A stretch of DNA of 64,000 nucleotides from an uncultured Bacillota bacterium (GTDB lineage Bacteria; Bacillota_I; Bacilli_A; RF39; UBA660): positions 62,001 to 126,000 of the forward strand of contig ONIZ01000001.1 of NCBI GenBank assembly GCA_900317975.1, read 5' to 3'. Below are positions 1 through 64,000 of this stretch, piece by piece. Numbering within the stretch: position 1 is the first letter of the stretch; each line of letters begins with the position of its first letter. The translations under genes were made by a program, and so were the position numbers. The notes beneath the pieces are model-generated. The model was not told where the DNA came from. It saw only the letters and a list, made by a program, of their open reading frames with translations, and searched no databases.

Positions 1-1248
1 TATCAGAATTTGTCTAATACAGTATCATGCATAACAGGAATCCCTATATATTATTTCAAACTATCTCCAAATGCTGGTTCAACAGATCTCACATTCAAAG
101 AATATGCATTAATGGATGTGGAGTCAGTAAAACAGATAAAGCTGATCATAAATGACAATCAAATGCCATCATCTAAACCTGAATTTTCTGATTTTGGATT
201 AGAATGGCAAACAGATTGGGAAACAGAAATACCAAAGGGAATATTTGCAACAGCATTTGGGCCAACAGCTCAACCAACAGAAGGTGATCTTATATATATT
301 CCTATGATGAAGAGAATGTGGATGGTCAATGAAGCATATGAAGAGAAAAGAGATTCATTTATGTGGATTGCAACAACATTCAAGGTAACACTAGTAAAAT
401 ACCAAGAAAAGGATTCAGTTGATCTCAAAGATACTGAGGCTATGGTGAATTCATTTGTAAAGAACAAATATGAAGACATCTTTGGTGAAGATGAAGATAC
501 AATGGGTAGTGGTGAAGAGTTCAATGATGCTCCATTGTATGCTGCAGATTCTCTTTATCCAATATATGAATCAGATTCTCAACGTAAATATGTATCATGT
601 GAAGGCGTAGACATATTAGATGAATCAACACATTTCAAGGGAACTGTAATATCAGACAAGATGTATAAGTTTGATAACATGTCATTACAAAGAAAGATTG
701 TATATCAAAGACTATTCTGTGGAGAAAATGCAACAATATCATTCATCATAAAGCCAGAACCTTGGTATAATGACTATGACGGATCATTACTTTCTATAGG
801 AAGATTTAAGATAAAGATTCATCAAGAAAACAATATGACATATCTTAGCTTGAATAAGAATGAAAACGTACAACTTCAGTTAGAGAACAATACTACATAT
901 TTTGTATATGCAAGATGGTCAAAAGAACTAAATGTTGTAGAGATGTCAGCAGCAAAATATGTATGGCCAGACTCTATTCCAATATATAAATTGAATTCAC
1001 ATCATTATTGGTATGACATGGACAATATGATGACGTCAACGGGGAAATATAATATAGAATTCAATATAGACAAGAAGACAGAAGTTATGTTGGAAGGATT
1101 CTATGGTAAGATAACAAACATAAAGATATTTGATATATACAATGATAACATATCTGAAGTTCTTATGATGTACCCAAACAATAAGAGACTGTTGATAAAT
1201 GATACAGCTAGAAACATTATAGGAATGAGTGGGCATGTTGTAAGTTAA
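1..1248 (+). CDS. Virion structural protein, 5' truncated by window edge
   Basis: The frame is open from base 1, so the gene most likely begins upstream; the first possible internal start is a TTG at position 10. About 412 residues are visible. Roughly the first 140 form a mixed beta region rich in Trp and Tyr. An acidic linker follows (around residues 150-180). The C-terminal half, about residues 200-380, looks like a jelly-roll or concanavalin-type beta sandwich, with the alternating hydrophobic strands seen in phage neck, baseplate or fibre proteins. It lies just upstream of small genes and not far from the head and tail genes. I do not recognise a specific family; the structural role is inferred from composition and context. 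Confidence 0.55.
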   Translation, partial: YQNLSNTVSCITGIPIYYFKLSPNAGSTDLTFKEYALMDVESVKQIKLIINDNQMPSSKPEFSDFGLEWQTDWETEIPKGIFATAFGPTAQPTEGDLIYIPMMKRMWMVNEAYEEKRDSFMWIATTFKVTLVKYQEKDSVDLKDTEAMVNSFVKNKYEDIFGEDEDTMGSGEEFNDAPLYAADSLYPIYESDSQRKYVSCEGVDILDESTHFKGTVISDKMYKFDNMSLQRKIVYQRLFCGENATISFIIKPEPWYNDYDGSLLSIGRFKIKIHQENNMTYLSLNKNENVQLQLENNTTYFVYARWSKELNVVEMSAAKYVWPDSIPIYKLNSHHYWYDMDNMMTSTGKYNIEFNIDKKTEVMLEGFYGKITNIKIFDIYNDNISEVLMMYPNNKRLLINDTARNIIGMSGHVVS

Positions 1249-1273
1249 ATAAATATATAAAGAAGAGGCAAAA

Positions 1274-1549
1274 ATGAACAAATTATTTTCAATTATCAAT
1301 ACAGTAAACAAACAGGCAGTACAAACTTATGGAGAACTAATAAGTACAGATTCACCAAAAACTAATATAGTCAATAAGTTGTCACAGGAAGAGAAAGAAG
1401 TATATGAAGAAATTCAGAACAAAGACAAGGAAAGACTTATTGACAGCGCCGGAAACAATAGAGAAAAAGATAACTCTATAACATTCAATAAGCCAAACAA
1501 GAAGACAGTAGTAATACCCGGAATAGGTGAAGTCACGCAAATGATGTAA
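1274..1549 (+). CDS. Hypothetical 91-residue protein
   Basis: Small, highly charged protein starting 25 bases after the preceding structural gene and in the same direction, so probably co-transcribed with it. It is rich in Lys, Glu, Asn and Asp through residues 25-75, looks mostly helical or disordered, and ends in a short hydrophobic tail (VVIPGIGEVTQMM). No membrane segment or catalytic motif is visible. It lacks the packaging leader found on many genes further on. The position suggests an accessory structural or assembly protein, but the function is unknown. Confidence 0.6.
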   Translation: MNKLFSIINTVNKQAVQTYGELISTDSPKTNIVNKLSQEEKEVYEEIQNKDKERLIDSAGNNREKDNSITFNKPNKKTVVIPGIGEVTQMM

Positions 1550-1586
1550 AAATATATATTAATTCTAAAGTTTAATAAGATATATT

Positions 1587-1892
1587 ATGAAGACAATTAC
1601 TAATTTCATTAACGAGTCATTATCAGGAAAACAAAAGGAAATCATAGGAGAAATATTTTCTAAGTTATTCAAAGGATCATCATTATCAAAAGATCAGATC
1701 ATTATATTATTGAATAACATAGATGACAAAGAAATCATCTACTGTATATCAAAATATTTTTCTGAAAATGACACATCAAACTATCTTGCTTATGAGCCAT
1801 CCGATGACTTATTTATCAATTATGAATCTACTAAGAAAAAAATTATAGAACAACTAGCAGAATTCATATATAAGTATAAAATAATGAAATGA
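1587..1892 (+). CDS. Putative capsid-packaged internal protein (leader MKTITNFINE)
   Basis: 101 residues. The first ten follow the leader consensus of this genome (M-K-S/T-hydrophobic-x-x-Y/F-I-x-E), with a candidate cut site I-N-E|S after residue 10. In T4, a ten-residue N-terminal leader of this form directs internal proteins into the prohead and is removed by the gp21 protease. That this protein behaves likewise is inference. The mature part is helical, with two hydrophobic helices around residues 20-65 and a Lys-rich C-terminus; no known domain is recognised. It is the first leader-bearing gene in the window and stands alone between structural genes and the MoxR/VWA pair. It ends in TGA. 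Confidence 0.7.
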   Translation: MKTITNFINESLSGKQKEIIGEIFSKLFKGSSLSKDQIIILLNNIDDKEIIYCISKYFSENDTSNYLAYEPSDDLFINYESTKKKIIEQLAEFIYKYKIMK

Positions 1893-1898
1893 AAAAAA

Positions 1899-1917
1899 GT
1901 TATTTTTAATATATAAA
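1899..1917 (+). promoter_or_regulatory. Candidate phage promoter (TTATTTTTAAT element)
   Basis: GTTATTTTTAATATATAAA lies about 50 bases upstream of the AAA+ ATPase start. The same element recurs at the head of at least 15 gene blocks in this window. Promoter function is inferred from recurrence and position. Confidence 0.5.
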
Positions 1918-1964
1918 ATATCAACATATATCAAACATATAAAATATAACAATATAATATCAAT

Positions 1965-3266
1965 ATGAAGAAAACTAATAGTTTAGAAGACTTTATAGCT
2001 AACAAGTCAAGTTTTTCTAGAAAAACAAGCATTATGGAAGCTAGAAGAAAAAAAGATGAGTCTGATGTAAAGCAGGAAGATGTAGAAGGATTGTCTGCTG
2101 AAGAAAACGGCTCAGAAGGAAAATGGGCAGTTGAGCCACCAACAGATGATGATCTATTAAAAGGTATTGATAGAGAAACTCTTACAAAGAACAAGAAACG
2201 TATATTATTACGTATGAAAGCTAACAAACCATTCTTTGTTGAAGGTAGAGCTGGTTGGGGTAAGACAAGTATCATTACAAAGTTAGCTCATCAATGTAAA
2301 CGTACAGTAATTACAGTATATCTTGATAAGATTCCACCTGAGGATCTTGGTGGTACTCCTGTTCCATTCAAATCAAAGAAGGGTGGTGACTATGTAAAGA
2401 CACTTATGCCAGGATGGGCAGTAATTATGTATGATAATCCTGATACAGATTACTTATTGTTCTTTGATGAAATGAATCAGGCAGATCCTCAAGTAATGAA
2501 TGCATTGATGCCTATTGTATTGAAGAATGTAATTTGCGGTGTTCAATTCAAGAACTTCATCGTTGGTGGTGCTGGTAACCTCGAAGATGAAAACCAGGGC
2601 GGTGTAAACCAACTTTCAAAACCATTGAGATCTCGTTTTGGTGGTATTATTAAATGGGAAGATGGTGACTGGGCAAGTTCATTTGACTTCCTTCATAAGA
2701 AATGGGACGCAAAACTAGGCCGTAAATTTGTTGACAGAATTCAAGACAACTGTGAATGCTTTGATAACCCTAGAGATATTGACAATCATATTATTGACAC
2801 TATTGCAAATATCAAAGCAGGTAAAGAAGATGCAGATATCTTTGATGCTTCTGACTGGTTAGACCAATTGAATGACTTGGCAAAAGAAGATCTATCACAC
2901 ACTCAAGAACATAATCTTGAAGAATTGGCAGACTACATCTACAATTATGTAAATGGAAATGAAGATGAAGATGATGATAGAACAGGTTCAAGTAAAGACA
3001 TCAATATGGTAGATGAAAAGGTAATTGCATTTATCAAGAAAATTATGACTAGAGGATGGGTAGAAGATCCACATAGCCCACAGAAGAAGTATGGTGTATC
3101 TAGAGAGAACCTGAAGGGAATAGCTGAAGAACTTCTTCCAAATGGTGAGTTAGTTGAAATCATTCTCGATAAGTTAGAAGCTGAAGGTGCTAAGTTCAAA
3201 TATGAAACAAATGCAGAATGGAAGAAAGCTAATCCTAAGTTATTAGACCCTGATGCAGAAGATTAA
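1965..3266 (+). CDS. MoxR-type AAA+ ATPase
   Basis: 433 residues. Walker A is G94-R-A-G-W-G-K100-T101. Walker B is L-L-F-F-D168-E169 followed by M-N-Q-A. The PLRSRFGG stretch near residue 224 fits the arginine-finger region. This arrangement is typical of MoxR/AAA_5 ATPases, which remodel or load partner proteins. The N-terminal 60 residues are charged and probably disordered; the C-terminal third is acidic. Downstream, after one small gene, lies a metallopeptidase/VWA protein, the usual partner of MoxR ATPases, so the three genes probably form one operon. The phage role (chaperone for assembly, or modification of host proteins) is not evident. The family call is firm; the function is inferred. 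Confidence 0.88.
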   Translation: MKKTNSLEDFIANKSSFSRKTSIMEARRKKDESDVKQEDVEGLSAEENGSEGKWAVEPPTDDDLLKGIDRETLTKNKKRILLRMKANKPFFVEGRAGWGKTSIITKLAHQCKRTVITVYLDKIPPEDLGGTPVPFKSKKGGDYVKTLMPGWAVIMYDNPDTDYLLFFDEMNQADPQVMNALMPIVLKNVICGVQFKNFIVGGAGNLEDENQGGVNQLSKPLRSRFGGIIKWEDGDWASSFDFLHKKWDAKLGRKFVDRIQDNCECFDNPRDIDNHIIDTIANIKAGKEDADIFDASDWLDQLNDLAKEDLSHTQEHNLEELADYIYNYVNGNEDEDDDRTGSSKDINMVDEKVIAFIKKIMTRGWVEDPHSPQKKYGVSRENLKGIAEELLPNGELVEIILDKLEAEGAKFKYETNAEWKKANPKLLDPDAED

Positions 3267-3324
3267 ATAATATCTAATAAATGACTATTATATTTATATA
3301 AATTAATTTATAAAACAAATAGCT

Positions 3325-3642
3325 ATGTTAATAAAACCAAGAAACATATTACAATTTGATAATGATGATGAGTTTGACAGATATTGCATTGTCCCTAAAC
3401 TTGTCAAGAAATCATATGTAAAGAAGGATGGAAGTAATAGTGATTATATAGATTTTGACTTTACTCCTGAATATGAAGATTCTGTAAAGAACAATGATGC
3501 GTTCATTATTTTAGACAGAGATTCAGCAACTCTAAGAAGAAAATGTGTATCATATAGAACAATTGCAAAGAAAGTAAAGAATCTATATCCTTGGTATTAT
3601 GAAAAGATCTTTAATAAAAACAAAAAGGTAAAGACAATTTAA
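3325..3642 (+). CDS. Hypothetical protein between the AAA+ and VWA genes
   Basis: 105 residues, starting 58 bases after the AAA+ gene and ending one base before the ATG of the VWA gene, which indicates translational coupling. The N-terminal half is acidic (FDNDDEFDRY). The C-terminus is basic (residues 80-105, many Lys). No membrane segment or known motif is visible. Its place inside the MoxR/VWA pair suggests an adaptor or third component of that machine; this rests on context only. Confidence 0.72.
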   Translation: MLIKPRNILQFDNDDEFDRYCIVPKLVKKSYVKKDGSNSDYIDFDFTPEYEDSVKNNDAFIILDRDSATLRRKCVSYRTIAKKVKNLYPWYYEKIFNKNKKVKTI

Positions 3643-3643
3643 T

Positions 3644-5899
3644 ATGATAGAAATAAAAAGTACAATACTTAATTCAAAGAGTTTACGACATGTCAAGGAT
3701 AGTCTTATTGAAATATCCGAAATTGATCATGAAGAAACTTTCCGTGTAAAGGCTCTTGAATATATTAATTTTAGTTCATTGGAACAGGATGACCGATATT
3801 TCTATGATATGATGGAGTTTGTTCGCTTTCTAGATCCATCTTCAGACGCAATTGCTTATACTACACCAGAACATCTTATATATCTTAATGCTCCTAATAA
3901 TAAAATTGATAAGAATGTCAGATATTGGGAATTCATATTTGATCATGAATGCTTGCACCAGTTATGGGATACTTTTGGTGTAGAAAAGAAGATTAAAGAA
4001 TCTGGGGCAGTATTTGATCATTATATATTGAATGTAGCATCTGATTGTGTCATTAATGACTATTTGGCAAACATTAGAAAGAAAGCTTTGCCAAATGGTG
4101 GATTGATAACACCTGATCTTATATATAAAGAGACAGGAGTTGTATATGATAGAAAAAAGGATACACAGTTCTCATTATATATGAAATTGATAGCACAGAA
4201 AGATAAGGTGGACAAAAGTAATGCTCTTAAGAAAGCAGAAGAATTTGAAGGTAAATTGACTCCTAAATCAGTTCAAAAACAGCAGGTACCACCAGGTCCT
4301 CCACCTCCTCCAGGTGGCAAATTTTCAGATGAATATATTCAGGGAAGAATAGATGGTATACAAGATGTATTAGACAAGAAAGTTGATCCACATAAATTTA
4401 CACCAAAGACACCAGAAGATGATGATTACAATAAAGGTTATAATGATGTTATTGCAGAGATCAAAGAGGGATTAGACAAAGGAATCACATTACCCGATAG
4501 CCCAAGCGGAGGTGGAGGTGGTGATGATAATGGTCTACCACAAGTTCCATGGGATATTCCACAAGATCAGAAACAAAGTGGTCAATCTGATGGAGAAGGA
4601 GCTCAGCAAAATGGAGAAGGAGCTCAGCAAAATGATAGTATACCAAATAATGCTGAAGGTGCTCAAGATGCTGCTGATCAAGCTAAAGATGCCGCTGATA
4701 AAGCTCAGGATGCTGCTGATAAAGCCCAAGAAAATGCAGAAAAGGCTGAAAAGCAAGCAAAGTCTTCAGGTAAGCAAGAAGATAAAGAGACATTAGAAAA
4801 AGCTAAGAAGATAGCTGATCAAGCAAAGAAGGCAGCAAAAGAAGCTAAAGAAGCTGCAGATAAAGCTCAAAAGGCCGCAGACAAAGCTAAGGATGCTGCT
4901 GGAAATGATGGTAAAGACAAAAAGGATGCTAAAGGAAAAGATGGTACATCATCAAAAGAGTCAGATGCTGCAAAAGAAGCAAAAGATCAAATGCAGAAAG
5001 CTAAAGATGCTCAAGCAACAGCAGAAGCATGTAGTAAAGGCCAAGATCCAAGTAACCAAAAAAATAACAATTCATCACAAGGTGCTGGTAAAGGTCATAT
5101 AGCTCCAACTTTGTCAGATGCTGATCTTGAAGAAATAAGAGCAAAAGCTGCTAAGATCATTGAAAAGTATAAGAACAAAATATCTGGAGAATTTGGTAAG
5201 TTCATTTCAAAATGTCGTTCAAGCTTTACAATGAAAAAAGAAGGTCTTGTTGCCCAGATCAGTAAAGGAACAATGTGGAACAAACAAATGAACTCTATTT
5301 TACTTGGATATATCAAACAAAAGGTATTAATGAAGAAGAGACAATATGAGCCATCCTTCAAACGAGTAAAGAGAGGAACAGGATTTGTGAACTATGGAGA
5401 TCCATTACGTAAGGGAAAGATTCGTAAAGATGACAAACTATTGATAAATGGTGCTTTCTATGCTGATAGATCAGGAAGTATGGGTGGTACAATCAAGAAT
5501 GTTGTAAAAGCTATCTATGCAATTAGTGAATCATTGAAGAAATTGTTCGGTGGTGAAAGAGTTGTTGAAGATACAGTATTCAAATTGTATGCATTTGATG
5601 ACTATATGAAAGAAATTCCATGGGGTAAGTCATTCACTGATGGTGGTGGTACAATGCCATTTGATGAATTATTAGGAAAGATAATGGATCAGGATGAACA
5701 ATATCTATTCAATATTGTCATAACAGATGCAGAATTCCCTAGTATCAATAGAGCAAAAGTAAATCAATTCTTGAAGGATATCCCAGGAATAGTAATATTC
5801 ATCACTAATCATGACAATGATATAATGAAAGAAATTTCTAAAGATCATCCAACAAAACTTTTCTATATTTTGGCAGATTCTAATTTTGAAATTGAATAA
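3644..5899 (+). CDS. VWA-like protein with N-terminal zinc-metallopeptidase domain
   Basis: 751 residues. The N-terminal domain carries H101-E-C-L-H105, an HExxH zinc signature set in a hydrophobic helix, resembling the putative metallopeptidase domain found N-terminal to VWA-like domains in MoxR-associated proteins. A Pro/Gly-rich hinge follows (around 215-300). A long Ala/Lys/Asp/Gln region (about 310-480) of KAADKAQ-type repeats is probably a helix or coiled coil. The C-terminal VWA-like domain has the metal-site motif D-R-S-G-S near residue 608, followed by a TDGGGTMPF loop. The linker DNA is repetitive and may vary in length between relatives. The protein pairs with the AAA+ ATPase upstream. 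Substrate unknown. Confidence 0.85.
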   Translation: MIEIKSTILNSKSLRHVKDSLIEISEIDHEETFRVKALEYINFSSLEQDDRYFYDMMEFVRFLDPSSDAIAYTTPEHLIYLNAPNNKIDKNVRYWEFIFDHECLHQLWDTFGVEKKIKESGAVFDHYILNVASDCVINDYLANIRKKALPNGGLITPDLIYKETGVVYDRKKDTQFSLYMKLIAQKDKVDKSNALKKAEEFEGKLTPKSVQKQQVPPGPPPPPGGKFSDEYIQGRIDGIQDVLDKKVDPHKFTPKTPEDDDYNKGYNDVIAEIKEGLDKGITLPDSPSGGGGGDDNGLPQVPWDIPQDQKQSGQSDGEGAQQNGEGAQQNDSIPNNAEGAQDAADQAKDAADKAQDAADKAQENAEKAEKQAKSSGKQEDKETLEKAKKIADQAKKAAKEAKEAADKAQKAADKAKDAAGNDGKDKKDAKGKDGTSSKESDAAKEAKDQMQKAKDAQATAEACSKGQDPSNQKNNNSSQGAGKGHIAPTLSDADLEEIRAKAAKIIEKYKNKISGEFGKFISKCRSSFTMKKEGLVAQISKGTMWNKQMNSILLGYIKQKVLMKKRQYEPSFKRVKRGTGFVNYGDPLRKGKIRKDDKLLINGAFYADRSGSMGGTIKNVVKAIYAISESLKKLFGGERVVEDTVFKLYAFDDYMKEIPWGKSFTDGGGTMPFDELLGKIMDQDEQYLFNIVITDAEFPSINRAKVNQFLKDIPGIVIFITNHDNDIMKEISKDHPTKLFYILADSNFEIE

Positions 5900-5930
5900 A
5901 GTAATACATAAAAATTAAATAACCTAATAA

Positions 5931-5968
5931 AAAGATCTATATTTTATATATAGGTCTTTTTTTATTTT
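5931..5968 (+). terminator. Intrinsic terminator after the VWA gene
   Basis: AAAGATCTATAT pairs with ATATAGGTCTTT (one G-T wobble), followed by a T-run. It closes the AAA+/VWA operon. The T-run continues into the next promoter-like element. Confidence 0.75.
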
Positions 5969-5978
5969 TATATATAAA
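5960..5978 (+). promoter_or_regulatory. Candidate phage promoter fused to the terminator tail
   Basis: TTTTATTTTTATATATAAA begins within the terminator T-tract and ends 17 bases before the first gene of the cargo array. Identified by recurrence of the element. Confidence 0.5.
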
Positions 5979-5995
5979 GTTATGATTATAATAAT

Positions 5996-6745
5996 ATGAT
6001 AACATTAAGAGAATATATATTAGAAGAGAAAATTCTGAATAAAGACAATGTATTTGTTTGGAATTATGCTCAATTTGATAAATGGGATGAGACAAAAGTA
6101 CTTGCGGAACTTAAAGAACAACTTGTCAAATTCCAGTTATCTTGTATTGTTACTATGGTAGGTGCAGCAAATGACAAAATGGAAAAAGATGAAAAAGAAT
6201 ATCCAGAAAAACTACGTAATGCTGCTATCAAAGCATCCAAAGAATACAAGTCATTTGAAAAGATGAATGATGAGAAAAAAGAACAATGGATTCTCAATAA
6301 GATAGAAGAAATCAAGAAGAATGCTGAGTATCTTACAAAGGACAATGGTAGATATAAGCATTTAGCTAAGAATTCTACAAAGGTTCCATTAATAGTTCCA
6401 CCAACAAAAATAGATACAACAACAATTGGTATTGATAATTTCAGAATACTAGTACGTAATGACATATATTCACAGCATTCTTCACAATTAATACATTGGG
6501 ATTCTACAGATATGGATCAATTGGCTAAATCAATATTCAAAGCTTTTCCTGATGACAATGAATTCAAAGATCATTTTAGAGGATTTGCGATATATACTGA
6601 TCAAAAGAACATAACTAGTTTTAATGCAATAAACATTACTTTTATGTTTGATGAAGAATTTGAAAACCAATTAGATAAATCTGTTAATCAATTTGCTGAT
6701 TTTATGCATCAAGAATATCAATCTGGAAGATATATGGGAGATTAA
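5996..6745 (+). CDS. Putative capsid-packaged protein (leader MITLREYILE)
   Basis: 249 residues and the first gene of the long leader-bearing array. The leader would be cut at I-L-E|E after residue 10. The mature region begins with an aromatic stretch (VFVWNYAQFDKW), then has a highly charged helical segment (about 55-115, Lys/Glu rich) and a mixed alpha/beta C-terminal part from about 125 to 249. I do not recognise the fold. It sits 17 bases after a promoter-like element and is followed at 31 bases by an ADP-ribosyltransferase-like gene in the same direction. Packaging is inferred from the leader. Confidence 0.75.
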   Translation: MITLREYILEEKILNKDNVFVWNYAQFDKWDETKVLAELKEQLVKFQLSCIVTMVGAANDKMEKDEKEYPEKLRNAAIKASKEYKSFEKMNDEKKEQWILNKIEEIKKNAEYLTKDNGRYKHLAKNSTKVPLIVPPTKIDTTTIGIDNFRILVRNDIYSQHSSQLIHWDSTDMDQLAKSIFKAFPDDNEFKDHFRGFAIYTDQKNITSFNAINITFMFDEEFENQLDKSVNQFADFMHQEYQSGRYMGD

Positions 6746-6776
6746 ATAAATTCATACTAGATAAAGAAGAAAATAA

Positions 6777-7610
6777 ATGAAAAGGTTGATAGATTATATT
6801 TGTGAATTAAGAGATGAAACATACTTTAAAGTTGCCCGTAAAAGAAATGAACAAGGCAAAGATATATCTGATATAATTTCGCATGCTAATGAAAGAATAA
6901 CTAAAGATTTTATCAAGGAATTGACATCATCAGATTGGTATAAAACATATGTAAAGAAAATAGAATACTCAGATGATTCATCAACTATTAAACTATTGTT
7001 GTCAGAACAAATGAGAGATGAATATGGGGCTGATCCAAAGTATGAAAATGAAAGACAGGAAATGTATGATAATCTTAAAACCCTTGCAAGAAAATATGGG
7101 CGTTTAATTCATGGATTACGATTTATGAACTGTTATGCAAATGAAGAACCAACTATTCTATTCTATTTGTTAGATAGAAAAAAATATTTGAAAGATATCA
7201 ATAAAGATACTATACTATATCATGTTACTTCAAAATTAGAAAATGCAAACAAAATTATTGAAAATGGAATTATAGTTAGTCAGCCGATTTTTACAACGTA
7301 TACATATAAATGTGTATTCGCATTCAAATCTAAAAGATTTATTGATATGTTTAGTAAAAAATTCTTAAAAAAGAAACAATATTATGTAATAGAATTCAAG
7401 GCTGGTGATAATATATATTTTGATGATTGGATGCTAAATAGTGAATTAATAACAGAATTACAATATAAATCACCTGGTGGCAATATGGATTCAATAAGAA
7501 AACGTGCATCACAAGCCATATTTACATTATCTAATATTGATAAAGAACAAATAGTTTCAGTAACAGAAATCAATGGTAAAAATAATAATGTAATATATTC
7601 AAAAGACTAA
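6777..7610 (+). CDS. Leader-bearing ADP-ribosyltransferase-like protein
   Basis: 277 residues. Leader MKRLIDYICE with a cut site I-C-E after residue 10. At residues 146-168 there is an I-L-Y-H149-V-T-S segment, then N-A-N-K-I-I-E-N-G-I. This matches the first NAD-binding strand and helix of many ART-fold enzymes (H-x-T/S, then a helix ending in a Gly-Ile turn). Downstream segments (FAFKSKRF, YYVIEFKAGDN) fit the later strands. T4 packages an ADP-ribosyltransferase (Alt) in its head and injects it to modify host RNA polymerase; a similar role is plausible here but unproven. The catalytic glutamate is not pinned down. The next gene starts three bases after the stop. Confidence 0.62.
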   Translation: MKRLIDYICELRDETYFKVARKRNEQGKDISDIISHANERITKDFIKELTSSDWYKTYVKKIEYSDDSSTIKLLLSEQMRDEYGADPKYENERQEMYDNLKTLARKYGRLIHGLRFMNCYANEEPTILFYLLDRKKYLKDINKDTILYHVTSKLENANKIIENGIIVSQPIFTTYTYKCVFAFKSKRFIDMFSKKFLKKKQYYVIEFKAGDNIYFDDWMLNSELITELQYKSPGGNMDSIRKRASQAIFTLSNIDKEQIVSVTEINGKNNNVIYSKD

Positions 7611-7612
7611 TT

Positions 7613-7804
7613 ATGAAATCATTAAGACAATATCTAACCGAGGATTTACATGATGTTATTGTTAAAGTAGGAGACTACTGGAGAATAAAGGGACATGCTG
7701 GCAAGGGAACAAACACTCCTAAACGTGGATATTGGAAAGCTAAATATAAGACAAGAGAAAAAGCTGAAAATGCTTTGAAAGCATATTTTGCTAATAAAGG
7801 ATAA
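7613..7804 (+). CDS. Small basic leader-bearing protein
   Basis: 63 residues. Leader MKSLRQYLTE with cut site L-T-E|D. The mature 53-residue part is strongly basic and Gly/Trp/Lys rich, with WRIKGHAGKGTNTPKRGYW at about residues 23-42, then a short helix ending in AYFANKG. This looks like a compact nucleic-acid-binding fold, similar to AP2-like or SH3-like mini-domains, but I cannot assign a family. It begins three bases after the ART-like gene, so the two are probably translated together. A small basic protein released into the host with the DNA is a plausible role (inference). Confidence 0.7.
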   Translation: MKSLRQYLTEDLHDVIVKVGDYWRIKGHAGKGTNTPKRGYWKAKYKTREKAENALKAYFANKG

Positions 7805-7828
7805 AAAATAAATAAAGAATATAAACTT

Positions 7829-8281
7829 ATGAAATCCTTAAATAATTATATAAATGAATCATTAGGTTATTATAAAACTTTATCAAATTTCTTAGAAACA
7901 TTTTGGTCTGAAGAAGATTGGTATGATGACATAAATGGAGCATTAGATGATAATGATGAACAAACTAGATTAAATTTAATTGATAACGGATATTGTTTGA
8001 CTGTATGTAATTGTGTATCATTTTTAGAAGACGAACCATTTTATGATGATGTTGAATATTACTTATTAGATGATGGTGGTTCAAGTTATCATTTCTTTAT
8101 GAAATATAAAGATCTTTATTATGATGCTTATAATTATAAAGGAGTAAAAAAATTATCAGATTTACAATTTTGCAAAAAATATATGAAAGGCAAATCTGAA
8201 GAATATTTAAATAAAAATTTAACTTTAGTAGGAAAAGGTGCCGATTTTAATTATGAAAAAGCACAAAGTTATATAAAATAA
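7829..8281 (+). CDS. Leader-bearing acidic hypothetical protein
   Basis: 150 residues. Leader MKSLNNYINE with cut site I-N-E|S. The mature protein is very acidic (WSEEDWYDDINGALDDNDE; FYDDVEYYLLDDGG) and rich in Tyr, with a short C-terminal helix. Internal proteins that mimic DNA are acidic, but so are many others, so no function is assigned. It is spaced 24 bases from the previous gene and 27 from the next; all run in the same direction. Confidence 0.7.
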   Translation: MKSLNNYINESLGYYKTLSNFLETFWSEEDWYDDINGALDDNDEQTRLNLIDNGYCLTVCNCVSFLEDEPFYDDVEYYLLDDGGSSYHFFMKYKDLYYDAYNYKGVKKLSDLQFCKKYMKGKSEEYLNKNLTLVGKGADFNYEKAQSYIK

Positions 8282-8308
8282 TAAAAAAACATTCCTAAAA
8301 CATAAACC

Positions 8309-8758
8309 ATGAAGAATATTACTGAATATATAATAGAAGCTGCAAAATTCAATTATTGGGAAGATGTTATTGGATTTCCAGGCTATGAATTGAAAGTTCC
8401 TAAAAAATATATAAAGCCAATTAATAATACTAAATATTATCAAGCAGAATTTTTAGAAAAATATTTTGGTTGGCTTAACCAATGGATTGATAAGAATATT
8501 AAAAAGATAGTTCAAATAGTAACTAAAGAAAATAAAGATTTTCCAAAAGAAATTTCAATTAAGTTGCCAAGTGAATTAGGCGGTAGTTTACAATTGGACT
8601 GGGACTGCGGATGGACGGATAATATACCTCATGGTTCTGTTCGTGATGTTGAATTAAAAGTAAACAACGTTTCTCCATCATCAATGAGTCATAGTTCATT
8701 CTATCAAGCTCAAGAAGATTTAACTAGTTTTAAATTAATTAATGAAATTAAATTTTAA
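8309..8758 (+). CDS. Leader-bearing hypothetical protein
   Basis: 149 residues. Leader MKNITEYIIE with cut site I-I-E|A, the closest match here to the T4 internal-protein site (I-A-E|A). The mature part opens with a short aromatic segment (FNYWEDVIGFPGYEL). A helix with two Trp follows (FGWLNQWIDKNIKK), then a beta-rich stretch (LQLDWDCGWTDNIPHG) around residues 90-115. No family recognised. It lies in the middle of the array with short intergenic spacers. Confidence 0.7.
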   Translation: MKNITEYIIEAAKFNYWEDVIGFPGYELKVPKKYIKPINNTKYYQAEFLEKYFGWLNQWIDKNIKKIVQIVTKENKDFPKEISIKLPSELGGSLQLDWDCGWTDNIPHGSVRDVELKVNNVSPSSMSHSSFYQAQEDLTSFKLINEIKF

Positions 8759-8777
8759 AATACATAAAATATAATAT

Positions 8778-9422
8778 ATGAAATCATTAATACAATACAT
8801 AACAGAACGAGTAAAAGATCTACCAAAGTCTATTACAGGATTAATTGTTTTTGATATTGATGATACTTTATTGAAAAGTAATCCTGCAACAATTGGTATA
8901 TATAAGAAAGAACCAGGGAAACCTGAAAAACGATTGACAACTGAAGAATTCGCAAAAGATCCAGATGCTGGTGATCCATCAAAGAAATCATGGTTTGACT
9001 ATAGAGAATTCAATGATCCAGTAAAAGTATATAACTCAATCATATCAGGAACGCCATTGATTAGAAATCTTAGAATAATGGATGACTATATTGAAGCCGG
9101 CTATGAATTCTGTTTTCTTACTGCAAGAAGTTGTGAAGAGACAATAAAGAAAGCTTTGAATGATTTCCTTAAAGTAAAGAAGACTGATGGTGCATTACAG
9201 GAACTTGGTGATATATTTAATAAGACATTATCACATGCAATAAATGATTCTTCTAAACAATATCCAGGCAGTTCTGATGCAGAAAAGAAAGCAAATGTAT
9301 TAAGAAAGCTTTGTAGTAAATATGATAGAGTTGTATTTGTTGATGATGACAGAAAAAATGTTATAGCAGCAAGAGAACTTAATCTTCCAAATCTTAAAGT
9401 CATAAAAGCATGGGATAACTAA
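8778..9422 (+). CDS. Leader-bearing HAD-superfamily phosphatase
   Basis: 214 residues. Leader MKSLIQYITE, cut site I-T-E|R. HAD motif I is F-D26-I-D28-D-T30 with the nucleophile and acid aspartates intact. Motif II is FLTAR near residue 115. The acidic motif is F-V-D-D-D-R-K-N near residue 193. The order and spacing resemble small phage phosphatases related to the 3'-phosphatase half of polynucleotide kinase or to nucleotidases. Substrate unknown. The enzyme would be delivered into the host if the leader works as proposed. It is the last gene before a terminator. Confidence 0.75.
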   Translation: MKSLIQYITERVKDLPKSITGLIVFDIDDTLLKSNPATIGIYKKEPGKPEKRLTTEEFAKDPDAGDPSKKSWFDYREFNDPVKVYNSIISGTPLIRNLRIMDDYIEAGYEFCFLTARSCEETIKKALNDFLKVKKTDGALQELGDIFNKTLSHAINDSSKQYPGSSDAEKKANVLRKLCSKYDRVVFVDDDRKNVIAARELNLPNLKVIKAWDN

Positions 9423-9466
9423 ATAAGAAAATATGATAATATATTAAAATCAATACTAAAATGTTA

Positions 9467-9502
9467 GAAGATCTGTGTAAATACGTAGGTCTTCTTTTTT
9501 AT
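9467..9502 (+). terminator. Intrinsic terminator
   Basis: AGAAGATCT pairs with AGGTCTTCT (one wobble) across a 12-base loop, followed by six T. It ends the block 5996-9422. Confidence 0.75.
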
Positions 9503-9515
9503 TTTTATATATAAG
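9495..9515 (+). promoter_or_regulatory. Candidate phage promoter
   Basis: TTTTTTATTTTTATATATAAG overlaps the terminator T-run and ends 20 bases before the next start codon. Same element as at other block heads. Confidence 0.5.
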
Positions 9516-9535
9516 AATAAATTTGTTATATAATT

Positions 9536-10804
9536 ATGAAGCGACTTAAAGATTATATTTTTGAAAGTACATCAGATTTTATATTATTAAAAACATTTGA
9601 AGATGCTAAACAATGGTTTGAAAATACTGGGTGGATTAAAAATAATGATGATTCTAAACTTAAAGAAAAAATGAAAATTTCTTTAAATGATATATTAACT
9701 ATTTATGATATAGCTGATGAACATAATAAAATAGCACCATTAGTTGGTAATTATAAATCTAAAAGAGTATTTGCTATGCGTAGATGGATTGATAATTATA
9801 TTGATGAATGGTCAAAAATATCAAAAAATTCAAATATTACAGATGATTGGTTTTGGACTCCTATAAAAGGAATTTACGGTGGTCCTCATAACACAAATCT
9901 TAAAGAAGATGGATCATTTCAACCTACAGCAGAAGATATGGAATCTGTAATTAGTTTTGCGTATAATCATTTATCTAATGAAGAATATGATGATTATGAA
10001 AATATGAATTATGTTTGTAATTCTTCTAAAAATAAACCTAATCAAAAAGTAGAAAATTTATTAAATTATTATCAAGATGAAAAAAGATTTATGGATGGAT
10101 GTGCAAATGCATTAATTAAATTTATAAATAATAAATCTTTAAAATTTCATAAATTATTAACTAATGGGAAAACTTGCACGGAATTATGGAAAAAATTAGG
10201 AACATATGAAGAAGCTAATGAAAAAGTAAATAATACACCTAAAACAGATATTATATCATCAGATAATCAATATAAAATATCATTAAAAAAAGCTCATGGA
10301 TCTCAACTAATGTCAGGAGCATATTGTGAAAGTAAAGCAACAATAATGAGTATTGCAAAAGACACACTTAATAATGATGATTTTAAATTATTAGAAGATT
10401 TATTAAATGTAGATAAAAAATGGGCAAAATTATCTGGTAATAATAAAGGTATTGCAAAACAAAAAATAAATGGTTCTGATGAAATTAAAAAAATAATTAA
10501 TGATTCTGAGAATGCTGCTAATGATGTTAATAAAATATTAAATAATTTATTAGATCATAATGAAGAATTTAAAAAGGCATTATTATATGAAGCAATGACA
10601 GGAGAAATTAAATTTGGGGAAGAATCATTATTAGCAGCTAATTATGTATTTGTTTGGTCAACCAAAGAAACTGAAAATAAATTATATACAGTTAAAGATT
10701 ATCTTACATATTTATTAAGTAATAAATGTAAATTAAAAATTGAAGTTTCTTGGAAAACTGGTGGATCTACTTCATATCAAACATTAAGAATTGTAACAAA
10801 TTAA
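9536..10804 (+). CDS. Leader-bearing protein with KISLKK/GSQLMSG motif
   Basis: 422 residues. Leader MKRLKDYIFE, cut site I-F-E|S. Residues 20-230 are mostly helical, with two conserved-looking aromatic patches. Around residue 245-265 comes Y-K-I-S-L-K-K-A-H-G-S-Q-L-M-S-G, then a helix containing E-S-K-A-T. A strand with S-L-K-K after an acidic residue is reminiscent of PD-(D/E)xK nuclease cores. I think I recognise the GSQLMSG stretch from virion-associated proteins of other large phages, but I cannot verify this. The C-terminus is beta-rich (KIEVSWKTGGSTSY). The DNA is more AT-rich than the neighbouring structural genes. Nuclease activity is a weak hypothesis. Confidence 0.62.
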   Translation: MKRLKDYIFESTSDFILLKTFEDAKQWFENTGWIKNNDDSKLKEKMKISLNDILTIYDIADEHNKIAPLVGNYKSKRVFAMRRWIDNYIDEWSKISKNSNITDDWFWTPIKGIYGGPHNTNLKEDGSFQPTAEDMESVISFAYNHLSNEEYDDYENMNYVCNSSKNKPNQKVENLLNYYQDEKRFMDGCANALIKFINNKSLKFHKLLTNGKTCTELWKKLGTYEEANEKVNNTPKTDIISSDNQYKISLKKAHGSQLMSGAYCESKATIMSIAKDTLNNDDFKLLEDLLNVDKKWAKLSGNNKGIAKQKINGSDEIKKIINDSENAANDVNKILNNLLDHNEEFKKALLYEAMTGEIKFGEESLLAANYVFVWSTKETENKLYTVKDYLTYLLSNKCKLKIEVSWKTGGSTSYQTLRIVTN

Positions 10805-10820
10805 ATAAGTAATATAAATT

Positions 10821-11924
10821 ATGTCAAAACAAAAATTAAATATAGCAATCGGTCGTTTTCAACCATTTACTCAAGGCCATTTGAACATGGTTAATGAAGG
10901 TGAAGGACCATGTATAGTATATAGAATCAATTCATCAAATAAGACTATTGAACGTAAGAAGAAAGGAATTAAGATTGGTAGTAAGTCTTGGACTGATGAA
11001 TCTGTAAATAAGGTTATAGCTTATATTGATAATCCAACAGGTGACTTAACTGAGCAAGAAAAGGAGCTTCTTAAACGTCCTTTCACAAATGAATTAATTG
11101 ACAAAGAACTTGAGTCAGTCAAGAAGGCTAATAAGAATATAATTGATGTTGTTCCTGTTACTCATGTTTATGATGCTTTAGGAAGATTTAATGCATTTCT
11201 TACTGAACATTCTGATGAATATGAACCAGGATATTGGATGTGTGGAGATGATCGTAAAGCTGACTTTGAAAGTAATATTGAAAAGATGGCTAAATATACA
11301 GATCTTGAAACAGAATTCAAATCGGGAAAAACATATCCAAATATTCTTATTGGAAAACTTAAAGTGAATACTGGCAAGGGGCGTACTGAAGGAGTTTCTG
11401 GAACAGCAGTTCGTAAATCTATTCTCAATAAAGACAAAGCTGCATTTGAAAAAATAATGCCTAAGGGCGCAGGATCTTTATTCAATGATTTCACTAAAGC
11501 ATTTGATGAATTTAAAGCTCAATTACAAAATATCATTAAAGAACATAAGATGATGACACTTAAAGAATATATTTTTGAAGCACAAAAAACTTGGCAAACA
11601 GAAATAATAGATATTGCTAAACAATATATTATTGAACCAAATAATGGAGAATATGATATATCAGATATTACAAAAATGATCAATACTAAAAAAATAGATG
11701 AATATTTAATTGGCTATTTATGTGAATATCTTGCTTATTCTGTAACAAATAGATATGGGGATGATTTAACTGTTGATGAAATTGTGGACAAAATGAAATC
11801 TCAATCACGAAAAGAAGCATATTTAAAATTGCAAAACTATGAAGATTCAGATAAAGAAATAACTGATTTGATAATTCAAGGATTACAAAAAGGATTAAGG
11901 AGAAATCCTAATTTTCCAGAATAA
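10821..11924 (+). CDS. Cytidylyltransferase-like (NMN adenylyltransferase type) protein with internal packaging leader
   Basis: 367 residues. Residues 1-243 are a nucleotidyltransferase: G11-R-F-Q-P-F-T-Q-G-H20 is the HxGH-type nucleotide-binding motif, and V-S-G-T-A-V-R near residue 192-198 is the ISGTxxR motif. NMN adenylyltransferases of this family make NAD. A complete packaging leader then appears inside the protein (M-M-T-L-K-E-Y-I-F-E, residues 244-253; cut site before A254), followed by a 114-residue helical tail of unknown function. Flanking DNA shows that the leader region was duplicated (see 11527-11573). The tail is thus probably a former separate cargo gene fused in frame. If the protease cuts at E253, the tail would be released. 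Confidence 0.78.
   Translation: MSKQKLNIAIGRFQPFTQGHLNMVNEGEGPCIVYRINSSNKTIERKKKGIKIGSKSWTDESVNKVIAYIDNPTGDLTEQEKELLKRPFTNELIDKELESVKKANKNIIDVVPVTHVYDALGRFNAFLTEHSDEYEPGYWMCGDDRKADFESNIEKMAKYTDLETEFKSGKTYPNILIGKLKVNTGKGRTEGVSGTAVRKSILNKDKAAFEKIMPKGAGSLFNDFTKAFDEFKAQLQNIIKEHKMMTLKEYIFEAQKTWQTEIIDIAKQYIIEPNNGEYDISDITKMINTKKIDEYLIGYLCEYLAYSVTNRYGDDLTVDEIVDKMKSQSRKEAYLKLQNYEDSDKEITDLIIQGLQKGLRRNPNFPE
11527..11573 (+). repeat. Duplicated leader region, copy 1 (copy 2 at 11925-11971)
   Basis: About 47 bases, three differences between copies: an ATTAAAGAACATAA segment followed by the ATG and the codons of T-L-K-E-Y-I. In copy 1 it is read through inside the nucleotidyltransferase gene. In copy 2 it provides the start of the next gene. 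In both, the bases before the leader also encode I-I-K-E-H-K, so copy 2 carries a relic of the nucleotidyltransferase end. Confidence 0.8.
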
Positions 11925-11947
11925 AAAATATAATTAAAGAACATAAA

Positions 11948-12322
11948 ATGCTGACACTTAAAGAATATATTACGGAAACAAAAGTTACAGATAACCAATT
12001 ATATGAAAATATAGAATGGTGTTTATCTGATTTATTAGAATTTAATGATGTCGATGAAAATTATTTATTATTGGCTATTGATGAATTTAATTCAGTTTAT
12101 AAAGCATTAACTGAAAAAAATGTAAAATATGATATTGATTTTATTTGGAAAACTTTATTAGAAAAATATGAAGATTTAATATATGAAAAAATAAATAAAA
12201 ATACATTTTTAAATATAATCAAAAAATATGATAAACAATTAACAGAAAATATATTGTTAAATGCAAAGGATAGTATAAAAGATATAAAAGACGAAATACA
12301 AAAAACAGGTAAATTAAGTTAA
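11948..12322 (+). CDS. Leader-bearing hypothetical helical protein
   Basis: 124 residues. Leader MLTLKEYITE, cut site I-T-E|T. The leader and its upstream 24 bases are a near copy of the internal leader of the preceding gene, so this gene lies next to a tandem duplication breakpoint. The mature protein is acidic and almost entirely helical (for example DLLEFNDVDENYLLLAIDEF), with a Lys/Asp-rich C-terminus. It may be distantly related to the tail of the previous gene, but the bodies are not obviously alike by eye. Function unknown. Confidence 0.7.
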   Translation: MLTLKEYITETKVTDNQLYENIEWCLSDLLEFNDVDENYLLLAIDEFNSVYKALTEKNVKYDIDFIWKTLLEKYEDLIYEKINKNTFLNIIKKYDKQLTENILLNAKDSIKDIKDEIQKTGKLS

Positions 12323-12333
12323 TAAAAATTATT

Positions 12334-12627
12334 ATGAAATCAATTAATCAATATATTTCAGAATCACAGGATAAGTATTTTACACAACAAGAAATTGGTA
12401 AAATAACTAAAGATATGTGGGATAAGAATGGTCAATTTTATAAATTTATAAAAGATAAAGTTGATTCATTATCTAAAGAGGACATTAATGATTATCTTGA
12501 CCAATGTCTCGATGATGATAGATGCACAGCTGAATTTGCTTCCTATATTGAAATGATTATAGGACGTCATAACTTCAGTTTAGAACAAGTACAGCAGTTC
12601 ATAAATACAGAAGATTTAAAAGGATGA
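12334..12627 (+). CDS. Leader-bearing hypothetical protein, source of the repeated 3' end
   Basis: 97 residues. Leader MKSINQYISE, cut site I-S-E|S. The mature part is helical (DKYFTQQEIGKITKDMW, then a Cys-containing acidic helix) and ends FSLEQVQQFINTEDLKG. The last about 60 bases of the gene recur twice downstream as non-coding relics (13659-13720 and 14087-14152), so this gene or a relative was copied at least twice and then largely replaced. It stops at TGA within GGATGAAAG, which overlaps a vestigial ATG. Confidence 0.7.
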   Translation: MKSINQYISESQDKYFTQQEIGKITKDMWDKNGQFYKFIKDKVDSLSKEDINDYLDQCLDDDRCTAEFASYIEMIIGRHNFSLEQVQQFINTEDLKG

Positions 12628-12630
12628 AAG
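12561..12630 (+). repeat. Gene-end repeat, copy A (intact coding copy)
   Basis: About 65 bases covering the last 20 codons of the 12334-12627 gene plus the overlapping ATGAAA. Copies B and C lie directly before the two following leader-bearing genes that have long upstream spacers. Confidence 0.8.
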
Positions 12631-12664
12631 TAGTGAAAAATAAATATATTTAAATATTAATAAC

Positions 12665-13615
12665 ATGAAATCAATTAGAGAATATATTAATGAAGCATAT
12701 CAAGCAACATATTTAAAAGGTTGGAAACCCGTAGAACAATTAGATAATAAACATCATATTACTGTTAAAGATGATAATATATTAGGAGTATTTTTTGATA
12801 ATACATGGAAATGGCATCATAAGAGATATGGTAATATATATATAGGAATGCTTAATAAAAATGAAATATCTAATCCAGAAATTAAACTTTATAGTGATAA
12901 AGGAGTTTTCACAAGTATTAAAGAAATTCAAGATGCATATAATACTACTGAAAAGAATTTGTCAAAATTAGTTAAAGAAAATAAAATTAAAATGTCATTA
13001 GTACTTAATAATTTTAATATATATGTTAAAATAATAAAACGAAATGATCTTTGGTATGATGAGATTGCAGCAGCGGGATTAAAATTAGCAGGTGTAGGTA
13101 AATCATTAGGTAAATGTTCATTTGAAACATTCTCAGTTGTTGATATAGATTTATCAAATCCAGATAATAATGATGCAAAATATGTATATAAAAATTATTC
13201 TCAAATATCTATTAAAAACCAAGTTGAAACAAGTGCAAGAAAAGATGGCGGCAGAAAAGTAACAGGATATTGTGCATTTACATTTGTCCCATATCATAAT
13301 TATGAAGATATTGAAACTGATGTTATTAAAGATAATGTAGATAGAAATTTATTACCTGCATTATTACTTCAATATTTGAAAAATACAAATATAACATTTG
13401 ATGATAAAAAAATATCATTATCATTAATTAAGAATCAATTAGAATTACAAGAAGATAAATATAAAGAGTTTAAAGAATTTATAGATAATCATATTAAAAG
13501 TTTAAATGCTGATGTTTTAAAACGTCATGAAGAATACTTACAATCTGATGATTATAAAAATGGAGAAGCTAGTAGAAAACATGATGATTATTTATTAATG
13601 ACAAATGGAATGTAA
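12665..13615 (+). CDS. Leader-bearing hypothetical protein, 316 residues
   Basis: Leader MKSIREYINE, cut site I-N-E|A. The mature protein has a beta-rich N-terminal part (aromatic VFFDNTWKWHHKRYGNIYIG, residues 55-75). A central alpha/beta region follows, with LWYDEIAAAGLKLAGVGKSLG at about 122-142; the second half resembles a glycine-rich loop but is not a clear P-loop. The C-terminus is Lys/Glu-rich and helical. No family recognised. Low GC and A-ending codons match its neighbours. It is followed by a 99-base spacer containing a relic of an older gene. Confidence 0.68.
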   Translation: MKSIREYINEAYQATYLKGWKPVEQLDNKHHITVKDDNILGVFFDNTWKWHHKRYGNIYIGMLNKNEISNPEIKLYSDKGVFTSIKEIQDAYNTTEKNLSKLVKENKIKMSLVLNNFNIYVKIIKRNDLWYDEIAAAGLKLAGVGKSLGKCSFETFSVVDIDLSNPDNNDAKYVYKNYSQISIKNQVETSARKDGGRKVTGYCAFTFVPYHNYEDIETDVIKDNVDRNLLPALLLQYLKNTNITFDDKKISLSLIKNQLELQEDKYKEFKEFIDNHIKSLNADVLKRHEEYLQSDDYKNGEASRKHDDYLLMTNGM

Positions 13616-13714
13616 TAAAAATAAACTATGAAATACACTTATTTAAAAAATTAAAATACATAATTTTAGTTTAGAACAAGTACAGCAGTTCATAAATACA
13701 GAAGATTTAAAGGG
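13616..13714 (+). pseudogene. Relic spacer: aborted leader gene and gene-end copy B
   Basis: After the previous stop, ATGAAATACACTTA at 13628 opens a seven-codon reading frame that stops at once, probably a decayed leader gene. Bases 13659-13720 repeat the 3' end of the 12334-12627 gene almost exactly (TTTAGTTTAGAACAAGTACA and on). Its old stop overlaps the ATG of the following gene as ATGA, an arrangement that would have coupled translation. Confidence 0.7.
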
Positions 13715-14062
13715 ATGAAAGACTTAAGTAATTTTATAATTGAAAGAGGAGCAGCTCCTAATGTTAATATTGATAAAAGCAAAGTTATGTCAAAATATCC
13801 TCATGTAAATATGGTTATGTCTATTATCGATGAGTTAAAGAAGCATAATGACTGTAAGTTTGATGGTAAACAATGGTCTGGTAATGATGCTGATTTATGG
13901 AAAGGTGCAGGACAATTCTTATTTGACTATATGAAAGAATTAGGACAAAAAGAACTAAAAGATATTGTTGCACATTTTGGATGGGAGGAATATATAACAG
14001 ATTTAAACAAGATCTATCCAGCAGAAATTTCTATATGTATGGCTCAAGAATTACAAAAATAA
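13715..14062 (+). CDS. Leader-bearing hypothetical protein
   Basis: 115 residues. Leader MKDLSNFIIE, cut site I-I-E|R. The start ATG overlaps the stop of a decayed upstream gene copy (GGGATGAAAG), which supports this start. The mature protein is a mixed helical domain with conserved-looking Trp and Gly (KQWSGNDADLWKGAGQFLF at 52-70) and a Pro/Glu-containing C-terminal helix. No family recognised. GC content is slightly higher than in the adjacent genes. Confidence 0.7.
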   Translation: MKDLSNFIIERGAAPNVNIDKSKVMSKYPHVNMVMSIIDELKKHNDCKFDGKQWSGNDADLWKGAGQFLFDYMKELGQKELKDIVAHFGWEEYITDLNKIYPAEISICMAQELQK

Positions 14063-14086
14063 CATATATAATATATAGAGATAATA

Positions 14087-14152
14087 TTGGATGTCATAAT
14101 TTTAGTTTAGAGCAAGTATAATAATTTATAAATATAGAAGATTTAAAAGGAT
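14087..14152 (+). repeat. Gene-end repeat, copy C (most diverged)
   Basis: GGATGTCATAATTTTAGTTT and the following bases match copies A and B, with several substitutions. The frame is broken (stop codons in place of Gln codons) and the ATG after AAAAGG has become ATAA. It is a non-coding scar in the 102-base spacer before the next leader gene. Confidence 0.75.
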
Positions 14153-14164
14153 AAAAAATAAACT

Positions 14165-14836
14165 ATGTTAACTTTATTAGAATATATCAATGCAGAACGT
14201 TCTAATTTTCCAGATGAAGTTTGGTTTAATGATAAATGGTATAACACAGAATCAAAATATGCTCGTCCATTCATCATTAATATAAAAACACACCAATCAT
14301 TATTTGGAGAAATTGGTCAATATCATTGTAAAATGTCTAAATTAAAAATAATGTTAAAATTTTTTTGTACATGGGATAGCTTAAAAGACGAATATAGAGT
14401 TAAAACATCAACATATCATGGGAGAATATGGGTAATTAATGATACAGATATAAATACCGTGTTAATATGTTGGTGGGAAGACTTAAATGATCAAAATTTT
14501 TATGAACTTAACAAAGAATTAATATTAAAATACAATAAAAAATTTAATACAAATATAACAAAAGCATTAGTAGTTAATAATAATGATGAATTTGTTAATT
14601 TTGACATAAATAATAAAAACATTGAACATATTAAACCACGTTCTTCTGATAATAAAAAACTAAAAGAAATGCATAAAATTATTCATTTGGCTTCTCAAAA
14701 GGATAAAGAAGAATACTTTAAACAATTTAAGAAAATAAGAGATGAAAATAATCAAACAAAATATTATAATCATACAAAATCAAAAACAGAAGCTGAATGG
14801 AGAAGTATTAAATATCAAGAAAGTTTAGAAGAATAA
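14165..14836 (+). CDS. Leader-like hypothetical protein (MLTLLEYINAE)
   Basis: 223 residues. The N-terminus follows the leader pattern but has I-N-A-E instead of I-x-E at position 10, so cleavage would need a shifted site after E11 or may not occur. The mature part has many aromatic residues in its first half (DEVWFNDKWYNTESKYARPF) and a Trp-rich strand (VLICWWEDLNDQNFY) near residue 100. The C-terminal 70 residues are Lys/Glu-rich and helical. No family recognised. The upstream spacer contains a gene-end scar, suggesting this gene replaced an older copy. Confidence 0.65.
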   Translation: MLTLLEYINAERSNFPDEVWFNDKWYNTESKYARPFIINIKTHQSLFGEIGQYHCKMSKLKIMLKFFCTWDSLKDEYRVKTSTYHGRIWVINDTDINTVLICWWEDLNDQNFYELNKELILKYNKKFNTNITKALVVNNNDEFVNFDINNKNIEHIKPRSSDNKKLKEMHKIIHLASQKDKEEYFKQFKKIRDENNQTKYYNHTKSKTEAEWRSIKYQESLEE

Positions 14837-14856
14837 AATAAATAATAAATTTTAAT

Positions 14857-15207
14857 ATGAAATCTATTAATGAATATATAACGGAATCTGTAGCATCAAT
14901 TAAAGTGAATAAGATGAAACAAGAATTCAAACAGAAATTTGATAATAAAGTGACTATAGGTTCAGGCCGGGCAAATCATCAACAATTATATGATGTATAT
15001 ATCTATGATGATAAAATGAATACTCTGAAAGAAGTAAATGAAATTCTTAAACGTTATTTGAAAAAATGGAAAGGATTTAGTTATAAAGAATTAAAAGATA
15101 AACTTAAAGAAAAGGGAGATTTCTTTAAAGATTATCAAGATGATGATTTATGCACATTAGATAGATATCCAGTTGAATTTATCAGATTTACTTCCAGAGA
15201 TTTATAA
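14857..15207 (+). CDS. Leader-bearing hypothetical basic protein
   Basis: 116 residues. Leader MKSINEYITE, cut site I-T-E|S. The mature protein is Lys-rich, with a beta strand pair (VTIGSGRANHQQLYDVYIYDD) and two amphipathic helices. It ends in a short aromatic segment (YPVEFIRFTSRDL). No known motif. It is the last gene before a hairpin terminator. Confidence 0.7.
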   Translation: MKSINEYITESVASIKVNKMKQEFKQKFDNKVTIGSGRANHQQLYDVYIYDDKMNTLKEVNEILKRYLKKWKGFSYKELKDKLKEKGDFFKDYQDDDLCTLDRYPVEFIRFTSRDL

Positions 15208-15215
15208 AGTACTAT

Positions 15216-15245
15216 AGAAGATCTAATCAATAGGTCTTCTTTTTT
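15216..15245 (+). terminator. Intrinsic terminator
   Basis: AGAAGATCTA pairs with TAGGTCTTCT around a five-base loop, followed by five T. Same stem sequence family as the terminators at 5931, 9467 and 16996. Confidence 0.75.
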
Positions 15246-15267
15246 ATTCATTTCCTTATAATATTTT

Positions 15268-15290
15268 TTTTTATTTTTAACTATATTATA
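15268..15290 (+). promoter_or_regulatory. Candidate phage promoter
   Basis: A TTTTTATTTTTAACTATATT element 26 bases before the start of the next leader gene, separated from the upstream terminator by about 20 bases. Confidence 0.5.
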
Positions 15291-15315
15291 AATGTATAAA
15301 TAAAATAGATCAATT

Positions 15316-15615
15316 ATGAAAGATATTAAACAATACATTACAGAAGGCAAAAATGGATGGGAATTTTTTGATAGTGCAACCGATACTTTTGGCGGTGGAA
15401 TAGAACTATCTGGACTTGAAAATAAAAAAATAAAATGGCTTTTAGTCAATACAGATTCAGAAATTATTGCTGGTGTTACAGAATATAATTTAGATTCATG
15501 GGCAGAGGATGATGAATATTTTAAAGATGCTGCAAAAGCAATCAAATCATTAAAGATAGGAGACTCTTATGATGCTGATGGCGGTATAAATATTTATCTT
15601 AGAATTAGAAAATAA
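15316..15615 (+). CDS. Leader-bearing hypothetical protein
   Basis: 99 residues. Leader MKDIKQYITE, cut site I-T-E|G. The mature part looks like one small alpha/beta domain: a Gly-rich turn (FGGGIELSG), a strand with Trp (KWLLVNTDSEII), an acidic helix (DSWAEDDEYFKDAAKAI) and a final strand pair (DGGINIYLRIRK). No family recognised. First gene after a promoter-like element. Confidence 0.7.
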   Translation: MKDIKQYITEGKNGWEFFDSATDTFGGGIELSGLENKKIKWLLVNTDSEIIAGVTEYNLDSWAEDDEYFKDAAKAIKSLKIGDSYDADGGINIYLRIRK

Positions 15616-15637
15616 AAATAAAATATTAGTAAATAGT

Positions 15638-16138
15638 ATGAAAAGTATTAATGCATACATAACAGAAAGATATCAGAATAATGCATCAAATAAAGAGGCT
15701 ATGTTCTTGCATTTAGATGGTTTGCGTCAATCAGAAGGATTTTCATTTACCGAAGGAGAAAAGGCTTTACTTTTAAAATATGATACTGATGGATATCGTA
15801 TTCAAGTTAGAGGTATTGTAGAAATTGAAAAGGTACTTAAGAACAGTATTCGTATAAAGACCGAAGATGCAGATTCAACCGATTTTTATCATAGTTTAAA
15901 ATTTGATAAGACTGGTATTGCTATAGTTAAGACAAATAGCAAATATCGTGGTAAGTCAACAGCATATTGGGTTCTATATAATAAAGAACTTATCAATAGT
16001 GATAAAGATGGTAAGGATATTACTGAAATATTAAATACTAAGGGTAATATCTGGGGATTCCATTTATATGGTCATGAAGATTTCCAAAAACAAGATCTTA
16101 AAGATCTTAAAAAATATGTTAAAGAAATGAATAAATAA
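15638..16138 (+). CDS. Leader-bearing hypothetical protein
   Basis: 166 residues. Leader MKSINAYITE, cut site I-T-E|R. This gene uses different synonymous codons for the leader (AGT for Ser, TAC for Tyr), which argues that the peptide rather than the DNA is conserved. The mature domain is alpha/beta, with VRGIVEIEKVLKNSIRI and YRGKSTAYWVLYNKELI strands. No known motif. The next gene starts two bases after the stop. Confidence 0.7.
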   Translation: MKSINAYITERYQNNASNKEAMFLHLDGLRQSEGFSFTEGEKALLLKYDTDGYRIQVRGIVEIEKVLKNSIRIKTEDADSTDFYHSLKFDKTGIAIVKTNSKYRGKSTAYWVLYNKELINSDKDGKDITEILNTKGNIWGFHLYGHEDFQKQDLKDLKKYVKEMNK

Positions 16139-16140
16139 AT

Positions 16141-16383
16141 ATGAAAGACATAATGAATTTTTTGATAAATGAATCTAGAACAAGATTTATAGACATTGAA
16201 CAATATGGAAATTCATGGATAAAAGAATGGGGTTCTGAATATTGTGGGGATGTTTTGAAAAACTTTATAAAAGGAGTTGAAAGAGGTATGAAATGTCTTA
16301 AATCAGATGATGCCAAATTTCAAAAACGTTGTGAAGATTGTATTAGTGAAATATTAGAAAAAATAAATAAAGACATATATTAA
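16141..16383 (+). CDS. Leader-bearing small protein, paralog 1 of a tandem pair
   Basis: 80 residues. The leader MKDIMNFLINES carries one extra residue relative to the consensus; the likely cut site is L-I-N-E|S. The mature part shares a clear core with the next gene: S-W-I-K-E-W-G-S-E-Y-C-G, then a basic helix and F-Q-K-R-C-E-D-C, ending I-N-K-D-I-Y. Three Cys are shared by both paralogs and could bind metal or form disulfides. Function unknown. Spacing to both neighbours is two bases. Confidence 0.75.
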   Translation: MKDIMNFLINESRTRFIDIEQYGNSWIKEWGSEYCGDVLKNFIKGVERGMKCLKSDDAKFQKRCEDCISEILEKINKDIY

Positions 16384-16385
16384 AT

Positions 16386-16655
16386 ATGAAGAACTTAAAA
16401 GAAAAGTTAATAAATGAAGCAAAGAAAACAGATTTTGAAAAAATAGAAGATCTTGGTGCTTCATGGATAAAAGAATGGGGATCTGAATATTGTGGTAATA
16501 TTCTTAGTTCTGTTATAAAAGGAATTCAGAAAGGAATAAAAGAAAATCCATATACTAATGATAAGAATGCATATCCAGCAAATAATACATTTCAGAAACG
16601 TTGTGAAGACTGCATTAAGAAAATCCTTAATGAAATAAATGAAGACATATATTAA
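16386..16655 (+). CDS. Leader-bearing small protein, paralog 2 of a tandem pair
   Basis: 89 residues. Leader MKNLKEKLINEA, likely cut site L-I-N-E|A. It has the same SWIKEWGSEYCG and FQKRCEDC blocks as the gene before it, with a ten-residue insert (PYTNDKNAYP) between them. The end of the gene (GACATATATTAAATATGAAG) matches the end of the first paralog and is followed by a third, aborted start. The duplication is therefore recent in relation to the array. Confidence 0.75.
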   Translation: MKNLKEKLINEAKKTDFEKIEDLGASWIKEWGSEYCGNILSSVIKGIQKGIKENPYTNDKNAYPANNTFQKRCEDCIKKILNEINEDIY

Positions 16656-16690
16656 ATATGAAGAACTTAAAAAATATTATATATTAAATT
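16656..16690 (+). pseudogene. Aborted third copy of the leader start
   Basis: ATGAAGAACTTAAAA at 16658 repeats the first codons of the 16386 gene, then runs into stop codons within nine codons. It marks an incomplete third unit of the tandem pair or the seam left by its deletion. Confidence 0.7.
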
Positions 16691-16963
16691 ATGAAAGACA
16701 TTAAAAACTATTTAGTTAATGAAGCAAAATCATATAATTTTAAAGATATTAAATATACAATGATATCCTATTATAAACCAGAAGATCCATTAGCATTTTT
16801 ATTAGAAGATATATCAGAAATAAGTGATATATATTATGATTGGGATTTTAAACCTGAAGATGTCGATAAAATTATAGAAGAAGTTAATAAGCTTCAAGTA
16901 AATGAATGTTATGTAAATAAATCTGGCACAAATGATTTTGAAGTTATTTCAAGAATTAAATAA
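16691..16963 (+). CDS. Leader-bearing acidic hypothetical protein
   Basis: 90 residues. Leader MKDIKNYLVNEA with one extra residue, cut site V-N-E|A, as in the two preceding genes. The mature part is acidic and Tyr-rich (YDWDFKPEDVDKIIEEVNKL), with a C-terminal Ser/Asn/Asp stretch. It is not clearly related to the tandem pair beyond the leader. Last gene before a terminator-promoter cassette. Confidence 0.7.
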   Translation: MKDIKNYLVNEAKSYNFKDIKYTMISYYKPEDPLAFLLEDISEISDIYYDWDFKPEDVDKIIEEVNKLQVNECYVNKSGTNDFEVISRIK

Positions 16964-16967
16964 ATTA

Positions 16968-17045
16968 TAATATTAAAATCAATACTAAAATGATTAGAAG
17001 ATCTGTATGAATATATGGATCTTCTTTTTTATTTTTAACTATATA
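16968..17045 (+). repeat. Terminator-promoter cassette, copy 2
   Basis: Near copy of 9436-9515. It contains the hairpin AGAAGATC (16996-17003) / GATCTTCT (17018-17025), a T-run, and a TTATTTTTAACTATATATTT promoter-like element ending about 20 bases before the holin-like gene. Confidence 0.7.
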
Positions 17046-17062
17046 TTTAATTATTAAAGATT

Positions 17063-17383
17063 ATGGAAACAATTATAAGCTTTTTCTCAGATCATTTTTG
17101 GGCAACTTGTGCAATGCTGTCATCAATTACTGTAATTATTGCAGGTTATTTCAATGCATTATTGAATACAAATAAGATATGGAAACAAGTTGTATCTTGG
17201 TTAACTAGTATCATATTGACTGTAGGAGGTTATTTTGCTGGAACTATAACACTTAATGAGCCAGTATGGTTGACAATTATCTTAACAGGTATTATTGTTG
17301 GTTTGTCATCAAATGGTATCTATGATATTCCTAAGATCAAGGAGCTAATAAACAAAATAACTAAAAACATTCCTAAAGCATAA
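17063..17383 (+). CDS. Holin-like membrane protein
   Basis: 106 residues with three predicted membrane segments (about 13-33, 42-62 and 67-85), a short loop NKIWKQVVSW between the first two, and a Lys-rich cytoplasmic tail. Size, three-helix layout and charged tail fit class I phage holins, which permeabilise the inner membrane at lysis. I see no endolysin beside it, so lysis function is inferred from topology alone. It interrupts the cargo array, has its own promoter-like element, and lacks the packaging leader. Confidence 0.62.
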   Translation: METIISFFSDHFWATCAMLSSITVIIAGYFNALLNTNKIWKQVVSWLTSIILTVGGYFAGTITLNEPVWLTIILTGIIVGLSSNGIYDIPKIKELINKITKNIPKA

Positions 17384-17386
17384 GCT

Positions 17387-17794
17387 ATGAAAAAATTCTT
17401 TAGTAAAATTTGGAATTGGATCAAAGGATTATTCTTTGATAAGAAGATCAAATATGAAGATGAAATATTATTGACTTGGAATCCTAGTTGTCCCAAATGT
17501 GGAACAACAATGGGATATTTTGACACAGGTGTTGTTGAAGTTAAATATGAATGGTTTACCGGAGGAATACGAACACATATATCTGGTCATGGTTCACAAG
17601 AATATCAATTCCATTATTATAAATGTGGTCGTTGTGGAGAATGGCAGATGTATGAATACCGAGAAACTCCATCATGGTGGGATGATCTATGGGGAAATGA
17701 TTGCCCATTTACTCGAGGAGACATCATAAAGAAATGGCAAAATAATGAATTCCGTATGAAGGAATATGAAGGTCATACAATAACAAAATGGTAA
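17387..17794 (+). CDS. Zinc-ribbon hypothetical protein
   Basis: 135 residues, three bases after the holin-like gene. The N-terminus is basic and aromatic (MKKFFSKIWNWIKGLFFDKK), suggesting membrane association. A zinc ribbon follows: C-P-K-C at about residue 36-39 and C-G-R-C at about 82-86, separated by a Gly/Tyr-rich beta segment. The C-terminus is Trp-rich. There is no packaging leader. Coupling to the holin-like gene suggests a lysis or envelope-related role, but this is guesswork. Confidence 0.68.
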   Translation: MKKFFSKIWNWIKGLFFDKKIKYEDEILLTWNPSCPKCGTTMGYFDTGVVEVKYEWFTGGIRTHISGHGSQEYQFHYYKCGRCGEWQMYEYRETPSWWDDLWGNDCPFTRGDIIKKWQNNEFRMKEYEGHTITKW

Positions 17795-17815
17795 ACAAAA
17801 AATTAATATATAGTT

Positions 17816-18388
17816 ATGAAATCATTAAAACAATTTATAAATGAAACTATTAATAAATCATTAGATGAAATCATTTTTGAAGGATTTTTAGATAAATTAA
17901 AGAATGCTATTAGTGATGTGATTGATAATCCACAAAAATATATTGATAATGTCAAATCACAGGTTGATGAGTTAAAAAAGACAACATATATGCGGTATAA
18001 AAACAAAGAAAATATTGAAGCTGTAGCAAAAGAACTTGATAAATTAAATAATGATGAAAGCCTAAAGAACATATATAATTATGTTAAACAGATATTTAAT
18101 GGCAAAGATAAGCAATTAAAATTTGGTTTATTAGGTGATTCTGGATATTTAGAAGATATATTCAAAGATGTTGAAAAAACATTTAATTCTGATGATAATA
18201 AAACATTTGCTATTGTACAGATTGCAAATGCTATAGCTATAGCAACAAAAGATAAATTTCATGTTCCATCCGCATCAGATTATTATAGTAATTCGCATTC
18301 ACATAATAGTTATCATTCAAGTAAATCATCAAGAAAAGCAGGTATGATTTCAGCCGCAGTAGGAGCCGGAATGGCAATGAGAAGATAA
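17816..18388 (+). CDS. Leader-bearing protein with possible second cut site
   Basis: 190 residues. Leader MKSLKQFINE, cut site I-N-E|T. A second leader-like segment follows at once (K-S-L-D-E-I-I-F-E|G, ending near residue 22), so two successive cuts are possible. The body is helical and Lys/Asp-rich. Residues 150-175 are a Ser/His-rich linker (YYSNSHSHNSYHSSKSS), and the C-terminus AGMISAAVGAGMAMRR is a Gly/Ala-rich hydrophobic helix that may insert in membranes. A packaged protein with a membrane-active tail could act during genome entry (inference). Confidence 0.7.
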   Translation: MKSLKQFINETINKSLDEIIFEGFLDKLKNAISDVIDNPQKYIDNVKSQVDELKKTTYMRYKNKENIEAVAKELDKLNNDESLKNIYNYVKQIFNGKDKQLKFGLLGDSGYLEDIFKDVEKTFNSDDNKTFAIVQIANAIAIATKDKFHVPSASDYYSNSHSHNSYHSSKSSRKAGMISAAVGAGMAMRR

Positions 18389-18420
18389 AGAAATATTAAA
18401 TAAACATAACAAATAATTTT

Positions 18421-19713
18421 ATGAAATCACTTATACAATATATTTCAGAAACTGAAAGAATATCATCAATAGATGATTATATACATGAAGCCTTGCAACC
18501 AATTTTAGAAGGTGGTGCTGGTGGTCACATGGCTCATCCTTTTGATTATACTGACTTTACAGCAAACGACTTGATAGAATTAGTTGACTCATTATTTCAA
18601 GGCAAGGTTGAAGACTTAAAAGAAAAACTTGATGGATTCAATATTGAAGCAACAATGAATAATGATGGTCAAGTTGTATTTGTAAGAAATGATGAGGAAC
18701 GAAATTCTGAACAAGGTGGTATTACTATTGATGAAATGTATAAGAAATGGGAAGGCAAAGATCAACAGATAAAAGTATATACATCTTCAGGAAAAGTCAT
18801 TGAACAGATTTTCAAGAAATTCCCTGTTAAGTTTTTCAATCCAGATCCCAATCATCGTAAAATGTATAATTGTGAATGCATAGTTTCAGGACAGACAAAC
18901 ATTATGCCTTATGCTGCTGATAGGGTAGCGTTTCATGGATATAAGATTTATGAAAAGGGAATAGGAACAAAGAAAGGTAAGTTCTTTAATAAGGAAGTTT
19001 GGAATGTTGTTGAAGACGTAGAAGGAAATGTTGATGATATCTATAAAGCTGCTGAAGGAATAGACAAAGCTAAGCCACGTCCTAATTTGGTTATACGTTC
19101 ATTAGAAGATGGAATTAAGTTTGCAAAGAAATTCTCACAAGACATATCTAAATTATGGTCTGATGAAGGATTAGAAAATACTGCTTCTGTGGAAGACTGG
19201 AAAAAGTCTAGATTTAGAAAATTTGCTCCTGCTTGGTGTAAAGATGATGATCGTATATTTAATCGTCTATGCAATGCTGACAAAACAGTCAACTTGAGAT
19301 TATTGAAAAAAGAATATGAAGATCATATTGATGAATTGAATGAGCTTGATAAGAAGGAAGGAAAGAAACTTGTGGGCAAGATCATGGAACCAATGGACAA
19401 TCTTTTCTTATCAATAGGTAATGAACTTATTGATCAACTTGATGGATTCATTAATTCAGGTTCAAAGGAAAAGATTGTAGCTCAATTGAAGGCAGATATG
19501 GAATCAACAGTTAAAGCAGTTGAAGCATCAGATTCTGTTGATGCAAAAGATAAACTTGAAAAATCAATACAACGTCTTCAAGCATTGAATAATAAGTATA
19601 ATGCAGCTGAAGGAATTGTAATAATGTATAAAGGTAGAAGAATGAAATTCACTGGAAGTTTTGCTCCATTGAATGCTGCCTTAGGGACAAGATTTATGTT
19701 AGAAGAAAAATAA
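18421..19713 (+). CDS. Leader-bearing polynucleotide ligase-like nucleotidyltransferase
   Basis: 430 residues. Two leader-like blocks in tandem: MKSLIQYISE (cut after E10) and I-D-D-Y-I-H-E (cut after E23). A Gly-rich segment EGGAGGHMAHPFD (30-42) follows. Then comes K69-L-D-G72, the K-x-D-G motif I of covalent nucleotidyltransferases (DNA/RNA ligases, capping enzymes), with a following beta hairpin ending V-F-V-R-N. E-G-I-V-I-M-Y-K and M-K-F-T-G near residues 398-416 resemble motifs IV and V. Spacing is longer than in small ligases. If active, it could seal nucleic acid nicks on entry. The leader is certain; the ligase call rests on motifs only. Confidence 0.65.
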   Translation: MKSLIQYISETERISSIDDYIHEALQPILEGGAGGHMAHPFDYTDFTANDLIELVDSLFQGKVEDLKEKLDGFNIEATMNNDGQVVFVRNDEERNSEQGGITIDEMYKKWEGKDQQIKVYTSSGKVIEQIFKKFPVKFFNPDPNHRKMYNCECIVSGQTNIMPYAADRVAFHGYKIYEKGIGTKKGKFFNKEVWNVVEDVEGNVDDIYKAAEGIDKAKPRPNLVIRSLEDGIKFAKKFSQDISKLWSDEGLENTASVEDWKKSRFRKFAPAWCKDDDRIFNRLCNADKTVNLRLLKKEYEDHIDELNELDKKEGKKLVGKIMEPMDNLFLSIGNELIDQLDGFINSGSKEKIVAQLKADMESTVKAVEASDSVDAKDKLEKSIQRLQALNNKYNAAEGIVIMYKGRRMKFTGSFAPLNAALGTRFMLEEK

Positions 19714-19727
19714 TAATAAAATAAATT

Positions 19728-20075
19728 ATGAAATCTATAACTCAATATTTAAAGGAAGACAGATTCAGTGATTATGAAAACAAAGCTTCCGAACATATTA
19801 TAAATGTTTTGCAAGATTATGCAGATTTAGAAACTCCAATTGAAAAGAATGATTATGTTATAAAGTTAAATTCAAATATCAAAAAGTCAGATCTTAAAGA
19901 TATAGATAAAGAATTATGTAAAGTACTTGCATCTCATGAAGTTTCTGTAGGATTAAAAAGTCTATCTGTCAATGTATTCAAAGAACCATTACTATCAATA
20001 TCTGAAGTTAATGGAAAATATATTGTTTGCTTAAAGGGCAAAGCAAAGACATACTATGAAAATAATTTTAAATAA
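19728..20075 (+). CDS. Leader-bearing hypothetical protein, last of the main array
   Basis: 115 residues. Leader MKSITQYLKE, cut site L-K-E|D. The mature domain is alpha/beta: an N-terminal helix (HIINVLQDYADL), a strand (NDYVIKLNSNI), a helix with Lys/Asp, and two C-terminal strands (LLSISEVNGKYIVCLKG). It starts 15 bases after the ligase-like gene and ends before a bidirectional hairpin terminator. Function unknown. Confidence 0.7.
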   Translation: MKSITQYLKEDRFSDYENKASEHIINVLQDYADLETPIEKNDYVIKLNSNIKKSDLKDIDKELCKVLASHEVSVGLKSLSVNVFKEPLLSISEVNGKYIVCLKGKAKTYYENNFK

Positions 20076-20093
20076 ATATTATAAAACAAAAAG

Positions 20094-20119
20094 GGAGTAA
20101 CTTAAGTTACTCCTTTTTT
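20094..20119. terminator. Bidirectional terminator between convergent genes
   Basis: Perfect palindrome GGAGTAACTTAAGTTACTCC, flanked by A-rich sequence on the left and a T-run on the right. It serves the cargo array on the plus strand and the minus-strand gene whose stop overlaps the T-run. Confidence 0.85.
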
Positions 20120-20765
20120 ATGATTGTTCTGCAAAAAGCGATAGTTGTTTAGATTCATTGGCTTTGTCTTCTTGTTTCTTGTTTTGTGTAATGCCTCGTT
20201 GTATCAATGAATTGATGAATTCTCTTGATCCTCTTACACGTTTTGTTCCATTCTCTTCATCCTCTTCAAGATCTTTCTCTTCAAATGTTTTCTCACAATT
20301 CTCTTGCATTTCTTTGAAGATATCTTCTACATCATTTGTAAGTTTGTTTAATTGTGCTTGGATAGATAATGTAGTATTTTGAAGAGATGTCAAAGACTGA
20401 TATAGACTTCCCTTTCCTGCATTTATAGTAATATTTTGAATCAATGAATCTTGTGCAGCCTCATTCACAGAAAGCATTTTCAATAGTCTTCTTATATTAT
20501 TGATCTCTTGACTAATTTTGTTTCTTAGATATGGATGCTCTTCAAGATATTTCTCATCAAAATAATAGTTAGACAAGCGTTCAGTAATCTCTGTTGCTTC
20601 CTGTCTAGCTGCTTCATTAATTTCATCAAGATTCAATATCAATGTTGGATTGTCTAATTCTTCTTCCGCATCATCTATAATTGGGTAATTAGAATCAACA
20701 TAAAGATCATTGATATTGATTTCGTTTTTATTATTAGATAAATTATCCCATTCAATTTCTTTCAT
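20118..20765 (-). CDS. Hypothetical coiled-coil protein on the minus strand
   Basis: 215 residues, one of three minus-strand genes in the window. The N-terminal third is acidic. Residues about 65-150 are helical with heptad-like hydrophobics (coiled coil), and the C-terminus is Lys/Gln-rich. There is no packaging leader, membrane segment or known motif. It is placed between the cargo array and the head genes, convergent with the array. Its promoter must lie in the 144-base AT-rich gap it shares with the protease gene, so the two are divergent. A role in head assembly or late-gene control is possible but unsupported. Confidence 0.78.
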   Translation of the reverse strand: MKEIEWDNLSNNKNEININDLYVDSNYPIIDDAEEELDNPTLILNLDEINEAARQEATEITERLSNYYFDEKYLEEHPYLRNKISQEINNIRRLLKMLSVNEAAQDSLIQNITINAGKGSLYQSLTSLQNTTLSIQAQLNKLTNDVEDIFKEMQENCEKTFEEKDLEEDEENGTKRVRGSREFINSLIQRGITQNKKQEDKANESKQLSLFAEQS

Positions 20766-20815
20766 AATAGAAAAAAGTTGTTAAAATATATAATATTTAA
20801 TATAGTTAATAATAA

Positions 20816-20865
20816 TTTTTTATTTTTAATAAAACTTAAAATTTGTTTTATTTTTAATTATAATT
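20816..20865 (+). promoter_or_regulatory. Tandem candidate promoters for the head operon
   Basis: Two promoter-like elements in series: TTTTTTATTTTTAATAAAAC at about 20816-20835 and TTTTATTTTTAATTATAATT at 20846-20865. The second lies 45 bases before the protease-scaffold start. Two copies fit a highly expressed late operon (inference). Confidence 0.5.
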
Positions 20866-20909
20866 ATTGACACACATATAATAAATATATTCAAATATAC
20901 AAAGCTTAA

Positions 20910-22607
20910 ATGGCAAACAAAAAATGTATGGTATTTGAGACCATGAACAATATCAACTCTAGTATGCATATTGTTGAGTCTTCAAATCCAAAAGAAATTC
21001 GTTTAACGGGTGTATTTGGTGTTGCAGGTGTTAAGAATAACAATAATCGTATTTATGACAAGAAAAACTATGGGATGATGGTTGAGTCACTTCAGAAGGT
21101 TATAACTACTGAAGGTTGTCTTGGTGAATTAGAGCATCCAAACTCTATGAACATCAATCTCAATAATGTATCTCATAAGATTGAGTCAATTCAAATGAAT
21201 GAAGATGGTACAGTAGTTGGAACAATAGTATTGCTTGATACTGATAAAGGTAGAAATGCAAAAGCTATTATTGAAGGTGGAGTTCCATTATACATTTCAT
21301 CTCGTGCTGCTGGATCAATTGATGCTTCTGGTCATGTTACATTGACAACTCTTAAGACTTACGATCTAGTTGGTACCCCTGGTTTTAGTCAAGCAAAACT
21401 TAATCTTTCTGAAAATCAGACATTTGAATCTTTGAATGAGTCAATGTGCGTTATATATGAGAATGATGACGAAGGTGATGATCTCTTAGGCGATGATACA
21501 GATGACAAGAAAGAAGAAAAAGATTCTAAAGATGAAAAAGATTCTAAAGAAGAAAAGGATTCTAAAGAAGACAAAGATTCTAAGGATGATGATAAGAAAG
21601 ATGAAGACAAAAAGGATTCTAAAGAAAAAGAAGAAAATAACAAAAATAAAGAAGATAATAACATTACTATGAAAGATGTAAAAGAAGCTATTGATAAACT
21701 AACTGAAAAAGTTGAATCACTTCAAGCCGATTTACATGTAGCTCAAGAAAGCTTAGAGGAAAAAGATCAAAAAATTCAAGAATTAACAGAAAAACTTGAA
21801 AGTAATAAAGTAGATTATCCTGCTATTCAGGAATGGGTAGAAACAGAATTTGCTAATAACTTCAAGAGTGATATCCTTGAATCAGTTGATGAATCAATTA
21901 AAGAATCAGCTGGTAAGAATGATCTTGATTCTATCAAAGAGTGGATTAATGAAGAATTTGCTCCTGTATTAGAAGAGTGGATTACAGAAGAATTCGCTCC
22001 AGAAATACAGAATTGGGTTACAGAAGAATTTGCTCCAGAAGTACAAAACTGGGTATGTGAAGAATTTGCTCCAGAAGTACAAGGATGGATCACAGAAGAA
22101 TTTGCTCCAGAAGTACAAAACTGGGTATGTGAAGAATTTGCTCCAGAAGTACAAGGATGGATCACTGAGGAATTTGCTCCTGTAGTTGATTCTTGGATCA
22201 ATGAGGAATGCATTCCTGAAAATGTAAACAAGATCTTTGAAACTCGTAAGAGTGAAAGTCTTAGTTCAATTGACAGCTTATTAGAAGCTATTGAAGGCAA
22301 CAACAAGCCAAATGAAGCTCTTGAACTACTTAAAGAAAAGCAAGTAGATGAAAAGTATAAAGGTGTCTATGTTGTTGAAAACATGCCAAGTGAATATATG
22401 CCTCAATGGTCAATGGTATCTGAAGCTAAACAACAAGATATCATTAGAAGATCAAAGATGTATGATTTCACAAAACAAGGCGTACTTGAATCATTCTGGG
22501 CTAGTGTAGACTTTACTGAACTTCCAAAGGAAACTATCAATGAAAGCAATGTAGACAGCTATCATGCAAACATTTTCCAGAGAATGAAGTCATTACGTAA
22601 GTTCTAA
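20910..22607 (+). CDS. Prohead protease fused to scaffold/core protein
   Basis: 565 residues. Residues 1-170 match the T4 gp21-type prohead protease: N-N-R-I-Y near 45-49, G-E-L-E-H76-P with the catalytic His, and Y-I-S-S131-R-A with the likely Ser. T4 has separate protease (gp21) and scaffold (gp22) genes; here one protein continues into an acidic Lys/Asp/Ser linker (about 185-245), a coiled coil (250-300), eight 12-residue repeats (345-440) and a C-terminal domain. The repeats contain W-I-T-E or W-V-C-E, candidate self-cleavage sites. It directly precedes the major capsid gene. It is the expected processor of the packaging leaders encoded upstream. Confidence 0.85.
   Translation: MANKKCMVFETMNNINSSMHIVESSNPKEIRLTGVFGVAGVKNNNNRIYDKKNYGMMVESLQKVITTEGCLGELEHPNSMNINLNNVSHKIESIQMNEDGTVVGTIVLLDTDKGRNAKAIIEGGVPLYISSRAAGSIDASGHVTLTTLKTYDLVGTPGFSQAKLNLSENQTFESLNESMCVIYENDDEGDDLLGDDTDDKKEEKDSKDEKDSKEEKDSKEDKDSKDDDKKDEDKKDSKEKEENNKNKEDNNITMKDVKEAIDKLTEKVESLQADLHVAQESLEEKDQKIQELTEKLESNKVDYPAIQEWVETEFANNFKSDILESVDESIKESAGKNDLDSIKEWINEEFAPVLEEWITEEFAPEIQNWVTEEFAPEVQNWVCEEFAPEVQGWITEEFAPEVQNWVCEEFAPEVQGWITEEFAPVVDSWINEECIPENVNKIFETRKSESLSSIDSLLEAIEGNNKPNEALELLKEKQVDEKYKGVYVVENMPSEYMPQWSMVSEAKQQDIIRRSKMYDFTKQGVLESFWASVDFTELPKETINESNVDSYHANIFQRMKSLRKF
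21942..22229 (+). repeat. Eight 36-bp in-frame repeats in the scaffold domain
   Basis: Units encode W-[IV]-x-E-E-F-A-P-x-x-x-x. Units 4-5 and 6-7 are almost identical at the DNA level, showing recent duplication of a 72-base pair of units. Copy number probably varies between related phages. Confidence 0.9.
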
Positions 22608-22644
22608 TAGACCGATTAACACTTAAACATAAGCTTTTAGAAAA

Positions 22645-22662
22645 TTTTATTTTTATATAAAA
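22645..22662 (+). promoter_or_regulatory. Candidate promoter for the major capsid gene
   Basis: TTTTATTTTTATATAAAA, 82 bases upstream of the capsid start, in the 136-base gap after the scaffold gene. A separate promoter would allow higher capsid expression. Confidence 0.45.
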
Positions 22663-22743
22663 TTAATTGCTTGTATTATAAGTTTTCGTATATACATATA
22701 CAAAAATATAAAATATAACAAATAAATTTTTAATTATAATTTA

Positions 22744-24540
22744 ATGATTACAAATACAAATGGCCAAGAAACATGGTCAAAACTTTTAACTGAACAGTTT
22801 GATATTAAAGATCAAAGTAAGTTAAATTGGGTATCTGAATACGCTGCTATTCATGAAATTCATGAAAGTATGTTAGGTGTAAATGCTACTCCAGCTCAAC
22901 CATCTTTAGTACCAAATATTCCTGCTGAAACTGGTGTAGGTCCTGTTTATTCTACTCCTCTTAACACACACGGTATAGGAAATCCTTATGCTCCAGGTCA
23001 GTTGAGCACTATTTCTGCTAAACCTTCTGATCTTTGGACACAAATGCCAGGATCTGGTGATATTCCAGTATCTACTCTTCCTATGGCATTAAATATTGCT
23101 CTTATGACAATTGGTTTCGAATTACTTCCTGTAGTTCCTGCTAAGGGTCCATGGCAAATGCTTTCTTATATGGACTTCCCATATGCTAACGGTAAGTTAG
23201 GTCGTCCAAATGAAGTAAAGGGTATTGACGGTATCGGGGACAATAGAGAGAACAAACCTCTTTATGTTAAGTTCATGGTAGATGCAGCTCCTATTCTTGA
23301 TGAAGATGGTAATGTAGATGTACAAGCTCAAGAAGCTAGAGATACTGCTATTAAAGCTCTTAAAGCTGCTGCTAAAGAAGAAAAAGAAAATGCTGCTGTT
23401 ACTGTTAGTGGTAATGGTGTTACATTCAATGGTTTCTTCAAGACATTTGGTAGAATGGATGGTGGTATCATCGTAGAAGTTAAGGATTGCAAGAAGGGTA
23501 ATGACAATGCTGCTATTGCTGATCTATTTGATGGAGATGCAGCTGTAACTCTTACTTTAGGTTCTGCTTCTGTTGAATTGCATCATGTTGACTATGCTCA
23601 GACAATGGTTGACTTCGTAGATGGTTTCGCTAACTTTGCAACTGGTAAGAAAGAACCAATGACACGTGCTCAGAATGAAACTGGTACTGGTAATGCTCTT
23701 TCTTTGAGATTGTTCACAAAGTGGGTTGAAATGGGTTCTTATGAAGTAACTGGTTCTGTAACTCGTCAGCAACTTCAGGATCTTCCATTATATGGAGTTG
23801 ATGCTGTTGCTAAGATCATGGAAGCAATGCAGAATGAAATCTCTCAGACAATCAATGCTCGTATCCTTGAACACGTATTCCAACTTGGTGTAACTAATGC
23901 TTTACATCAGAGATTATATCAAGGTGTAGACCTCAACTTACACATGGGTACATCTGATACAAATATGAAAGATACATCTGCTAAAGAATATACAGACGTA
24001 TTTGGTGTTGATCATAAGGAAACTTGGGGAATTATTGCTAACTCAGAAGTCAATACTTCTGCAGAAAACTTACACACACGTCAACGTCGTATCATGAGCC
24101 GTATCCTTGCAGCTGCTAACTTAATCCAGATCACTGGTCGTCGTGGACGCCCAACATGGATTGTAACTAATGGTCAGATTGCTACTGCTCTTCAGGACTG
24201 CGCTGGTTATGTAGTTGCTCCAATGGTTAACGGTATGGTACAGGATGGTTCTAAGGACCTTTACATGGCTGGTTCAGTAGCTGGTCTTAAGGTTTATGTA
24301 GATCCTTACATGGCTTGGGAAGATACACGTATCTGTGTTGGTCGTAAGGGTAATGGTAACGAACCTGGTGCAATCTTCATGCCTTATATCCTTGCTGATA
24401 CAGTATCTATTACTGCTGAGGGTACTATGGCTCCTAAGATGCTTATTAACTCAAGATATGCTATCGTTGATGCTGGTTTCTTCCCAGAAACACAGTATTA
24501 TACATTCGTTGTTGATAGCCCTGAGTTCGGTATCATCTAA
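22744..24540 (+). CDS. Major capsid protein (gp23-like)
   Basis: 598 residues, beside the prohead protease as in T4-like phages. It shows the gp23-type pattern: an N-terminal helical segment of about 40 residues (LLTEQFDIKD, then HEIHE), a Pro-rich stretch around 50-110, a long HK97-fold body, and a C-terminus with RRGRPTWIVTN and conserved Gly/Pro turns. T4 gp23 loses an N-terminal peptide to the prohead protease; I-H-E|S near residue 40 is a candidate site here. Codon use and GC are higher than in the cargo genes, as expected for the most abundant protein. An insertion around residues 200-280 may be an extra surface domain. Confidence 0.88.
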   Translation: MITNTNGQETWSKLLTEQFDIKDQSKLNWVSEYAAIHEIHESMLGVNATPAQPSLVPNIPAETGVGPVYSTPLNTHGIGNPYAPGQLSTISAKPSDLWTQMPGSGDIPVSTLPMALNIALMTIGFELLPVVPAKGPWQMLSYMDFPYANGKLGRPNEVKGIDGIGDNRENKPLYVKFMVDAAPILDEDGNVDVQAQEARDTAIKALKAAAKEEKENAAVTVSGNGVTFNGFFKTFGRMDGGIIVEVKDCKKGNDNAAIADLFDGDAAVTLTLGSASVELHHVDYAQTMVDFVDGFANFATGKKEPMTRAQNETGTGNALSLRLFTKWVEMGSYEVTGSVTRQQLQDLPLYGVDAVAKIMEAMQNEISQTINARILEHVFQLGVTNALHQRLYQGVDLNLHMGTSDTNMKDTSAKEYTDVFGVDHKETWGIIANSEVNTSAENLHTRQRRIMSRILAAANLIQITGRRGRPTWIVTNGQIATALQDCAGYVVAPMVNGMVQDGSKDLYMAGSVAGLKVYVDPYMAWEDTRICVGRKGNGNEPGAIFMPYILADTVSITAEGTMAPKMLINSRYAIVDAGFFPETQYYTFVVDSPEFGII

Positions 24541-24612
24541 AAACTCTAATAGATATATAAGCGAAAATATATATTCGCCTCTATATATATTTACAAGTTT
24601 AAATACTTGGGA

Positions 24613-24642
24613 AGAACGGAATTTAGTTCCGTTCTTTTTTTG
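24613..24642 (+). terminator. Intrinsic terminator after the capsid gene
   Basis: AGAACGGAA pairs with TTCCGTTCT around a short loop, followed by seven T. A smaller hairpin (GCGAA...TTCGC) lies about 40 bases upstream. Confidence 0.85.
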
Positions 24643-24736
24643 TGTATTAATAAATATCTATCTAAATAATAGACTAATCATTTGAATTTTTCTTTATTAT
24701 TTACTATATTATTATTGAACTTAAAATTTATTAGTT

Positions 24737-25459
24737 ATGTTAGTTACAAAGGAATGGATTTCAAAGAATTACGCCAAGTTCAATAAGTTGTATTGGAATG
24801 ATCAACTTCCACACAATCTGAAGTTCAAGCTTTCTAGTGCAAAGAAATCATGGGGTTTTGCAGCATTCAAATATGACTACCCAAACAATACAATTATTCC
24901 TACCGAATTGACTATTTCTAACTATTATGATTCTCCAGAGGAAGTCAAACTGCATACATTACTTCATGAAATGATACATATTGCAGACTACACTTTTCAC
25001 CCTGAGCATTTCATTAAGAATCACCGAGCAGTTCACGGTAGACATTATGACGCTCACGGTTGGTGGTTTTTGAAAGAAGCAGAAAGAATCAATAAGTTTG
25101 GCTGGCATGTATCAAATATTGTAACAAATGAAGAAATAAAAGCTTCTAGACTTTCTGTAAGATCTCAAAGAAGTGAAAGTACAAAGAAAGCCAATGCTAT
25201 CATATGCGTCATCTATGGTACAAACTGCAATTTCTACTTCAAGACAGACGTAAATAAAATTGAAAATGTAAAGAATGCAATTAACCGATATACATTCATT
25301 AAGATTGGAGATATCAAAAAGGTAAAATACTACAAGTTTGACAATAAATCTATGGCAATGAGAAGAAGCTGTTCAAATTCATTAATAGGATGGTTTGCAA
25401 CTTATCAACAAACAATGAACATGCTTCAAAAGATAAAAGCAACAGAAGTAAGATTTTAA
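24737..25459 (+). CDS. SprT-like zinc metallopeptidase
   Basis: 240 residues. The SprT-like domain spans about 1-125: an N-terminal Y-W-N-D-Q-L-P pattern, then H77-E-M-I-H81 (HExxH) and a third ligand probably among H103 and H107 in HGRHYDAHGWWF. In cells, SprT/Spartan proteases act on DNA-protein crosslinks; the phage role is unknown. The C-terminal 110 residues form a second domain with two Cys and alternating strands, not recognised. It lies between capsid and tail genes, with no packaging leader. The family call is strong; the function is not. Confidence 0.82.
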   Translation: MLVTKEWISKNYAKFNKLYWNDQLPHNLKFKLSSAKKSWGFAAFKYDYPNNTIIPTELTISNYYDSPEEVKLHTLLHEMIHIADYTFHPEHFIKNHRAVHGRHYDAHGWWFLKEAERINKFGWHVSNIVTNEEIKASRLSVRSQRSESTKKANAIICVIYGTNCNFYFKTDVNKIENVKNAINRYTFIKIGDIKKVKYYKFDNKSMAMRRSCSNSLIGWFATYQQTMNMLQKIKATEVRF

Positions 25460-25473
25460 AAATATATATAATC

Positions 25474-25752
25474 ATGAAAGAGTTTAAAGTAATTCAGATT
25501 AAAACATCAGAATTTGATGGTCGTATGTATTATGATTCATTTGAATATGTTTCTGGAATTATAACAGATTATCGTGGTAATATTAAAATTACTATATGTG
25601 AAGATGTTCTTGATGCTATGAGATTTAATGATTGGCATGTATTAGATGATCATGAGAAAAAAGTTCGGGACAAATTCTTGGATCTTGTCAAATCATATTT
25701 TCCAAAGAAAGATTATGAAATAACGTATCATACAGTAAAAATAGTTTATTAG
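25474..25752 (+). CDS. Hypothetical 92-residue protein
   Basis: I place the start at the ATG at 25474 (MKEFKVIQIK), because upstream in-frame codons overlap the SprT gene and look non-coding. It is an alpha/beta protein with an N-terminal strand, FDGRMYYDSFEYVSG, and a basic C-terminus. It ends in TAG, one of several TAG stops in the window. No family recognised. Spacers of 4-15 bases link it to both neighbours. Confidence 0.68.
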   Translation: MKEFKVIQIKTSEFDGRMYYDSFEYVSGIITDYRGNIKITICEDVLDAMRFNDWHVLDDHEKKVRDKFLDLVKSYFPKKDYEITYHTVKIVY

Positions 25753-25756
25753 AAAT

Positions 25757-25954
25757 ATGAATACAATTATATCAGCATTAATAGTTACTATTATATTATG
25801 GATGATTACTCGTTTATATATTATCTATAATATGGGTAAGTCAAGTATCAATGAGAATGCTAAAGATGCTATTATGACAATATATTATTTCCTTACAGGA
25901 GTAATTATAGGGCTTAGCATAGGATATATTATTATAACATTCAATAATATATAG
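25757..25954 (+). CDS. Small two-segment membrane protein
   Basis: 65 residues with two hydrophobic segments (about 4-24 and 39-61) joined by a short polar loop (GKSSINENAKD). No leader or known motif. It starts four bases after the previous TAG stop. Small phage membrane proteins of this form include holins, antiholins and superinfection-exclusion factors; the sequence does not decide between them. Confidence 0.65.
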   Translation: MNTIISALIVTIILWMITRLYIIYNMGKSSINENAKDAIMTIYYFLTGVIIGLSIGYIIITFNNI

Positions 25955-25966
25955 TAACAATAACCA

Positions 25967-26275
25967 ATGAGTGATTTACTAGAAGCACTTACCATTCTTT
26001 GGAAGTATATTGCCGGATATCATGAAAAATATCCATTGCATTGCGAGCATGATGTTCTCTTTGTTTGCGGAATTGATTTCTCCATTATGGATCATAAGAC
26101 AATAAAGAAACTTATAGAGTTTGGATTCATACCTGGGATTGATGATGATTGGGATACTGTAGAGGCAATGCTTGGCAAGAATTTTGATTGGGATGATATG
26201 ACTGAAGAAGAATGGAAGAAAATTTCCCCAAACATTACCGCTTGCATGCATTCTTATAGATACGGTAGTTGTTGA
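25967..26275 (+). CDS. Hypothetical acidic protein
   Basis: 102 residues, helical at the N-terminus (LLEALTILWKYIAGY), with five Cys and several His spread through the chain and a Trp/Asp-rich segment (DDWDTVEAM...FDWDDMTEEEW) at 60-84. It ends in TGA. It closes the small operon that starts with the SprT gene and precedes a hairpin terminator. Function unknown. Confidence 0.68.
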   Translation: MSDLLEALTILWKYIAGYHEKYPLHCEHDVLFVCGIDFSIMDHKTIKKLIEFGFIPGIDDDWDTVEAMLGKNFDWDDMTEEEWKKISPNITACMHSYRYGSC

Positions 26276-26305
26276 ATATACTTATTCTATATTATATTTT
26301 AACTT

Positions 26306-26340
26306 GAATACTTTGTCAATAAAGATAAAGTATTCTTTTT
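26306..26340 (+). terminator. Intrinsic terminator
   Basis: GAATACTTT pairs with AAAGTATTC around a 12-base loop, then five T. Ends the SprT operon. Confidence 0.75.
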
Positions 26341-26363
26341 GTGTATTTATTGGCATTAAAAAG

Positions 26364-26383
26364 TTTTATTTTTAATTATAAAA
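26364..26383 (+). promoter_or_regulatory. Candidate promoter for the tail sheath gene
   Basis: TTTTATTTTTAATTATAAAA, 50 bases upstream of the sheath start and just after a terminator. Confidence 0.5.
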
Positions 26384-26433
26384 TTGGAAAACGCAAAAAA
26401 ATAATAAATATATACAAAAAGATAAATTATAAA

Positions 26434-29400
26434 ATGATTCCTGTATATTTACAACAATTCAAAGCTGCAGGTATTTATCGTGTAGTTTTTGATAAATCAA
26501 CAATTTTAAATGTCGATAGCGAAATTTTAAGATTAGTTGTAGGATATTCTGAAAAGGGACCTTTTAATATTCCAGTATATATTACAAATGTTACAGAATT
26601 CAAGATGTATTTCGGTGACATTTCTAAGAAATTGGAAAAGAGAGGTATCTATTTTCATCGTTTAGCTTTACAAGCTTTACAGGCAGGACCTATTCTTTGT
26701 CTTAACTTGAAGAAATTCAAGAATGAGGCTGTAGGCGGTTCCACAATTAGTACTACATTTAATTCTAAGTACGAGATCATTGAAAATGTCAAACTAAAGG
26801 TTGAAGACATTTACAATACTTCTAGATTCTGGGAACTTGATGCAGACAAATTGAATAACCTTAAGTCAATAGATGGACAAGTAATGGATCAATATATCAA
26901 TATTGCTACTACTAATACTAAAGAGTCATCTGCTTCATATTTTATTCGTAAAGCATCAGGAAATAAGGTATCACAGTTCAATATCACAGTATCTGATTGG
27001 TATAGTGATAGACAAGATGAAATGCCTGATTTCTTAGAGCCTTATAAGAATAGTCTTGTTAGTGACTTCTTTGCTGAAATCTATGTATTCGGCACAAAAT
27101 TTACTGCTGCACAAGTATTGTCTTCTAGTACATTGAAGAAATATTTTGAAGTAATCATCAATGAAGATGGTGCAATTGTAACAGATGATAACAATGAACC
27201 AGTATTGAGATTAGTAAATCATGTTACAGATGCTTATGGAGATTGGGTTGATACCCTTGATGAACTTTATAAGGATCCAACTTCTCATGCAATTGGTCAT
27301 TATGTAGGATGTCTTATTCCTGAATTTAGAGACAAGCAAGGTAACTATGCATCATTAGACACTGTATTCAATCAAGAACAAAGTGAGCATAACATGATGA
27401 TGGCATTCAATGTTGATATGCTTTATGAAGATGAGACTGCTGAAATTGATCTTTCAGGTCGTCTTGCTATTATCAATGAAAACAATACTACAGAAACAGC
27501 TCAAACCAATAAGTTGACATTGAAGAATATATTCAATGGAACAGCAACTACAAACTTACTTGGTAACTCTACTTCTAAAGTCATTGCAAACAAGATAACA
27601 TTCTATAACAATGCTGTTAAGTTTGATGAAAACGGTGAATTAGAACCAATTATTCCATTCAATAATACTCAAAAGAAGATCACTGGTACATTATTTGTAA
27701 GCGGTTATTCTTTAGGTACAAATGAAGGTGAATATTCTATTACATTACAACAGATTGGCCCTGGTAAAAATGGAGAAAATCCTGATTCAGTAACAATCAA
27801 GATTGGTAGTGATGAATATGCTAAGGCTGAGTTCTATAAATTAGCTGTAAGACTTGGATTTGGTTATGAAGTATTAGCAACATCTGAAGGTGCTGAAAAA
27901 ATCATTCAAAGAGATGGTATTACAAGATACTATAAGTTATATAAGAGTGGTTATGGTACATATTATAATCCAATGGAAGATGCTAATGTTTCTGCTGATC
28001 AAGCTGCAACATCTACTCCTTTCATTGAACAAGATGGTAATGTTAAATCATTTGTATTTGACGGACCACAAAAGGTAATTACTGCTATTACAAGAATTGA
28101 CAGAACAAATGAATCTTCAATTTATGATGATAGTGATAGAAACTTGAAGGCATCTATTATGGATGTAACTATTTCTATGGTAAATGATGAAGAAGATTCA
28201 GTATATGGAAATTCTATATCATTCATTCCTATTATTGATAATAACTGGGAAAATGGAAGTATCAATGGATCATTTGCATTAGTAACAGAAGAGATTTCCG
28301 ATATCTCTCTATATTCTATTGTAAAAGTTGGTGATTGCTTCCTTGCTGCTCATGAAGAAACAGATATAAATAATACAGATGTTAAAGTCAAGTATTATGA
28401 TAATGTATTTGTTCAAGAAGTAGGAGAAGAAAGAGATGCAGATGGTATAATCACAAAGTATTACATTAAGTTTGCTGGTGTTGGTAGAGATAGTAATAAT
28501 CCTTATACTGGAGAACCAGAATTCTATTCTAATGGAGATACAACTTATCTTGTAAGAATTGATCAGGCTCTTAACCAAGAAATTGGTACATTAAGCCCAC
28601 AATATCTTGAAGGTTATACATATGAATCTGCTAAACCCGCATCACCTACAATGTATGACAAGTTACAATGGCAGAAGTTTATTCTTTCAGCATTAACTGA
28701 GTATAAGGGTCTTAGAACTGGTCTTCTTAACAAGTCTGATATTGATTATCGTTACATTGTTGATACATTTGATTCTTATGTTGATAGTTCATTGAAGTCA
28801 ACATTAAGTTATCTTGCTAAGCAGAAAGAATCAGCATTTGCTATTCTTAACTTCCCAGCAGTAAAGACATTCATCAAGTGCCCATATACTTCATTCACAA
28901 ATTCTGAGGGTGTATTTGATGTCAACTATATTGCTAAGGGATACAACAAGAAGAAAGCTACATACATTAAGTTCAGCTTACCAGAAGATATTGAAGGTGC
29001 TTCATTCTGCGCATTCTATACTCCTCTTAAGTTCTCTGATGGTTATGTAGATTCAATTATTCCAGCAGCTGGTCTTGTATCTAACTTATTCATTGATAAG
29101 TATACATCACGTCAACCATATTACATTATTGCTGGTCCTACTTATGGTAAGATTACTGCATCTAACTTGATTGGTCCTGACTATAACTACTGTAAGGAAG
29201 AACTTTATGTAATGGAACCATTTGGAGTTAACTGTATGGTTTATCGTCCAAACTTTGGTACATTCATCAATTCTAACCAGACAGCTAAACAGACTCCTGT
29301 ATCAGCACTTTCTAAAGTCAATATTCGTGAGTTGGTTATCTACTTACAAGATGAGATTGAGAAAGTATTACAGCAATATCAATGGGATTTCAACAACCAA

Positions 29401-29637
29401 GTTACACGTAATGCAATCCTTGAAAGAGCTAATGCTATTTGTTCAAGAGTTCAAGCTAATGGTGGTATTGAAGTATTCCGTAACGTTATGGATGAATCTA
29501 ACAATACTCCTGAAATCATTGAAAATGAAATGGCAATCTTGTCTACATCAATTGAACCAGGATTTGGTTGTGGTAAGATGGTACAAGAACTTACTCTTTA
29601 TAGAAGAGGCATGCTTAAAGCATCTATTCAAGATTAA
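26434..29637 (+). CDS. Contractile tail sheath protein (gp18-like)
   Basis: 1,067 residues from the ATG at 26434 (MIPVYLQQFK); upstream in-frame codons cover the promoter and are rejected. The N-terminus has the sheath signature V-V-G-Y-S-E-K-G-P-F-N-I-P. The C-terminal 250 residues have the typical sheath order: a R-Q-P-Y-Y-I-I-A-G-P segment, V-Y-R-P-N-F-G-T, a long helix N-I-R-E-L-V-I-Y-L-Q-D-E-I, and a final strand (QELTLYRRGM). It is much longer than T4 gp18 (about 660 residues); the extra length lies in the middle (about 300-800), probably surface domains. Tail-tube genes follow directly, as in T4. Confidence 0.9.
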   Translation: MIPVYLQQFKAAGIYRVVFDKSTILNVDSEILRLVVGYSEKGPFNIPVYITNVTEFKMYFGDISKKLEKRGIYFHRLALQALQAGPILCLNLKKFKNEAVGGSTISTTFNSKYEIIENVKLKVEDIYNTSRFWELDADKLNNLKSIDGQVMDQYINIATTNTKESSASYFIRKASGNKVSQFNITVSDWYSDRQDEMPDFLEPYKNSLVSDFFAEIYVFGTKFTAAQVLSSSTLKKYFEVIINEDGAIVTDDNNEPVLRLVNHVTDAYGDWVDTLDELYKDPTSHAIGHYVGCLIPEFRDKQGNYASLDTVFNQEQSEHNMMMAFNVDMLYEDETAEIDLSGRLAIINENNTTETAQTNKLTLKNIFNGTATTNLLGNSTSKVIANKITFYNNAVKFDENGELEPIIPFNNTQKKITGTLFVSGYSLGTNEGEYSITLQQIGPGKNGENPDSVTIKIGSDEYAKAEFYKLAVRLGFGYEVLATSEGAEKIIQRDGITRYYKLYKSGYGTYYNPMEDANVSADQAATSTPFIEQDGNVKSFVFDGPQKVITAITRIDRTNESSIYDDSDRNLKASIMDVTISMVNDEEDSVYGNSISFIPIIDNNWENGSINGSFALVTEEISDISLYSIVKVGDCFLAAHEETDINNTDVKVKYYDNVFVQEVGEERDADGIITKYYIKFAGVGRDSNNPYTGEPEFYSNGDTTYLVRIDQALNQEIGTLSPQYLEGYTYESAKPASPTMYDKLQWQKFILSALTEYKGLRTGLLNKSDIDYRYIVDTFDSYVDSSLKSTLSYLAKQKESAFAILNFPAVKTFIKCPYTSFTNSEGVFDVNYIAKGYNKKKATYIKFSLPEDIEGASFCAFYTPLKFSDGYVDSIIPAAGLVSNLFIDKYTSRQPYYIIAGPTYGKITASNLIGPDYNYCKEELYVMEPFGVNCMVYRPNFGTFINSNQTAKQTPVSALSKVNIRELVIYLQDEIEKVLQQYQWDFNNQVTRNAILERANAICSRVQANGGIEVFRNVMDESNNTPEIIENEMAILSTSIEPGFGCGKMVQELTLYRRGMLKASIQD

Positions 29638-29673
29638 TTCTAATTAAAAAATATATTTTATAAAAATTATAAA

Positions 29674-30306
29674 ATGTCACAACAAATTTCACATTTACCA
29701 CATATAAAAACAGTTGAAGCCGGTATCAATAGATGGGATCCGATGCATCAATCAATCTATGAGGTAATGTTTACTACTCCAGTAGGACTTGAAGGTGTTG
29801 TAAGTGGTGAAGATTTCAATATTCTTAGCCAGCAAGTAATTTCAGTTTCTGGTTTGGATGCATTACAGAAGATTGCAGCAGCAGGTTCTCAAAAGTTCTT
29901 AGGAGTTGATGTATCATTCCTAAATCCTGTTCTTGATACAACATATGTAGAATTTACAATTAATTTCAACTTGAACATTAGAGACAATAATGATGCTTAT
30001 GTATTAAGACTATTCAAGGAATGGGGTAAACTATCATATGATATTGGTAAGGGACTTAGACGTCTTAAGAAAGACTATATGTGCGAAGCTATGACAATCA
30101 ATGAAGCTAACCGTGATGGTAGAGTTTGGAGACATGTTGTATTCCATGATGTATTCATTACAGGTATGACTGGTCTTGAAACATTAGACTACCAATCATC
30201 TGAAGCTCGTCAATTGTCTGTAACTTTCCGTTCTGACTACTGGGATGAATCTACAACAACTTATACAGTTGGTTGGGATGCTGAATTATTGGAAGGTGGA
30301 GAGTAA
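29674..30306 (+). CDS. Tail tube protein, paralog 1 (gp19-like)
   Basis: 210 residues. The order sheath-tube and the size fit the gp19 family, whose hexamers form the inner tail tube. It shares with the next gene the pattern I-x-H-L-P-H-[IL]-K, R-W-D-P-[MV]-H, a V-E-F-T-I-x-F-N-L-N strand, M-T-I-x-x-A-N-R-D-G and a final Y-W-D-E. It is the better-expressed-looking copy, with codons like the sheath gene. A hairpin terminator separates it from paralog 2. Confidence 0.86.
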   Translation: MSQQISHLPHIKTVEAGINRWDPMHQSIYEVMFTTPVGLEGVVSGEDFNILSQQVISVSGLDALQKIAAAGSQKFLGVDVSFLNPVLDTTYVEFTINFNLNIRDNNDAYVLRLFKEWGKLSYDIGKGLRRLKKDYMCEAMTINEANRDGRVWRHVVFHDVFITGMTGLETLDYQSSEARQLSVTFRSDYWDESTTTYTVGWDAELLEGGE

Positions 30307-30344
30307 TACATATATGAAAATATAATCAAAATTAATAATCAAAT

Positions 30345-30369
30345 GGGTGGACTTAAGTCCACCCATTTT
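30345..30369 (+). terminator. Intrinsic terminator between the tube paralogs
   Basis: Perfect palindrome GGGTGGACTTAAGTCCACCC, then a five-T run that merges with the next promoter-like element. Confidence 0.85.
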
Positions 30370-30385
30370 TATTTTTAATTATATA
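30365..30385 (+). promoter_or_regulatory. Candidate promoter for the second tube gene
   Basis: TTTTTATTTTTAATTATATAG runs straight on from the terminator and ends 22 bases before the start codon. Confidence 0.5.
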
Positions 30386-30407
30386 GAAATAAATACTTTT
30401 ATAATAA

Positions 30408-30995
30408 ATGCCATATCAAATAGCACATTTACCTCATTTGAAGAATGCTCCAGCAGCAATTGAAAGATGGGATCCTGTACACAATTCATTATTCAAAGTC
30501 ATTTTTAGTGTACCGGCTTCTATGAAAGGTGAATATAATTTGGAAGAATTAGACATTTTGAGTTCACAAATTATATCTATAGATGGTTTGGACAATCTAC
30601 AAAAACAAATACAAACTTATAAGAAAAAGCATTTGGGAATTGAGGTGACCTTTGTGAAGCCATTTGTCGAATCTACCGGAATTGAATTCACAATATCTTT
30701 TAATCTTAATCTTAGAAAGATATCTGATAACTATGTGTTTAAACTGTTCAAGGAATGGTTAGACACTATCTACAATCTTGCAACAGGTATGCAGACATTA
30801 AAATTCCAATATATGGCGGAAAACATGACTATCTTTCAGGCAAATAGAGATGGTACAATATGGCGTCAAATTGATCTTAAGAATGTATTTATTACTAATA
30901 TAGGTGGTCTTAACAATTTAGACTATTCAAGTTCTGATGCTCAAAATCTTAATGTTACATTTTTTGCTGAATATTGGGATGAGCATATAGCATAA
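30408..30995 (+). CDS. Tail tube protein, paralog 2 (gp19-like)
   Basis: 195 residues, clearly homologous along its length to the gene at 29674 (IAHLPHLK, RWDPVH, a matching beta core, ANRDG, YWDEH), but diverged to perhaps 40 percent identity by eye. It has its own terminator-separated promoter-like element, so its dose may differ from paralog 1. T4 also has a distant second tube-fold protein (gp54, the tube initiator). This copy could be a tube-end, initiator or terminator protein rather than the main tube subunit (inference). Confidence 0.82.
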   Translation: MPYQIAHLPHLKNAPAAIERWDPVHNSLFKVIFSVPASMKGEYNLEELDILSSQIISIDGLDNLQKQIQTYKKKHLGIEVTFVKPFVESTGIEFTISFNLNLRKISDNYVFKLFKEWLDTIYNLATGMQTLKFQYMAENMTIFQANRDGTIWRQIDLKNVFITNIGGLNNLDYSSSDAQNLNVTFFAEYWDEHIA

Positions 30996-31018
30996 TTTTA
31001 TAATCCTCCTTTATAAAA

Positions 31019-31035
31019 TTTTATTTTTAATAAAG
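31019..31035 (+). promoter_or_regulatory. Candidate promoter for the giant adhesin gene
   Basis: TTTTATTTTTAATAAAG, about 40 bases upstream of the start codon at 31077. Confidence 0.45.
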
Positions 31036-31076
31036 CATTTAATTAAAAAATATATAATATATTATAGATAATATTT

Positions 31077-34000
31077 ATGGCCACAAAACTTTTTACTGGA
31101 GACATTGATAAGAATGTTGATTGGGGCGGTGATCAAGAACATACTCAAGGATTGCCTGTATGTGGTGAAAAGGTCCAGAAATTTATCAAAGATACATTAA
31201 ACCAGAAATTTGGTTCTTTGTATTTTGATAATGAAAAGCTTCCTGAACCATACGCACAATACACTGGAACTAACCAATATATCATATTCTCTGATGATGC
31301 CGATAAAGCTAAATGGTTAAAAGATCCTGTTACTAATGCTGGATTGGTATTAGGTAGATTTGATGCACCAGCACCAGCAAGAATTCTTATTTCTAACCAA
31401 TCACTTATTAGCAATAATATTTTGCTTAATAACATTGGTGCAAGAAATGAAGATACTGGCGTAAGCAATACAACAATCTATTTTGATTACAGCATTGTTG
31501 ATAACTCTGATCAAGTTCAACCATCTCCAATTACTGTAAACATTACTATAAGTAATGCAACTTATGGAAATGTTGTACTATCACCTCAAACTGTTCCATT
31601 TACACCAAAGAAAGATGAAAATGGTGTAGAAGTGGAAGGTGTAGCACATTATGCAAAAGAAATTGGTGAATATCTTAATGAAGGTACAAATATCATTACA
31701 GTTACTGTTCTTTCTAACTTATTCAATGTATCAACAACTTTGATGTATACATTCAATATTTTGGACTTACAGATCAGATCTACATTCAACAACGATTTAG
31801 CTGATGGAGAAGATTCAAACAATGTATATAGAGCATTCAAACCAATTTCTAATCAAAATGAATCATTTACATTTGGTGTTACTGCAATAAGTACAGGGGC
31901 AAAATACCTTAGAGTATTTATTGACGGCAAACCAGTTGATTTAAGAGCTACAGCTACTGCTCAACCTGACAAGAATCTTTATTTGGGAACTGATAGACAA
32001 GTTGATAAGAATGTTATTGTCTATTTGGCTGATCTTGATGCTGACATGAAGACAAATACAAAGCATAGCTTACAGTTCTATTTCTATGCTAATGAAGAAT
32101 CATTAAAGTCTAATACACTTTATTATGATTTTGTATTTACAAATGGAGTTGGTCAAGACTCTAAGGAATTTGTATTGTTTAATAAAGAATTGTCTGCTGG
32201 TAAGATCTTAACATCTACAGAGGAACTATTCAACTTAGATTGCTATCAATATGACAAGATTGAAATTCCTTATGCTGTAGTTAAACAAAATTCTACAAAT
32301 CCATTAACTGTAAACATTAGAGTTATTAATAATGATACAGAGTCAGAGGTATATAAAGAATCTCCAGAAATTGGTTCTGGTAAGAAAGGAGAATTCAGAT
32401 ATACATTCTTGACATCAGGTAATATGTCAGTAATATTTGATGTAAACGGTAATGATGAAACAGCTATTCCATCAAAAGTAGAACCAATGAATTTAGGATT
32501 TACTGAAGTTGTTGATGAGACATTGATGATTAAATTATCTGCAGTAAATAAGAACAATTTGACTAATGCCAATTCTTGGGAACCTGAAATAATCAGCACA
32601 TATATTGAAGAAGCATTCAATGCTGCTGGTGGTGTACAATTTAGTGATAACTTTGCTTGGACTGACAAACAAAACGGTTGGATAGACAATACATTAGTTT
32701 TGAACAATAATACAACCGTTACAATACCAATTAATATTTTTGCACAAAAATCACCTAATGGATTGACATTTGAAATTGATTTTGAAACAAGAAATGTTCA
32801 AGATGATGATGCTATCATTATGAACTATAGTGGTGATACAGAAGCTGTTATAGCTGAAAAGGATGCTTCAGGTGGTAATGCCGGAAAACTTAAGACAACT
32901 GGTATTTTGATCAAAGCATGTGAAGCACAATTTAGGGGATCAGATGTATTGACAACAAACTATAAAGAGAATTCTAGACAAAAGATGCAATTCATTATTG
33001 TTGGTAATAATGATATGAATGCTGGTCTTATGTATATTGTTGTAAATGGTATTCTTGATAGAGTCACTACATTAGATTCAAACCAATTATTCAATGGTCA
33101 ATTGAATGAGTTTGTCATTGGTAATACAAACAATATGGCAGAAACTCGTATACATGGAATTAGAATATATAGTAAAGCATTATCACTTGATCAATGTGTA
33201 AATCATTATATTCTTGACTCTGATAATGTAAAGACTAATTATGACAAAAACAATATCTATGTTGAAAATAGCACAAATATAGATATTGATAATTTATTGA
33301 ATCAGAATATTCCTGTAATGATTATTTATGGAGATATTTCTAATTCAATTGAAGCAAAATTTGATAAGAAGGCAAATGTCCCTGTAGATGTATTATATAG
33401 AGACAACCTTCATCCAGAATTCAATTTCTTTGCTCTTAATGCTTGGATGTCTAATCAAGGTACTTCTTCAATGAACTACCCAAGACGTAATCTGAGACTT
33501 TATTTGAACAAGAAGCCAGATGCAAAGTCAGTTAGAGGATTTGCTCCAGCAACCGCATATCGTTATGAAACTGTTTTCTTGCCTGGATTGAAAAATACAC
33601 AAGAGGTAGAAAATTATATAACTAGGTTACAAGAATGTGTCGTAGATAGTGAACAAATTGATATTATGCCTGATATAGATGCATTAACTACTGATATATT
33701 AAGTGCTGGAAATTGTAAAACTCCAAGATATAATAGTAAGACTCTTAAGAGTAAATATTATGTTGTAGATGCTGATTTAGCTAGAGAATATGTACATGCT
33801 GGTATTAAATTGTATACACGTACATTGGATGAAAATACTGGTAAATATATATACAATAAACTTAAGCCAGCTAATTTCTCTAAAGCCTTCAAGGACAATG
33901 GAACAGTATATGCTCTAGGTGGTTATACCAAGTTCATGACTAAATCATTATATACAGATCGTTGGACATTGAAATGTGACTATGCTGAATCTTCAATGAC

Positions 34001-37000
34001 TCATAATGCTGGTATTGGACGTTTATGGGGAGATGTATTACAAAATACTATAATATCAGGATCTGGATTTACATATAACGTTGATGGTGATAGATTCTCA
34101 ACTGATACTCCTTGTAAGACAAATGCACAAAGAGCAGCTGACAAATATAATGCAGATCATCAAAAAGATAATGATGGCCAAGGATATAAATATGGAGATG
34201 TTCGTACATCATGTGATGGATATCCTATAGTAATATTTAACAAACCAAGAAAGAGAAATGATCAAGGCAAGATTGAACCCGGTAAATTTGATGAAATAAG
34301 ATTTATTGGTCTATATAATATTATGACTGATAAAGGTTCTACTCCTTTGTTCGGATTTGAAACACTTAATGAAGAAGACAAAGGTACTATCTTTGATGGT
34401 GGAACAAATCTTGAAACACAAGAAGTTAAAATTGAAGGTGAAAAGGTAGAAGTAACAGAACATGTCAATCAACGTACAGAATGTTGGGAATGCTTACAAA
34501 ATGGTTCACAACTTGCACAGATGAGTACATTGATTACCGATGAACAAGACGGTTCAACTGCTACAACAAATGAAAACAGATTGATCTGGAACACATATGA
34601 AGCTCGTTGGCCAGACAATGATGATCTTAATGACACTTTGACAAACAATCTTGAAACATTCATCAGATTCATTAACTTCTGTAAGAATGCTGTTTCTGTA
34701 AGAGTTGGTGAAGGAGAAGGAAAGGATGGTTATAACTTATCTGACTATAGCGAAATAGATATAGATACTGCAACATTCTTATTTGATAATAAAAACAATA
34801 AGAGTGCTATTGCAGAAACATATCCTAATTTAGCTAACTGGGATGGAAGACTATTCTTAATTGTTCCTGCTACAAGTTATAAAGACAAGAGCTCTGATTT
34901 CCAAACAACAAATGATGATGGAATACTAGTACCAAGATCTGTTGATGAGATCACTGCAATTATTCAGGCTCAAATGGACAAGGGAAAGAATACAATCTAT
35001 TTCTATCAATCATATGAATCTGGAAATGTAACAGGACAATCATTTGCTCCATTATTTGATGAAAATACTTCTGTAGCTGACAGAGCAGAAGCAATATTCA
35101 CTCAATTAAGTGGTGCACAAAATCAGGTATTTACAGAATCTGTTTCTGATGATCCAAGTGAAATTGATTATGTATTGACAAACCAAGCTCCTGAAATTGG
35201 TAATAACTATGCAATATTTGATAATACTTATGATAGAGCAATCATCAAGAAAGTAATCAGCACAGATACACTTAAAGAAACTGTAAAGACTGCAAGAGTT
35301 GCAACATTTGATGGTAAACGTATTTGGAATGCAAACGACAATCAAGTTAAAGCTGGTTTGAAAGAAGCTGGTGATTTCCGTTATCCAGATGGACAAGCAG
35401 ATGTTACTGTATATCTTACAACTGAAAACGGTAGATTATATTACACAAATGAAATGGGTGAAAAAACCCAATATACTGGTGAATATGAGGATGAAGGATA
35501 TAATGGTAGAACATTGATGGATTACTTCTCTGATAAGAAATATGAGCACTTAGATATCTGGAAGGTAGCAGCATATTATGTATATCTTATGAGATTTGCA
35601 GCTGTTGACCAAGTAATCAAGAATACCATGATGACAACTGAAGATGGTAAGCATTATTATTTCATCAATTATGATAATGATACTATCTTAGGTGTACGTA
35701 ATGACGGTTTCTTGGTATATGACTGGCAGATTGATAGAACAACATATGATGAGTCATTAGGATCTTATGCTTATGCAGGATTTGGTTCTGTACTTTGGAA
35801 CCTACTAGAGCAAGATGCGGACTTCATGGATAAAGTACAAACTGTAGCAAATGCTATGGTTACTTCAAATGCCTTGACATATGCTATTGCTTTGGATATG
35901 TTCAATGTTAAGCAATCTGGAACATGGTGTGAAAGACTTTATAACAGATCACAAGACTACAAATATCTTTCAATCTACAATAATGAATATGGAGACCAAA
36001 AGAGAGTAGGTAATGATAGATTCTTAGGCTTCTTACAAGGTTCAAGAAGATCTCATAGAGAATGGTGGTTAAGACATAGATTTGATCTATATGATTCAAA
36101 ATGGAGAGCTGGTGAGTATGCTCAATCATTCTTAACAGTATACATGCAAATTGATGGATCAACAGAAAAACCATTCCTTGATATTGAGGCAGCATCTAAA
36201 TATTACTTCACTGTTCTATCAAATGGACGTCTATATGGGAATAACTTTGTAGAATTGAATGCTGGAGACAAACATACATTTGTTGCACCTCGTGGAACTG
36301 GTACTACAATTGGTGACCCACCACAACTTTTAGGTGCTCATAAATGTAGAGTAATTGACTTTAGTCCTTACCGTGACATGCTATCTGGTGTAATGAGTTT
36401 TGACTGGACATCTGATATGTCAATGGTACAAGAAATTATATTAGGAGGTACTACACCTGAAGCTGGTCAACCTAACGGCGCTGCTAATTGTGGTGTAACA
36501 AATATCAATAACCTCCAAAACGTAATTTCATTACAGAAATTAGACATTAGAACATGTAAGAAGCTTGTTACAACTAACTTGCCATTTGATCAACTTCCTA
36601 ACTTGAAGGTTCTATATGCTGATTCATCAATCATCACTTCATTTGTAGGAGCAAAATCAAATATTTATGAAGAAATAACTTTACCAAGTGCTTCATTACA
36701 AACACTTAAGTTAGAAGAAAATGAAATCACAACAAGATTCAAGTATCAACCAACTTCTACACTTAAGAACTTGTCATTAAAATATGTAAAGGGTATTGAT
36801 ATTCCTCATCTATTATTTGACTGGTATAAGTCTATTGTAACTACAACTACATCTGAAACATTCAATGGATATACATGTACAATTACGCTTAATAATAATG
36901 AAGTATTAGACTTACCAAAATACATTGGTGCTTCTGATATGGCAACTGAAGCTGATGACAGCCCATCTGTTATATTAGTTGATCTTGAAACAGTTAGAAA

Positions 37001-40000
37001 CTTATCAGAAGAACAACGTATAGTATTAGGTGGTCAAGATGATTATGAAAAGGCTGTTAATTACTGGAAGCAACAAGTTTCATTAAATCCTGATAAAGAT
37101 GTAAGACTACATTCAATGATTTGGCTTGTAGCTATGAGAAGAGCATTTGGTACTAATTCATCAGGTAAGCATAACTTTGATTTTGTTGATAATGCAATCA
37201 TCAAACTTTGGGGTTCTACTAATAGTACAATTGCTAAGGAAGATGGTAAGTTGACAGAAGAAGACTATAACTTACTTATTGATGAGTCATTGTTTGGTCC
37301 TTCATATATGGCATCTACCTCAAGTGTAAGATTTGAAGCTGCATGTACTTCACAAGTAACATTCATTTCTATTGTAGAGGATGGAAAGATCATACAGCCA
37401 ACTCAAGAAATGAACCGTAATGTATATCGTCTTAATTCAGGATCTACTGCAAATATTGTTACAACAATATTCCCAATGGGTGGAAATGAAACACTCGTAT
37501 TTGCACCTTCATTATGCGGTGGTACTGGCGGATGGAATATAATCAATGGTTCATTCCAACCATCAGAAATTGATGGACAAATAGTATATACAAGAATAGG
37601 TAATATTGCTGGAGAAAATAGTGCTTCAGTTTTGACAAATAGATCACAAGGTGCAGAATTGTATATTGGTGAATTTATTGGATCACAATCAGATACTACA
37701 GTTAATATGCAAGTTTCTGTTATGACAAAGACTGGAAATGAACAACCTAATCCTACAGGTAATATTATTTATCTTTCTATTAATAAGATCATTCCGCCAT
37801 TAAATGAACAAATAGTTATTGAAGATGATAATCAGCAAGTCGTAAGTAATATTACAATAACTAAAGCTCAAAAATATACATATAGTATATATTATGATTT
37901 AGGAGTTGATAATACATTAGAGTTCATTAATCTAAAAGTTAGAAATATTAGTATTGGATATGATCTATCAGGATCAGGTATTACATTAGATCAAATAGGT
38001 CTTATTGGTACATTTACTCCACATCCTAATACAGAAAAACTTGTGGTTGAAAACAATAGAATCAAACTTGGTACTATTGAGTATGATGCAAAAATACATA
38101 AAGCAAATGTATCATTTATTACTAATATAACTATTGATTATGAAACTGTATTGAATAATCAAAATAATGCCGCATCATTAAGATTTGAGGTACAAAATAA
38201 CCCAATTGATGAAATTGATATTGAATTTAATGAGGAACTTCTTGAAAGAACTTCTTATAGTTATTCTGACTTAGAAACAAAACTTGTTGAAAATGGAATT
38301 AATTATATCAATTATCAAGGTATATTAGATCTAATTGGAAGTGATTATGCACAAAATATCAATTATATTGAGTTAACTCAATACTTACAAGAATCAGATA
38401 GCATTAATTATGACTATAATTTGAAGTTTGATAAAGATGACGGATATAACATTGATATTAAATCAGTTAATGTAACAGATGTATCTGGATTACTTAACGC
38501 AAATGTCATTTTGAATAACAGAAATGCCTTTACAGAAAACAAGTTCACTTTACAGTTTAATGATAATAAGTTCTCTTCAATATATATGGGTTATATCTTA
38601 GTAACATTAACTGATGAATTTGATAGAATAACATATCTTGTAATTAGATATGATGTTGGTATGCTATACCCAGATCAATATGTTATCTATAAGCAAGATT
38701 CATATGACAATGTTGGAGACATTACTGATACAACTGCTAAATATGTTATAAGCAATACTGGTAATATATCAAATACAATATTAGATACATATGTATTAAA
38801 TGAATTGAATTCAGAAAATGCATTAAAACAAAAAAATATTAGATATACAATTAAGATTGCTTCATTTGTAGATGGTATTACTAAAGAATGGGAAAGCATT
38901 GATAATATTAATCATAAAGCTATTAAAGACTATTTGTCTAAATTTGAATTAAGATATAGTGATGACACATTAATAATTAATGATAATTCTTCACAATCAG
39001 ATAATCAGTGGAATAATAGTGATACAACTACTATCAAATATGTACATATAGAAGGTCAAGATGATGCTATTTACATAGATGGTATAAAGACTGGATTTGT
39101 ATTTAATTTAGTTACTAAATATGACAAAGGAGTAAATAAACCTGATAGTATACATATTGATATTATAAAAACATTATCTGGTTCAACATCTGAATTTAAA
39201 TATTGTTATTATACCAATATATACAAAGTAATGGCAAAATATATCAATGGAGAAACCCCAACACAACCAGGAGTATATGTATTTGACAATAAACTCAATT
39301 TATATGACACAAGTGTTGAGGTAAGCCAAACAATTGGTCGTTCATATGAAGGTGTATGCATTGCGGTTGAAGTTGGTGATGATATTGTTACATACACAAT
39401 TGATAAAGATTGTTTCAGTAATGATAATAAGAAAGTATTCTTCAATCCTGGATCAAAATTTGCTCAAGCTATAACTACTCATCCAACAACAGGTTCTCCA
39501 AGTATACCTCGTATAATAACATTTGATCATTCAAATTCTGCCCAACATTATCTTAATACATTAATGCCATGTATAACTGATATTGAAAATCCATCAATTT
39601 CAGCAAATGTAAATAATAGGGAATGGAATCAAGACTGGTTTATGAGAGGCTATATTATGTTATGGATTATGATATGTTATCTAAATAATGATAATATTAA
39701 TGGTTTATATACAATATTGGATAATGGTTATATAAATATGAATACAGATAATAGTTTAGATAAAAGATATGTTAAATTTAATGATAGTAATAAATATGCA
39801 TGGGATAGAGATAATTTATCTGTAGTAATAAATGAGGTCATTAATCCACATATATATGAACTTATCAATGAAAATAAACTTTATGAATATATCTATAACT
39901 GGTATTGCTTTGTTTCTACAATGTTTACACTGGCCGACAATAATAATCAAAGAATGATTAATGGGCAAAAGGATGATATTAATATAATTATATCTTCTGT

Positions 40001-40781
40001 ATCATCATTAAAATCAATAGCAAATGGATCAATTCTTGGTTATGATAGCACAAATTCAATTGAAGAAATCACAGAGAATACAACGTTAGATGTTCTTTAT
40101 AAACTATTTGCATATAAGAAATATATGAAGAACAATAATGCAAGAACAAAATTTGTTCAAACTAATTCAATTATTGGTCTTCATGATAAATATGCAAACA
40201 ATATGGGTACAAATACTATTATCTATAATAAAGAACAAATATTCAATTTATATCAAATAATAGGAGATATACAATCTGATCTTAGTGCAGCTATCAGTAA
40301 GTTTGGTGATAATAACATATATAATATAAATAATTTATTCTATAACGCAACTAATACAGAAGGCGATAAATTAAGTAAGTATTTGAATAATTATCATACT
40401 ATAACTAATGATAGACCTGCTCTAAAATCAATGAATAGCGCTTATATAGCTGAAATTGCCGATAGTAAGTATAGAAATAGTACATCACCTATTGTTTCAA
40501 CTGAAGAAAGTGATTATAAAGTATATTGGACAGAAGATTCATTATTGAATTATGGCTATCCTAATGGAGATACTCTTTACATAAATGAATATGAAATGAT
40601 ATGTAATGAAGGATTGGTTGGACTTGGTGCTTGGTTATTCTATACTGGAACAAGCGGAGTAAGTGCTATGCAACTTGTAGATAATTATACAATATCTGGT
40701 GAAGGAAAAGTAATAAATAACTTACCAGTAAATAATAACTATAAATTATCTGTAATATATGGTCCTGAATTAAAGGGATAA
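31077..40781 (+). CDS. Giant tail/adhesin protein with LamG-like, CotH-like and leucine-rich segments
   Basis: 3,234 residues. Ig-like beta repeats fill about 100-480. A concanavalin/LamG-type domain spans about 560-715 (ending R-I-H-G-I-R-I-Y-S-K-A-L-S). A CotH-kinase-like module runs from about 735 to 1680: W-T-L-K-C-D-Y-A-E-S-S near 963 and Y-Y-F-I-N-Y-D-N-D-T near 1527 resemble the Lys and Asp active-site segments of spore-coat CotH kinases. A leucine-rich-repeat-like stretch lies at about 1809-1905. The last 1,300 residues are beta-rich and Asn/Ile/Tyr-rich. It is probably a distal tail or baseplate-attached protein that binds the host surface. The modules are seen by eye, not by search. 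Confidence 0.72.
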   Translation: MATKLFTGDIDKNVDWGGDQEHTQGLPVCGEKVQKFIKDTLNQKFGSLYFDNEKLPEPYAQYTGTNQYIIFSDDADKAKWLKDPVTNAGLVLGRFDAPAPARILISNQSLISNNILLNNIGARNEDTGVSNTTIYFDYSIVDNSDQVQPSPITVNITISNATYGNVVLSPQTVPFTPKKDENGVEVEGVAHYAKEIGEYLNEGTNIITVTVLSNLFNVSTTLMYTFNILDLQIRSTFNNDLADGEDSNNVYRAFKPISNQNESFTFGVTAISTGAKYLRVFIDGKPVDLRATATAQPDKNLYLGTDRQVDKNVIVYLADLDADMKTNTKHSLQFYFYANEESLKSNTLYYDFVFTNGVGQDSKEFVLFNKELSAGKILTSTEELFNLDCYQYDKIEIPYAVVKQNSTNPLTVNIRVINNDTESEVYKESPEIGSGKKGEFRYTFLTSGNMSVIFDVNGNDETAIPSKVEPMNLGFTEVVDETLMIKLSAVNKNNLTNANSWEPEIISTYIEEAFNAAGGVQFSDNFAWTDKQNGWIDNTLVLNNNTTVTIPINIFAQKSPNGLTFEIDFETRNVQDDDAIIMNYSGDTEAVIAEKDASGGNAGKLKTTGILIKACEAQFRGSDVLTTNYKENSRQKMQFIIVGNNDMNAGLMYIVVNGILDRVTTLDSNQLFNGQLNEFVIGNTNNMAETRIHGIRIYSKALSLDQCVNHYILDSDNVKTNYDKNNIYVENSTNIDIDNLLNQNIPVMIIYGDISNSIEAKFDKKANVPVDVLYRDNLHPEFNFFALNAWMSNQGTSSMNYPRRNLRLYLNKKPDAKSVRGFAPATAYRYETVFLPGLKNTQEVENYITRLQECVVDSEQIDIMPDIDALTTDILSAGNCKTPRYNSKTLKSKYYVVDADLAREYVHAGIKLYTRTLDENTGKYIYNKLKPANFSKAFKDNGTVYALGGYTKFMTKSLYTDRWTLKCDYAESSMTHNAGIGRLWGDVLQNTIISGSGFTYNVDGDRFSTDTPCKTNAQRAADKYNADHQKDNDGQGYKYGDVRTSCDGYPIVIFNKPRKRNDQGKIEPGKFDEIRFIGLYNIMTDKGSTPLFGFETLNEEDKGTIFDGGTNLETQEVKIEGEKVEVTEHVNQRTECWECLQNGSQLAQMSTLITDEQDGSTATTNENRLIWNTYEARWPDNDDLNDTLTNNLETFIRFINFCKNAVSVRVGEGEGKDGYNLSDYSEIDIDTATFLFDNKNNKSAIAETYPNLANWDGRLFLIVPATSYKDKSSDFQTTNDDGILVPRSVDEITAIIQAQMDKGKNTIYFYQSYESGNVTGQSFAPLFDENTSVADRAEAIFTQLSGAQNQVFTESVSDDPSEIDYVLTNQAPEIGNNYAIFDNTYDRAIIKKVISTDTLKETVKTARVATFDGKRIWNANDNQVKAGLKEAGDFRYPDGQADVTVYLTTENGRLYYTNEMGEKTQYTGEYEDEGYNGRTLMDYFSDKKYEHLDIWKVAAYYVYLMRFAAVDQVIKNTMMTTEDGKHYYFINYDNDTILGVRNDGFLVYDWQIDRTTYDESLGSYAYAGFGSVLWNLLEQDADFMDKVQTVANAMVTSNALTYAIALDMFNVKQSGTWCERLYNRSQDYKYLSIYNNEYGDQKRVGNDRFLGFLQGSRRSHREWWLRHRFDLYDSKWRAGEYAQSFLTVYMQIDGSTEKPFLDIEAASKYYFTVLSNGRLYGNNFVELNAGDKHTFVAPRGTGTTIGDPPQLLGAHKCRVIDFSPYRDMLSGVMSFDWTSDMSMVQEIILGGTTPEAGQPNGAANCGVTNINNLQNVISLQKLDIRTCKKLVTTNLPFDQLPNLKVLYADSSIITSFVGAKSNIYEEITLPSASLQTLKLEENEITTRFKYQPTSTLKNLSLKYVKGIDIPHLLFDWYKSIVTTTTSETFNGYTCTITLNNNEVLDLPKYIGASDMATEADDSPSVILVDLETVRNLSEEQRIVLGGQDDYEKAVNYWKQQVSLNPDKDVRLHSMIWLVAMRRAFGTNSSGKHNFDFVDNAIIKLWGSTNSTIAKEDGKLTEEDYNLLIDESLFGPSYMASTSSVRFEAACTSQVTFISIVEDGKIIQPTQEMNRNVYRLNSGSTANIVTTIFPMGGNETLVFAPSLCGGTGGWNIINGSFQPSEIDGQIVYTRIGNIAGENSASVLTNRSQGAELYIGEFIGSQSDTTVNMQVSVMTKTGNEQPNPTGNIIYLSINKIIPPLNEQIVIEDDNQQVVSNITITKAQKYTYSIYYDLGVDNTLEFINLKVRNISIGYDLSGSGITLDQIGLIGTFTPHPNTEKLVVENNRIKLGTIEYDAKIHKANVSFITNITIDYETVLNNQNNAASLRFEVQNNPIDEIDIEFNEELLERTSYSYSDLETKLVENGINYINYQGILDLIGSDYAQNINYIELTQYLQESDSINYDYNLKFDKDDGYNIDIKSVNVTDVSGLLNANVILNNRNAFTENKFTLQFNDNKFSSIYMGYILVTLTDEFDRITYLVIRYDVGMLYPDQYVIYKQDSYDNVGDITDTTAKYVISNTGNISNTILDTYVLNELNSENALKQKNIRYTIKIASFVDGITKEWESIDNINHKAIKDYLSKFELRYSDDTLIINDNSSQSDNQWNNSDTTTIKYVHIEGQDDAIYIDGIKTGFVFNLVTKYDKGVNKPDSIHIDIIKTLSGSTSEFKYCYYTNIYKVMAKYINGETPTQPGVYVFDNKLNLYDTSVEVSQTIGRSYEGVCIAVEVGDDIVTYTIDKDCFSNDNKKVFFNPGSKFAQAITTHPTTGSPSIPRIITFDHSNSAQHYLNTLMPCITDIENPSISANVNNREWNQDWFMRGYIMLWIMICYLNNDNINGLYTILDNGYINMNTDNSLDKRYVKFNDSNKYAWDRDNLSVVINEVINPHIYELINENKLYEYIYNWYCFVSTMFTLADNNNQRMINGQKDDINIIISSVSSLKSIANGSILGYDSTNSIEEITENTTLDVLYKLFAYKKYMKNNNARTKFVQTNSIIGLHDKYANNMGTNTIIYNKEQIFNLYQIIGDIQSDLSAAISKFGDNNIYNINNLFYNATNTEGDKLSKYLNNYHTITNDRPALKSMNSAYIAEIADSKYRNSTSPIVSTEESDYKVYWTEDSLLNYGYPNGDTLYINEYEMICNEGLVGLGAWLFYTGTSGVSAMQLVDNYTISGEGKVINNLPVNNNYKLSVIYGPELKG

Positions 40782-40790
40782 GATGACAAA

Positions 40791-40817
40791 ATGTTAGGGA
40801 ACTTAGTTCCCTAACAT
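40791..40817 (+). terminator. Hairpin after the giant gene
   Basis: ATGTTAGGGAAC pairs with GTTCCCTAACAT around TTA: a strong stem without a long T-run, but in the terminator position. Confidence 0.7.
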
Positions 40818-40863
40818 TTACAATATTTATTAAGAAAAAAATAAACATTATAATAATTTCATT

Positions 40864-41349
40864 ATGAATAAAATTTTTATAGAAACAGGAAGTTTTAACA
40901 AGTATATTCCATTATCACAAATCAAAAATGGTAAATATAAAATTTCTTGGGAATTAGAAGAAATTAATTCAGGAATGTATAAGTGGAAATATACAATTGT
41001 TGATAGCAAGCCATCATTATCATTTGTAAAAACATTAATTGAAGATAGCATTAATAATGATATTAAAAATGTTATTGTAAATGGTTTTTATTGGAATGAC
41101 ATGCATATTTATCTTACTGTTGAGCATCAATTAGACTATAAGTTATTATATGATTCTACAATGATACTTGATGGTACTAACTTACCAGAGAATGCAAGAT
41201 TTGAAGTAAATGGTAAACCAATTATCTATAAGTTCAAATCAATTGATGATCTACAGGATTTCATTTTATGTATGAATGAACATATTAGAAAATGCATTAA
41301 TGCTGGTTATGAAAGAAAAGAAAAGATAATATATTCTGACTATGAATAA
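40864..41349 (+). CDS. Hypothetical tail-associated protein
   Basis: 161 residues, beta-rich, with an N-terminal segment INKIFIETGSF-like in composition and strands separated by Asn/Gly turns. The C-terminal part contains a helix (DDLQDFILCMNEHIRKCINAG). It sits between the giant adhesin and the fibre-like genes and is bounded by hairpins on both sides, so it is a single-gene unit. It could be a fibre chaperone or connector. No family recognised. Confidence 0.68.
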   Translation: MNKIFIETGSFNKYIPLSQIKNGKYKISWELEEINSGMYKWKYTIVDSKPSLSFVKTLIEDSINNDIKNVIVNGFYWNDMHIYLTVEHQLDYKLLYDSTMILDGTNLPENARFEVNGKPIIYKFKSIDDLQDFILCMNEHIRKCINAGYERKEKIIYSDYE

Positions 41350-41357
41350 ACAACAAG

Positions 41358-41386
41358 AAAGGTAGTATTTTATACTACCTTTTTAT
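41358..41386. terminator. Bidirectional terminator
   Basis: AAAGGTAGTAT pairs with ATACTACCTTT, flanked by A-rich and T-rich sequence. It lies between a plus-strand gene and a minus-strand gene whose stop is inside the T-run. Confidence 0.8.
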
Positions 41387-41604
41387 ATTTGTGCAAGAAT
41401 ACGATTACATTCATCAAATATTTCTAAAGCATTATTTCTTATATTGAAAACATTTGTCCGATCCATAAAATTCTGATCATTTTTTGTTTGTTGATTTTCA
41501 GATATTCTATTCTCTAATGATTTCTTAGATACCATATTGTTAAATGCTATAGACAAATTCATTAAGTTATTTCGTAGTTTATCTATTTCATACTGAGTTA
41601 TCAT
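41383..41604 (-). CDS. Small coiled-coil protein on the minus strand
   Basis: 73 residues, helical and polar (ITQYEIDKLRNNLMNLSIAFNNM, split by a Gln/Asn-rich centre). Its end coincides with a bidirectional terminator and its start faces a promoter-rich AT gap, which supports a real gene despite its size. There is no leader and no known motif. It is divergent from the fibre-like gene at 41692. Confidence 0.6.
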   Translation of the reverse strand: MITQYEIDKLRNNLMNLSIAFNNMVSKKSLENRISENQQTKNDQNFMDRTNVFNIRNNALEIFDECNRILAQI

Positions 41605-41637
41605 AGTGTTAAACCTATATTTTTATTAAAAATAATT

Positions 41638-41660
41638 TTTTTTATTTTTAATTATATAAA
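41638..41660 (+). promoter_or_regulatory. Candidate promoter for the fibre-like operon
   Basis: TTTTTTATTTTTAATTATAT, about 35 bases upstream of the start at 41692. An inverted ATTAAAAATAATTTTT stretch precedes it and may drive the minus-strand gene. Confidence 0.5.
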
Positions 41661-41691
41661 ATATACATAGAGCATATACATATATTATAAT

Positions 41692-42411
41692 ATGGGGAAT
41701 AGTTATAGTAATTCAGTGAAGACATCTGAATTGGCAAGAATAACTAATATTAACATCATTGAAGGTCTTGAAGATCAGTTTTGGATTCCTGTAGCTTATT
41801 ATAACAGTTTGACTAATTCATATAACAATTTAGCCATAAATCTATCTGCTATATTAAGTTACAGTAATTCTTATTCATATAACCTATTCTCATATGAACT
41901 ACAAAACATAGCTTATTATATTATAGATAACAATGATGTAAGCTATAGTTATGTTGAGCCTTATGATATAGATTATGATCAAATATATAATGTTTGCTAT
42001 ACGTATATAAATAGTGTCTATTCAGAAAAGCTGGCATATCTTATAGCAAATCAAAGACAGAAAACATCTTCTTCCTCAGCAATGAGATCAAATTCAAAGA
42101 AGATTTCTGAATTGACTGCAAGAGATGTAATTACTTATCATAAAGATCATTCTTGGTTCCCTGTTGCTCAATATGATTCACGAATTAATTCTTATGTCAA
42201 TCTAGCAATGAATCTTGAATCTATTACTTCATATTCTATCAATACTGTCAAGGATGACTATAAAGACTTAGAATCATTAAAGGGATTGGCATATTCATAT
42301 AATGATAGTTCAGAAATAGCATATGTCATCAATAATTCAAATATAGCTAACAATATAGTCTCATATGCTTTTGCATATAACAAAGACTATTTTGAATGGC
42401 AATTCTTATAA
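41692..42411 (+). CDS. Fibre-like protein with internal duplication
   Basis: 239 residues made of two related halves. Each begins S-x-K-[TI]-S-E-L and continues to F-[WI]-[IF]-P-V-A-x-Y, N-S-Y-x-N-L-A-[IM]-N-L and a Ser/Tyr-rich helix (first at about 8-60, second at about 137-190). It ends D-Y-F-E-W-Q-F-L. The same aromatic ending (F-Y-E-W-K-L-L) closes the gene at 43448, suggesting a shared assembly tag. Composition (Ser, Tyr, Asn) is typical of phage fibre parts. Function is inferred. Confidence 0.72.
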   Translation: MGNSYSNSVKTSELARITNINIIEGLEDQFWIPVAYYNSLTNSYNNLAINLSAILSYSNSYSYNLFSYELQNIAYYIIDNNDVSYSYVEPYDIDYDQIYNVCYTYINSVYSEKLAYLIANQRQKTSSSSAMRSNSKKISELTARDVITYHKDHSWFPVAQYDSRINSYVNLAMNLESITSYSINTVKDDYKDLESLKGLAYSYNDSSEIAYVINNSNIANNIVSYAFAYNKDYFEWQFL

Positions 42412-42416
42412 TTAGC

Positions 42417-43445
42417 ATGCCAGACATAAACAATAAGATAACATTAGAAGAAATTCAGAATCTGTTGATTGAAAAGAAATTTGTAAGAATTGAATCTGAC
42501 AGATATACTGATGATGCTTATGATTTTATTCGTTCATTGATAGATCAGGAGCATGCTATATTATTTGACAAATCTAAACATCGTATCTATACATTAGGTG
42601 ATTATTATGGAGGTGATGTATTCAAGGAAAACTTATATTTTTATTCTAAGATAAAGCATGTAGATATAGATGACACTATAATTGAAGAGATCAATGCTAT
42701 AGCTCCAGAATCAGAATTATCTATAGAATCAAAGGATGGCATTAATATAAGTTTTGAAAATGAAAAGATAACATTTGGATTAACTATAAAAGAACTTATA
42801 GAAGAAAATTCAAATTCTAAATATAAGTTAATCATTAATGACAATAATAAGATTGATATTATTGAGTATCATTCTCCAGTTATTTCTATTAATAAAGTTG
42901 AATTCAATCCAAATAAGACACAGTTGACATTAGCATATCAGATTGATTCTATAAATAATCCTGATGACTGGGAAGAATTTGATGTAGAATGTGAAAACTG
43001 TGAACTAGTATCTTTGAATAAGACATCAAAATTAATAACAATTGGTACTAATAATGATAATTACTATAATCATATAAATGAAAAGATAAAGTTTGTTTAT
43101 AATGATTTATATGAAACAGGTGAAATCATAATAGATGGAATATATAACATATATGTATTCTATGGAACATATGACATTAACTATTCCAGATTTGTACAAT
43201 TAGGCAAGATCAATATTGATGATGTCTTTACTAGTGTTATTACAATCAATCAAAGAACAAATGAAAGAGCATATATACAATTACCAAGCAATATGAAAGT
43301 GATATTCATGGATAACATTAGAAATATTCAAGGGGCTTGGTATAAACAAAATACAACAGTCATAAACAATCTCAACTATAAGACTTATTGCACTACTAAT
43401 GACAAATTAGGAAAAATGAGTTGGAAAATTATTAATAATCAGTAA
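42417..43445 (+). CDS. Hypothetical tail fibre-associated protein
   Basis: 342 residues from the ATG at 42417, six bases after the previous stop; an upstream in-frame ATG at 42396 overlaps the preceding gene and is less likely. The first 65 residues are helical (KITLEEIQNLLIEKKFVRI). The rest is beta-rich with Ile/Asn repeats, like a stacked-strand fibre or baseplate wedge. There is one Cys pair near residue 190. No family recognised. Part of the 41692-46702 operon. Confidence 0.7.
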   Translation: MPDINNKITLEEIQNLLIEKKFVRIESDRYTDDAYDFIRSLIDQEHAILFDKSKHRIYTLGDYYGGDVFKENLYFYSKIKHVDIDDTIIEEINAIAPESELSIESKDGINISFENEKITFGLTIKELIEENSNSKYKLIINDNNKIDIIEYHSPVISINKVEFNPNKTQLTLAYQIDSINNPDDWEEFDVECENCELVSLNKTSKLITIGTNNDNYYNHINEKIKFVYNDLYETGEIIIDGIYNIYVFYGTYDINYSRFVQLGKINIDDVFTSVITINQRTNERAYIQLPSNMKVIFMDNIRNIQGAWYKQNTTVINNLNYKTYCTTNDKLGKMSWKIINNQ

Positions 43446-43447
43446 GA

Positions 43448-44647
43448 ATGGATCTATCATATAATAGAAGTATTTTCACAAAGGTCAATAAATGGGATAA
43501 TGAATATTCATATAATGGAATACTAGTATCTGGTAAGCTTAATCAGTTGAATGGGCAAGGCTACAAGATATTAGATGTCATTGATCTTGACTGGGATGGG
43601 GCATACATCAATAATCTTAATTCTTATATCTATACAACAGAAGATCTTATAAAAGTATTAGACAAGTATGCAGATAACTTTTCTTATATTGGGGCAAACT
43701 ATGTAAAATATTCTTATCTTAATGACTTTATTGAAGAAACAAATGAAAATATTGAAAATCTTATTGATGATAGAGCAACATATATTCAGTCTTATGTTCT
43801 TGAAAATATTATTGAAGCATTGACATTTGACTATGATATTCTTAATTCTATTTCTGATCTTATTCTTGACCGTACAAAATATATTGAAATTAATTATGAT
43901 GACATAGATTTCAATGATCCTACGGCTGAATACTATATATATGAAGATAATGAATATAAGCTTGTTGATTTTGACTATATAAGAAATCATCCAGATCAGA
44001 CATACTATGAATTCTTAATTAAAGACATTATCAAACTTCAAAAGAACTATAATATATTAAGAGATATAGTTGGCTCAAAAGAATATAATGAGATTGATGA
44101 TAGTTATACATATACTGGTCTGCAAGAAGATATCTATAATATAAATAATGATATAGCATATCTTACAGAATATACTGACCAATCTTATTATTATGCTTAT
44201 ACTGCTTATAATACTTCAAATATAAACAAAGAAAGAATAGGATATCATTCAATATATAATATATATGAAGTATGTAAGGATCCTGCAAATTATGATGGAC
44301 AACTATATGTTTATGACAATGAATCATATATTCCCGCTTCTTATAATTCATTATATAATGGAGATTATTATGTATATTATCCAAAGATAGATGGTACTGG
44401 CATTGAAAAAGAATTAGAAGATATTAAAGACAAGATATCTAGCAGTACTATAGAAGCTAACAATTTAGATCCAGAAAATGTTATTTTTAATATAAATAAT
44501 GATGGCATTAATAACAAGAAAATCATTAATTTAGGAATAAAGAAAAGTGAATTGAATAAAGAAAGCGGTGACATTAGTTATGGAATTGTAACTACAGAAA
44601 CGTTAATTGATTCATTTACATATTTTTATGAATGGAAATTATTATAA
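43448..44647 (+). CDS. Tail fibre-like protein with C-terminal FYEWKLL tag
   Basis: 399 residues, two bases after the preceding stop. Very Tyr/Asp/Asn/Ile-rich. Residues 1-60 form a beta segment with G-x-L-x-G turns; the middle is helical with probable trimeric coiled coil (EETNENIENLIDDRATYIQSYVL). The C-terminus ends D-S-F-T-Y-F-Y-E-W-K-L-L, shared in form with the 41692 protein. No enzyme motif. A fibre or needle protein is the best guess. Confidence 0.72.
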   Translation: MDLSYNRSIFTKVNKWDNEYSYNGILVSGKLNQLNGQGYKILDVIDLDWDGAYINNLNSYIYTTEDLIKVLDKYADNFSYIGANYVKYSYLNDFIEETNENIENLIDDRATYIQSYVLENIIEALTFDYDILNSISDLILDRTKYIEINYDDIDFNDPTAEYYIYEDNEYKLVDFDYIRNHPDQTYYEFLIKDIIKLQKNYNILRDIVGSKEYNEIDDSYTYTGLQEDIYNINNDIAYLTEYTDQSYYYAYTAYNTSNINKERIGYHSIYNIYEVCKDPANYDGQLYVYDNESYIPASYNSLYNGDYYVYYPKIDGTGIEKELEDIKDKISSSTIEANNLDPENVIFNINNDGINNKKIINLGIKKSELNKESGDISYGIVTTETLIDSFTYFYEWKLL

Positions 44648-44692
44648 AAACAATATATAAATAATTAAAAAATATATAAAATATAAAATTTT

Positions 44693-46702
44693 ATGAGTAC
44701 AAAAATAGGAAATAAACTTTTTGCTTATCATAGTAGTTACGATTATGTTCAGCAACATGCTGATACTATTAGAGGAGAATATCCTAATTCTATTGTATTG
44801 ATTGGTGATGAGCAAATGTTATGGCAACCACTTACTAATTCATATGTAGGCGTTCCATATTCTAAATTTGCATATGCTTATAATCTTGCAATTCCAGACT
44901 TACAAGAAAGAATGGTTGAAATTGAAAAACAAGGTAATATTATAAGTAAAATTGATATTGATGGAACTAGTTCACCAACTGCGCAAGTTACACCTAATCT
45001 TTCTAACGAAATTGGATTAATTACAGTAAATACAGCTGCAGCAGGTAATGCATATCAATTAATAACAGTATCAGGACAAAACAGTGATATTACATTAGAT
45101 TCTGCTAATGCTTATAACTTTATTCTTGATCAAATTGAAGAAGCAAAGAAATATGCTGTAACTAATTCAATTGCTACATCTGATAATATCTACAAATTAT
45201 TATTAGGAGATGATAGCACATATATTGAACATGAAGCAACTGAATTTGTTAAAGAAAATACTTATACTGGAGATTATGATATATTCTATAACGGAGATAT
45301 ATATGGTAAACTAGATGGCAATTATCAAAAAATAAGATTTGTAAAAACTAATGATGGCTGGAAAGTCTACATTGATAGAGGAAATGCCACTGTTGATCCT
45401 AATGATGAAATTGGTGATTATGATCCTGCTACTGGTACATTTGATATTAATAGTAATAATACTAATAGATGGGAAATTGAAAATGGAGAAAATCTAGTAT
45501 TATATACTCTTAACAATACCACACAAAATTCATATAATATGAATATTACACAAGGTATTGAAACATTGAAAGAAGTTGCTTATATCTTAGATGTAATTAC
45601 AGATGGTTCTCAGGATGCTGGTATTAGTCTTGCATATAATATTGCTTATAATAATCAATATATTGATGCAACAAATGATAGAATTGATGATATTGTAGCT
45701 GGTTCTGTCGAAAATGTAAATAGTCTTTCATTATCAAATCCATTATCTGTTATAACAACATCATCTAAGGCAAATTATACGGGTAATGTTGTAACATATA
45801 ATAGTATTAAGACAGCAATAATTGGAGCAAATAAGGAAGCATATTGGAGTAGTGCACAATATGGAAATGTAGAAGGTGATATATTATCATATGTACAAAT
45901 ATTACCTACAACATTATCTGACGCGCAAATCAATGAACTTTATAACACAAATTCTGGATTATTTGTTGATAGTGTAGCTGGTAAACCAGCAGGAACATTT
46001 ATTCCAGTATCTCAAGGTAGTGGTGGTACATGGGGTAAAGATACTAGTAGTCCATCAAAATATCTCTTAACACATCAACCTGTAATACAAAAGGATGGTA
46101 ATACTATTGATGTTGAGGGTACCAATAATGATCTTGTTACAACTGTTAGTTGGGTTCTATCTTATGTAGATCAGGCAACAGCTGGTATAAAACAGGATAT
46201 GGATAGTCTTGATGTTAATGATAAGATACAGAAATATTTGGCAGGAGGCACATATGTAACATATACTCCTTATACTATTGATACATTAGGTGGTGCTAAT
46301 GATAGTTTACATGTTGTAAAATCAATCCCTACATCTTTTGCATCATATTTTATTACAAAAGATGATGCTGCAAATACGGTAGAATTTGTAACATTTGCAG
46401 GAGAAGAATACAATATTGTTAAGGATGAAATAAACATATCTCTTAGTTCAACATATTCATCTGATATTGTTGAATCATCATCTACTTATGGATATCAAAA
46501 TCATGCACTTGCTTATACAGTTCATGATGTTACATTACATACTCAAACATTACAAGAAGCAAGTGAAAGCAATGCAACATATACATATAATGGCTTTGCA
46601 TTAGCATATGATGTTGCATCTACAATTGAAGCAATGTTTACTTGGTATGATGTTTCAAGTGGTGATCCTATTGTAGATAATTGGAATTATAATAACCCAT
46701 AA
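44693..46702 (+). CDS. Large tail fibre-like protein
   Basis: 669 residues. The N-terminal about 80 residues (FAYHSSYDYVQQHADTIRGE) may be a baseplate attachment domain; it is followed by long Ser/Thr/Asn/Gly-rich beta stretches with evenly spaced A-Y and N-Y pairs. Segments such as S-L-A-Y-N-I-A-Y-N and A-L-A-Y-D-V-A recur, as in repeated fibre shafts. It ends near F-T-W-Y-D-V-S-S, reminiscent of the aromatic endings of the two other fibre-like genes. The gene after it is separated by a strong terminator. Receptor binding is inferred. Confidence 0.74.
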   Translation: MSTKIGNKLFAYHSSYDYVQQHADTIRGEYPNSIVLIGDEQMLWQPLTNSYVGVPYSKFAYAYNLAIPDLQERMVEIEKQGNIISKIDIDGTSSPTAQVTPNLSNEIGLITVNTAAAGNAYQLITVSGQNSDITLDSANAYNFILDQIEEAKKYAVTNSIATSDNIYKLLLGDDSTYIEHEATEFVKENTYTGDYDIFYNGDIYGKLDGNYQKIRFVKTNDGWKVYIDRGNATVDPNDEIGDYDPATGTFDINSNNTNRWEIENGENLVLYTLNNTTQNSYNMNITQGIETLKEVAYILDVITDGSQDAGISLAYNIAYNNQYIDATNDRIDDIVAGSVENVNSLSLSNPLSVITTSSKANYTGNVVTYNSIKTAIIGANKEAYWSSAQYGNVEGDILSYVQILPTTLSDAQINELYNTNSGLFVDSVAGKPAGTFIPVSQGSGGTWGKDTSSPSKYLLTHQPVIQKDGNTIDVEGTNNDLVTTVSWVLSYVDQATAGIKQDMDSLDVNDKIQKYLAGGTYVTYTPYTIDTLGGANDSLHVVKSIPTSFASYFITKDDAANTVEFVTFAGEEYNIVKDEINISLSSTYSSDIVESSSTYGYQNHALAYTVHDVTLHTQTLQEASESNATYTYNGFALAYDVASTIEAMFTWYDVSSGDPIVDNWNYNNP

Positions 46703-46741
46703 TTCATATTAAGATAGTAACATTATAAATTATATAATAGA

Positions 46742-46774
46742 AAAGAGCAGATCTTAAGATCTGCTCTTTATTTT
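46742..46774 (+). terminator. Intrinsic terminator after the fibre operon
   Basis: Perfect stem AAAGAGCAGATCTT / AAGATCTGCTCTTT, followed by T-rich sequence. Confidence 0.88.
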
Positions 46775-46799
46775 TGAATAAAATACACATAAAATATAT

Positions 46800-47420
46800 A
46801 TGAAAAGACATTTTATTTTATTCATTAGTTTAGTTATGACCTTGTCTATTATTGCTCAAAAGATACATAAGTATGATCAAGTAATAGATATGACATACTA
46901 TAAGTCATTTTATTCTAAAGATATCATGGCTCCATCATTTGTCATCTATAAGTTATATAAAGGTGGTGGTGATGTTTCAAGAAGTGGAATGAATTTCAAG
47001 GCTTATGATAATCTTCCTCATTTCTCTTATAGATTGACAGGATATGACAAAGGACATCTTGCTAATGCTGAAGACTTTGCTTGGTCTAAAGAATCATTAA
47101 GAAGTACATTCTATTATATTAATGCTGTACCGCAGACATCTAAGTTAAATAGAGGAATATGGAAGAAATTTGAGACAGAAATAAGAAAGCTTTCACAAAC
47201 AGATAGTCTTCTTATAATATGTGGTGGTTGTGACTATAATGACATTGATGTTGGTGTTCCTCAAAATTGTTTTAAGATAGTATATAATCTTAGAAATCAT
47301 AGATGTGTATATGCATTAATGTTCAAAAATAATTGGTTGAATGAATATTGGGATGAGCCTAAGCTTAAGAGAAAGATGTCATTCAAAAAAGCTATGAAAC
47401 TCTATGAATCTACAAAATAA
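46800..47420 (+). CDS. Exported DNA/RNA non-specific endonuclease (NucA/NUC1 type)
   Basis: 206 residues. Residues 1-20 are a classic signal peptide (MKRHFILFISLVMTLSIIAQ), with cleavage likely near Q20. The catalytic motif is Y-D-K-G-H (DRGH variant with Lys) followed by L-A-N-A-E-D. The downstream metal-ligand Asn lies in Y-Y-I-N-A-V-P-Q-T, and a N-R-G-I-W segment completes the beta-beta-alpha metal fold. Such enzymes cut DNA and RNA without sequence preference. Secretion would place it in the periplasm, where it could destroy incoming rival DNA or host debris. Export of a phage nuclease is unusual. Acquisition from the host is possible. Confidence 0.82.
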   Translation: MKRHFILFISLVMTLSIIAQKIHKYDQVIDMTYYKSFYSKDIMAPSFVIYKLYKGGGDVSRSGMNFKAYDNLPHFSYRLTGYDKGHLANAEDFAWSKESLRSTFYYINAVPQTSKLNRGIWKKFETEIRKLSQTDSLLIICGGCDYNDIDVGVPQNCFKIVYNLRNHRCVYALMFKNNWLNEYWDEPKLKRKMSFKKAMKLYESTK

Positions 47421-47478
47421 TAATGACTATTTTAATTTATAATTTTATATATATTTAGTTTAAGAGAAAAATTAGATA

Positions 47479-49416
47479 ATGATACATTTTGTTTTTTCAG
47501 ACAAAGACCCAAGATATTTGTTTTTGAAATATGATACAGAAGAAGATGATAAATGGCTAAGACCAAATAATAACTATAAGAAACAACCTAATCTCACAAA
47601 TCATCTTAATCTTGTTGATCCCACATGCTATCTTAAGTCTTACAATGGTCCAATGTATACTCAAGATTTCTTATTTGAGTTCATTCAATCATCGGGCAAG
47701 AAGATATATTATTGTTCAATCGGATTATGGCAGGAGATATATAAGTTCTTCAAAGAGAACAATGTTGAATATGATGGGTTGGAGCCTGGATTCTTCAAGA
47801 GAAGTCTATTGCATACATATGATGAGTTCAAGGAGATTGTCAATTCTTGGGGTCTTTCATTAGAGCCAAGAGAATACCAGTATAAAGCCGCTTATACAAT
47901 ATTGAACTGGAAACGTTCCGTATCTGAATTAGCAACACGTGCTGGTAAGACATTGATTGCCTATATGGTTTTCAGATATTGTATAGAATATTTAGACATG
48001 AAGAAGATTCTTGTCATTGTGCCATCTATTAGTCTTGTTAAGCAGATGTATGATGACTTCAAAGAATATAAAGAGTTCTTCAATACTGAATGTGTTTGGG
48101 GAGGTGGTAAACTTGTTGAGTCATCAAACATAACGGTTGGTACATTTCAAAGTCTAATTAAGTTCTTAGAAAAGAAAAGCAAGAAATATAATCCATCCTT
48201 TTTCAATAATTATGATTGTGTATTTGTAGATGAGACACATAGAGCATCAGCAGAGCAGATAAAAACAATCATATCACAACCATTTATGAAGAATGTCATC
48301 ATTGGCTTTGGTATGACAGGAACATTACCTAAGGAGAAGACAATTGAAAGATATTGCATACATAGTCTATTGGGAGCAAAAATACAAGAGATATCAACTG
48401 CTGAACTAAAGGAGCAAGGGTATATTTCAGACATAGAGATCTATCAGTACAGATTAAAATATAATGACATACATAAGCAAATAAGACTATATAATACTTG
48501 TGCTGAATATGCATTGTCTAACTATGTAGAAGTAGATGATGAAAAGCATCCAGGAAAGAAAAAGAAACAAGATCTTCCAAATGCAAGATTTCTCATTAAG
48601 AATGTAAAGCAATTGTCATTTGGACTACAACAGGTGAAAGCTAATATCTATGGGAATAATGAGTATTCTGAAATAATGAAAGATGTGAAATGGATGAATA
48701 TGCTTAAGAAGCTTGTATCAGATTCTGTTTCTGCTAATTCATTGTTCATTGAAAGAATGATGATACATTTCATGGAAGAGCGTATAGATCTATTATGTGA
48801 CAAGATCATTCCAAAATGTGATAAGAATACATTGATACTTTGTCATCATACAGAATATATTATGCATCTTGTTGACATACTTGAGAAAAAGTTTAGTGAC
48901 AATCATATCATATTGAAGATTACTGGTAGTGTCAATACAAAAAGAAGAGAAGAGATAAAGCAATTACTTAAAGAGAACAATAACTGTATATTAGTTGCAA
49001 GTTATGGTACAATGTCTACCGGAATCACTTTAGCCAATCTTTGCTATGGGGTGCTATTTGAAAGCTTTAAGTCAGATGTTGTTAATATGCAGTCAATTGG
49101 TCGTGGATTGGGATTGTCAAAGTTTAAAGACAAATATAGACTATTTGATATAGTAGATGTATTTGACAAGAACATAACAAACAAGATCTTCCTGCAAGGA
49201 TTAGCAAGAATAAAGATATATAATAAAGATTTCAATAAGCATAAGTATTTCATTATTGAAGAACATCTTGGAGAAAACAATGTATCATATAATGAGTCTT
49301 TTAGAATTGCTATAGAAAAATGCAAAGAAGAAGAAAAGGAAGACAAGCCAGTAAAGAAAGCTAAGAAAGAAAAGAATGTTGAAATTTCAAATTTTATGGA
49401 AGATTTGTTTAATTGA
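47479..49416 (+). CDS. uvsW: Superfamily 2 DNA helicase, UvsW-like
   Basis: 645 residues. Q-like motif before T-R-A-G-K-T-L (Walker A, about 152-158; A-T-R-A-G-K-T instead of the usual Gly-rich loop, as in UvsW-type enzymes). Motif II is V-D-E-T-H near 249. Motif III is G-M-T-G-T-L. The C-terminal RecA domain has S-Y-G-T-M-S-T-G-I and Q-S-I-G-R-G-L-G (motif VI). T4 UvsW unwinds R-loops and recombination intermediates and switches replication from origin to recombination mode. A basic Lys-rich tail ends the protein. Downstream are two small genes and the SSB. Confidence 0.84.
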   Translation: MIHFVFSDKDPRYLFLKYDTEEDDKWLRPNNNYKKQPNLTNHLNLVDPTCYLKSYNGPMYTQDFLFEFIQSSGKKIYYCSIGLWQEIYKFFKENNVEYDGLEPGFFKRSLLHTYDEFKEIVNSWGLSLEPREYQYKAAYTILNWKRSVSELATRAGKTLIAYMVFRYCIEYLDMKKILVIVPSISLVKQMYDDFKEYKEFFNTECVWGGGKLVESSNITVGTFQSLIKFLEKKSKKYNPSFFNNYDCVFVDETHRASAEQIKTIISQPFMKNVIIGFGMTGTLPKEKTIERYCIHSLLGAKIQEISTAELKEQGYISDIEIYQYRLKYNDIHKQIRLYNTCAEYALSNYVEVDDEKHPGKKKKQDLPNARFLIKNVKQLSFGLQQVKANIYGNNEYSEIMKDVKWMNMLKKLVSDSVSANSLFIERMMIHFMEERIDLLCDKIIPKCDKNTLILCHHTEYIMHLVDILEKKFSDNHIILKITGSVNTKRREEIKQLLKENNNCILVASYGTMSTGITLANLCYGVLFESFKSDVVNMQSIGRGLGLSKFKDKYRLFDIVDVFDKNITNKIFLQGLARIKIYNKDFNKHKYFIIEEHLGENNVSYNESFRIAIEKCKEEEKEDKPVKKAKKEKNVEISNFMEDLFN

Positions 49417-49490
49417 TTTTAAACTTCTAAATTATTATTAACTATATTTAATAAAGATCACAAATTAAAATATATAAAACTTAAATAATT

Positions 49491-49889
49491 ATGTTAAATT
49501 TATTAGATAATATTATGAATACGTTAAATACGTTAAGTCTTATTGATACTCCTGATTTGAAAGATGAGTTAGACTTTACAAAGAAAGAAGATCTCGATAA
49601 ACTTGATGATGCTATTGATGCGCTTAAGAGTAATAAATGGTTTATGAGTTTAATGGATAGTAGTCTATTAGATGAAATAAAAACTCAGGCTCATAAGATC
49701 TATAATGAATCTCAACAAAAGAAAGAAACTGATGTTCCAGAAACAGTAAAGAATACAATTATCAATCTTGCAACAGAATATGTCAATACAAAGATTGTTC
49801 CAGAAATGGATACTACTTTAAATGCAACTACATATAAAGCTATTGTAGATACATTTGCTGATTTTGGAACATGGATCTATAAGAAATAA
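49491..49889 (+). CDS. Hypothetical helical protein
   Basis: 132 residues, acidic and helical, with a repeated Leu/Asp-rich N-terminus (TPDLKDELDFTKKEDLDKLDD) and a central Lys/Gln-rich segment. No motif recognised. It is followed after 17 bases by another small helical gene. Placement between the helicase and SSB suggests a replication accessory, but structural use is equally possible. Confidence 0.68.
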   Translation: MLNLLDNIMNTLNTLSLIDTPDLKDELDFTKKEDLDKLDDAIDALKSNKWFMSLMDSSLLDEIKTQAHKIYNESQQKKETDVPETVKNTIINLATEYVNTKIVPEMDTTLNATTYKAIVDTFADFGTWIYKK

Positions 49890-49906
49890 ATTGGTTGTTA
49901 TATATT

Positions 49907-50239
49907 ATGCTTAATAAGAAATTTCTAAAAGATGAATTTCAAAACTGTTTTGAAAAGACTATTCCGGTTGCATTTGAAAGAGCATTATTAGAGACTTTTC
50001 CTGGTGTGACGGCTAAAGGAAATAAAGTCGCTAAACAGTTTGGTCAAACATTATCTGATCTTTTAGCAGAACAATGGGCAAATTATATGGCTGATGCTAT
50101 TCATATATATGTTAAGAATATGCAAATCAAAGGAAAGATCATTACAACAGGTTCAGCAACAACCCAAATGGCAAATGTAAATAGCACATCAATGCCATCT
50201 ATAAATGGATCAATTCCTAATACATTAAAAGTAGAATAA
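49907..50239 (+). CDS. Hypothetical protein
   Basis: 110 residues from the ATG at 49907; a TTG twelve bases upstream is a weaker alternative. The first 75 residues are helical with aromatic spacing (NCFEKTIPVAFERALLETF; DLLAEQWANYMADAIHIYV). The rest is a flexible Thr/Ser/Asn-rich tail. The pattern resembles small phage head or tail connector subunits, but this is only a resemblance. No leader. Confidence 0.66.
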   Translation: MLNKKFLKDEFQNCFEKTIPVAFERALLETFPGVTAKGNKVAKQFGQTLSDLLAEQWANYMADAIHIYVKNMQIKGKIITTGSATTQMANVNSTSMPSINGSIPNTLKVE

Positions 50240-50351
50240 GATAAAAAAAATTAAAAGAATATTAAAATTTTTAAAGAATGTTGTCTATATTAAATTATAT
50301 ACAAAATAACTTAACAAAAATTATACAAATATATTATTAAATTTTACAATT

Positions 50352-51473
50352 ATGACAGAACAAGAAATTTTGGGCTTTAACCCTCAAGACTTATTTAACG
50401 AAAATTCAAGTGAAACAACAACAAGTGGAAATTCAATGGTCTATAAGACACGTCCCGCAGATTCAAAATCAGAGGATGGTGTATATAGAGCAAAAATCAA
50501 AATTATCTATAATCCAGAGAATCCTCGCCAGTCATTCCTTGAGCAGCAGTCTTATGGTATGCAGGATGTTAATGGATATTTCTCAGCGGTTTCTTCATTA
50601 ACAGTAGAAGACAAGAGTTGTCCTATCTTTACAGCATGGAAAAAATGTCATTATGCAGAAGCAGGAAGTACATTACATAATCAAGCTGTTCCTACAAAGG
50701 ATGGCGGTAAGGGATTATTTGACAAGCGATTTGCACGTTATGTAATTGTACAGATTTTGAAGGACAAGAATCAGCCAGATTTGGTAGGATCATTTAAGAT
50801 CTGGAAGCTCCCAACATCTATCTATACAATGCTTCAGCAAAAGATGAAGCCTTCAAAGGAAAGTGGAAAGATGCCTATTCCAGTAATGGACTATTTGTTT
50901 GGTAGAGCAATCAATATTGAAGTACATCCTGGACCAGATGATCCAAAGAATCCTCAGAGAAAGACTCGTGAAATTACTTATCTTGGAGAGATCTCTAATG
51001 ATGTAGTATCATGTATTAATCCTGATGGAAGTCCTATTCTTAATGATGAAGAGCAGAGCATTCTTGATGCTTATGTAGCAAAGATTCAGAAGGCATGGAA
51101 TATGGAATGTGAGGATGATGAGGATCTTGAAAAGAGAAATGCATTAGTTACTCAGATCAATCAGTCAGAAGAGTACAAGGCATTGCTTCCTATTTATGGT
51201 AAGGTAATTGCACAAATCAAGGAATGGGCTCCTAAGTTGGACAGTTTCTCATACAAGCCTTGGCCAGAAGATTTGAAGAAACGTGTAGAGGATTGGATTG
51301 AGGTTGTACTTAGTGGTAATGATCCTGCAACAACTTCAATTGATATGATAAAAAAGGGTACTAGTAATGCAACTACTGAAACTCCAACTCCTGCACCAGC
51401 AGCTCCAAAAGTAGAGACACCAAGTCCAGTTGTAGTAGAAGCTTCAGATCCTGCAGATGACTTACCATTCTAA
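50352..51473 (+). CDS. Single-stranded DNA-binding protein (gp32-like)
   Basis: 373 residues. Core of about 20-250 with aromatic and basic residues (VYRAKIKIIYNPENPRQS; a Cys/His segment CPIFTAWKKCHYAEAG), consistent with an OB-fold ssDNA-binding domain of the gp32 type. An Ala/Pro/Thr-rich linker follows (about 335-360) and the acidic tip D-P-A-D-D-L-P-F, the partner-binding tail form seen on SSB proteins. It is beside the UvsW-like helicase as part of a replication/recombination block. The zinc site of T4 gp32 is not clearly conserved. Codons are more GC-rich than average here, as expected for an abundant protein. Confidence 0.78.
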   Translation: MTEQEILGFNPQDLFNENSSETTTSGNSMVYKTRPADSKSEDGVYRAKIKIIYNPENPRQSFLEQQSYGMQDVNGYFSAVSSLTVEDKSCPIFTAWKKCHYAEAGSTLHNQAVPTKDGGKGLFDKRFARYVIVQILKDKNQPDLVGSFKIWKLPTSIYTMLQQKMKPSKESGKMPIPVMDYLFGRAINIEVHPGPDDPKNPQRKTREITYLGEISNDVVSCINPDGSPILNDEEQSILDAYVAKIQKAWNMECEDDEDLEKRNALVTQINQSEEYKALLPIYGKVIAQIKEWAPKLDSFSYKPWPEDLKKRVEDWIEVVLSGNDPATTSIDMIKKGTSNATTETPTPAPAAPKVETPSPVVVEASDPADDLPF

Positions 51474-51561
51474 TAATGGAATTTTTGAAAATTAGTATAA
51501 AAATTAGTATATATTTTTTCTATTTATATTTTATATATTTTAATTTTTTGTATATATTATT

Positions 51562-51597
51562 AAGAAGGATTTCTTTTTAGAGGTCCTTCTTTTTTTG
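51562..51597 (+). terminator. Intrinsic terminator after ssb
   Basis: AAGAAGGA pairs with TCCTTCTT around a 14-base loop, followed by seven T. Confidence 0.8.
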
Positions 51598-51663
51598 TGA
51601 AATAATGACAGGATATGACTATCTTAAAATATAATAAATAAAATATATGTAATAATTAAGCTT

Positions 51664-51999
51664 ATGAACAGTAATGAGACAATTATGGATGTTGTAGAAA
51701 CTACAAAGGTAGAAGATACTACAGAATTCACAGGAACAAATGTAGCTCCTCAGGTAATAAATACAAACAATATAGACATGTCTAAGTTTGTTATGCCAAG
51801 AAAGACAAGGACAATTATTAGGGAATATAATAAGAAGATCGGTAGAAATGACCCATGCCCATGTGGTAGCGGAAAGAAGTATAAGCACTGCTGCATGAAT
51901 GAAGAAAAGTACAATAATCGTATTGAACTTACTAGTGAGCAAATGTACAAAGTTAAACAGAGTAGTGCAAAAATAAACGGCATCAAGAGGGCGGTTTAG
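51664..51999 (+). CDS. SEC-C zinc-motif protein
   Basis: 111 residues. The C-terminal half carries the SEC-C signature [17 protein letters not shown] (about 60-77), a small zinc-binding motif found at the end of SecA and in many unrelated proteins. The N-terminal 45 residues are acidic and probably disordered. There is no other domain. It probably acts as an adaptor; the partner is unknown. Confidence 0.78.
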
Positions 52000-52137
52000 A
52001 TGAATGAGATCATCATCAAATTCTATAGATATTAGTTTATATGTCTATTATATTTGAGATGAGCTCAGATGAGAAGAATGGCGTTCTGATGAATATTTGA
52101 ATATAGTTTGTAATGTTAAAAATATTTAATCATAGAA

Positions 52138-53175
52138 ATGGATAAAAAATATTTAATAATATATCATAAAGAAGATAATGATGGTGTATTTTCTGGTGCA
52201 ATCTTTAAGGACTATCTGATGTATGAATTGAATATTGCTGAAGCTGATATTGATGTATTGCCAGCTGACTACAATATATTAGCAGATTTCTCAAAAGCTT
52301 ATTCCGACATGGAGAAACTTAAAGAAGAATATACTCATATCATAATGACTGACTTGTCTTTCAATGACTGGAAATATATGAAGAAGCTTTATAATGCATA
52401 TGAGTCTAATCTTGTTTGGGTAGATCATCATGCTCCTATTATACAATGTTCAATTGACAATAATTTTGATGATATCCCAGGATTGAGAGACACAAGTAGG
52501 TCAGCAATATTGAATGCTTGGAAATATCTTTATGATCAATTTGATGAAGCATACAAGCAGAAGAAAGTACCAGAACTGTTGAGAATATTGTCTGCTTGGG
52601 ATTCTTGGTCATATGAACGTGAAGGATATGATTTTGGTTATGTTAAAGATGTCAATAAGGGTGTTACCGACAAATATGATCTAAATTTGAAGAAAGTATG
52701 CAAGCTTATTGAAATCATCAAAGTATATTATAGAGATGAATCTGACTTGACAAAAGACAACAATATCATTTTAGACATGTATAATCATGGTCATGCTCTT
52801 AATGAATATGAAGACAAGAAGATGACAGACATTGTAAAGAACTCTGGTGATATGACATGGCAAGTATGGGATTATGATGAAGAAGATTCTGCCCATCCAA
52901 TTATTCATAAAGCATGTGCAATATTTCATCAAGGTGCTACAAATTCTACTATGTTCAAGTGCTTAGAAGGCTCAGTAATAAGACATGGTTTAGTATTCAA
53001 GCATCAACCAAATGGTAATTGGGTATTGTCAATGTATAATGTTGAGAACAAAGATCCATTCCACTGTGGAGAGTTCTTGAAAAACAAATACAATGGTGGA
53101 GGTCATGCCGGTGCTGCTGGTTGTACATTCACTTTAGAGCAGTTTATAAAAATATTGAAGAACAAGAGACTATAG
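52138..53175 (+). CDS. DHH-family phosphoesterase
   Basis: 345 residues. Motif I is H10-K-E-D13-N-D15-G. M-T-D-L marks motif II, and W-V-D-H-H (near 105-108) is the defining DHH motif. The C-terminal DHHA1-like domain has G-G-G-H-A-G-A-A-G. Family members are RecJ-type exonucleases, nano-RNases or cyclic dinucleotide phosphodiesterases. Length and the DHHA1 end favour a nano-RNase or c-di-NMP hydrolase. In a phage, degradation of cyclic dinucleotide immune signals or recycling of short RNAs are both possible. Confidence 0.82.
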   Translation: MDKKYLIIYHKEDNDGVFSGAIFKDYLMYELNIAEADIDVLPADYNILADFSKAYSDMEKLKEEYTHIIMTDLSFNDWKYMKKLYNAYESNLVWVDHHAPIIQCSIDNNFDDIPGLRDTSRSAILNAWKYLYDQFDEAYKQKKVPELLRILSAWDSWSYEREGYDFGYVKDVNKGVTDKYDLNLKKVCKLIEIIKVYYRDESDLTKDNNIILDMYNHGHALNEYEDKKMTDIVKNSGDMTWQVWDYDEEDSAHPIIHKACAIFHQGATNSTMFKCLEGSVIRHGLVFKHQPNGNWVLSMYNVENKDPFHCGEFLKNKYNGGGHAGAAGCTFTLEQFIKILKNKRL

Positions 53176-53176
53176 T

Positions 53177-53587
53177 ATGAAAAGATGGGATCAGTTGAAA
53201 GCTGGTGACTACATATATTATTATGATCATCAGAAAATACATAAGCAATTAGTAAAGAAAGTAGACACAATAGCATTTACCAAAAACGAAAAGTCATTTG
53301 ACGGTAATTTCAATATTGTCACATCAAAGGTTGTTGAAGAATATTTATTGATCTATGCTGGAAAGAATACATTGATAAAACTTCCAAAGAACTGGATAAA
53401 GACTCAATGTGAGAAATATAATGACTATTCTATAAGATATGAGTGCATGCCAAGGTTTTGTGATGAAGAAGATGCTCGAGCATATATGGAGAAACTCATT
53501 TCTATTCGTAAGAAAAGAGTAGAAAAATATGAGAAAAAATATCTTAAAGAAAAGAAGATCTTGGACTCTTATTGCTTAGAAATTTAA
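53177..53587 (+). CDS. Hypothetical basic protein
   Basis: 136 residues, one base after the DHH gene, so translated with it. The N-terminus (KRWDQLKAGDYIYYYD) looks like a small SH3-like barrel opening. The C-terminal 40 residues are a Lys/Glu-rich helix (RKKRVEKYEKKYLKEKK). No known motif. Perhaps nucleic-acid binding. Confidence 0.68.
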   Translation: MKRWDQLKAGDYIYYYDHQKIHKQLVKKVDTIAFTKNEKSFDGNFNIVTSKVVEEYLLIYAGKNTLIKLPKNWIKTQCEKYNDYSIRYECMPRFCDEEDARAYMEKLISIRKKRVEKYEKKYLKEKKILDSYCLEI

Positions 53588-53594
53588 GATCTAT

Positions 53595-53612
53595 TGTTTA
53601 TTTTTATATACA
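53595..53612 (+). promoter_or_regulatory. Candidate promoter for the nrdD region
   Basis: TGTTTATTTTTATATACA, 25 bases before the next start codon. It heads the transcript that would include the first nrdD piece. Confidence 0.45.
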
Positions 53613-53636
53613 AATTTCCTATTTTTATAACGTATT

Positions 53637-53885
53637 ATGAAGACACTTGAAGGCTATATAAATGAAATGCATATTGAAGATAATATATTGAAGAGAATAT
53701 ATTTTCATACTTGTATAGAATTCAAACTGCCACATAATCTTTATCCTTATATAGTTGAAAGCAATGGAAAGTTTGAGCAATTAGGCCCAAGACTAGTTTG
53801 TCAATATATAGACATGAATCTTAAAGAAGTATGTTTTGACAATAGTCTATTAGATGAAGAAACATATTGGGACAATTTAATATAA
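53637..53885 (+). CDS. Leader-bearing small protein before nrdD
   Basis: 82 residues. Leader MKTLEGYINE, cut site I-N-E|M. The mature part contains an aromatic/His segment (YFHTCIEFKLPHNLYPYIVE) and an acidic C-terminus. No family recognised. It lies far from the main array, directly upstream of the first nrdD piece. Leader-bearing genes are thus dispersed and not confined to one locus. Confidence 0.68.
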   Translation: MKTLEGYINEMHIEDNILKRIYFHTCIEFKLPHNLYPYIVESNGKFEQLGPRLVCQYIDMNLKEVCFDNSLLDEETYWDNLI

Positions 53886-53911
53886 AAGAAAAATATATAT
53901 GGAAGAAATTT

Positions 53912-54712
53912 ATGAAAGTAATCAAACGTGATGGCACTCCTCAGGAATATTCGTTCATAAAGATTGCAGATGCTATAAGTAAAGCATTTGAATCAGTTGG
54001 ACAGGATGTTCCTGAAAAGTTTTTAGAACAAGTGAAAGACTCAGTTGAAAAGCTAATAATCAAAAACAATGGTCAAGGAACACCAATTGAAGAAATTCAA
54101 GATGTCATACAAAAGGAATTGATAAAAAGAAACAAATATGAAGTTGTAGAAGCATTCATAAACTATAGAAGAAAACGTGAAGAGATTCGTGAGCAGAAGA
54201 CCGACTTAATGAAGCAAATTCAGGAAAAACTTTCTGCAAGTAATGTCCAAAATCAGAACGCCAATCTAGATGAAGCTTCATTTGGCGGAAGACTTGGAGA
54301 GACTGCAGGAGCTGTTGCCAAGAATCTTGCATTGAAGAAAATGTCAAAACAGTCACGAAAGAATCATGATGACAATATGATATATGAGCATGATCTAGAC
54401 CATTTTATGACAGGAGACCATAATTGCTTAAGTATTCCATTTGATAAGTTATTAGCGGAAGGATTTAAGACAAGACAGACAGATGTTAGACCCGCTGGTT
54501 CAGTAAATACCGCAATGCAATTAGTAGCAGTAATTTTCCAATTACAAAGTCTTCAACAGTTTGGTGGTGTAGGTGCAACTCATATTGACTGGACAATGGT
54601 ACCTTATGTAAGAAAATCATTTATGAAACATTTTAAAGAAGGACTGAAATATTGTGAAGGAAAGACTGATGAAGAAATTGAAAAGATAATTAATGATATA
54701 TTAAAAGATTAA
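53912..54712 (+). CDS. nrdD: Anaerobic ribonucleotide reductase NrdD, N-terminal piece
   Basis: 266 residues from the ATG at 53912. An ATP-cone domain (V-I-K-R-D-G-T-P-Q-E-Y-S, residues 2-90) gives allosteric control. Then comes the start of the reductase barrel: N-L-D-E-A-S-F-G-G-R, Y-E-H-D-L-D-H-F, and G-D-H-N-C-L, whose Cys corresponds to the conserved disulfide-forming Cys (C79 of T4 NrdD). It stops after M-V-P-Y-V-R-K-S-F-M-K-H-F-K-E-G-L and a short acidic tail, where intact NrdD would run on. The remainder is encoded at 56537 and 57648. The enzyme makes dNTPs without oxygen, pointing to an anaerobic host. Confidence 0.86.
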   Translation: MKVIKRDGTPQEYSFIKIADAISKAFESVGQDVPEKFLEQVKDSVEKLIIKNNGQGTPIEEIQDVIQKELIKRNKYEVVEAFINYRRKREEIREQKTDLMKQIQEKLSASNVQNQNANLDEASFGGRLGETAGAVAKNLALKKMSKQSRKNHDDNMIYEHDLDHFMTGDHNCLSIPFDKLLAEGFKTRQTDVRPAGSVNTAMQLVAVIFQLQSLQQFGGVGATHIDWTMVPYVRKSFMKHFKEGLKYCEGKTDEEIEKIINDILKD

Positions 54713-54713
54713 T

Positions 54714-54869
54714 ATGAAAAGATATAAGATACATTATAGAAAGAATAGTTTAGAAAATTGGACTGAATATGATAATGTAGTATATGAAGACTATTGTCTG
54801 GCTTATTATGTTATGAGAGATATTCAAGAGCAGTTTTCTAATTATTGTTTTGAAATATATGAAATATAA
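54714..54869 (+). CDS. Small hypothetical protein in the nrdD insertion
   Basis: 51 residues, starting one base after the stop of the first nrdD piece. Tyr/Glu-rich and compact (YKIHYRKNSLENWTEYDNVV), probably alpha/beta. There is no leader and no known motif. It is the first of three genes separating the first two nrdD pieces. Confidence 0.55.
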   Translation: MKRYKIHYRKNSLENWTEYDNVVYEDYCLAYYVMRDIQEQFSNYCFEIYEI

Positions 54870-54887
54870 AAAAAAAATATATTATAT

Positions 54888-55124
54888 ATGAAAAGCTTTA
54901 AAAAATATATTAAAATAAATGAATCGGTCAAACCAGAAAATGGAAAAGACTGGGAAGTATATCTTGATGGTTCTTTAGACAATACTTTTACCGAATGGGC
55001 TAAGAAATGGAAGAAATATCCAAAAATAGGTAAAGGATGGTATGCCGGAGGAACTGTATTCAAGGTAGTAAAGATAGAAGACAATAAAGTATATGTTGAA
55101 GAAGATAAAAACTGCAAACCATAA
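54888..55124 (+). CDS. Leader-like small protein in the nrdD insertion
   Basis: 78 residues. The N-terminus MKSFKKYIKINES resembles the packaging leader with two extra residues; the cut site would be I-N-E|S. The mature part has an acidic/aromatic domain (WEVYLDGSLDNTFTEWAKKW) and a basic C-terminal strand pair. Its presence between nrdD pieces suggests that cargo genes can move along with the homing-endonuclease insertion. Confidence 0.62.
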   Translation: MKSFKKYIKINESVKPENGKDWEVYLDGSLDNTFTEWAKKWKKYPKIGKGWYAGGTVFKVVKIEDNKVYVEEDKNCKP

Positions 55125-55173
55125 AAATTTATAAAAAATAATGTGAAAATAAGTTGATTTCCAAAGCAAAAAT

Positions 55174-55192
55174 GATTATTTTTAATTATAAA
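55174..55192 (+). promoter_or_regulatory. Candidate promoter for the homing endonuclease
   Basis: GATTATTTTTAATTATAAA, 17 bases before the start codon. It gives the endonuclease, and nrdD piece 2 after it, an independent promoter. Confidence 0.45.
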
Positions 55193-55209
55193 AATATGAA
55201 TTATAAAAT

Positions 55210-56526
55210 ATGTTAAAAGAAGAAATATTAACTATATTTAAACAAAAAAATATAATATCTTCAAATAATAAAAAACATTTTTGTTGGAAGAAATATTGGG
55301 ATTTGGAAGCAGAACAAATATTTAATGAGTTTAAACAAAATTATAGAACTGATAAAGAAGCATGGTTTTGTCTTTTACATAATATTGAACCATACCATTG
55401 TGAGATATGTGGTGAATTAGCAAAATTTACAGGAAATATAAAATCTAAAATTATTGGATATAATACAACATGTGAAAATCATTCTCCAAATCAAGTTAAA
55501 AATAAATTAGAAAAATTTTCACAAACAATTAGTAATCATACTGATAATGATAGAAAAAAAATATTAGAAAAACGCAAAAAAACTAATTTAGAAAAATATG
55601 GAGATGAAAACTATACTTTATTTGGATCTGATAGTTTTAAGCAAACTTTAAAAGAAAAATATGGAAATGAACATTATAATAATAGAGAAAAATTTAAAGA
55701 AACATGTTTAGAAAAATATGGAGTTACATGCAATTTATCATTAAATTCTTCAGAAAGAAATAAAAAAATATGGGATGAAAAATATGATAAAATCATTAAT
55801 AAAATTAAACAAACAAATTTAGCTAATTTAGGAGTAGAATTTATAGGACAATCTAAAGAAATAATTGATAAAATTGTTAATACTAAAAAGAATAATGTTT
55901 TAAATATAGAAAAAACTTATAATTGTACTCAACAACGAAAATTATTTCAAAAATATGGGCAGGGGTGGAAATCTTTACATTTAGATAAAATTATTATACA
56001 TGGTAGAAAATTTATATCAAATGAATATATTCCGCTAATAGAAAAATATTTTAATGAATGTCATCATACAAATCAATTTACGTCTAAAGGAGAAAAAGAA
56101 CTATTAAAATATATAAAATCAATATATTCAGGTATTGTACTAGAAAATGTTACAAATATAGTTGCAAACAATAATTATAGATATTATGAATTAGATATAT
56201 ATTTACCTGAAAAAAATATAGCATTTGAATTTAATGGTATATATTGGCATTCAATAAATTATAAAGATAAATTTTATCATCAAAGAAAAACATTATTATG
56301 TTATGCTCAAAATGTACAATTAATACATATATGGGAAAATGAATGGTTAAATAAGCAAGATCAAATAAAACAACAAATAAAAGAATTACTAAATGGTCAA
56401 GATTGTTCAAAATATAATTGGATATCTGTTAATGATTATTCTAATTATATTTTATCTGAACCAGAAGAAATACATGTAGGAAATTTAACAATATTTAATG
56501 AAGGAAAATTTATTAAAAATATATAA
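55210..56526 (+). CDS. Homing endonuclease with Vsr-like (EDxHD-type) C-terminal domain
   Basis: 438 residues. The N-terminus has Cys pairs (C-E-I-C near residues 63-66, and C-E-N-H) that may bind zinc. The middle is a series of E-K-Y-G-x-x-x-x modules (about 130-185) like those of phage homing endonucleases, for DNA contact. The C-terminal domain has Y-Y-E-L-D-I-Y, F-E-F-N-G and W-H-S (about 323-345) and H-I-W-E-N-E-W (near 372), the pattern of a Vsr/PD-(D/E)xK-related nuclease. The DNA is distinctly more AT-rich than nrdD, indicating later arrival. It sits exactly between two nrdD pieces. Confidence 0.78.
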   Translation: MLKEEILTIFKQKNIISSNNKKHFCWKKYWDLEAEQIFNEFKQNYRTDKEAWFCLLHNIEPYHCEICGELAKFTGNIKSKIIGYNTTCENHSPNQVKNKLEKFSQTISNHTDNDRKKILEKRKKTNLEKYGDENYTLFGSDSFKQTLKEKYGNEHYNNREKFKETCLEKYGVTCNLSLNSSERNKKIWDEKYDKIINKIKQTNLANLGVEFIGQSKEIIDKIVNTKKNNVLNIEKTYNCTQQRKLFQKYGQGWKSLHLDKIIIHGRKFISNEYIPLIEKYFNECHHTNQFTSKGEKELLKYIKSIYSGIVLENVTNIVANNNYRYYELDIYLPEKNIAFEFNGIYWHSINYKDKFYHQRKTLLCYAQNVQLIHIWENEWLNKQDQIKQQIKELLNGQDCSKYNWISVNDYSNYILSEPEEIHVGNLTIFNEGKFIKNI

Positions 56527-56536
56527 AGTAAAATAT

Positions 56537-57438
56537 ATGAATGTAACAGATATTGAAATTACAGATTCCAAGTATAAACAATATAAAAATGCTTGGAATT
56601 ATGCTATGGATATGACTGAAAAAGAAATCCATCAAGCAGTTGAAGGAATGTATCACAACTTAAATACTTTGCAGTTGAATAAAAAATTTAATATGGCTGC
56701 CTAACTATATAATACATAAATAGTTATGAAAAAATGAGCAAAATCGGTAGCAGTTGGAATTAAGTTTCCGAGAGATAAGGTTAAATAACGAATAAGCTGC
56801 AGAAGAAAACCTAAGGTCCAAACATATATTTGGATAGCTGGTAATACCGAGGTAAATTTATAGATTACGAAAGGCTATAAATCACCGTAGAGCGTAGGAA
56901 ATGAATAAATATAATTTTCCCAAGAGTGCTCATCATCTTAGTTATTAAAAGATGAAAATGTACGCCGAACTTATGGAGAAATTACATAAGAAGTTAAGAT
57001 AAAAAGCTTAGCGATAACAAATTTGCAAGGAGTGGGAATCAGCTCCCGTTCACCAGTATCAATTATGGAACCTGTCCATTAGAAGCTGGACGTATGGTTA
57101 CTAAAGCATTGTTAGAAGTATCTATGGAGGGATTAGGCAATAATGGAGTAACATCAATTTTTCCATGTGGAATCTTCCAATATAAGAAAGGAATTAATGA
57201 CAAACCCGGAACACCAAACTATGACTTAAAGAGACTAGCATTAAAATCAACATCAATGAGAATATATCCAAATTATTGTAACGCTGACTGGACAAATAAT
57301 GCTAATGCACTAAAACAAGACAGAAAACAAAAGCAAGAATATATTGATTCATTGTCTGAAAAAGAATACGCAAAACTAGTGGAAGTTTTAGAACAAAATC
57401 CTAATGTTGCAGAAAAACTTGGATTAGAATTAGAATAA
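56537..57438 (+). CDS. nrdD: NrdD middle piece, interrupted by a group I intron (join 56537-56675 and 57026-57438)
   Basis: Spliced product is 183 residues. The 5' exon ends N-T-L-Q plus the first base of a Ser codon; the 3' exon supplies the rest and continues R-S-G-N-Q-L-P-F-T-S-I-N-Y-G-T, the conserved NrdD block. It then has G-I-F-Q-Y-K-K-G, P-N-Y-D-L and R-I-Y-P-N-Y, and ends in an acidic helix (SEKEYAKLVEVLEQNPN) before a stop. Without splicing, translation ends at 56704 inside the intron. The ATG at 56537 (MNVTDIEITDSK) starts 10 bases after the endonuclease stop. This piece must associate with two others to form the active barrel. Confidence 0.85.
56676..57025 (+). ncRNA. Group I self-splicing intron in nrdD
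   Basis: 350 nt, no ORF. Boundaries are set by restoring the NrdD frame. The 5' exon ends GCAGT; P1 pairs exon GCAGU with intron GCUGC (56696-56700), giving a U-G wobble exactly at the splice site. The intron ends in G (AAATTTG at 57019-57025), the terminal guanosine required by group I introns. A strong hairpin CTTATG/CATAAG (56970-56990) and another, TCATCTT/AAGATGA (56930-56953), fit the 3' core region. T4 nrdD carries a group I intron in the same gene. The full P3-P8 core has not been folded. Confidence 0.85.
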
Positions 57439-57461
57439 TGATTAATGAATAATATTACAAT

Positions 57462-57635
57462 ATGAAAACAACAGATAAAAATTTGCATATAATAGCAAAA
57501 AGAATATCTTATAAAGTAAATGAAGAAGACATAAAGACAATTATTCCTATTATTATGCCATATAGTTTACATACAATTGGAATTATGACTTTAGGAAACT
57601 ATAATGATGACAAAAAATACAAAAGAAATATATAA
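57462..57635 (+). CDS. Small hypothetical protein between nrdD pieces 2 and 3
   Basis: 57 residues, with a basic N-terminus (MKTTDKNLHIIAKRISYKV) and a hydrophobic middle (TIIPIIMPYSLHTIGIM). It is the only gene in the second split of nrdD. It is not long enough for a homing endonuclease and shows no such motif, so it may be a remnant or an unrelated passenger. It starts 23 bases after piece 2 and ends 12 bases before piece 3. Confidence 0.5.
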   Translation: MKTTDKNLHIIAKRISYKVNEEDIKTIIPIIMPYSLHTIGIMTLGNYNDDKKYKRNI

Positions 57636-57647
57636 AGACATAAAGAT

Positions 57648-58814
57648 ATGAAGAAAATCAAAGTTAGTTTAGAAGAACGACCTATTGAATTATTTAACAC
57701 TATGGGGTGCCGCACGGTCAATTTATTAGATATAAATGCATTAGATAATTTCAAACAAAATATACAAAATGTCATTAATGGAGAATTCAACAAGATTGAT
57801 GATGTTTTCTCCGCTATTCAGAAAGATGGACGTGGAAATATATGCCCAGTAACTATCATATTACCTACTCTTGCTGCAATGACAAGAAGAAAACTTGAAA
57901 AGAAAGAACAGTTTGACAATAAAGAACTAGTATGGGAAGAATTCATGAAGTTAGTAGACAAGAAAATACATGAAGCAAAAGACATGTTATTAGAAAGATT
58001 CAACCATATCTGTTCACAATCACCAAAGTCTGCAAGATTTATGTATGAAAATAATACAATGTCGGGGTATCATAAAAATGAAGGAATCATATCAGCATTG
58101 AAGCATGGAACACTTGTAATAGGTCAAATCGGTATGTCTGAAACTTTATATCTTTTGTTTGGATTTGATCATACTACAGAAAAGGGAATGGAATATGCAA
58201 AACAGATTGAACAACTTTGGTTAGACAGAACATCAGAATTTAAGAAAGAATATAAACTAAACTTTGGAGTCTATTATACACCAGCAGAGAATCTTTGCTT
58301 CACTTCATTCAACAAATTTAGAAAAGCATTTCCTGAATATGACTTAGAAGGTGTCACTTATTTTGTTGATTCTAATGGAGAAAAGAACTACAAAAAATAT
58401 TTCACTAATTCTATTCATGTACCAGTATATTATAATTGCGATGTATTCAATAAGATTGATATAGAAAGTCAACTCACAGGTTATTCAAACGCCGGGTGCA
58501 TCACTTATGTAGAGTTAGACAGTACATGCTATAATAATATAGATGCTATTGAAAAGATTGTTGACTATGCTATGGATAAAGACATTCCTTACTTTGCATT
58601 GAACATACCATTGAACAGATGTGCAGAATGCGGTGAGCCTATCTATGATGAAGCATTGACAGAATGTCCAAAATGTGGTTGTGACAAGATAACAAGGCTT
58701 GGACGAATAACTGGCTATCTTTCTACAACTGTGGAACATTTCAATAAAGGAAAGCAAAAAGAATTCAAAGATAGAGTTGATCATATAGGACAAAGTATAT
58801 TTAGTGATTGTTGA
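57648..58814 (+). CDS. nrdD: NrdD C-terminal piece with radical site
   Basis: 388 residues. It opens with E-E-R-P-I-E-L-F, then N-T-M-G-C-R-T, whose Cys is the predicted thiyl-radical Cys (C290 of T4 NrdD). Y-Y-T-P-A-E-N-L-C-F and H-V-P-V-Y-Y-N are conserved substrate-barrel segments. A zinc site is formed by C-A-E-C and C-P-K-C near the end. The glycyl-radical glycine is G356 in R-I-T-G-Y-L, followed by H-F-N-K-G-K-Q-K-E-F. With piece 1 (partner Cys) and piece 2 (barrel centre), the active site is spread over three polypeptides. NrdG at 60996 would install the radical. Confidence 0.88.
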   Translation: MKKIKVSLEERPIELFNTMGCRTVNLLDINALDNFKQNIQNVINGEFNKIDDVFSAIQKDGRGNICPVTIILPTLAAMTRRKLEKKEQFDNKELVWEEFMKLVDKKIHEAKDMLLERFNHICSQSPKSARFMYENNTMSGYHKNEGIISALKHGTLVIGQIGMSETLYLLFGFDHTTEKGMEYAKQIEQLWLDRTSEFKKEYKLNFGVYYTPAENLCFTSFNKFRKAFPEYDLEGVTYFVDSNGEKNYKKYFTNSIHVPVYYNCDVFNKIDIESQLTGYSNAGCITYVELDSTCYNNIDAIEKIVDYAMDKDIPYFALNIPLNRCAECGEPIYDEALTECPKCGCDKITRLGRITGYLSTTVEHFNKGKQKEFKDRVDHIGQSIFSDC

Positions 58815-58820
58815 TAGATT

Positions 58821-58907
58821 ATGAAAAGAATTATTGGAGAAACTATCTATATGTCATATGTCTTGATTGTAAGCTTGATTGGGATTTTCTTTACATTCAA
58901 AAAATAA
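58821..58907 (+). CDS. Tiny single-span membrane peptide
   Basis: 28 residues: a short polar start (MKRIIGETIYM), one hydrophobic span (SYVLIVSLIGIFFTF) and a Lys-Lys end. It follows nrdD by six bases. The reading frame is short, so coding is uncertain. Confidence 0.35.
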   Translation: MKRIIGETIYMSYVLIVSLIGIFFTFKK

Positions 58908-58957
58908 TACATGTTTAACAGAAAGAAACTGTTTTTGAACAATTAGAAACTAAAATA

Positions 58958-58977
58958 ATTATTTTTAATTATAAAAT
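58958..58977 (+). promoter_or_regulatory. Candidate promoter
   Basis: AATTATTTTTAATTATAAAA, about 31 bases upstream of the start at 59009. Confidence 0.5.
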
Positions 58978-59008
58978 ACTCAATTAATTACAAGTTTATA
59001 ATATTATT

Positions 59009-59695
59009 ATGTTAACTATTCCTATTTTCATTACGGCTAGAGGCAATGACAAGAATACGTTTGCTAAAAATAAAGAAGCATTGAAGTTTTCTTATTTGTT
59101 TATAAGGGATCAGAATCTTTTTGATCAGACGTATATCATATCGGACAACAAAGATATGCTTAACTATGCATTAAAGATAGGCTTCAAACATATAATCCAT
59201 TATCCATGTGGATCTAAGAAAGACCTTAAATATCTAGAATATTTTGCTACATATAGATTTGCTGTTGATAATGACTATAGACCTGATTGGATCATATTAT
59301 TAAATATCAATCAATTGTTTAAAGACAATTCATTATTGATAAACTGTATAAATAATATTGATGACAAATACAATGTTGTAGCATCTTATACAGAAATATC
59401 AAATAGAAGCCATTTCTTTATTAATGATGATATGGAACTTAATAAGACTGATGAGCATCTACTATCAAGTGAATATCATAGAGTACGGATGATAGATGCT
59501 GCTATATATGCAGTAAAGACAACATTTGCTTTTGAATGTATGGAATATGATGATCCTTCTGAACATTTCTGGTCAACAAAGATAAAGTATTTCAAGAATA
59601 AGTCATTGTTTACAGACATATATGAAATTGCTGACATAAACAAATATTATACAGTAGGAGATGTAATTAATGAAGTAAAGATGATTGAAGACTAA
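59009..59695 (+). CDS. Nucleotidyl/glycosyltransferase-like (GT-A fold) protein
   Basis: 228 residues. The opening I-P-I-F-I-T-A-R-G-N-D-K-N-T-F-A-K-N-K resembles the I-P-A-R-x-G-S-K-x-x-x-x-K-N nucleotide-binding start of CMP-sugar (acylneuraminate) cytidylyltransferases. Q-T-Y-I-I-S-D-N-K-D corresponds to the following S-T-D strand. W-I-I-L-L-N-I-N-Q-L-F occupies the usual metal-site strand, but the Asp is replaced. It may be an active or degenerate sugar-nucleotide enzyme for DNA or surface modification. The family assignment is tentative. Confidence 0.5.
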   Translation: MLTIPIFITARGNDKNTFAKNKEALKFSYLFIRDQNLFDQTYIISDNKDMLNYALKIGFKHIIHYPCGSKKDLKYLEYFATYRFAVDNDYRPDWIILLNINQLFKDNSLLINCINNIDDKYNVVASYTEISNRSHFFINDDMELNKTDEHLLSSEYHRVRMIDAAIYAVKTTFAFECMEYDDPSEHFWSTKIKYFKNKSLFTDIYEIADINKYYTVGDVINEVKMIED

Positions 59696-59821
59696 TTATA
59701 CAAAAAATGGTCAACTTGTTTCTCAACAAATCAACCATTGTATAAACAATTAAAATTCAAAAATTATTAACAACTTACAATAATAATATAGTTTAATTAG
59801 AGAAAAATTCAAAATAAAAAT

Positions 59822-59850
59822 GAGAAATTCTTAGAATTTCTCATTTTGTT
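59822..59850. terminator. Terminator between convergent genes
   Basis: GAGAAATTC and GAATTTCTC form a stem with a TTA loop, followed by T-rich sequence on the plus strand and preceded by A-rich sequence for the minus strand. Confidence 0.75.
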
Positions 59851-59879
59851 TTTATATATGATTATTTATACTTTCTTTT

Positions 59880-60656
59880 TTATTTTGTATACTTATATCT
59901 AAGATTAAGTATTGATGTAAGTTCTGCAACTTGTATATGTAATTGGTTCAGGTTAAGATGTTCAATAGAATTCTCTTTCTTGTATTCTAGTACAAATAGA
60001 CCAACTAACATATTGTTCTTGTCATACATTCCAGTATATATGATTGTCTCACTTAAGTCTTCTTTAAGTAATGCATATAAACTTGGACTGTTTTGTTGTA
60101 GATCATCAATATTATATATTACTTGTTGGTTTTCAGCTTGTTTCAATTCATTTACTACATAAGATAAAGAGCTAATAGACAAGTTTCTGCATTTGAATTG
60201 TAATGGTGACAATCCTTTATCAAACCATTCATAGAAACAAGAATATCTTGGGAAAGGAATACCAGACAAATTTTCTCCAGAGTTATGAAAAGAAAGAACA
60301 AAAGCACGTTGAGCATTATGTATATTCATTATGTCTTTGAGCGTCATATTGATCTCTTCTGACAATTCCATTTTCTTATTAAGCATGACATTATGATTCT
60401 CTTGCCTAGATATGTCTTTCTTTATTATATAGTCTACTAATTGTTTTTGTTGATCTATAATAGTATTTGTGAGCTTGTCATTTTGCTCGGACATTTTGTT
60501 TACTAGATTTTCACCAACTTTATCTAAACCATTGGTTACATCTTTAGTGATCTTTTTTGAGATATGTTTACTTATTAAATATAAGACAATGCAGATAACA
60601 ATTCCAAGTAATCCCCACCATCCGTAAAGTTTGAAAATTTCAAAAAGTACAGTCAT
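59880..60656 (-). CDS. Membrane-anchored coiled-coil protein with GAF-like domain
   Basis: 258 residues, minus strand. A membrane span at about 13-32 (WWGLLGIVICIVLYLI) follows a short external N-terminus. A coiled coil occupies about 35-100 (DKVGENLVNKMSEQNDKL and on). From about 105 to 250 an alpha/beta domain has the feel of a GAF fold: RAFVLSFHNSGENLSGIPF, a variable helical insert, then I-I-Y-T-G-M-Y-D-K-N-N and L-V-G-L-F-V-L-E-Y strands. A membrane-tethered ligand sensor could time lysis or exclude superinfection. This is a context-free guess. Confidence 0.68.
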   Translation of the reverse strand: MTVLFEIFKLYGWWGLLGIVICIVLYLISKHISKKITKDVTNGLDKVGENLVNKMSEQNDKLTNTIIDQQKQLVDYIIKKDISRQENHNVMLNKKMELSEEINMTLKDIMNIHNAQRAFVLSFHNSGENLSGIPFPRYSCFYEWFDKGLSPLQFKCRNLSISSLSYVVNELKQAENQQVIYNIDDLQQNSPSLYALLKEDLSETIIYTGMYDKNNMLVGLFVLEYKKENSIEHLNLNQLHIQVAELTSILNLRYKYTK

Positions 60657-60989
60657 ATTTGTAATATTCTACATATAATTAATCATTGAATGATATATAT
60701 TAAAAATAAAAATTACCTCATTGGATAATTATTATACTTACTATATATTATCCTTATTTTATTTGCCTCCGTTCATATTTTAATGTCTTGAGCTCATAAA
60801 ACATTATGATCATTATGATGATAAAACATTAAAAAAATATTATTTATCTAATTAAAAATAAAACAAAAAATGTGACTATTTTTATTATATATAATATGTT
60901 GGGAAATCTACCCTAATTGATTGTCAGCATACGTTAGATACTTACTATTTTTTTATTTTTAATTATATCAAATATACATATATATAGAG
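60657..60989. other. 333-base divergent intergenic region
   Basis: Lies between the minus-strand GAF-like gene and nrdG. It is AT-rich and contains no credible ORF. It includes CATTATGATCATTATGATGA (imperfect repeats of ATTATGAT) near 60804, a GC-richer patch around 60900-60940 (GGGAAATCTACCC), and the promoter-like element TTTTTTTATTTTTAATTATA at about 60951. It probably holds promoters in both directions; no RNA gene was recognised. Confidence 0.6.
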
Positions 60990-60995
60990 GTGAAT

Positions 60996-61481
60996 ATGCT
61001 TAGAATTGTAGACATAACTGCTCCAGACATCAATAATGGAAATGGTATTAGAGTGACCTTATGGGTTGCGGGTTGTAAACATCATTGCAAAGGCTGTCAT
61101 AATCCTTGGACATGGAACTTTGATCAGGGAAAGTCTTGGTATTATGAAAAAGAATATATAAAGAAAAAATTGTCAGAATGGCTTTCGAAAGACTATGTTG
61201 AAGGTTTGACATTATCTGGAGGAGACCCATTATGCCAAGATATAGCAGGATTGCATGAGATAGTTGAAATTATTGGTTGGGTGCGAGAAACATTCCCTAC
61301 AAAAACTATCTGGCTTTATACTGGATATGTATATGAAGATCTTACTGATCTTAAAAAAGAAATTGCTAATTCAGTTGATGTATTAGTTGATGGTCCTTAT
61401 GTAGAAGAACTAAGAGACATTGCTCATACACCATTCAGAGGAAGCACAAACCAAAGACTTATTTATATGAAAGAAAAATAA
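60996..61481 (+). CDS. nrdG: Anaerobic ribonucleotide reductase activating protein NrdG
   Basis: 161 residues from the ATG at 60996; a GTG two codons upstream is an alternative. The radical-SAM cluster motif is C27-K-H-H-C31-K-G-C34, the CxxxCxxC form. V-T-L-W-V-A-G-C precedes it and L-T-L-S-G-G-D-P-L follows (SAM-binding GGxP-type motif). NrdG uses a 4Fe-4S cluster and S-adenosylmethionine to make the glycyl radical on NrdD. An AGAGG stretch just before the start is one of the few ribosome-binding-like sites here. It is separated from nrdD by about 2 kb. Confidence 0.9.
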   Translation: MLRIVDITAPDINNGNGIRVTLWVAGCKHHCKGCHNPWTWNFDQGKSWYYEKEYIKKKLSEWLSKDYVEGLTLSGGDPLCQDIAGLHEIVEIIGWVRETFPTKTIWLYTGYVYEDLTDLKKEIANSVDVLVDGPYVEELRDIAHTPFRGSTNQRLIYMKEK

Positions 61482-61500
61482 TAATGATATATAGAGACAA

Positions 61501-61971
61501 ATGAAGAAGACAAACATATTAGTAGTATTTGACTATGGAGATACTCCTGATTCCAAATATGTACAAGAACTTAATAACGTATTGAACAAGAACAAATACA
61601 ATATCATATCAGAATATTATGCCCAATACAGTCCTAAAGAAGCTAAGACAGATATTGAAAACATTTCAAGGGAAAAGAAGATTGATATCTATGTAGGTAT
61701 TGGACTTGGTGGATATATTTTGACTTTATTAGATAATGATTTCAAGAAGATATTGATAGATCCTATATTTGATCCTGAGACAGAACTTAAAGACATTCCT
61801 GCTCATGTAATTGATTTCTATAAGAAAGACAAAATAGAAATGAAGAACAAAAACATTATAACTATGTTTATTGATAAAATCCCTAATGGATATAAAGATA
61901 TAACAGATGTGGCTAATATTCATGAAGAAGACATCTACAAGACTATAAAGAACATAATAGAAAAATCATAA
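61501..61971 (+). CDS. Alpha/beta-hydrolase-like protein lacking the nucleophile
   Basis: 156 residues. The layout resembles small esterases of the YqiA/UPF0227 kind: an N-terminal strand (NILVVFDYGDTPDS), a helix, a strand and nucleophile elbow Y-V-G-I-G-L-G-G-Y, then I-D-P-I-F-D-P and a late strand. The elbow has Gly where the family has the catalytic Ser (G-x-S-x-G-G), so the protein is probably inactive or works differently. It starts 19 bases after nrdG and may be co-transcribed with it. Confidence 0.6.
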   Translation: MKKTNILVVFDYGDTPDSKYVQELNNVLNKNKYNIISEYYAQYSPKEAKTDIENISREKKIDIYVGIGLGGYILTLLDNDFKKILIDPIFDPETELKDIPAHVIDFYKKDKIEMKNKNIITMFIDKIPNGYKDITDVANIHEEDIYKTIKNIIEKS

Positions 61972-61972
61972 A

Positions 61973-61990
61973 ATTATTTTTAATAAAATA
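61973..61990 (+). promoter_or_regulatory. Candidate promoter
   Basis: ATTATTTTTAATAAAATA, about 18 bases upstream of a leader-bearing gene. Same element as elsewhere. Confidence 0.5.
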
Positions 61991-62007
61991 TAAATATATA
62001 CAAGAAT

Positions 62008-62319
62008 ATGAAGAATATAACAGAAAAAATATATGAAAATCAGCATTCATTATTTGGTGAAATTCAAAATGAAATAGAAAAGAATGCAGCATATCAGTCT
62101 TTTGACTATTCAGCAGGTTCTAAAAAATATAAGAATGGATTTATGATGTATAATAAAGATCAGGAATTTGTTTCTATAGTTGCATTCAATAAATATACTG
62201 ATCTTAATGAATTATTTGGTAATGATATTGACTATAAAGCACTAGAATCATTGAAGCCTGGTGAATATAGTGATATTGATGAACATGACTCTATTTGCAA
62301 ATATATTAAGATATGGTAA
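62008..62319 (+). CDS. Leader-like hypothetical protein (MKNITEKIYE)
   Basis: 103 residues. The leader deviates at position 7 (Lys for Tyr) but keeps M-K-N-I and the I-Y-E cut site after residue 10. The mature part starts Q-H-S-L-F-G-E and is alpha/beta with acidic patches (YSDIDEHDSICKYIKIW at the end). No family recognised. First of a second cluster of leader genes running to the window end. Confidence 0.66.
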   Translation: MKNITEKIYENQHSLFGEIQNEIEKNAAYQSFDYSAGSKKYKNGFMMYNKDQEFVSIVAFNKYTDLNELFGNDIDYKALESLKPGEYSDIDEHDSICKYIKIW

Positions 62320-62327
62320 AATAGTTT

Positions 62328-63002
62328 ATGAAGAAACTAAATCAGTTTATAACAGAAAAGTTTAGACTTTCAAAAGACAATCTTAATTCTAAATATAACT
62401 ATTTCCCAGAAACAAGAGATGAACTAAGAGATTTAATTGATAAATTAATTAAAGAAAGAGGTAATGATGCAGATCTTAATGATATAGATACTTCTAAGAT
62501 TACAGATATGTCTTTTTTATTTAGTGATTCTAAGTTTAATGGAGATATATCTGAATGGGATGTAAGTAATGTTGAAAATATGGAAAGTATGTTTGATAAA
62601 TCCATTTTTAACGGAGATATATCTGGATGGGATGTTAGTAATGTTAAGTACATGGACTGGATGTTTTCTGACTCATACTTTAATGGGGATATATCTAGTT
62701 GGAACGTTACAAATGTTACTAATATGTTTGCAATGTTTTATCTGTCAAAATTTAATGAAGATATATCTAATTGGAATGTTAGTAATGTTAAAAATATGGG
62801 TAGTATGTTTGAAAACTGTATTTTTAACGGAGATATCTCTCAATGGGATGTTAGCAATGTTAAGAATATGCAAGAAATGTTTTATAATTCTAAATTCAAT
62901 GGAGACATATCTCAATGGAATGTAAGTAATGTTGAAAAAATGAATGATATATTTCGAAGTTGTCCATTAGAACAGAATCCACCCAAATGGTATAAAAAAT
63001 AA
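62328..63002 (+). CDS. Leader-bearing BspA/DUF285-type repeat protein, paralog 1
   Basis: 224 residues. Leader MKKLNQFITE, cut site I-T-E|K. A 45-residue spacer follows, then about six 24-25-residue repeats of the form F-N-G-D-I-S-x-W-D/N-V-S-N-V-x-x-M-x-x-M-F (about 60-210), ending N-P-P-K-W-Y-K-K. These are DUF285/BspA-like leucine-rich-type repeats common on surface proteins of gut bacteria. In a phage capsid they are unexpected. They could bind proteins once delivered, or have been taken from a host surface gene. Confidence 0.8.
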   Translation: MKKLNQFITEKFRLSKDNLNSKYNYFPETRDELRDLIDKLIKERGNDADLNDIDTSKITDMSFLFSDSKFNGDISEWDVSNVENMESMFDKSIFNGDISGWDVSNVKYMDWMFSDSYFNGDISSWNVTNVTNMFAMFYLSKFNEDISNWNVSNVKNMGSMFENCIFNGDISQWDVSNVKNMQEMFYNSKFNGDISQWNVSNVEKMNDIFRSCPLEQNPPKWYKK

Positions 63003-63021
63003 CATAAACTAATATATATAT

Positions 63022-63696
63022 ATGAAGAAACTAAATCAGTTTATAACGGAAAAGTTTAGGCTTTCAAAAGACAATCTTAATTCTAAATATAACTATTTCC
63101 CAGAGACAAGAGATGAACTTCAAAAATTAGTAAAAAAATTGATTAAAGAAAGAGGTAATAATGCTGATCTAAATGATATAGATACTTCTGAAATTACTGA
63201 TATGTTCGGTATATTTTCTTGGGAAAAATTCAATGGAGATATATCAGAATGGAATGTAAGTAATGTTGAAAATATGAATACAATGTTCATGCATTCTAAA
63301 TTTAACGGAGATATATCTAAATGGAATGTAAGTAAAGTTGAAAACATGCATGGAATGTTTGCTGGCGCCGAATTTGATGGAGATGTTTCTAAATGGAATG
63401 TTAGTAATGTTAAATATGCTGGGTATATGTTTAGTGGTTCTAAATTCAATGGAGATATATCTAATTGGAATGTAAGCAATGTTGAAAACATGGAAGCTAT
63501 GTTTAAAGATTCTATATTTAACAGAGATATTTCTCAGTGGGATATAAGTAATGTTAAAAATATGAAAGAGATGTTTTTGGGATCTGAATTCAATCAAGAT
63601 ATATCTAATTGGAATACATCTAATGTTAAAGATATGAGATATATGTTTAATAATTCGCCATTAGCAAAAAATCCGCCCGCATGGTATAAAGAATAA
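63022..63696 (+). CDS. Leader-bearing BspA/DUF285-type repeat protein, paralog 2
   Basis: 224 residues, the same length and plan as the gene before it. The first about 100 bases are nearly identical to paralog 1, with mostly silent differences. The repeats have diverged more (for example G-A-E-F-D-G-D-V-S-K-W). It ends N-P-P-A-W-Y-K-E. Conserved leader DNA with faster-changing repeats suggests selection for new binding surfaces. The spacer between the two genes is 19 bases. Confidence 0.8.
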   Translation: MKKLNQFITEKFRLSKDNLNSKYNYFPETRDELQKLVKKLIKERGNNADLNDIDTSEITDMFGIFSWEKFNGDISEWNVSNVENMNTMFMHSKFNGDISKWNVSKVENMHGMFAGAEFDGDVSKWNVSNVKYAGYMFSGSKFNGDISNWNVSNVENMEAMFKDSIFNRDISQWDISNVKNMKEMFLGSEFNQDISNWNTSNVKDMRYMFNNSPLAKNPPAWYKE

Positions 63697-63718
63697 AATC
63701 AAGAATATAATAATATAT

Positions 63719-63907
63719 ATGAAAGAAATTAATGTAATATGTGTTGAAGACTTAAGTGTCAACAGAAAAGACATAAACATTACATTTAGAAAGAATGAAG
63801 AATATTCTGCTTCAAGAATAAACAGTAAATGGTGGATAGTGGAGCAGATAGGGATAGATAATGAGACATATGAAAAATATTTTATAGAAAAAATAAGTAA
63901 TAAATAA
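63719..63907 (+). CDS. Hypothetical small protein
   Basis: 62 residues, mixed charge, one beta-rich domain (EEYSASRINSKWWIVEQIG). It starts with MKEINVICVED, not the packaging leader. It lies two bases before the next start. No family recognised. Confidence 0.6.
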   Translation: MKEINVICVEDLSVNRKDINITFRKNEEYSASRINSKWWIVEQIGIDNETYEKYFIEKISNK

Positions 63908-63909
63908 AA

Positions 63910-64000
63910 ATGAAGCAAATAAATGAATATCTGCAAGGAGGAAATACTTTTAAGAATGAAGTAAGATACTCTAAATCTGATTGGGAAAAATGGAAGAAAG
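63910..64000 (+). CDS. Leader-like gene, truncated by window end
   Basis: 30 codons visible. The N-terminus MKQINEYLQGG resembles the leader up to residue 8 but lacks the E at the cut site, so packaging is uncertain. The following residues (NTFKNEVRYSKSDWEKWKK) are basic and aromatic. The gene continues past the window. Confidence 0.55.
   Translation, partial: MKQINEYLQGGNTFKNEVRYSKSDWEKWKK

Follow-up and report, generated by a model that had tools for sequence, protein, structure and literature searches.

A capsid-targeting-like leader shared by about 100 genes of a T4-like giant phage contig

In phage T4, the internal proteins IPI-IPIII and Alt carry on unrelated bodies an N-terminal leader of about 10 residues of the form M-K-x-[aliphatic/aromatic]-x-x-[YF]-[IL]-x-E/ (the slash marks the cut site, predicted in the phages studied here), and the prohead protease, gp21 of the S77 family, recognizes a cut motif that is common to the scaffold and the major capsid protein (MCP). 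Such leaders read MKTYQEFIAE/A in ipII and ipIII and MAKINELLRE/S in gp24 (NC_000866). The T4 capsid-targeting sequence (CTS) is sufficient for packaging foreign proteins (PMC5694885, PMC9958956). Each of the three T4 internal proteins blocks one GmrSD restriction enzyme, and at least 10 internal proteins have been reported across T-even phages (PMC12373910), which completes the statement of the initial annotation that T4 has only a few. SPN3US and phiKZ also eject many head proteins, some of them cut by the prohead protease (PMC10052503), whereas their cleavage motif is AXE, most of their propeptides span 111-254 residues and they lack a common short leader. In the case of P1 DarB, N-terminal residues suffice to direct a reporter into the capsid (PMC9024508).

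The locus described here belongs to a T4-like giant phage contig of 410,106 bp, and the window, that is, the whole stretch of 64,000 nucleotides analysed, corresponds to its positions 62001-126000. The leaders are short, N-terminal, common to unrelated bodies and end in [LI]-x-E, as in T4, and they show neither the AXE motif nor the mostly long propeptides of the SPN3US/phiKZ type. However, whereas T4 has three internal proteins, a credible leader-gene total for this contig is about 95-100. The leader is found on 98 of 526 greedily called open reading frames (ORFs) of the whole contig versus 3 of 2,321 internal Met codons, and a second scan of the whole contig, independent of gene calling, gives 100-102 leader genes; the figure of nearly 30 proposed initially was thus too low. 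In an unbiased scan of the contig, 84 genes have [ILV]-x-E at residue 10, with 3.4 expected. The P3 residue of the leaders is I (34), L (9) or V (2), with an expected propeptide of about 10 residues. A 30-base DNA pattern of the leader has 80 matches in the phage contig and 4 in the rest of the assembly (~1.5 Mb); the reversed-control pattern has 2, and a frame-shifted control (the leader DNA pattern with one N fewer) has 0-2 matches per record in relatives. Contrary to a possibility raised initially, the leader is not a mark of small protease-proximal genes only: leader genes are scattered along the entire contig, with enzymes and repeat proteins among their products. Leader codons broadly track genome-wide usage (e.g., TCA, TCC, TCT, and AGT for S; ATT and ATA for I) and, therefore, conservation acts on the peptide, in agreement with the earlier proposal that the peptide is under selection. 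Two leader classes can be distinguished: a plain one (class I), on diverse and mostly unrelated bodies, and an extended one (class II), mainly on DUF285 repeat proteins. No clear specific promoter or upstream motif was found for class I leader genes, and no terminal repeat was found in the contig.

Between positions 5996 and 20075 of the window, all of the 21 leader genes first listed exist as ORFs with a leader, which is degenerate in one of them (all features given with coordinates lie on the + strand). The leader reads MITLREYILE/E at 5996..6745 and MKRLIDYICE/L at 6777..7610, the latter on a body without an assigned family; its identification as an ADP-ribosyltransferase was dropped, since AlphaFold run on this protein alone gave a poor model (mean pLDDT 48.6) that resembled no solved structure. 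Next come a 63-aa protein with MKSLRQYLTE/D (7613..7804), whose G001 orthologue is 86% identical and bears a leader, and proteins with MKSLNNYINE/S (7829..8281) and MKNITEYIIE/A (8309..8758). MKSLIQYITE/R (8778..9422) precedes a HAD hydrolase (PF00702, 4.2e-7; phrog_415, 1.3e-11) that is kin of the phage polynucleotide kinase/phosphatase (PNK) family and has homologues in ~30 viral contigs, most of them with lineage-specific leaders. MKRLKDYIFE/S (9536..10804) begins a 422-aa protein with a leader-bearing orthologue in L026, MLTLKEYITE/T lies at 11948..12322, and MKSINQYISE/S at 12334..12627 is borne by a body that in L027 is fused, together with its leader, behind a leader-bearing nucleotidyltransferase. 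Further along are MKSIREYINE/A (12665..13615, 316 aa), MKDLSNFIIE/R (13715..14062, with a leader-bearing L027 orthologue) and the degenerate MLTLLEYINAE (MLTLLEYINAERS; 14165..14836), which lacks [ILV]-x-E, followed by MKSINEYITE/S (14857..15207), MKDIKQYITE/G (15316..15615) and MKSINAYITE/R (15638..16138). Three consecutive leaders contain one extra residue, namely MKDIMNFLINE/S (16141..16383), MKNLKEKLINE/A (16386..16655) and MKDIKNYLVNE/A (16691..16963), with I-x-E kept in the first two and V-x-E in the third; in most leaders of this kind the hydrophobic residue has moved too, so that [IV]-x-E is retained. The cluster closes with MKSLKQFINE/T (17816..18388), a protein with two leader-like segments (MKSLIQYISE...DYIHE/A; 18421..19713) and MKSITQYLKE/D (19728..20075).

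Outside this cluster, the additional genes first proposed could be retained at 1587..1892 (MKTITNFINE/S, with leader-bearing homologues in L022, L026, and G001), 53637..53885 (MKTLEGYINE/M), 54888..55124 (MKSFKKYIKINE/S, with E at residue 12, ...YIKINES), 62008..62319 (a weaker leader, MKNITEKIYE/N), 62328..63002 and 63022..63696. A leader gene at 63910 is unsupported, as its start, MKQINEYLQGG, contains no E.

Leader bodies with enzymatic domains include NUDIX, HAD, AAA_33 kinase and nucleotidyltransferases, and for most class I bodies no convincing Pfam match was obtained. Several leader bodies resemble enzymes that are cytoplasmic in T4 (NUDIX, PNK-like phosphatase), which counts against packaging. 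The body at 18421 is conserved and contains K-x-D-G and EGIV motifs, which suggest a nucleotidyltransferase/ligase-like protein, although a ligase-like nature, read from the motifs alone, is not proven; its AlphaFold model, from a four-sequence alignment, has a pLDDT of 57.9, and Foldseek gave only non-significant matches, which near the top include T4 RNA ligase 2 (E 0.8-2.5). The view that the bodies are unrelated holds for class I, except for the paralogues 16141 and 16386, and fails for 62328 and 63022, both of which are members of a DUF285 family (PF03382) that numbers 44. The leader at 62328 reads MKKLNQFITE/KFRLSKDNL (PF03382, 1e-56), and 63022 encodes a second DUF285 repeat protein with a class II leader. 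Across the contig, 44 proteins with at least two DUF285 repeat units, defined by pattern, bear the class II leader (..ITE/KFRLSKDNL), of which KFRLSKDNL would stay on the mature protein after cleavage. Leaders in the DUF285 array are near-identical as DNA, the repeats have hypervariable positions, and the strong k-mers upstream of these genes probably stem from paralogues that precede them and have conserved 3' ends. These ~44 diversified repeat proteins with an extended leader look new.

A further copy of the leader, absent from the genes listed initially, occurs at 11550 (MMTLKEYIFE/A, MMTLKEYIFEAQ), in frame within a nucleotidyltransferase ORF with a GRFQPF motif (10821..11924; CTP_transf_like, 2.9e-5), and is followed by a further domain. 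Internal copies are present on nucleotidyltransferases of the window, L122, L127, L138 and L144, and in other relatives (L120, L121, L123, and L124/L125) the tag lies at the extreme C-terminus of the nucleotidyltransferase, including forms without Met that end in KEGLKSLKNYILESIK and KEHKRISLKEFIIESLNI directly before the stop. More scans for C-terminally tagged nucleotidyltransferases yielded no additional contigs. Since close relatives have the tag at the C-terminus of this enzyme, it is probably position-independent. Unlike in T4, where the leader is only N-terminal, a property not known to be a requirement, internal and C-terminal copies exist here, and the C-terminally tagged nucleotidyltransferases look new. 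Encapsulin cargo-loading peptides are short C-terminal tags that bring enzymes into an HK97-fold shell; in contrast, the present tag, which mostly lies at the N-terminus, doubles as the motif of a protease site, and homology is not claimed.

Just downstream of the leader cluster, a prohead protease of the T4 gp21 family (Peptidase_S77, PF03420, 1.6e-11, above the cut-off; phrog_207 head maturation protease, 1.5e-41) is fused to the scaffold (20910..22607), whose half of the protein contains repeats read as W[IV]xEEFAPEVQ. A T4 gp23-type MCP (22744..24540), which tblastn matches to gp156 of PAU and to annotated MCPs, has a candidate cleavage segment, IHEIHE/S, near residue 41 that is conserved in relatives. 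The I/V-x-E motif is kept in scaffold repeats and MCP of both this phage and its relatives. Leaders of the same form in T4, the adjacent S77 protease and this shared motif argue for the initially proposed match to the gp21-cleaved CTS. The protease-scaffold fusion, the extended leader class and tandem double leaders are features unlike those of T4. Searches for S77 were positive for each of five reference phages and for six of ten relative contigs. G007 and G008 have leaders and no S77 match, their contigs being linear and possibly incomplete. Lak-A2 and pT24 have S77 with weak or absent leader families; thus, the protease alone does not imply a leader set. Frequent MIKF starts in Lak-A2 are not a leader.

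Related phages with S77 possess their own leader families, which also favours the T4-type reading. G006 has about 36-40 leader genes and the G001 fragment 29, LR756500 has about 25-30 and PAU 19, and unbiased scans place the [ILV]-x-E peak at residue 10 in G006 (39 genes vs. 4.1 expected) and G001 (29 vs. 1.7), at residue 13 in LR756500 (22 vs. 4.7) and at residue 9 in PAU (20 vs. 2.5). The leaders differ between lineages (consensus MKYIKEYEEFILEA in LR756500 and MK[ST][LI]xxLYE in PAU), while [ILV]-x-E stays. As in the present phage, the 19 PAU genes (gp142-146, 149, 150, 152-154, and others) share one leader, and most lie near the portal, protease and MCP genes; the cut, however, is expected after residue 9, often with a second KLNE/[AS] site. 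Two of them, gp142 and gp154, are annotated as internal capsid proteins, and no publication was found that describes the PAU leader genes as a family. Few leader bodies have orthologues between relatives, indicating high body turnover, and the orthologous ones (HAD and 18421) retain the leader typical of their own lineage, such as the different leader of the LR756500 orthologue of 18421.

On the basis of these sequence comparisons, the leader is very probably a signal for capsid targeting and cleavage of the T4 type, in a much expanded form that also occurs away from the N-terminus. It would bring each protein into the scaffold core during head assembly, with recruitment probably mediated by an aromatic-[ILV]-x-E resemblance to the repeats of the scaffold itself (W[IV]xE), and the S77 protease would then cut after [ILV]-x-E and free the mature protein inside the head, to leave it together with the DNA. 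With the same tag on ~95-100 genes, the phage probably loads a very large and varied protein set into its head for delivery. From the same evidence we infer targeting, cleavage, packaging, ejection and roles in anti-defence or early takeover. We know of no head with ~100 packaged species. A fuller version is tentative, with slightly less than an even chance: the tag would be portable and position-independent (N-terminal, C-terminal or between fused cargo), and ~100 species would be delivered into the host before phage gene expression, among them enzymes of nucleic acids and nucleotides and a diversified library of ~44 DUF285 binding proteins.

The conserved N-terminus could instead reflect translation initiation or the mRNA, through A-rich 5' codons, or be a relic of recent duplication or gene conversion whose peptide has no function, as the ATGAAA/ATGAAG starts of the leader genes and the near-identical leader DNA of the DUF285 array might suggest; yet synonymous codons vary as they do genome-wide, C-terminal copies exist, some without Met, bodies are mostly unrelated, and lineages diverge in their leaders around a constant [ILV]-x-E, which makes this explanation scarcely credible. 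It is also unlikely, if less so, that the leader sends proteins elsewhere, to a membrane or a replication compartment, or destines them for turnover, with a coincidental likeness to T4. The support for packaging is indeed drawn from sequence, some cargo look cytoplasmic (NUDIX, HAD/PNK-like) and Lak-A2 has S77 without an obvious leader set; however, what is conserved is the very signature of S77 cleavage, placed at a distance typical of each lineage, this signature is common to the scaffold and MCP of the same phage and to the T4 CTS, and the two annotated internal capsid proteins are among the PAU leader proteins.

A small but real chance remains with a third possibility, in which packaging and cleavage do take place and the proteins then serve the structure of the head, as core, condensing or vertex proteins, rather than being ejected as effectors; it fits the CTS reading and differs in the last step only. 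In T4, the protease that cuts the internal proteins also processes gp67, gp68 and gp22 of the core (PMC9958956), inner structures that lack an explanation lie under the vertices of PAU (PMC5646251), and few bodies show signs of being enzymes. Nevertheless, the body turnover between relatives, the enzymatic domains and the hypervariable DUF285 positions suit delivered effectors, and T4 injects IP1-3, which counteract restriction (PMC12373910).

If the capsid-targeting reading is right, the leader allows the delivered proteins of every phage of the clade to be read off from otherwise anonymous genes. PAU is a cultured relative whose virions make the packaging idea testable now. The C-terminal tag would show a packaging route for enzymes whose N-terminus belongs to the active fold, and would be useful for phage-based protein delivery. 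Moreover, since the T4 internal proteins block GmrSD enzymes, a hundred-member set would be a large candidate anti-defence pool.

The source contig (C82; 410,106 bp, 29% GC, the window being its positions 62001–126000) belongs to a 1.9-Mb assembly and is that of a T4-like phage, from its S77 (gp21-type) prohead protease-scaffold gene at window positions 20910–22607 and its gp23-type major capsid protein (MCP) at 22744–24540. No terminal repeats were found in the 410,106 bp. The IMG/VR entry IMGVR_UViG_2799112330_000002 has a protease 100% identical to that of the window, and its MCP is closest, among the phages of the collection, to those of LR756500, Sphingomonas phage PAU, Lak phages, and Tenacibaculum phages. 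A minus-strand gene (20118–20765) immediately precedes the protease; genes in a similar position in three related contigs (L024, L026, and L027) have plus-strand orientation. The product of 46800–47420, judged by eye from its DKGHLANAEDF segment, resembles a nuclease, and its N-terminus looks like a signal peptide.

The initial annotation described 21 genes at 5996–20075 sharing variants of a ten-residue leader, M-K-S-[LI]-x-x-Y-I-x-E. All are present, together with an additional internal copy at 11550; gene 14165 exists, but its leader is degenerate. The possible leader gene at 63910 does not hold, and the leader number proposed was too low, the whole contig containing approximately 95–100. 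This total is given as a range because the greedy ORF caller missed 14857 and 15316 and made doubtful inclusions at contig positions 119648, 331251, and 400177. Across the contig, the strict leader pattern occurs at 98 of 526 ORF starts called in this way versus 3 of 2,321 internal Met codons, and the leader genes together occupy about 56 kb (14%). In a leader-independent test, occurrences of [ILV]-x-E-[ASTGNDKR] were tallied at each distance from the start codon; residue 10 had 84 of them, versus 3.4 expected. Moreover, in leaders with one extra residue, the hydrophobic residue and the glutamate mostly shift together (FLINE↓S, KLINE↓A, YLVNE↓A; arrow, expected cut) and, therefore, the conserved element is the cut motif.

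Two leader classes can be distinguished. Class I (47 genes), with a plain leader and diverse bodies, accounts for the entire reported cluster, while class II (51 genes) has the leader MKKLNQFITE↓KFRLSKDNL or near variants, and 44 of its 51 proteins contain at least two DUF285 repeat units (PF03382). The DUF285 arrays lie at contig 28–30, 51–55, 200–202, 231–238, 250–257, 266–272, and 291–296 kb; large leader-bearing arrays are found at window 62328–63696 and contig 231–238, 250–272, and 291–296 kb. Across 228 repeat units, the framework residues F, W, D, I, and S are almost invariant, the invariance of F and W being built into the search pattern, and five or six positions are near random (entropy of about 3–3.9 bits), as expected for a putative diversified binding surface. 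Two tandem leader-like segments occur in some proteins (window 18421; contig 250947, 292831, and 139330). In the otherwise similar 376-kb viral contig G006, no leader gene carries DUF285.

The leader DNA pattern has 84 matches in the assembly versus 2 for the reversed pattern, and only 4 lie outside the phage contig (about 1.5 Mb of the assembly). Class I leader codons broadly track genome-wide usage, which upholds the proposal that selection acts on the peptide; as judged from these sequences, the conserved entity is the leader peptide and not its DNA. In about 30 contigs there are relatives of the HAD protein 8778, with alignable bodies but N-termini that differ by lineage (MKSLxxYIxE, MKTLHEYILME, MIKLFEEFVKTELLVE, MKGLSRYLWEELMLE, and others). 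Likewise, the body of leader gene 18421 is conserved in L026 with the leader MKSIIQYIRE and in LR756500 (E 8e-30) with MKFLKSYEEFLNE, and its homologues in L121, L124, and L127 have a shorter N-terminus without a clear standard-form leader. In the contigs L134–L139, the HAD domain occurs in a fused, leaderless form, at loci without leaders, and is preceded by a hydrolase-like domain (MEKLLYVHGLGGTGHGG...); L134, the one member of this group searched for S77, gave no match.

Leader families extend to relatives. Six viral contigs, not counting the source contig, encode proteases 51–58% identical to that of the window, with leader genes adjoining most of them. The leader occurs in 29 of 222 ORFs of contig G001 and 40 of 612 of G006, and the pattern has 31 matches in G007 and 13 in G008 (control, 0). 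More distant phages have families of differing consensus and the same ending: PAU has 19 leader genes (MK[ST][LI]xxLYE, peak at residue 9), including gp142 and gp154, both annotated "internal capsid protein"; LR756500 has about 25–30 (MK[YF][IL]xxYEEF[IL]xE, peak at residue 13); and the leader in L131 is MIKxFDEFVNE. In Lak-A2 and pT24, the signal is weak at most. S77 scored above the cut-off in all five reference phages searched and in 6 of 10 viral contigs, with none in G007, G008, G012, and G013, which are possibly incomplete. The related phage contig L114 (JAFRDD010000099.1) was assigned to a goat-ileum "Clostridia" MAG, possibly as a binning artefact, whereas Bacteroidetes (Tenacibaculum, Chryseobacterium, and Prevotella) are the hosts of several named relatives.

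The tag is also found at the C-terminus of nucleotidyltransferases. In the family of 10821, the GRFQPF motif is almost at the protein start, with no N-terminal leader, and the proteins of L120 and L123 terminate in ...KKKESKS..KVKEGL[IK]SLKNYILES[LI]K, that of L121 in ...KEHKRISLKEFIIESLNI, and those of L124/L125 in ...KEHKMISLKEYITESIIKQ. Independent cases are few (about three free C-terminal groups). In three of these proteins no Met precedes the tag, which therefore is not an internal start there. The window, L127, L122, L138, and L144 have a further body behind the tag, and in several cases this body is known as a separate gene elsewhere; no clear tag was seen in the nucleotidyltransferases of L026, L114, and L145/L146. 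The free tags could possibly be leftovers from the decay of an older fusion; however, the tag sequence persists with only conservative changes after loss of the Met.

Regarding cargo, the body of 8778 is HAD/PNK-phosphatase-like, that of contig 34174 a NUDIX hydrolase, and that of 10821 a nucleotidyltransferase; L027 has AAA_33 kinase and NTP_transf_2 bodies, and the K-x-D-G and EGIV motifs of 18421 are reminiscent of a ligase. Most class I bodies gave no convincing match, and a cargo role in nucleic-acid repair or nucleotide signalling is a guess. A DUF2201 metallopeptidase-VWA protein of LR756500 (200318–201793) bears that phage's type of leader. Adjoining the leader cluster of the window are a MoxR-like AAA ATPase (1965–3266) and then a protein (3644–5899) that has one metallopeptidase-like segment and resembles VWA at its end, both recognized by eye; the latter, unlike the LR756500 protein, has no leader.

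The capsid-targeting sequence (CTS) of T4 internal proteins, its sufficiency to package foreign proteins, and its cleavage by gp21 are established (PMC5694885, PMC9958956). T4 has three internal proteins and at least 10 are reported in T-evens; in IP1–3 the leader is the sole shared part, and each of the three inhibits one GmrSD enzyme (PMC12373910). SPN3US-type phages differ, having an AXE motif and mostly long propeptides (PMC10052503). The T4 genome record gives MKTYQEFIAE↓A for ipII and ipIII, MAKINELLRE↓S for gp24, and FLTE↓A at the gp23 cut site, in agreement with the reported propeptides of 10 (gp24) and 65 (gp23) residues (PMC9958956). The hypothetical T4 protein gp61.1 (NC_000866, 18966–19130, minus strand) has the closely CTS-like N-terminus MKTFKEFIKE and may be an unrecognised internal protein. 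Tandem repeats of W[IV]xEEFAPEVQ occur in the window scaffold, and the MCP has a conserved segment IHEIHE↓S; relatives have both. Mature PAU MCP, defined by N-terminal sequencing, comprises 520 of 585 residues (PMC5646251) and starts at most one residue from an L-x-E site (LME↓N). The leader would seem to mimic the scaffold repeat (aromatic-[ILV]-x-E).

In the open literature, the scope of our search, we found no account of a leader family this large, of the PAU and LR756500 families, or of C-terminal CTS copies. The leader mechanism is, on its sequence features, of the T4 internal-protein kind, with putative packaging, cleavage, and ejection; its novelty relative to the T4 internal proteins lies in the scale, in the DUF285 library, and in the use of the tag at the C-terminus.

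Follow-up and report, generated by a model that had tools for sequence, protein, structure and literature searches.

A 350-nt group I intron occupies positions 56676-57025 of the forward strand of the window, the 64,000-nucleotide stretch of DNA analysed here, and interrupts the middle piece of the nrdD gene of a phage represented by a viral contig of 410,106 bases. We are highly confident that this intron excises itself from the mRNA and thereby rejoins the coding sequence for the middle piece of NrdD, a protein made as three polypeptides. Phage ribonucleotide reductase genes are familiar hosts of group I introns. This one is a member of a large subfamily, spread across phages, that the Rfam group I model (RF00028, Intron_gpI) detected in none of the loci tried, and, paired with a second copy in another phage (L149), it gives a clear example from nature of an intron that lacks its own endonuclease and has moved between phages, with a candidate helper enzyme encoded beside it.

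Intron boundaries and the three pieces of nrdD

The ends of the intron could be placed to the base. Joining position 56675 to position 57026 gives an in-frame product that reads ...HNLNTLQSRSGNQLPFTSINYGTC... in translation, or ...AVEGMYHNLNTLQSRSGNQLPFTSINYGTC... in a longer read of the joined frame, and this frame corresponds to the middle of NrdD, the large subunit of anaerobic ribonucleotide reductase (Pfam NRDD); when unspliced, it is closed by the stop codon at 56702-56704. On the forward strand, exon 1 of this second nrdD piece extends over 56537-56675 and exon 2 over 57026-57438 (Pfam NRDD, 5.3e-19). In two intronless relatives, L142 and L143, alignment to the window stops at 56667 and 56673 and restarts at 57029 and 57026, with only the joint codons between the two aligned parts, all within a single open frame. 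The uninterrupted site motif was found in 78 of the 80 viral-contig nrdD loci that ranked best among 356 relatives, although interrupted matches rank lower in such a set, and the true occupied share may therefore be higher. The two exceptions were L144, which does not differ from the window over this region, and L149, which carries an intron with the same ends, giving the same joint. The base-precise splice sites claimed in the original prediction are thus borne out by the in-frame joint, by the intronless relatives and by the joint in L149. The boundary set by the intronless alleles makes G57025 the terminal intron base, so that the intron ends in G as proposed and as group I introns do, and a scan of 56676-57025 found no open reading frame of 60 aa or more, in agreement with the expected lack of an internal reading frame.

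The pairing P1 (56671-56700) also proved to be as predicted: GCAGU (56671-56675) pairs with GCUGC (56696-56700) through G56671-C56700, C56672-G56699, A56673-U56698, G56674-C56697 and U56675.G56696, the last of these at the 5' splice site. The U.G pair is kept in L149, where the same pairing closes a shorter loop. Among the intronless alleles in the best 80 of the 356 relatives, T is present at position -1 in 54 of 78 and the full GCAGT in 2 of 78 (L146 and L178), indicating that few of them have the full complement to P1. In the mechanism that we propose, P1 with its U.G pair would define the 5' site, guanosine would be bound in P7, and two guanosine-dependent transesterifications, the usual group I pathway, would release the intron with its terminal G at the 3' site, rejoining the middle NrdD piece as one of the three polypeptides.

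NrdD is encoded in three open reading frames on the forward strand. The first, at 53912-54712, is a separate frame carrying the ATP cone and the N-terminal part (Pfam ATP-cone 7.3e-19 and NRDD 1.6e-26 on 53918-54712; the start at 53912 was taken from the sequence and from L142), the second is the spliced frame at 56537-57438, and the third, at 57648-58814, encodes the C-terminal part (Pfam NRDD, 2.1e-71). The first break is common to L142 and L143, where the second is absent, and the second, a stop followed by a restart at MKKIKV, is common to L149, where the first is absent; in L145, nrdD is one intact 856-aa frame. Because the breaks are common to separate relatives, we regard them as inherited fissions and not as sequencing errors, and their separate occurrence in L142/L143 and in L149 suggests that the fissions were recombined. 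Neither our family model (R1, described below) nor Rfam found an intron at 54713-56536 or 57439-57647, and both intervals are read as gene fission. The three polypeptides would presumably function together.

That these two other breaks are spacers with no intron of the family might favour a similar reading of 56676-57025, as spacer that is not translated, or as a product of misassembly, separating two fragments of nrdD. We consider this extremely improbable, given the exact joint, the covarying group I core and the second, independent copy that L149 carries at that site.

The gene neighborhoods of nrdD in the window and its relatives contained further features. The activase gene nrdG lies at 61005-61469, about 2.2 kb downstream of the third nrdD piece. 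In L149, an intron-like insert with a GIY-YIG homing endonuclease frame was recognised by eye at 2048-3108 within piece 3; it follows STMG, precedes CRTV and ends in G, and Rfam was silent on it at the gathering threshold. In L143, an insert at 2481-3607 with a homing-endonuclease-like frame (2689-3525) lies inside piece 1, and its part 2607-2672 is 80% identical to the intron at window positions 56788-56857. In Thomasclavelia phage TR-TP1 (L007:2186-5309), nrdD is likewise in pieces, separated by an HNH endonuclease gene, and R1 found no intron there.

The group I core and a subfamily missed by Rfam

A covarying core supports the assignment to group I. We found 58 introns, of which 41 remained after dereplication, and aligned 31 of them with MAFFT without the use of structure. 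Eight helices, numbered here in the order of the covariation analysis, form the core in the window copy: (1) P3, pairing 56736-56739 with 56928-56931 as one helix of the pseudoknot; (2) P4, pairing 56744-56747 with 56847-56850 around a long P5 extension; (3) the P6/P6a hairpin at 56851-56886; (4) P7, pairing 56890 and 56892-56896 with 56961-56966 around one bulged base at the predicted guanosine site; (5) the P7.1 hairpin at 56897-56920, with the conserved loop UGAAUAAAUAUAAU; (6) the P8 hairpin at 56934-56954; (7) the P9 hairpin at 56970-56990; and (8) the P9.1 hairpin at 56994-57011, upstream of the terminal G57025. A P2 hairpin (56702-56708 with 56720-56726) shows a compensatory change in L149. 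The P3-P8 and P4-P6 domains are thus present with the P3/P7 pseudoknot. Over the 31 introns, the 47 pairs of the eight helices were paired in 98.0% of 1447 cells, and 35 of the 47 showed changes on both sides. The covariation score was 0.687, compared with 0.208 for shuffled alignments (0 of 500 shuffles as high) and no more than 0.143 when the structure was slid, a control that leans somewhat towards the structure because the window row and its relatives had served to derive it. Every helix covaried, including both helices of the pseudoknot, with 88-100% of cells paired per helix, P8 being the weakest (88.1%).

In P7, one pair (alignment columns 159/237) was GC in 31 of 31 introns, and we take it to be the guanosine site; the pair preceding the bulge covaried (GC in 17, AU in 13, CG in one). 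Within the run of five pairs, the second was C-G in all 31, at a position where the textbook group I core has A-U. P7.1, the hairpin between P7 and P3 that marks subgroup IA, was paired in 100% of cells, with both-side changes in all five pairs; its invariant loop partly reflects selection, since most of the sequences were found by a pattern containing that loop. By eye, a single hairpin lies between P7 and P3; both P7.1 and P7.2 would be expected in subgroup IA2. Some observations count against the assignment. Folding of the whole intron beat shuffled sequences only modestly (z=-2.56, 2 of 100 shuffles equal), its minimum-energy fold differs from the group I fold, and P10 appears weak by eye.

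The original prediction had named an Rfam Intron_gpI search as a check and the absence of a group I core in that search as grounds for refutation. Taken literally, this is what the search returned: RF00028 gave no match in the 64-kb window at the gathering threshold, nor in a 901-base stretch at E<=10, and the control, the T4 nrdD intron, was matched with 105.3 bits. The same model found none of 15 fetched phage-record relatives at gathering or at E<=10, and none at gathering of 20 viral-contig relatives, which had been chosen, mainly for short length, from at least 120 pattern-scan loci. We attribute the miss to the model and not to the intron, whose group I identity, as predicted, is upheld by the covarying core and by a family-model match within the T4 intron. 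A group II intron was rejected, as RF00029 had no match in the window.

Similarity searches with blastn had shown that 31 phage records contain sequence resembling part of the intron, in most cases its 3' half. R1, a covariance model of the family built without the pseudoknot, scored the window copy, one of its 31 building sequences, at 161.2 bits (E=2.3e-39), and found no other credible copy in the 64-kb window or the whole assembly; a candidate second intron at 53502-53546 (10.9 bits, E=0.5) was taken as chance. The model recognised 15 of 15 fetched phage records, 79 of 79 viral-contig loci tested from at least 120 pattern-scan loci, and 32 of 34 genome-contig stretches, counts that confirm membership but cannot serve as an unbiased survey, since the sequences were preselected by blast or by the family motif and several had also served to build R1. 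With filters off, the best match of R1 to the T4 nrdD locus (14.7 bits, E=0.0027; next best 5.7 bits) lay within the T4 intron and aligned the P7 strands and P9, a weak but independent sign that the family is homologous to an intron proven to be of group I. Five bacterial genome contigs (L326, L323, L333, L313 and L329), perhaps carrying prophages, each contained at least two introns of the subfamily within a few kilobases. A general weakness of the Rfam model for phage introns is already in print (PMC11878797). Because RF00028 missed this subfamily in every locus tried, intron counts and gene calls that depend on the model would be too low.

Movement between phages and the neighbouring endonuclease

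Comparison with L149 revealed that the intron has passed laterally between phages. The two introns are 92.2% identical (306 of 332 ungapped positions), compared with 75.2% over the first 330 nt of exon 2 (Fisher p=2e-9 for the contrast). Upstream, identity is 64.2% over 120 nt, a low value due in part to the different gene layout, with its fission, of the two phages there; it rises to 90% in the nearest 30 nt, and on the nearest 3' side it is not raised (73%). Both introns have the same P5 extension, in which a 23-base stretch occurs in only those two viral contigs, and the identity of the window intron to 30 other family members is 61-80%. As coding exons normally outlast introns, this excess of intron over exon identity indicates lateral transfer. 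Descent of both copies from a common ancestor, with no movement and with selection keeping the intron constant, would explain why the two phages share the site and the P5 extension. It is nonetheless improbable, because a non-coding intron would have been conserved better than the coding exons around it, because L142 and L143, the nearest relatives by exon sequence, have no intron, and because the core tolerates 20-39% change in other family members.

Lateral movement remains our reading, and it apparently took place without an endonuclease encoded in the intron. It is conceivable, although we consider it doubtful, that no endonuclease took part at all: the intron could have reverse-spliced into an RNA that was then copied into DNA, or have been exchanged by ordinary recombination between co-infecting phages. 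The very short flanking similarity, which rises only within the 30 nt immediately 5' of the intron, would be consistent with this, as would the introns of L345 and L346, which are similar over 138 nt of P5-P7 and stand beside an unrelated ATPase-like gene. However, a short tract would also fit homing between diverged alleles, and, to our knowledge, transfer by reverse splicing has rarely been documented in phages, which counts against that form of the explanation. Related introns beside the ATPase-like gene of other phages were located at L345:10154, L346:6851 and L347:3010, with identities to the window intron of 82% over 138 nt (L345, L346) and 76% over 213 nt (L347).

A free-standing homing endonuclease gene, encoding 438 aa (PHROG 3339, 1.9e-44), lies on the forward strand at 55210-56526, ending 149 nt upstream of the intron and 10 nt short of where exon 1 begins. 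Its product has a weak phmmer match to PDB 3r3p, a 'mobile intron protein' (E=0.0064 over 65 aa), and may belong to the EDxHD or I-Bth0305I-like family, which would give it a Vsr-like nuclease domain. This enzyme might cut intronless nrdD near the insertion site, with the intron riding along in collaborative (trans) homing. The proximity of a gene from a phage homing endonuclease family to an intron that moved laterally without an endonuclease of its own would favour such a route, which is known from T4 mobE and nrdB (PMC2988022). Conversely, the nearest relative of the endonuclease is only 36% identical, R1 found no intron near any of 79 other loci of its relatives (up to 5 kb of flanking sequence), so that an association between the endonuclease and intron families was not found, and L149 has the intron and no copy of the endonuclease within its 4.1-kb contig. 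Free-standing endonucleases are also common beside nrd genes with or without introns (PMC2988022). Help in trans to this particular intron is accordingly a guess, and we think the route rather unlikely.

A broader scenario would join these elements. The subfamily unseen by Rfam, with its single P7.1, its UGAAUAAAUAUAAU loop and its C-G second P7 pair, would include introns that lack an endonuclease yet travel between distant phages, and in this phage the neighbouring endonuclease would both have driven the intron in trans and have helped to split nrdD into an enzyme of three co-working parts. As a whole, we regard this scenario as unlikely.

Comparison with known intron systems

The closest known parallel by gene is the nrdD (sunY) intron of phage T4, which lies in the same gene, at the same conserved NTL-x-S motif and in the same codon phase. 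The T4 joint, taken from the T4/T2H alignment, splits the Tyr codon of AYE(Y)EVNTLFS, and the window joint splits the Ser codon of NTLQ(S), 21 nt downstream; the two introns are therefore not at the same site, and nrdD has been hit repeatedly, at different positions, within one conserved motif. The original prediction was right that T4 nrdD holds a group I intron, and its suggestion that the gene attracts introns was a fair one, with the qualification that the sites differ. The T4 intron also carries I-TevII, in contrast to the window intron with no internal endonuclease, and it is found by RF00028, which misses the window intron. Introns in terL, helicase and other genes of crAss-like, staphylococcal and clostridial phages belong to the same subfamily, as the R1 matches to all the fetched records indicate, although they occupy other host genes and mostly have a shorter P5. 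The IA2 introns of IStrons have P7.1 and an extended P9 region, as the window intron does, but are described with both P7.1 and P7.2 (PMC4227781), where the window intron has one hairpin and no IS element. In T4, mobE is likewise a free-standing endonuclease gene adjoining a ribonucleotide reductase intron, that of nrdB (PMC2988022), but it is of the HNH family; the endonuclease at 55210-56526 is not HNH as far as family matches show.

Another parallel is found in the Jug phages, huge gut phages with introns in nrdD and terL, which we compared by their published description. A limited look at the literature brought no other account of split nrdD to our notice, and we make no claim that others are absent. 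According to the preprint, nrdD is fragmented in 95 of 104 Jug genomes and likewise contains group I introns, which average about 206 nt, and free-standing endonucleases are abundant (PMC12363816). That study used published subtype models and not Rfam's single model, and metatranscriptome data support splicing of some of the introns, with RNA reads for 37 of 76 predicted ones (PMC12363816).
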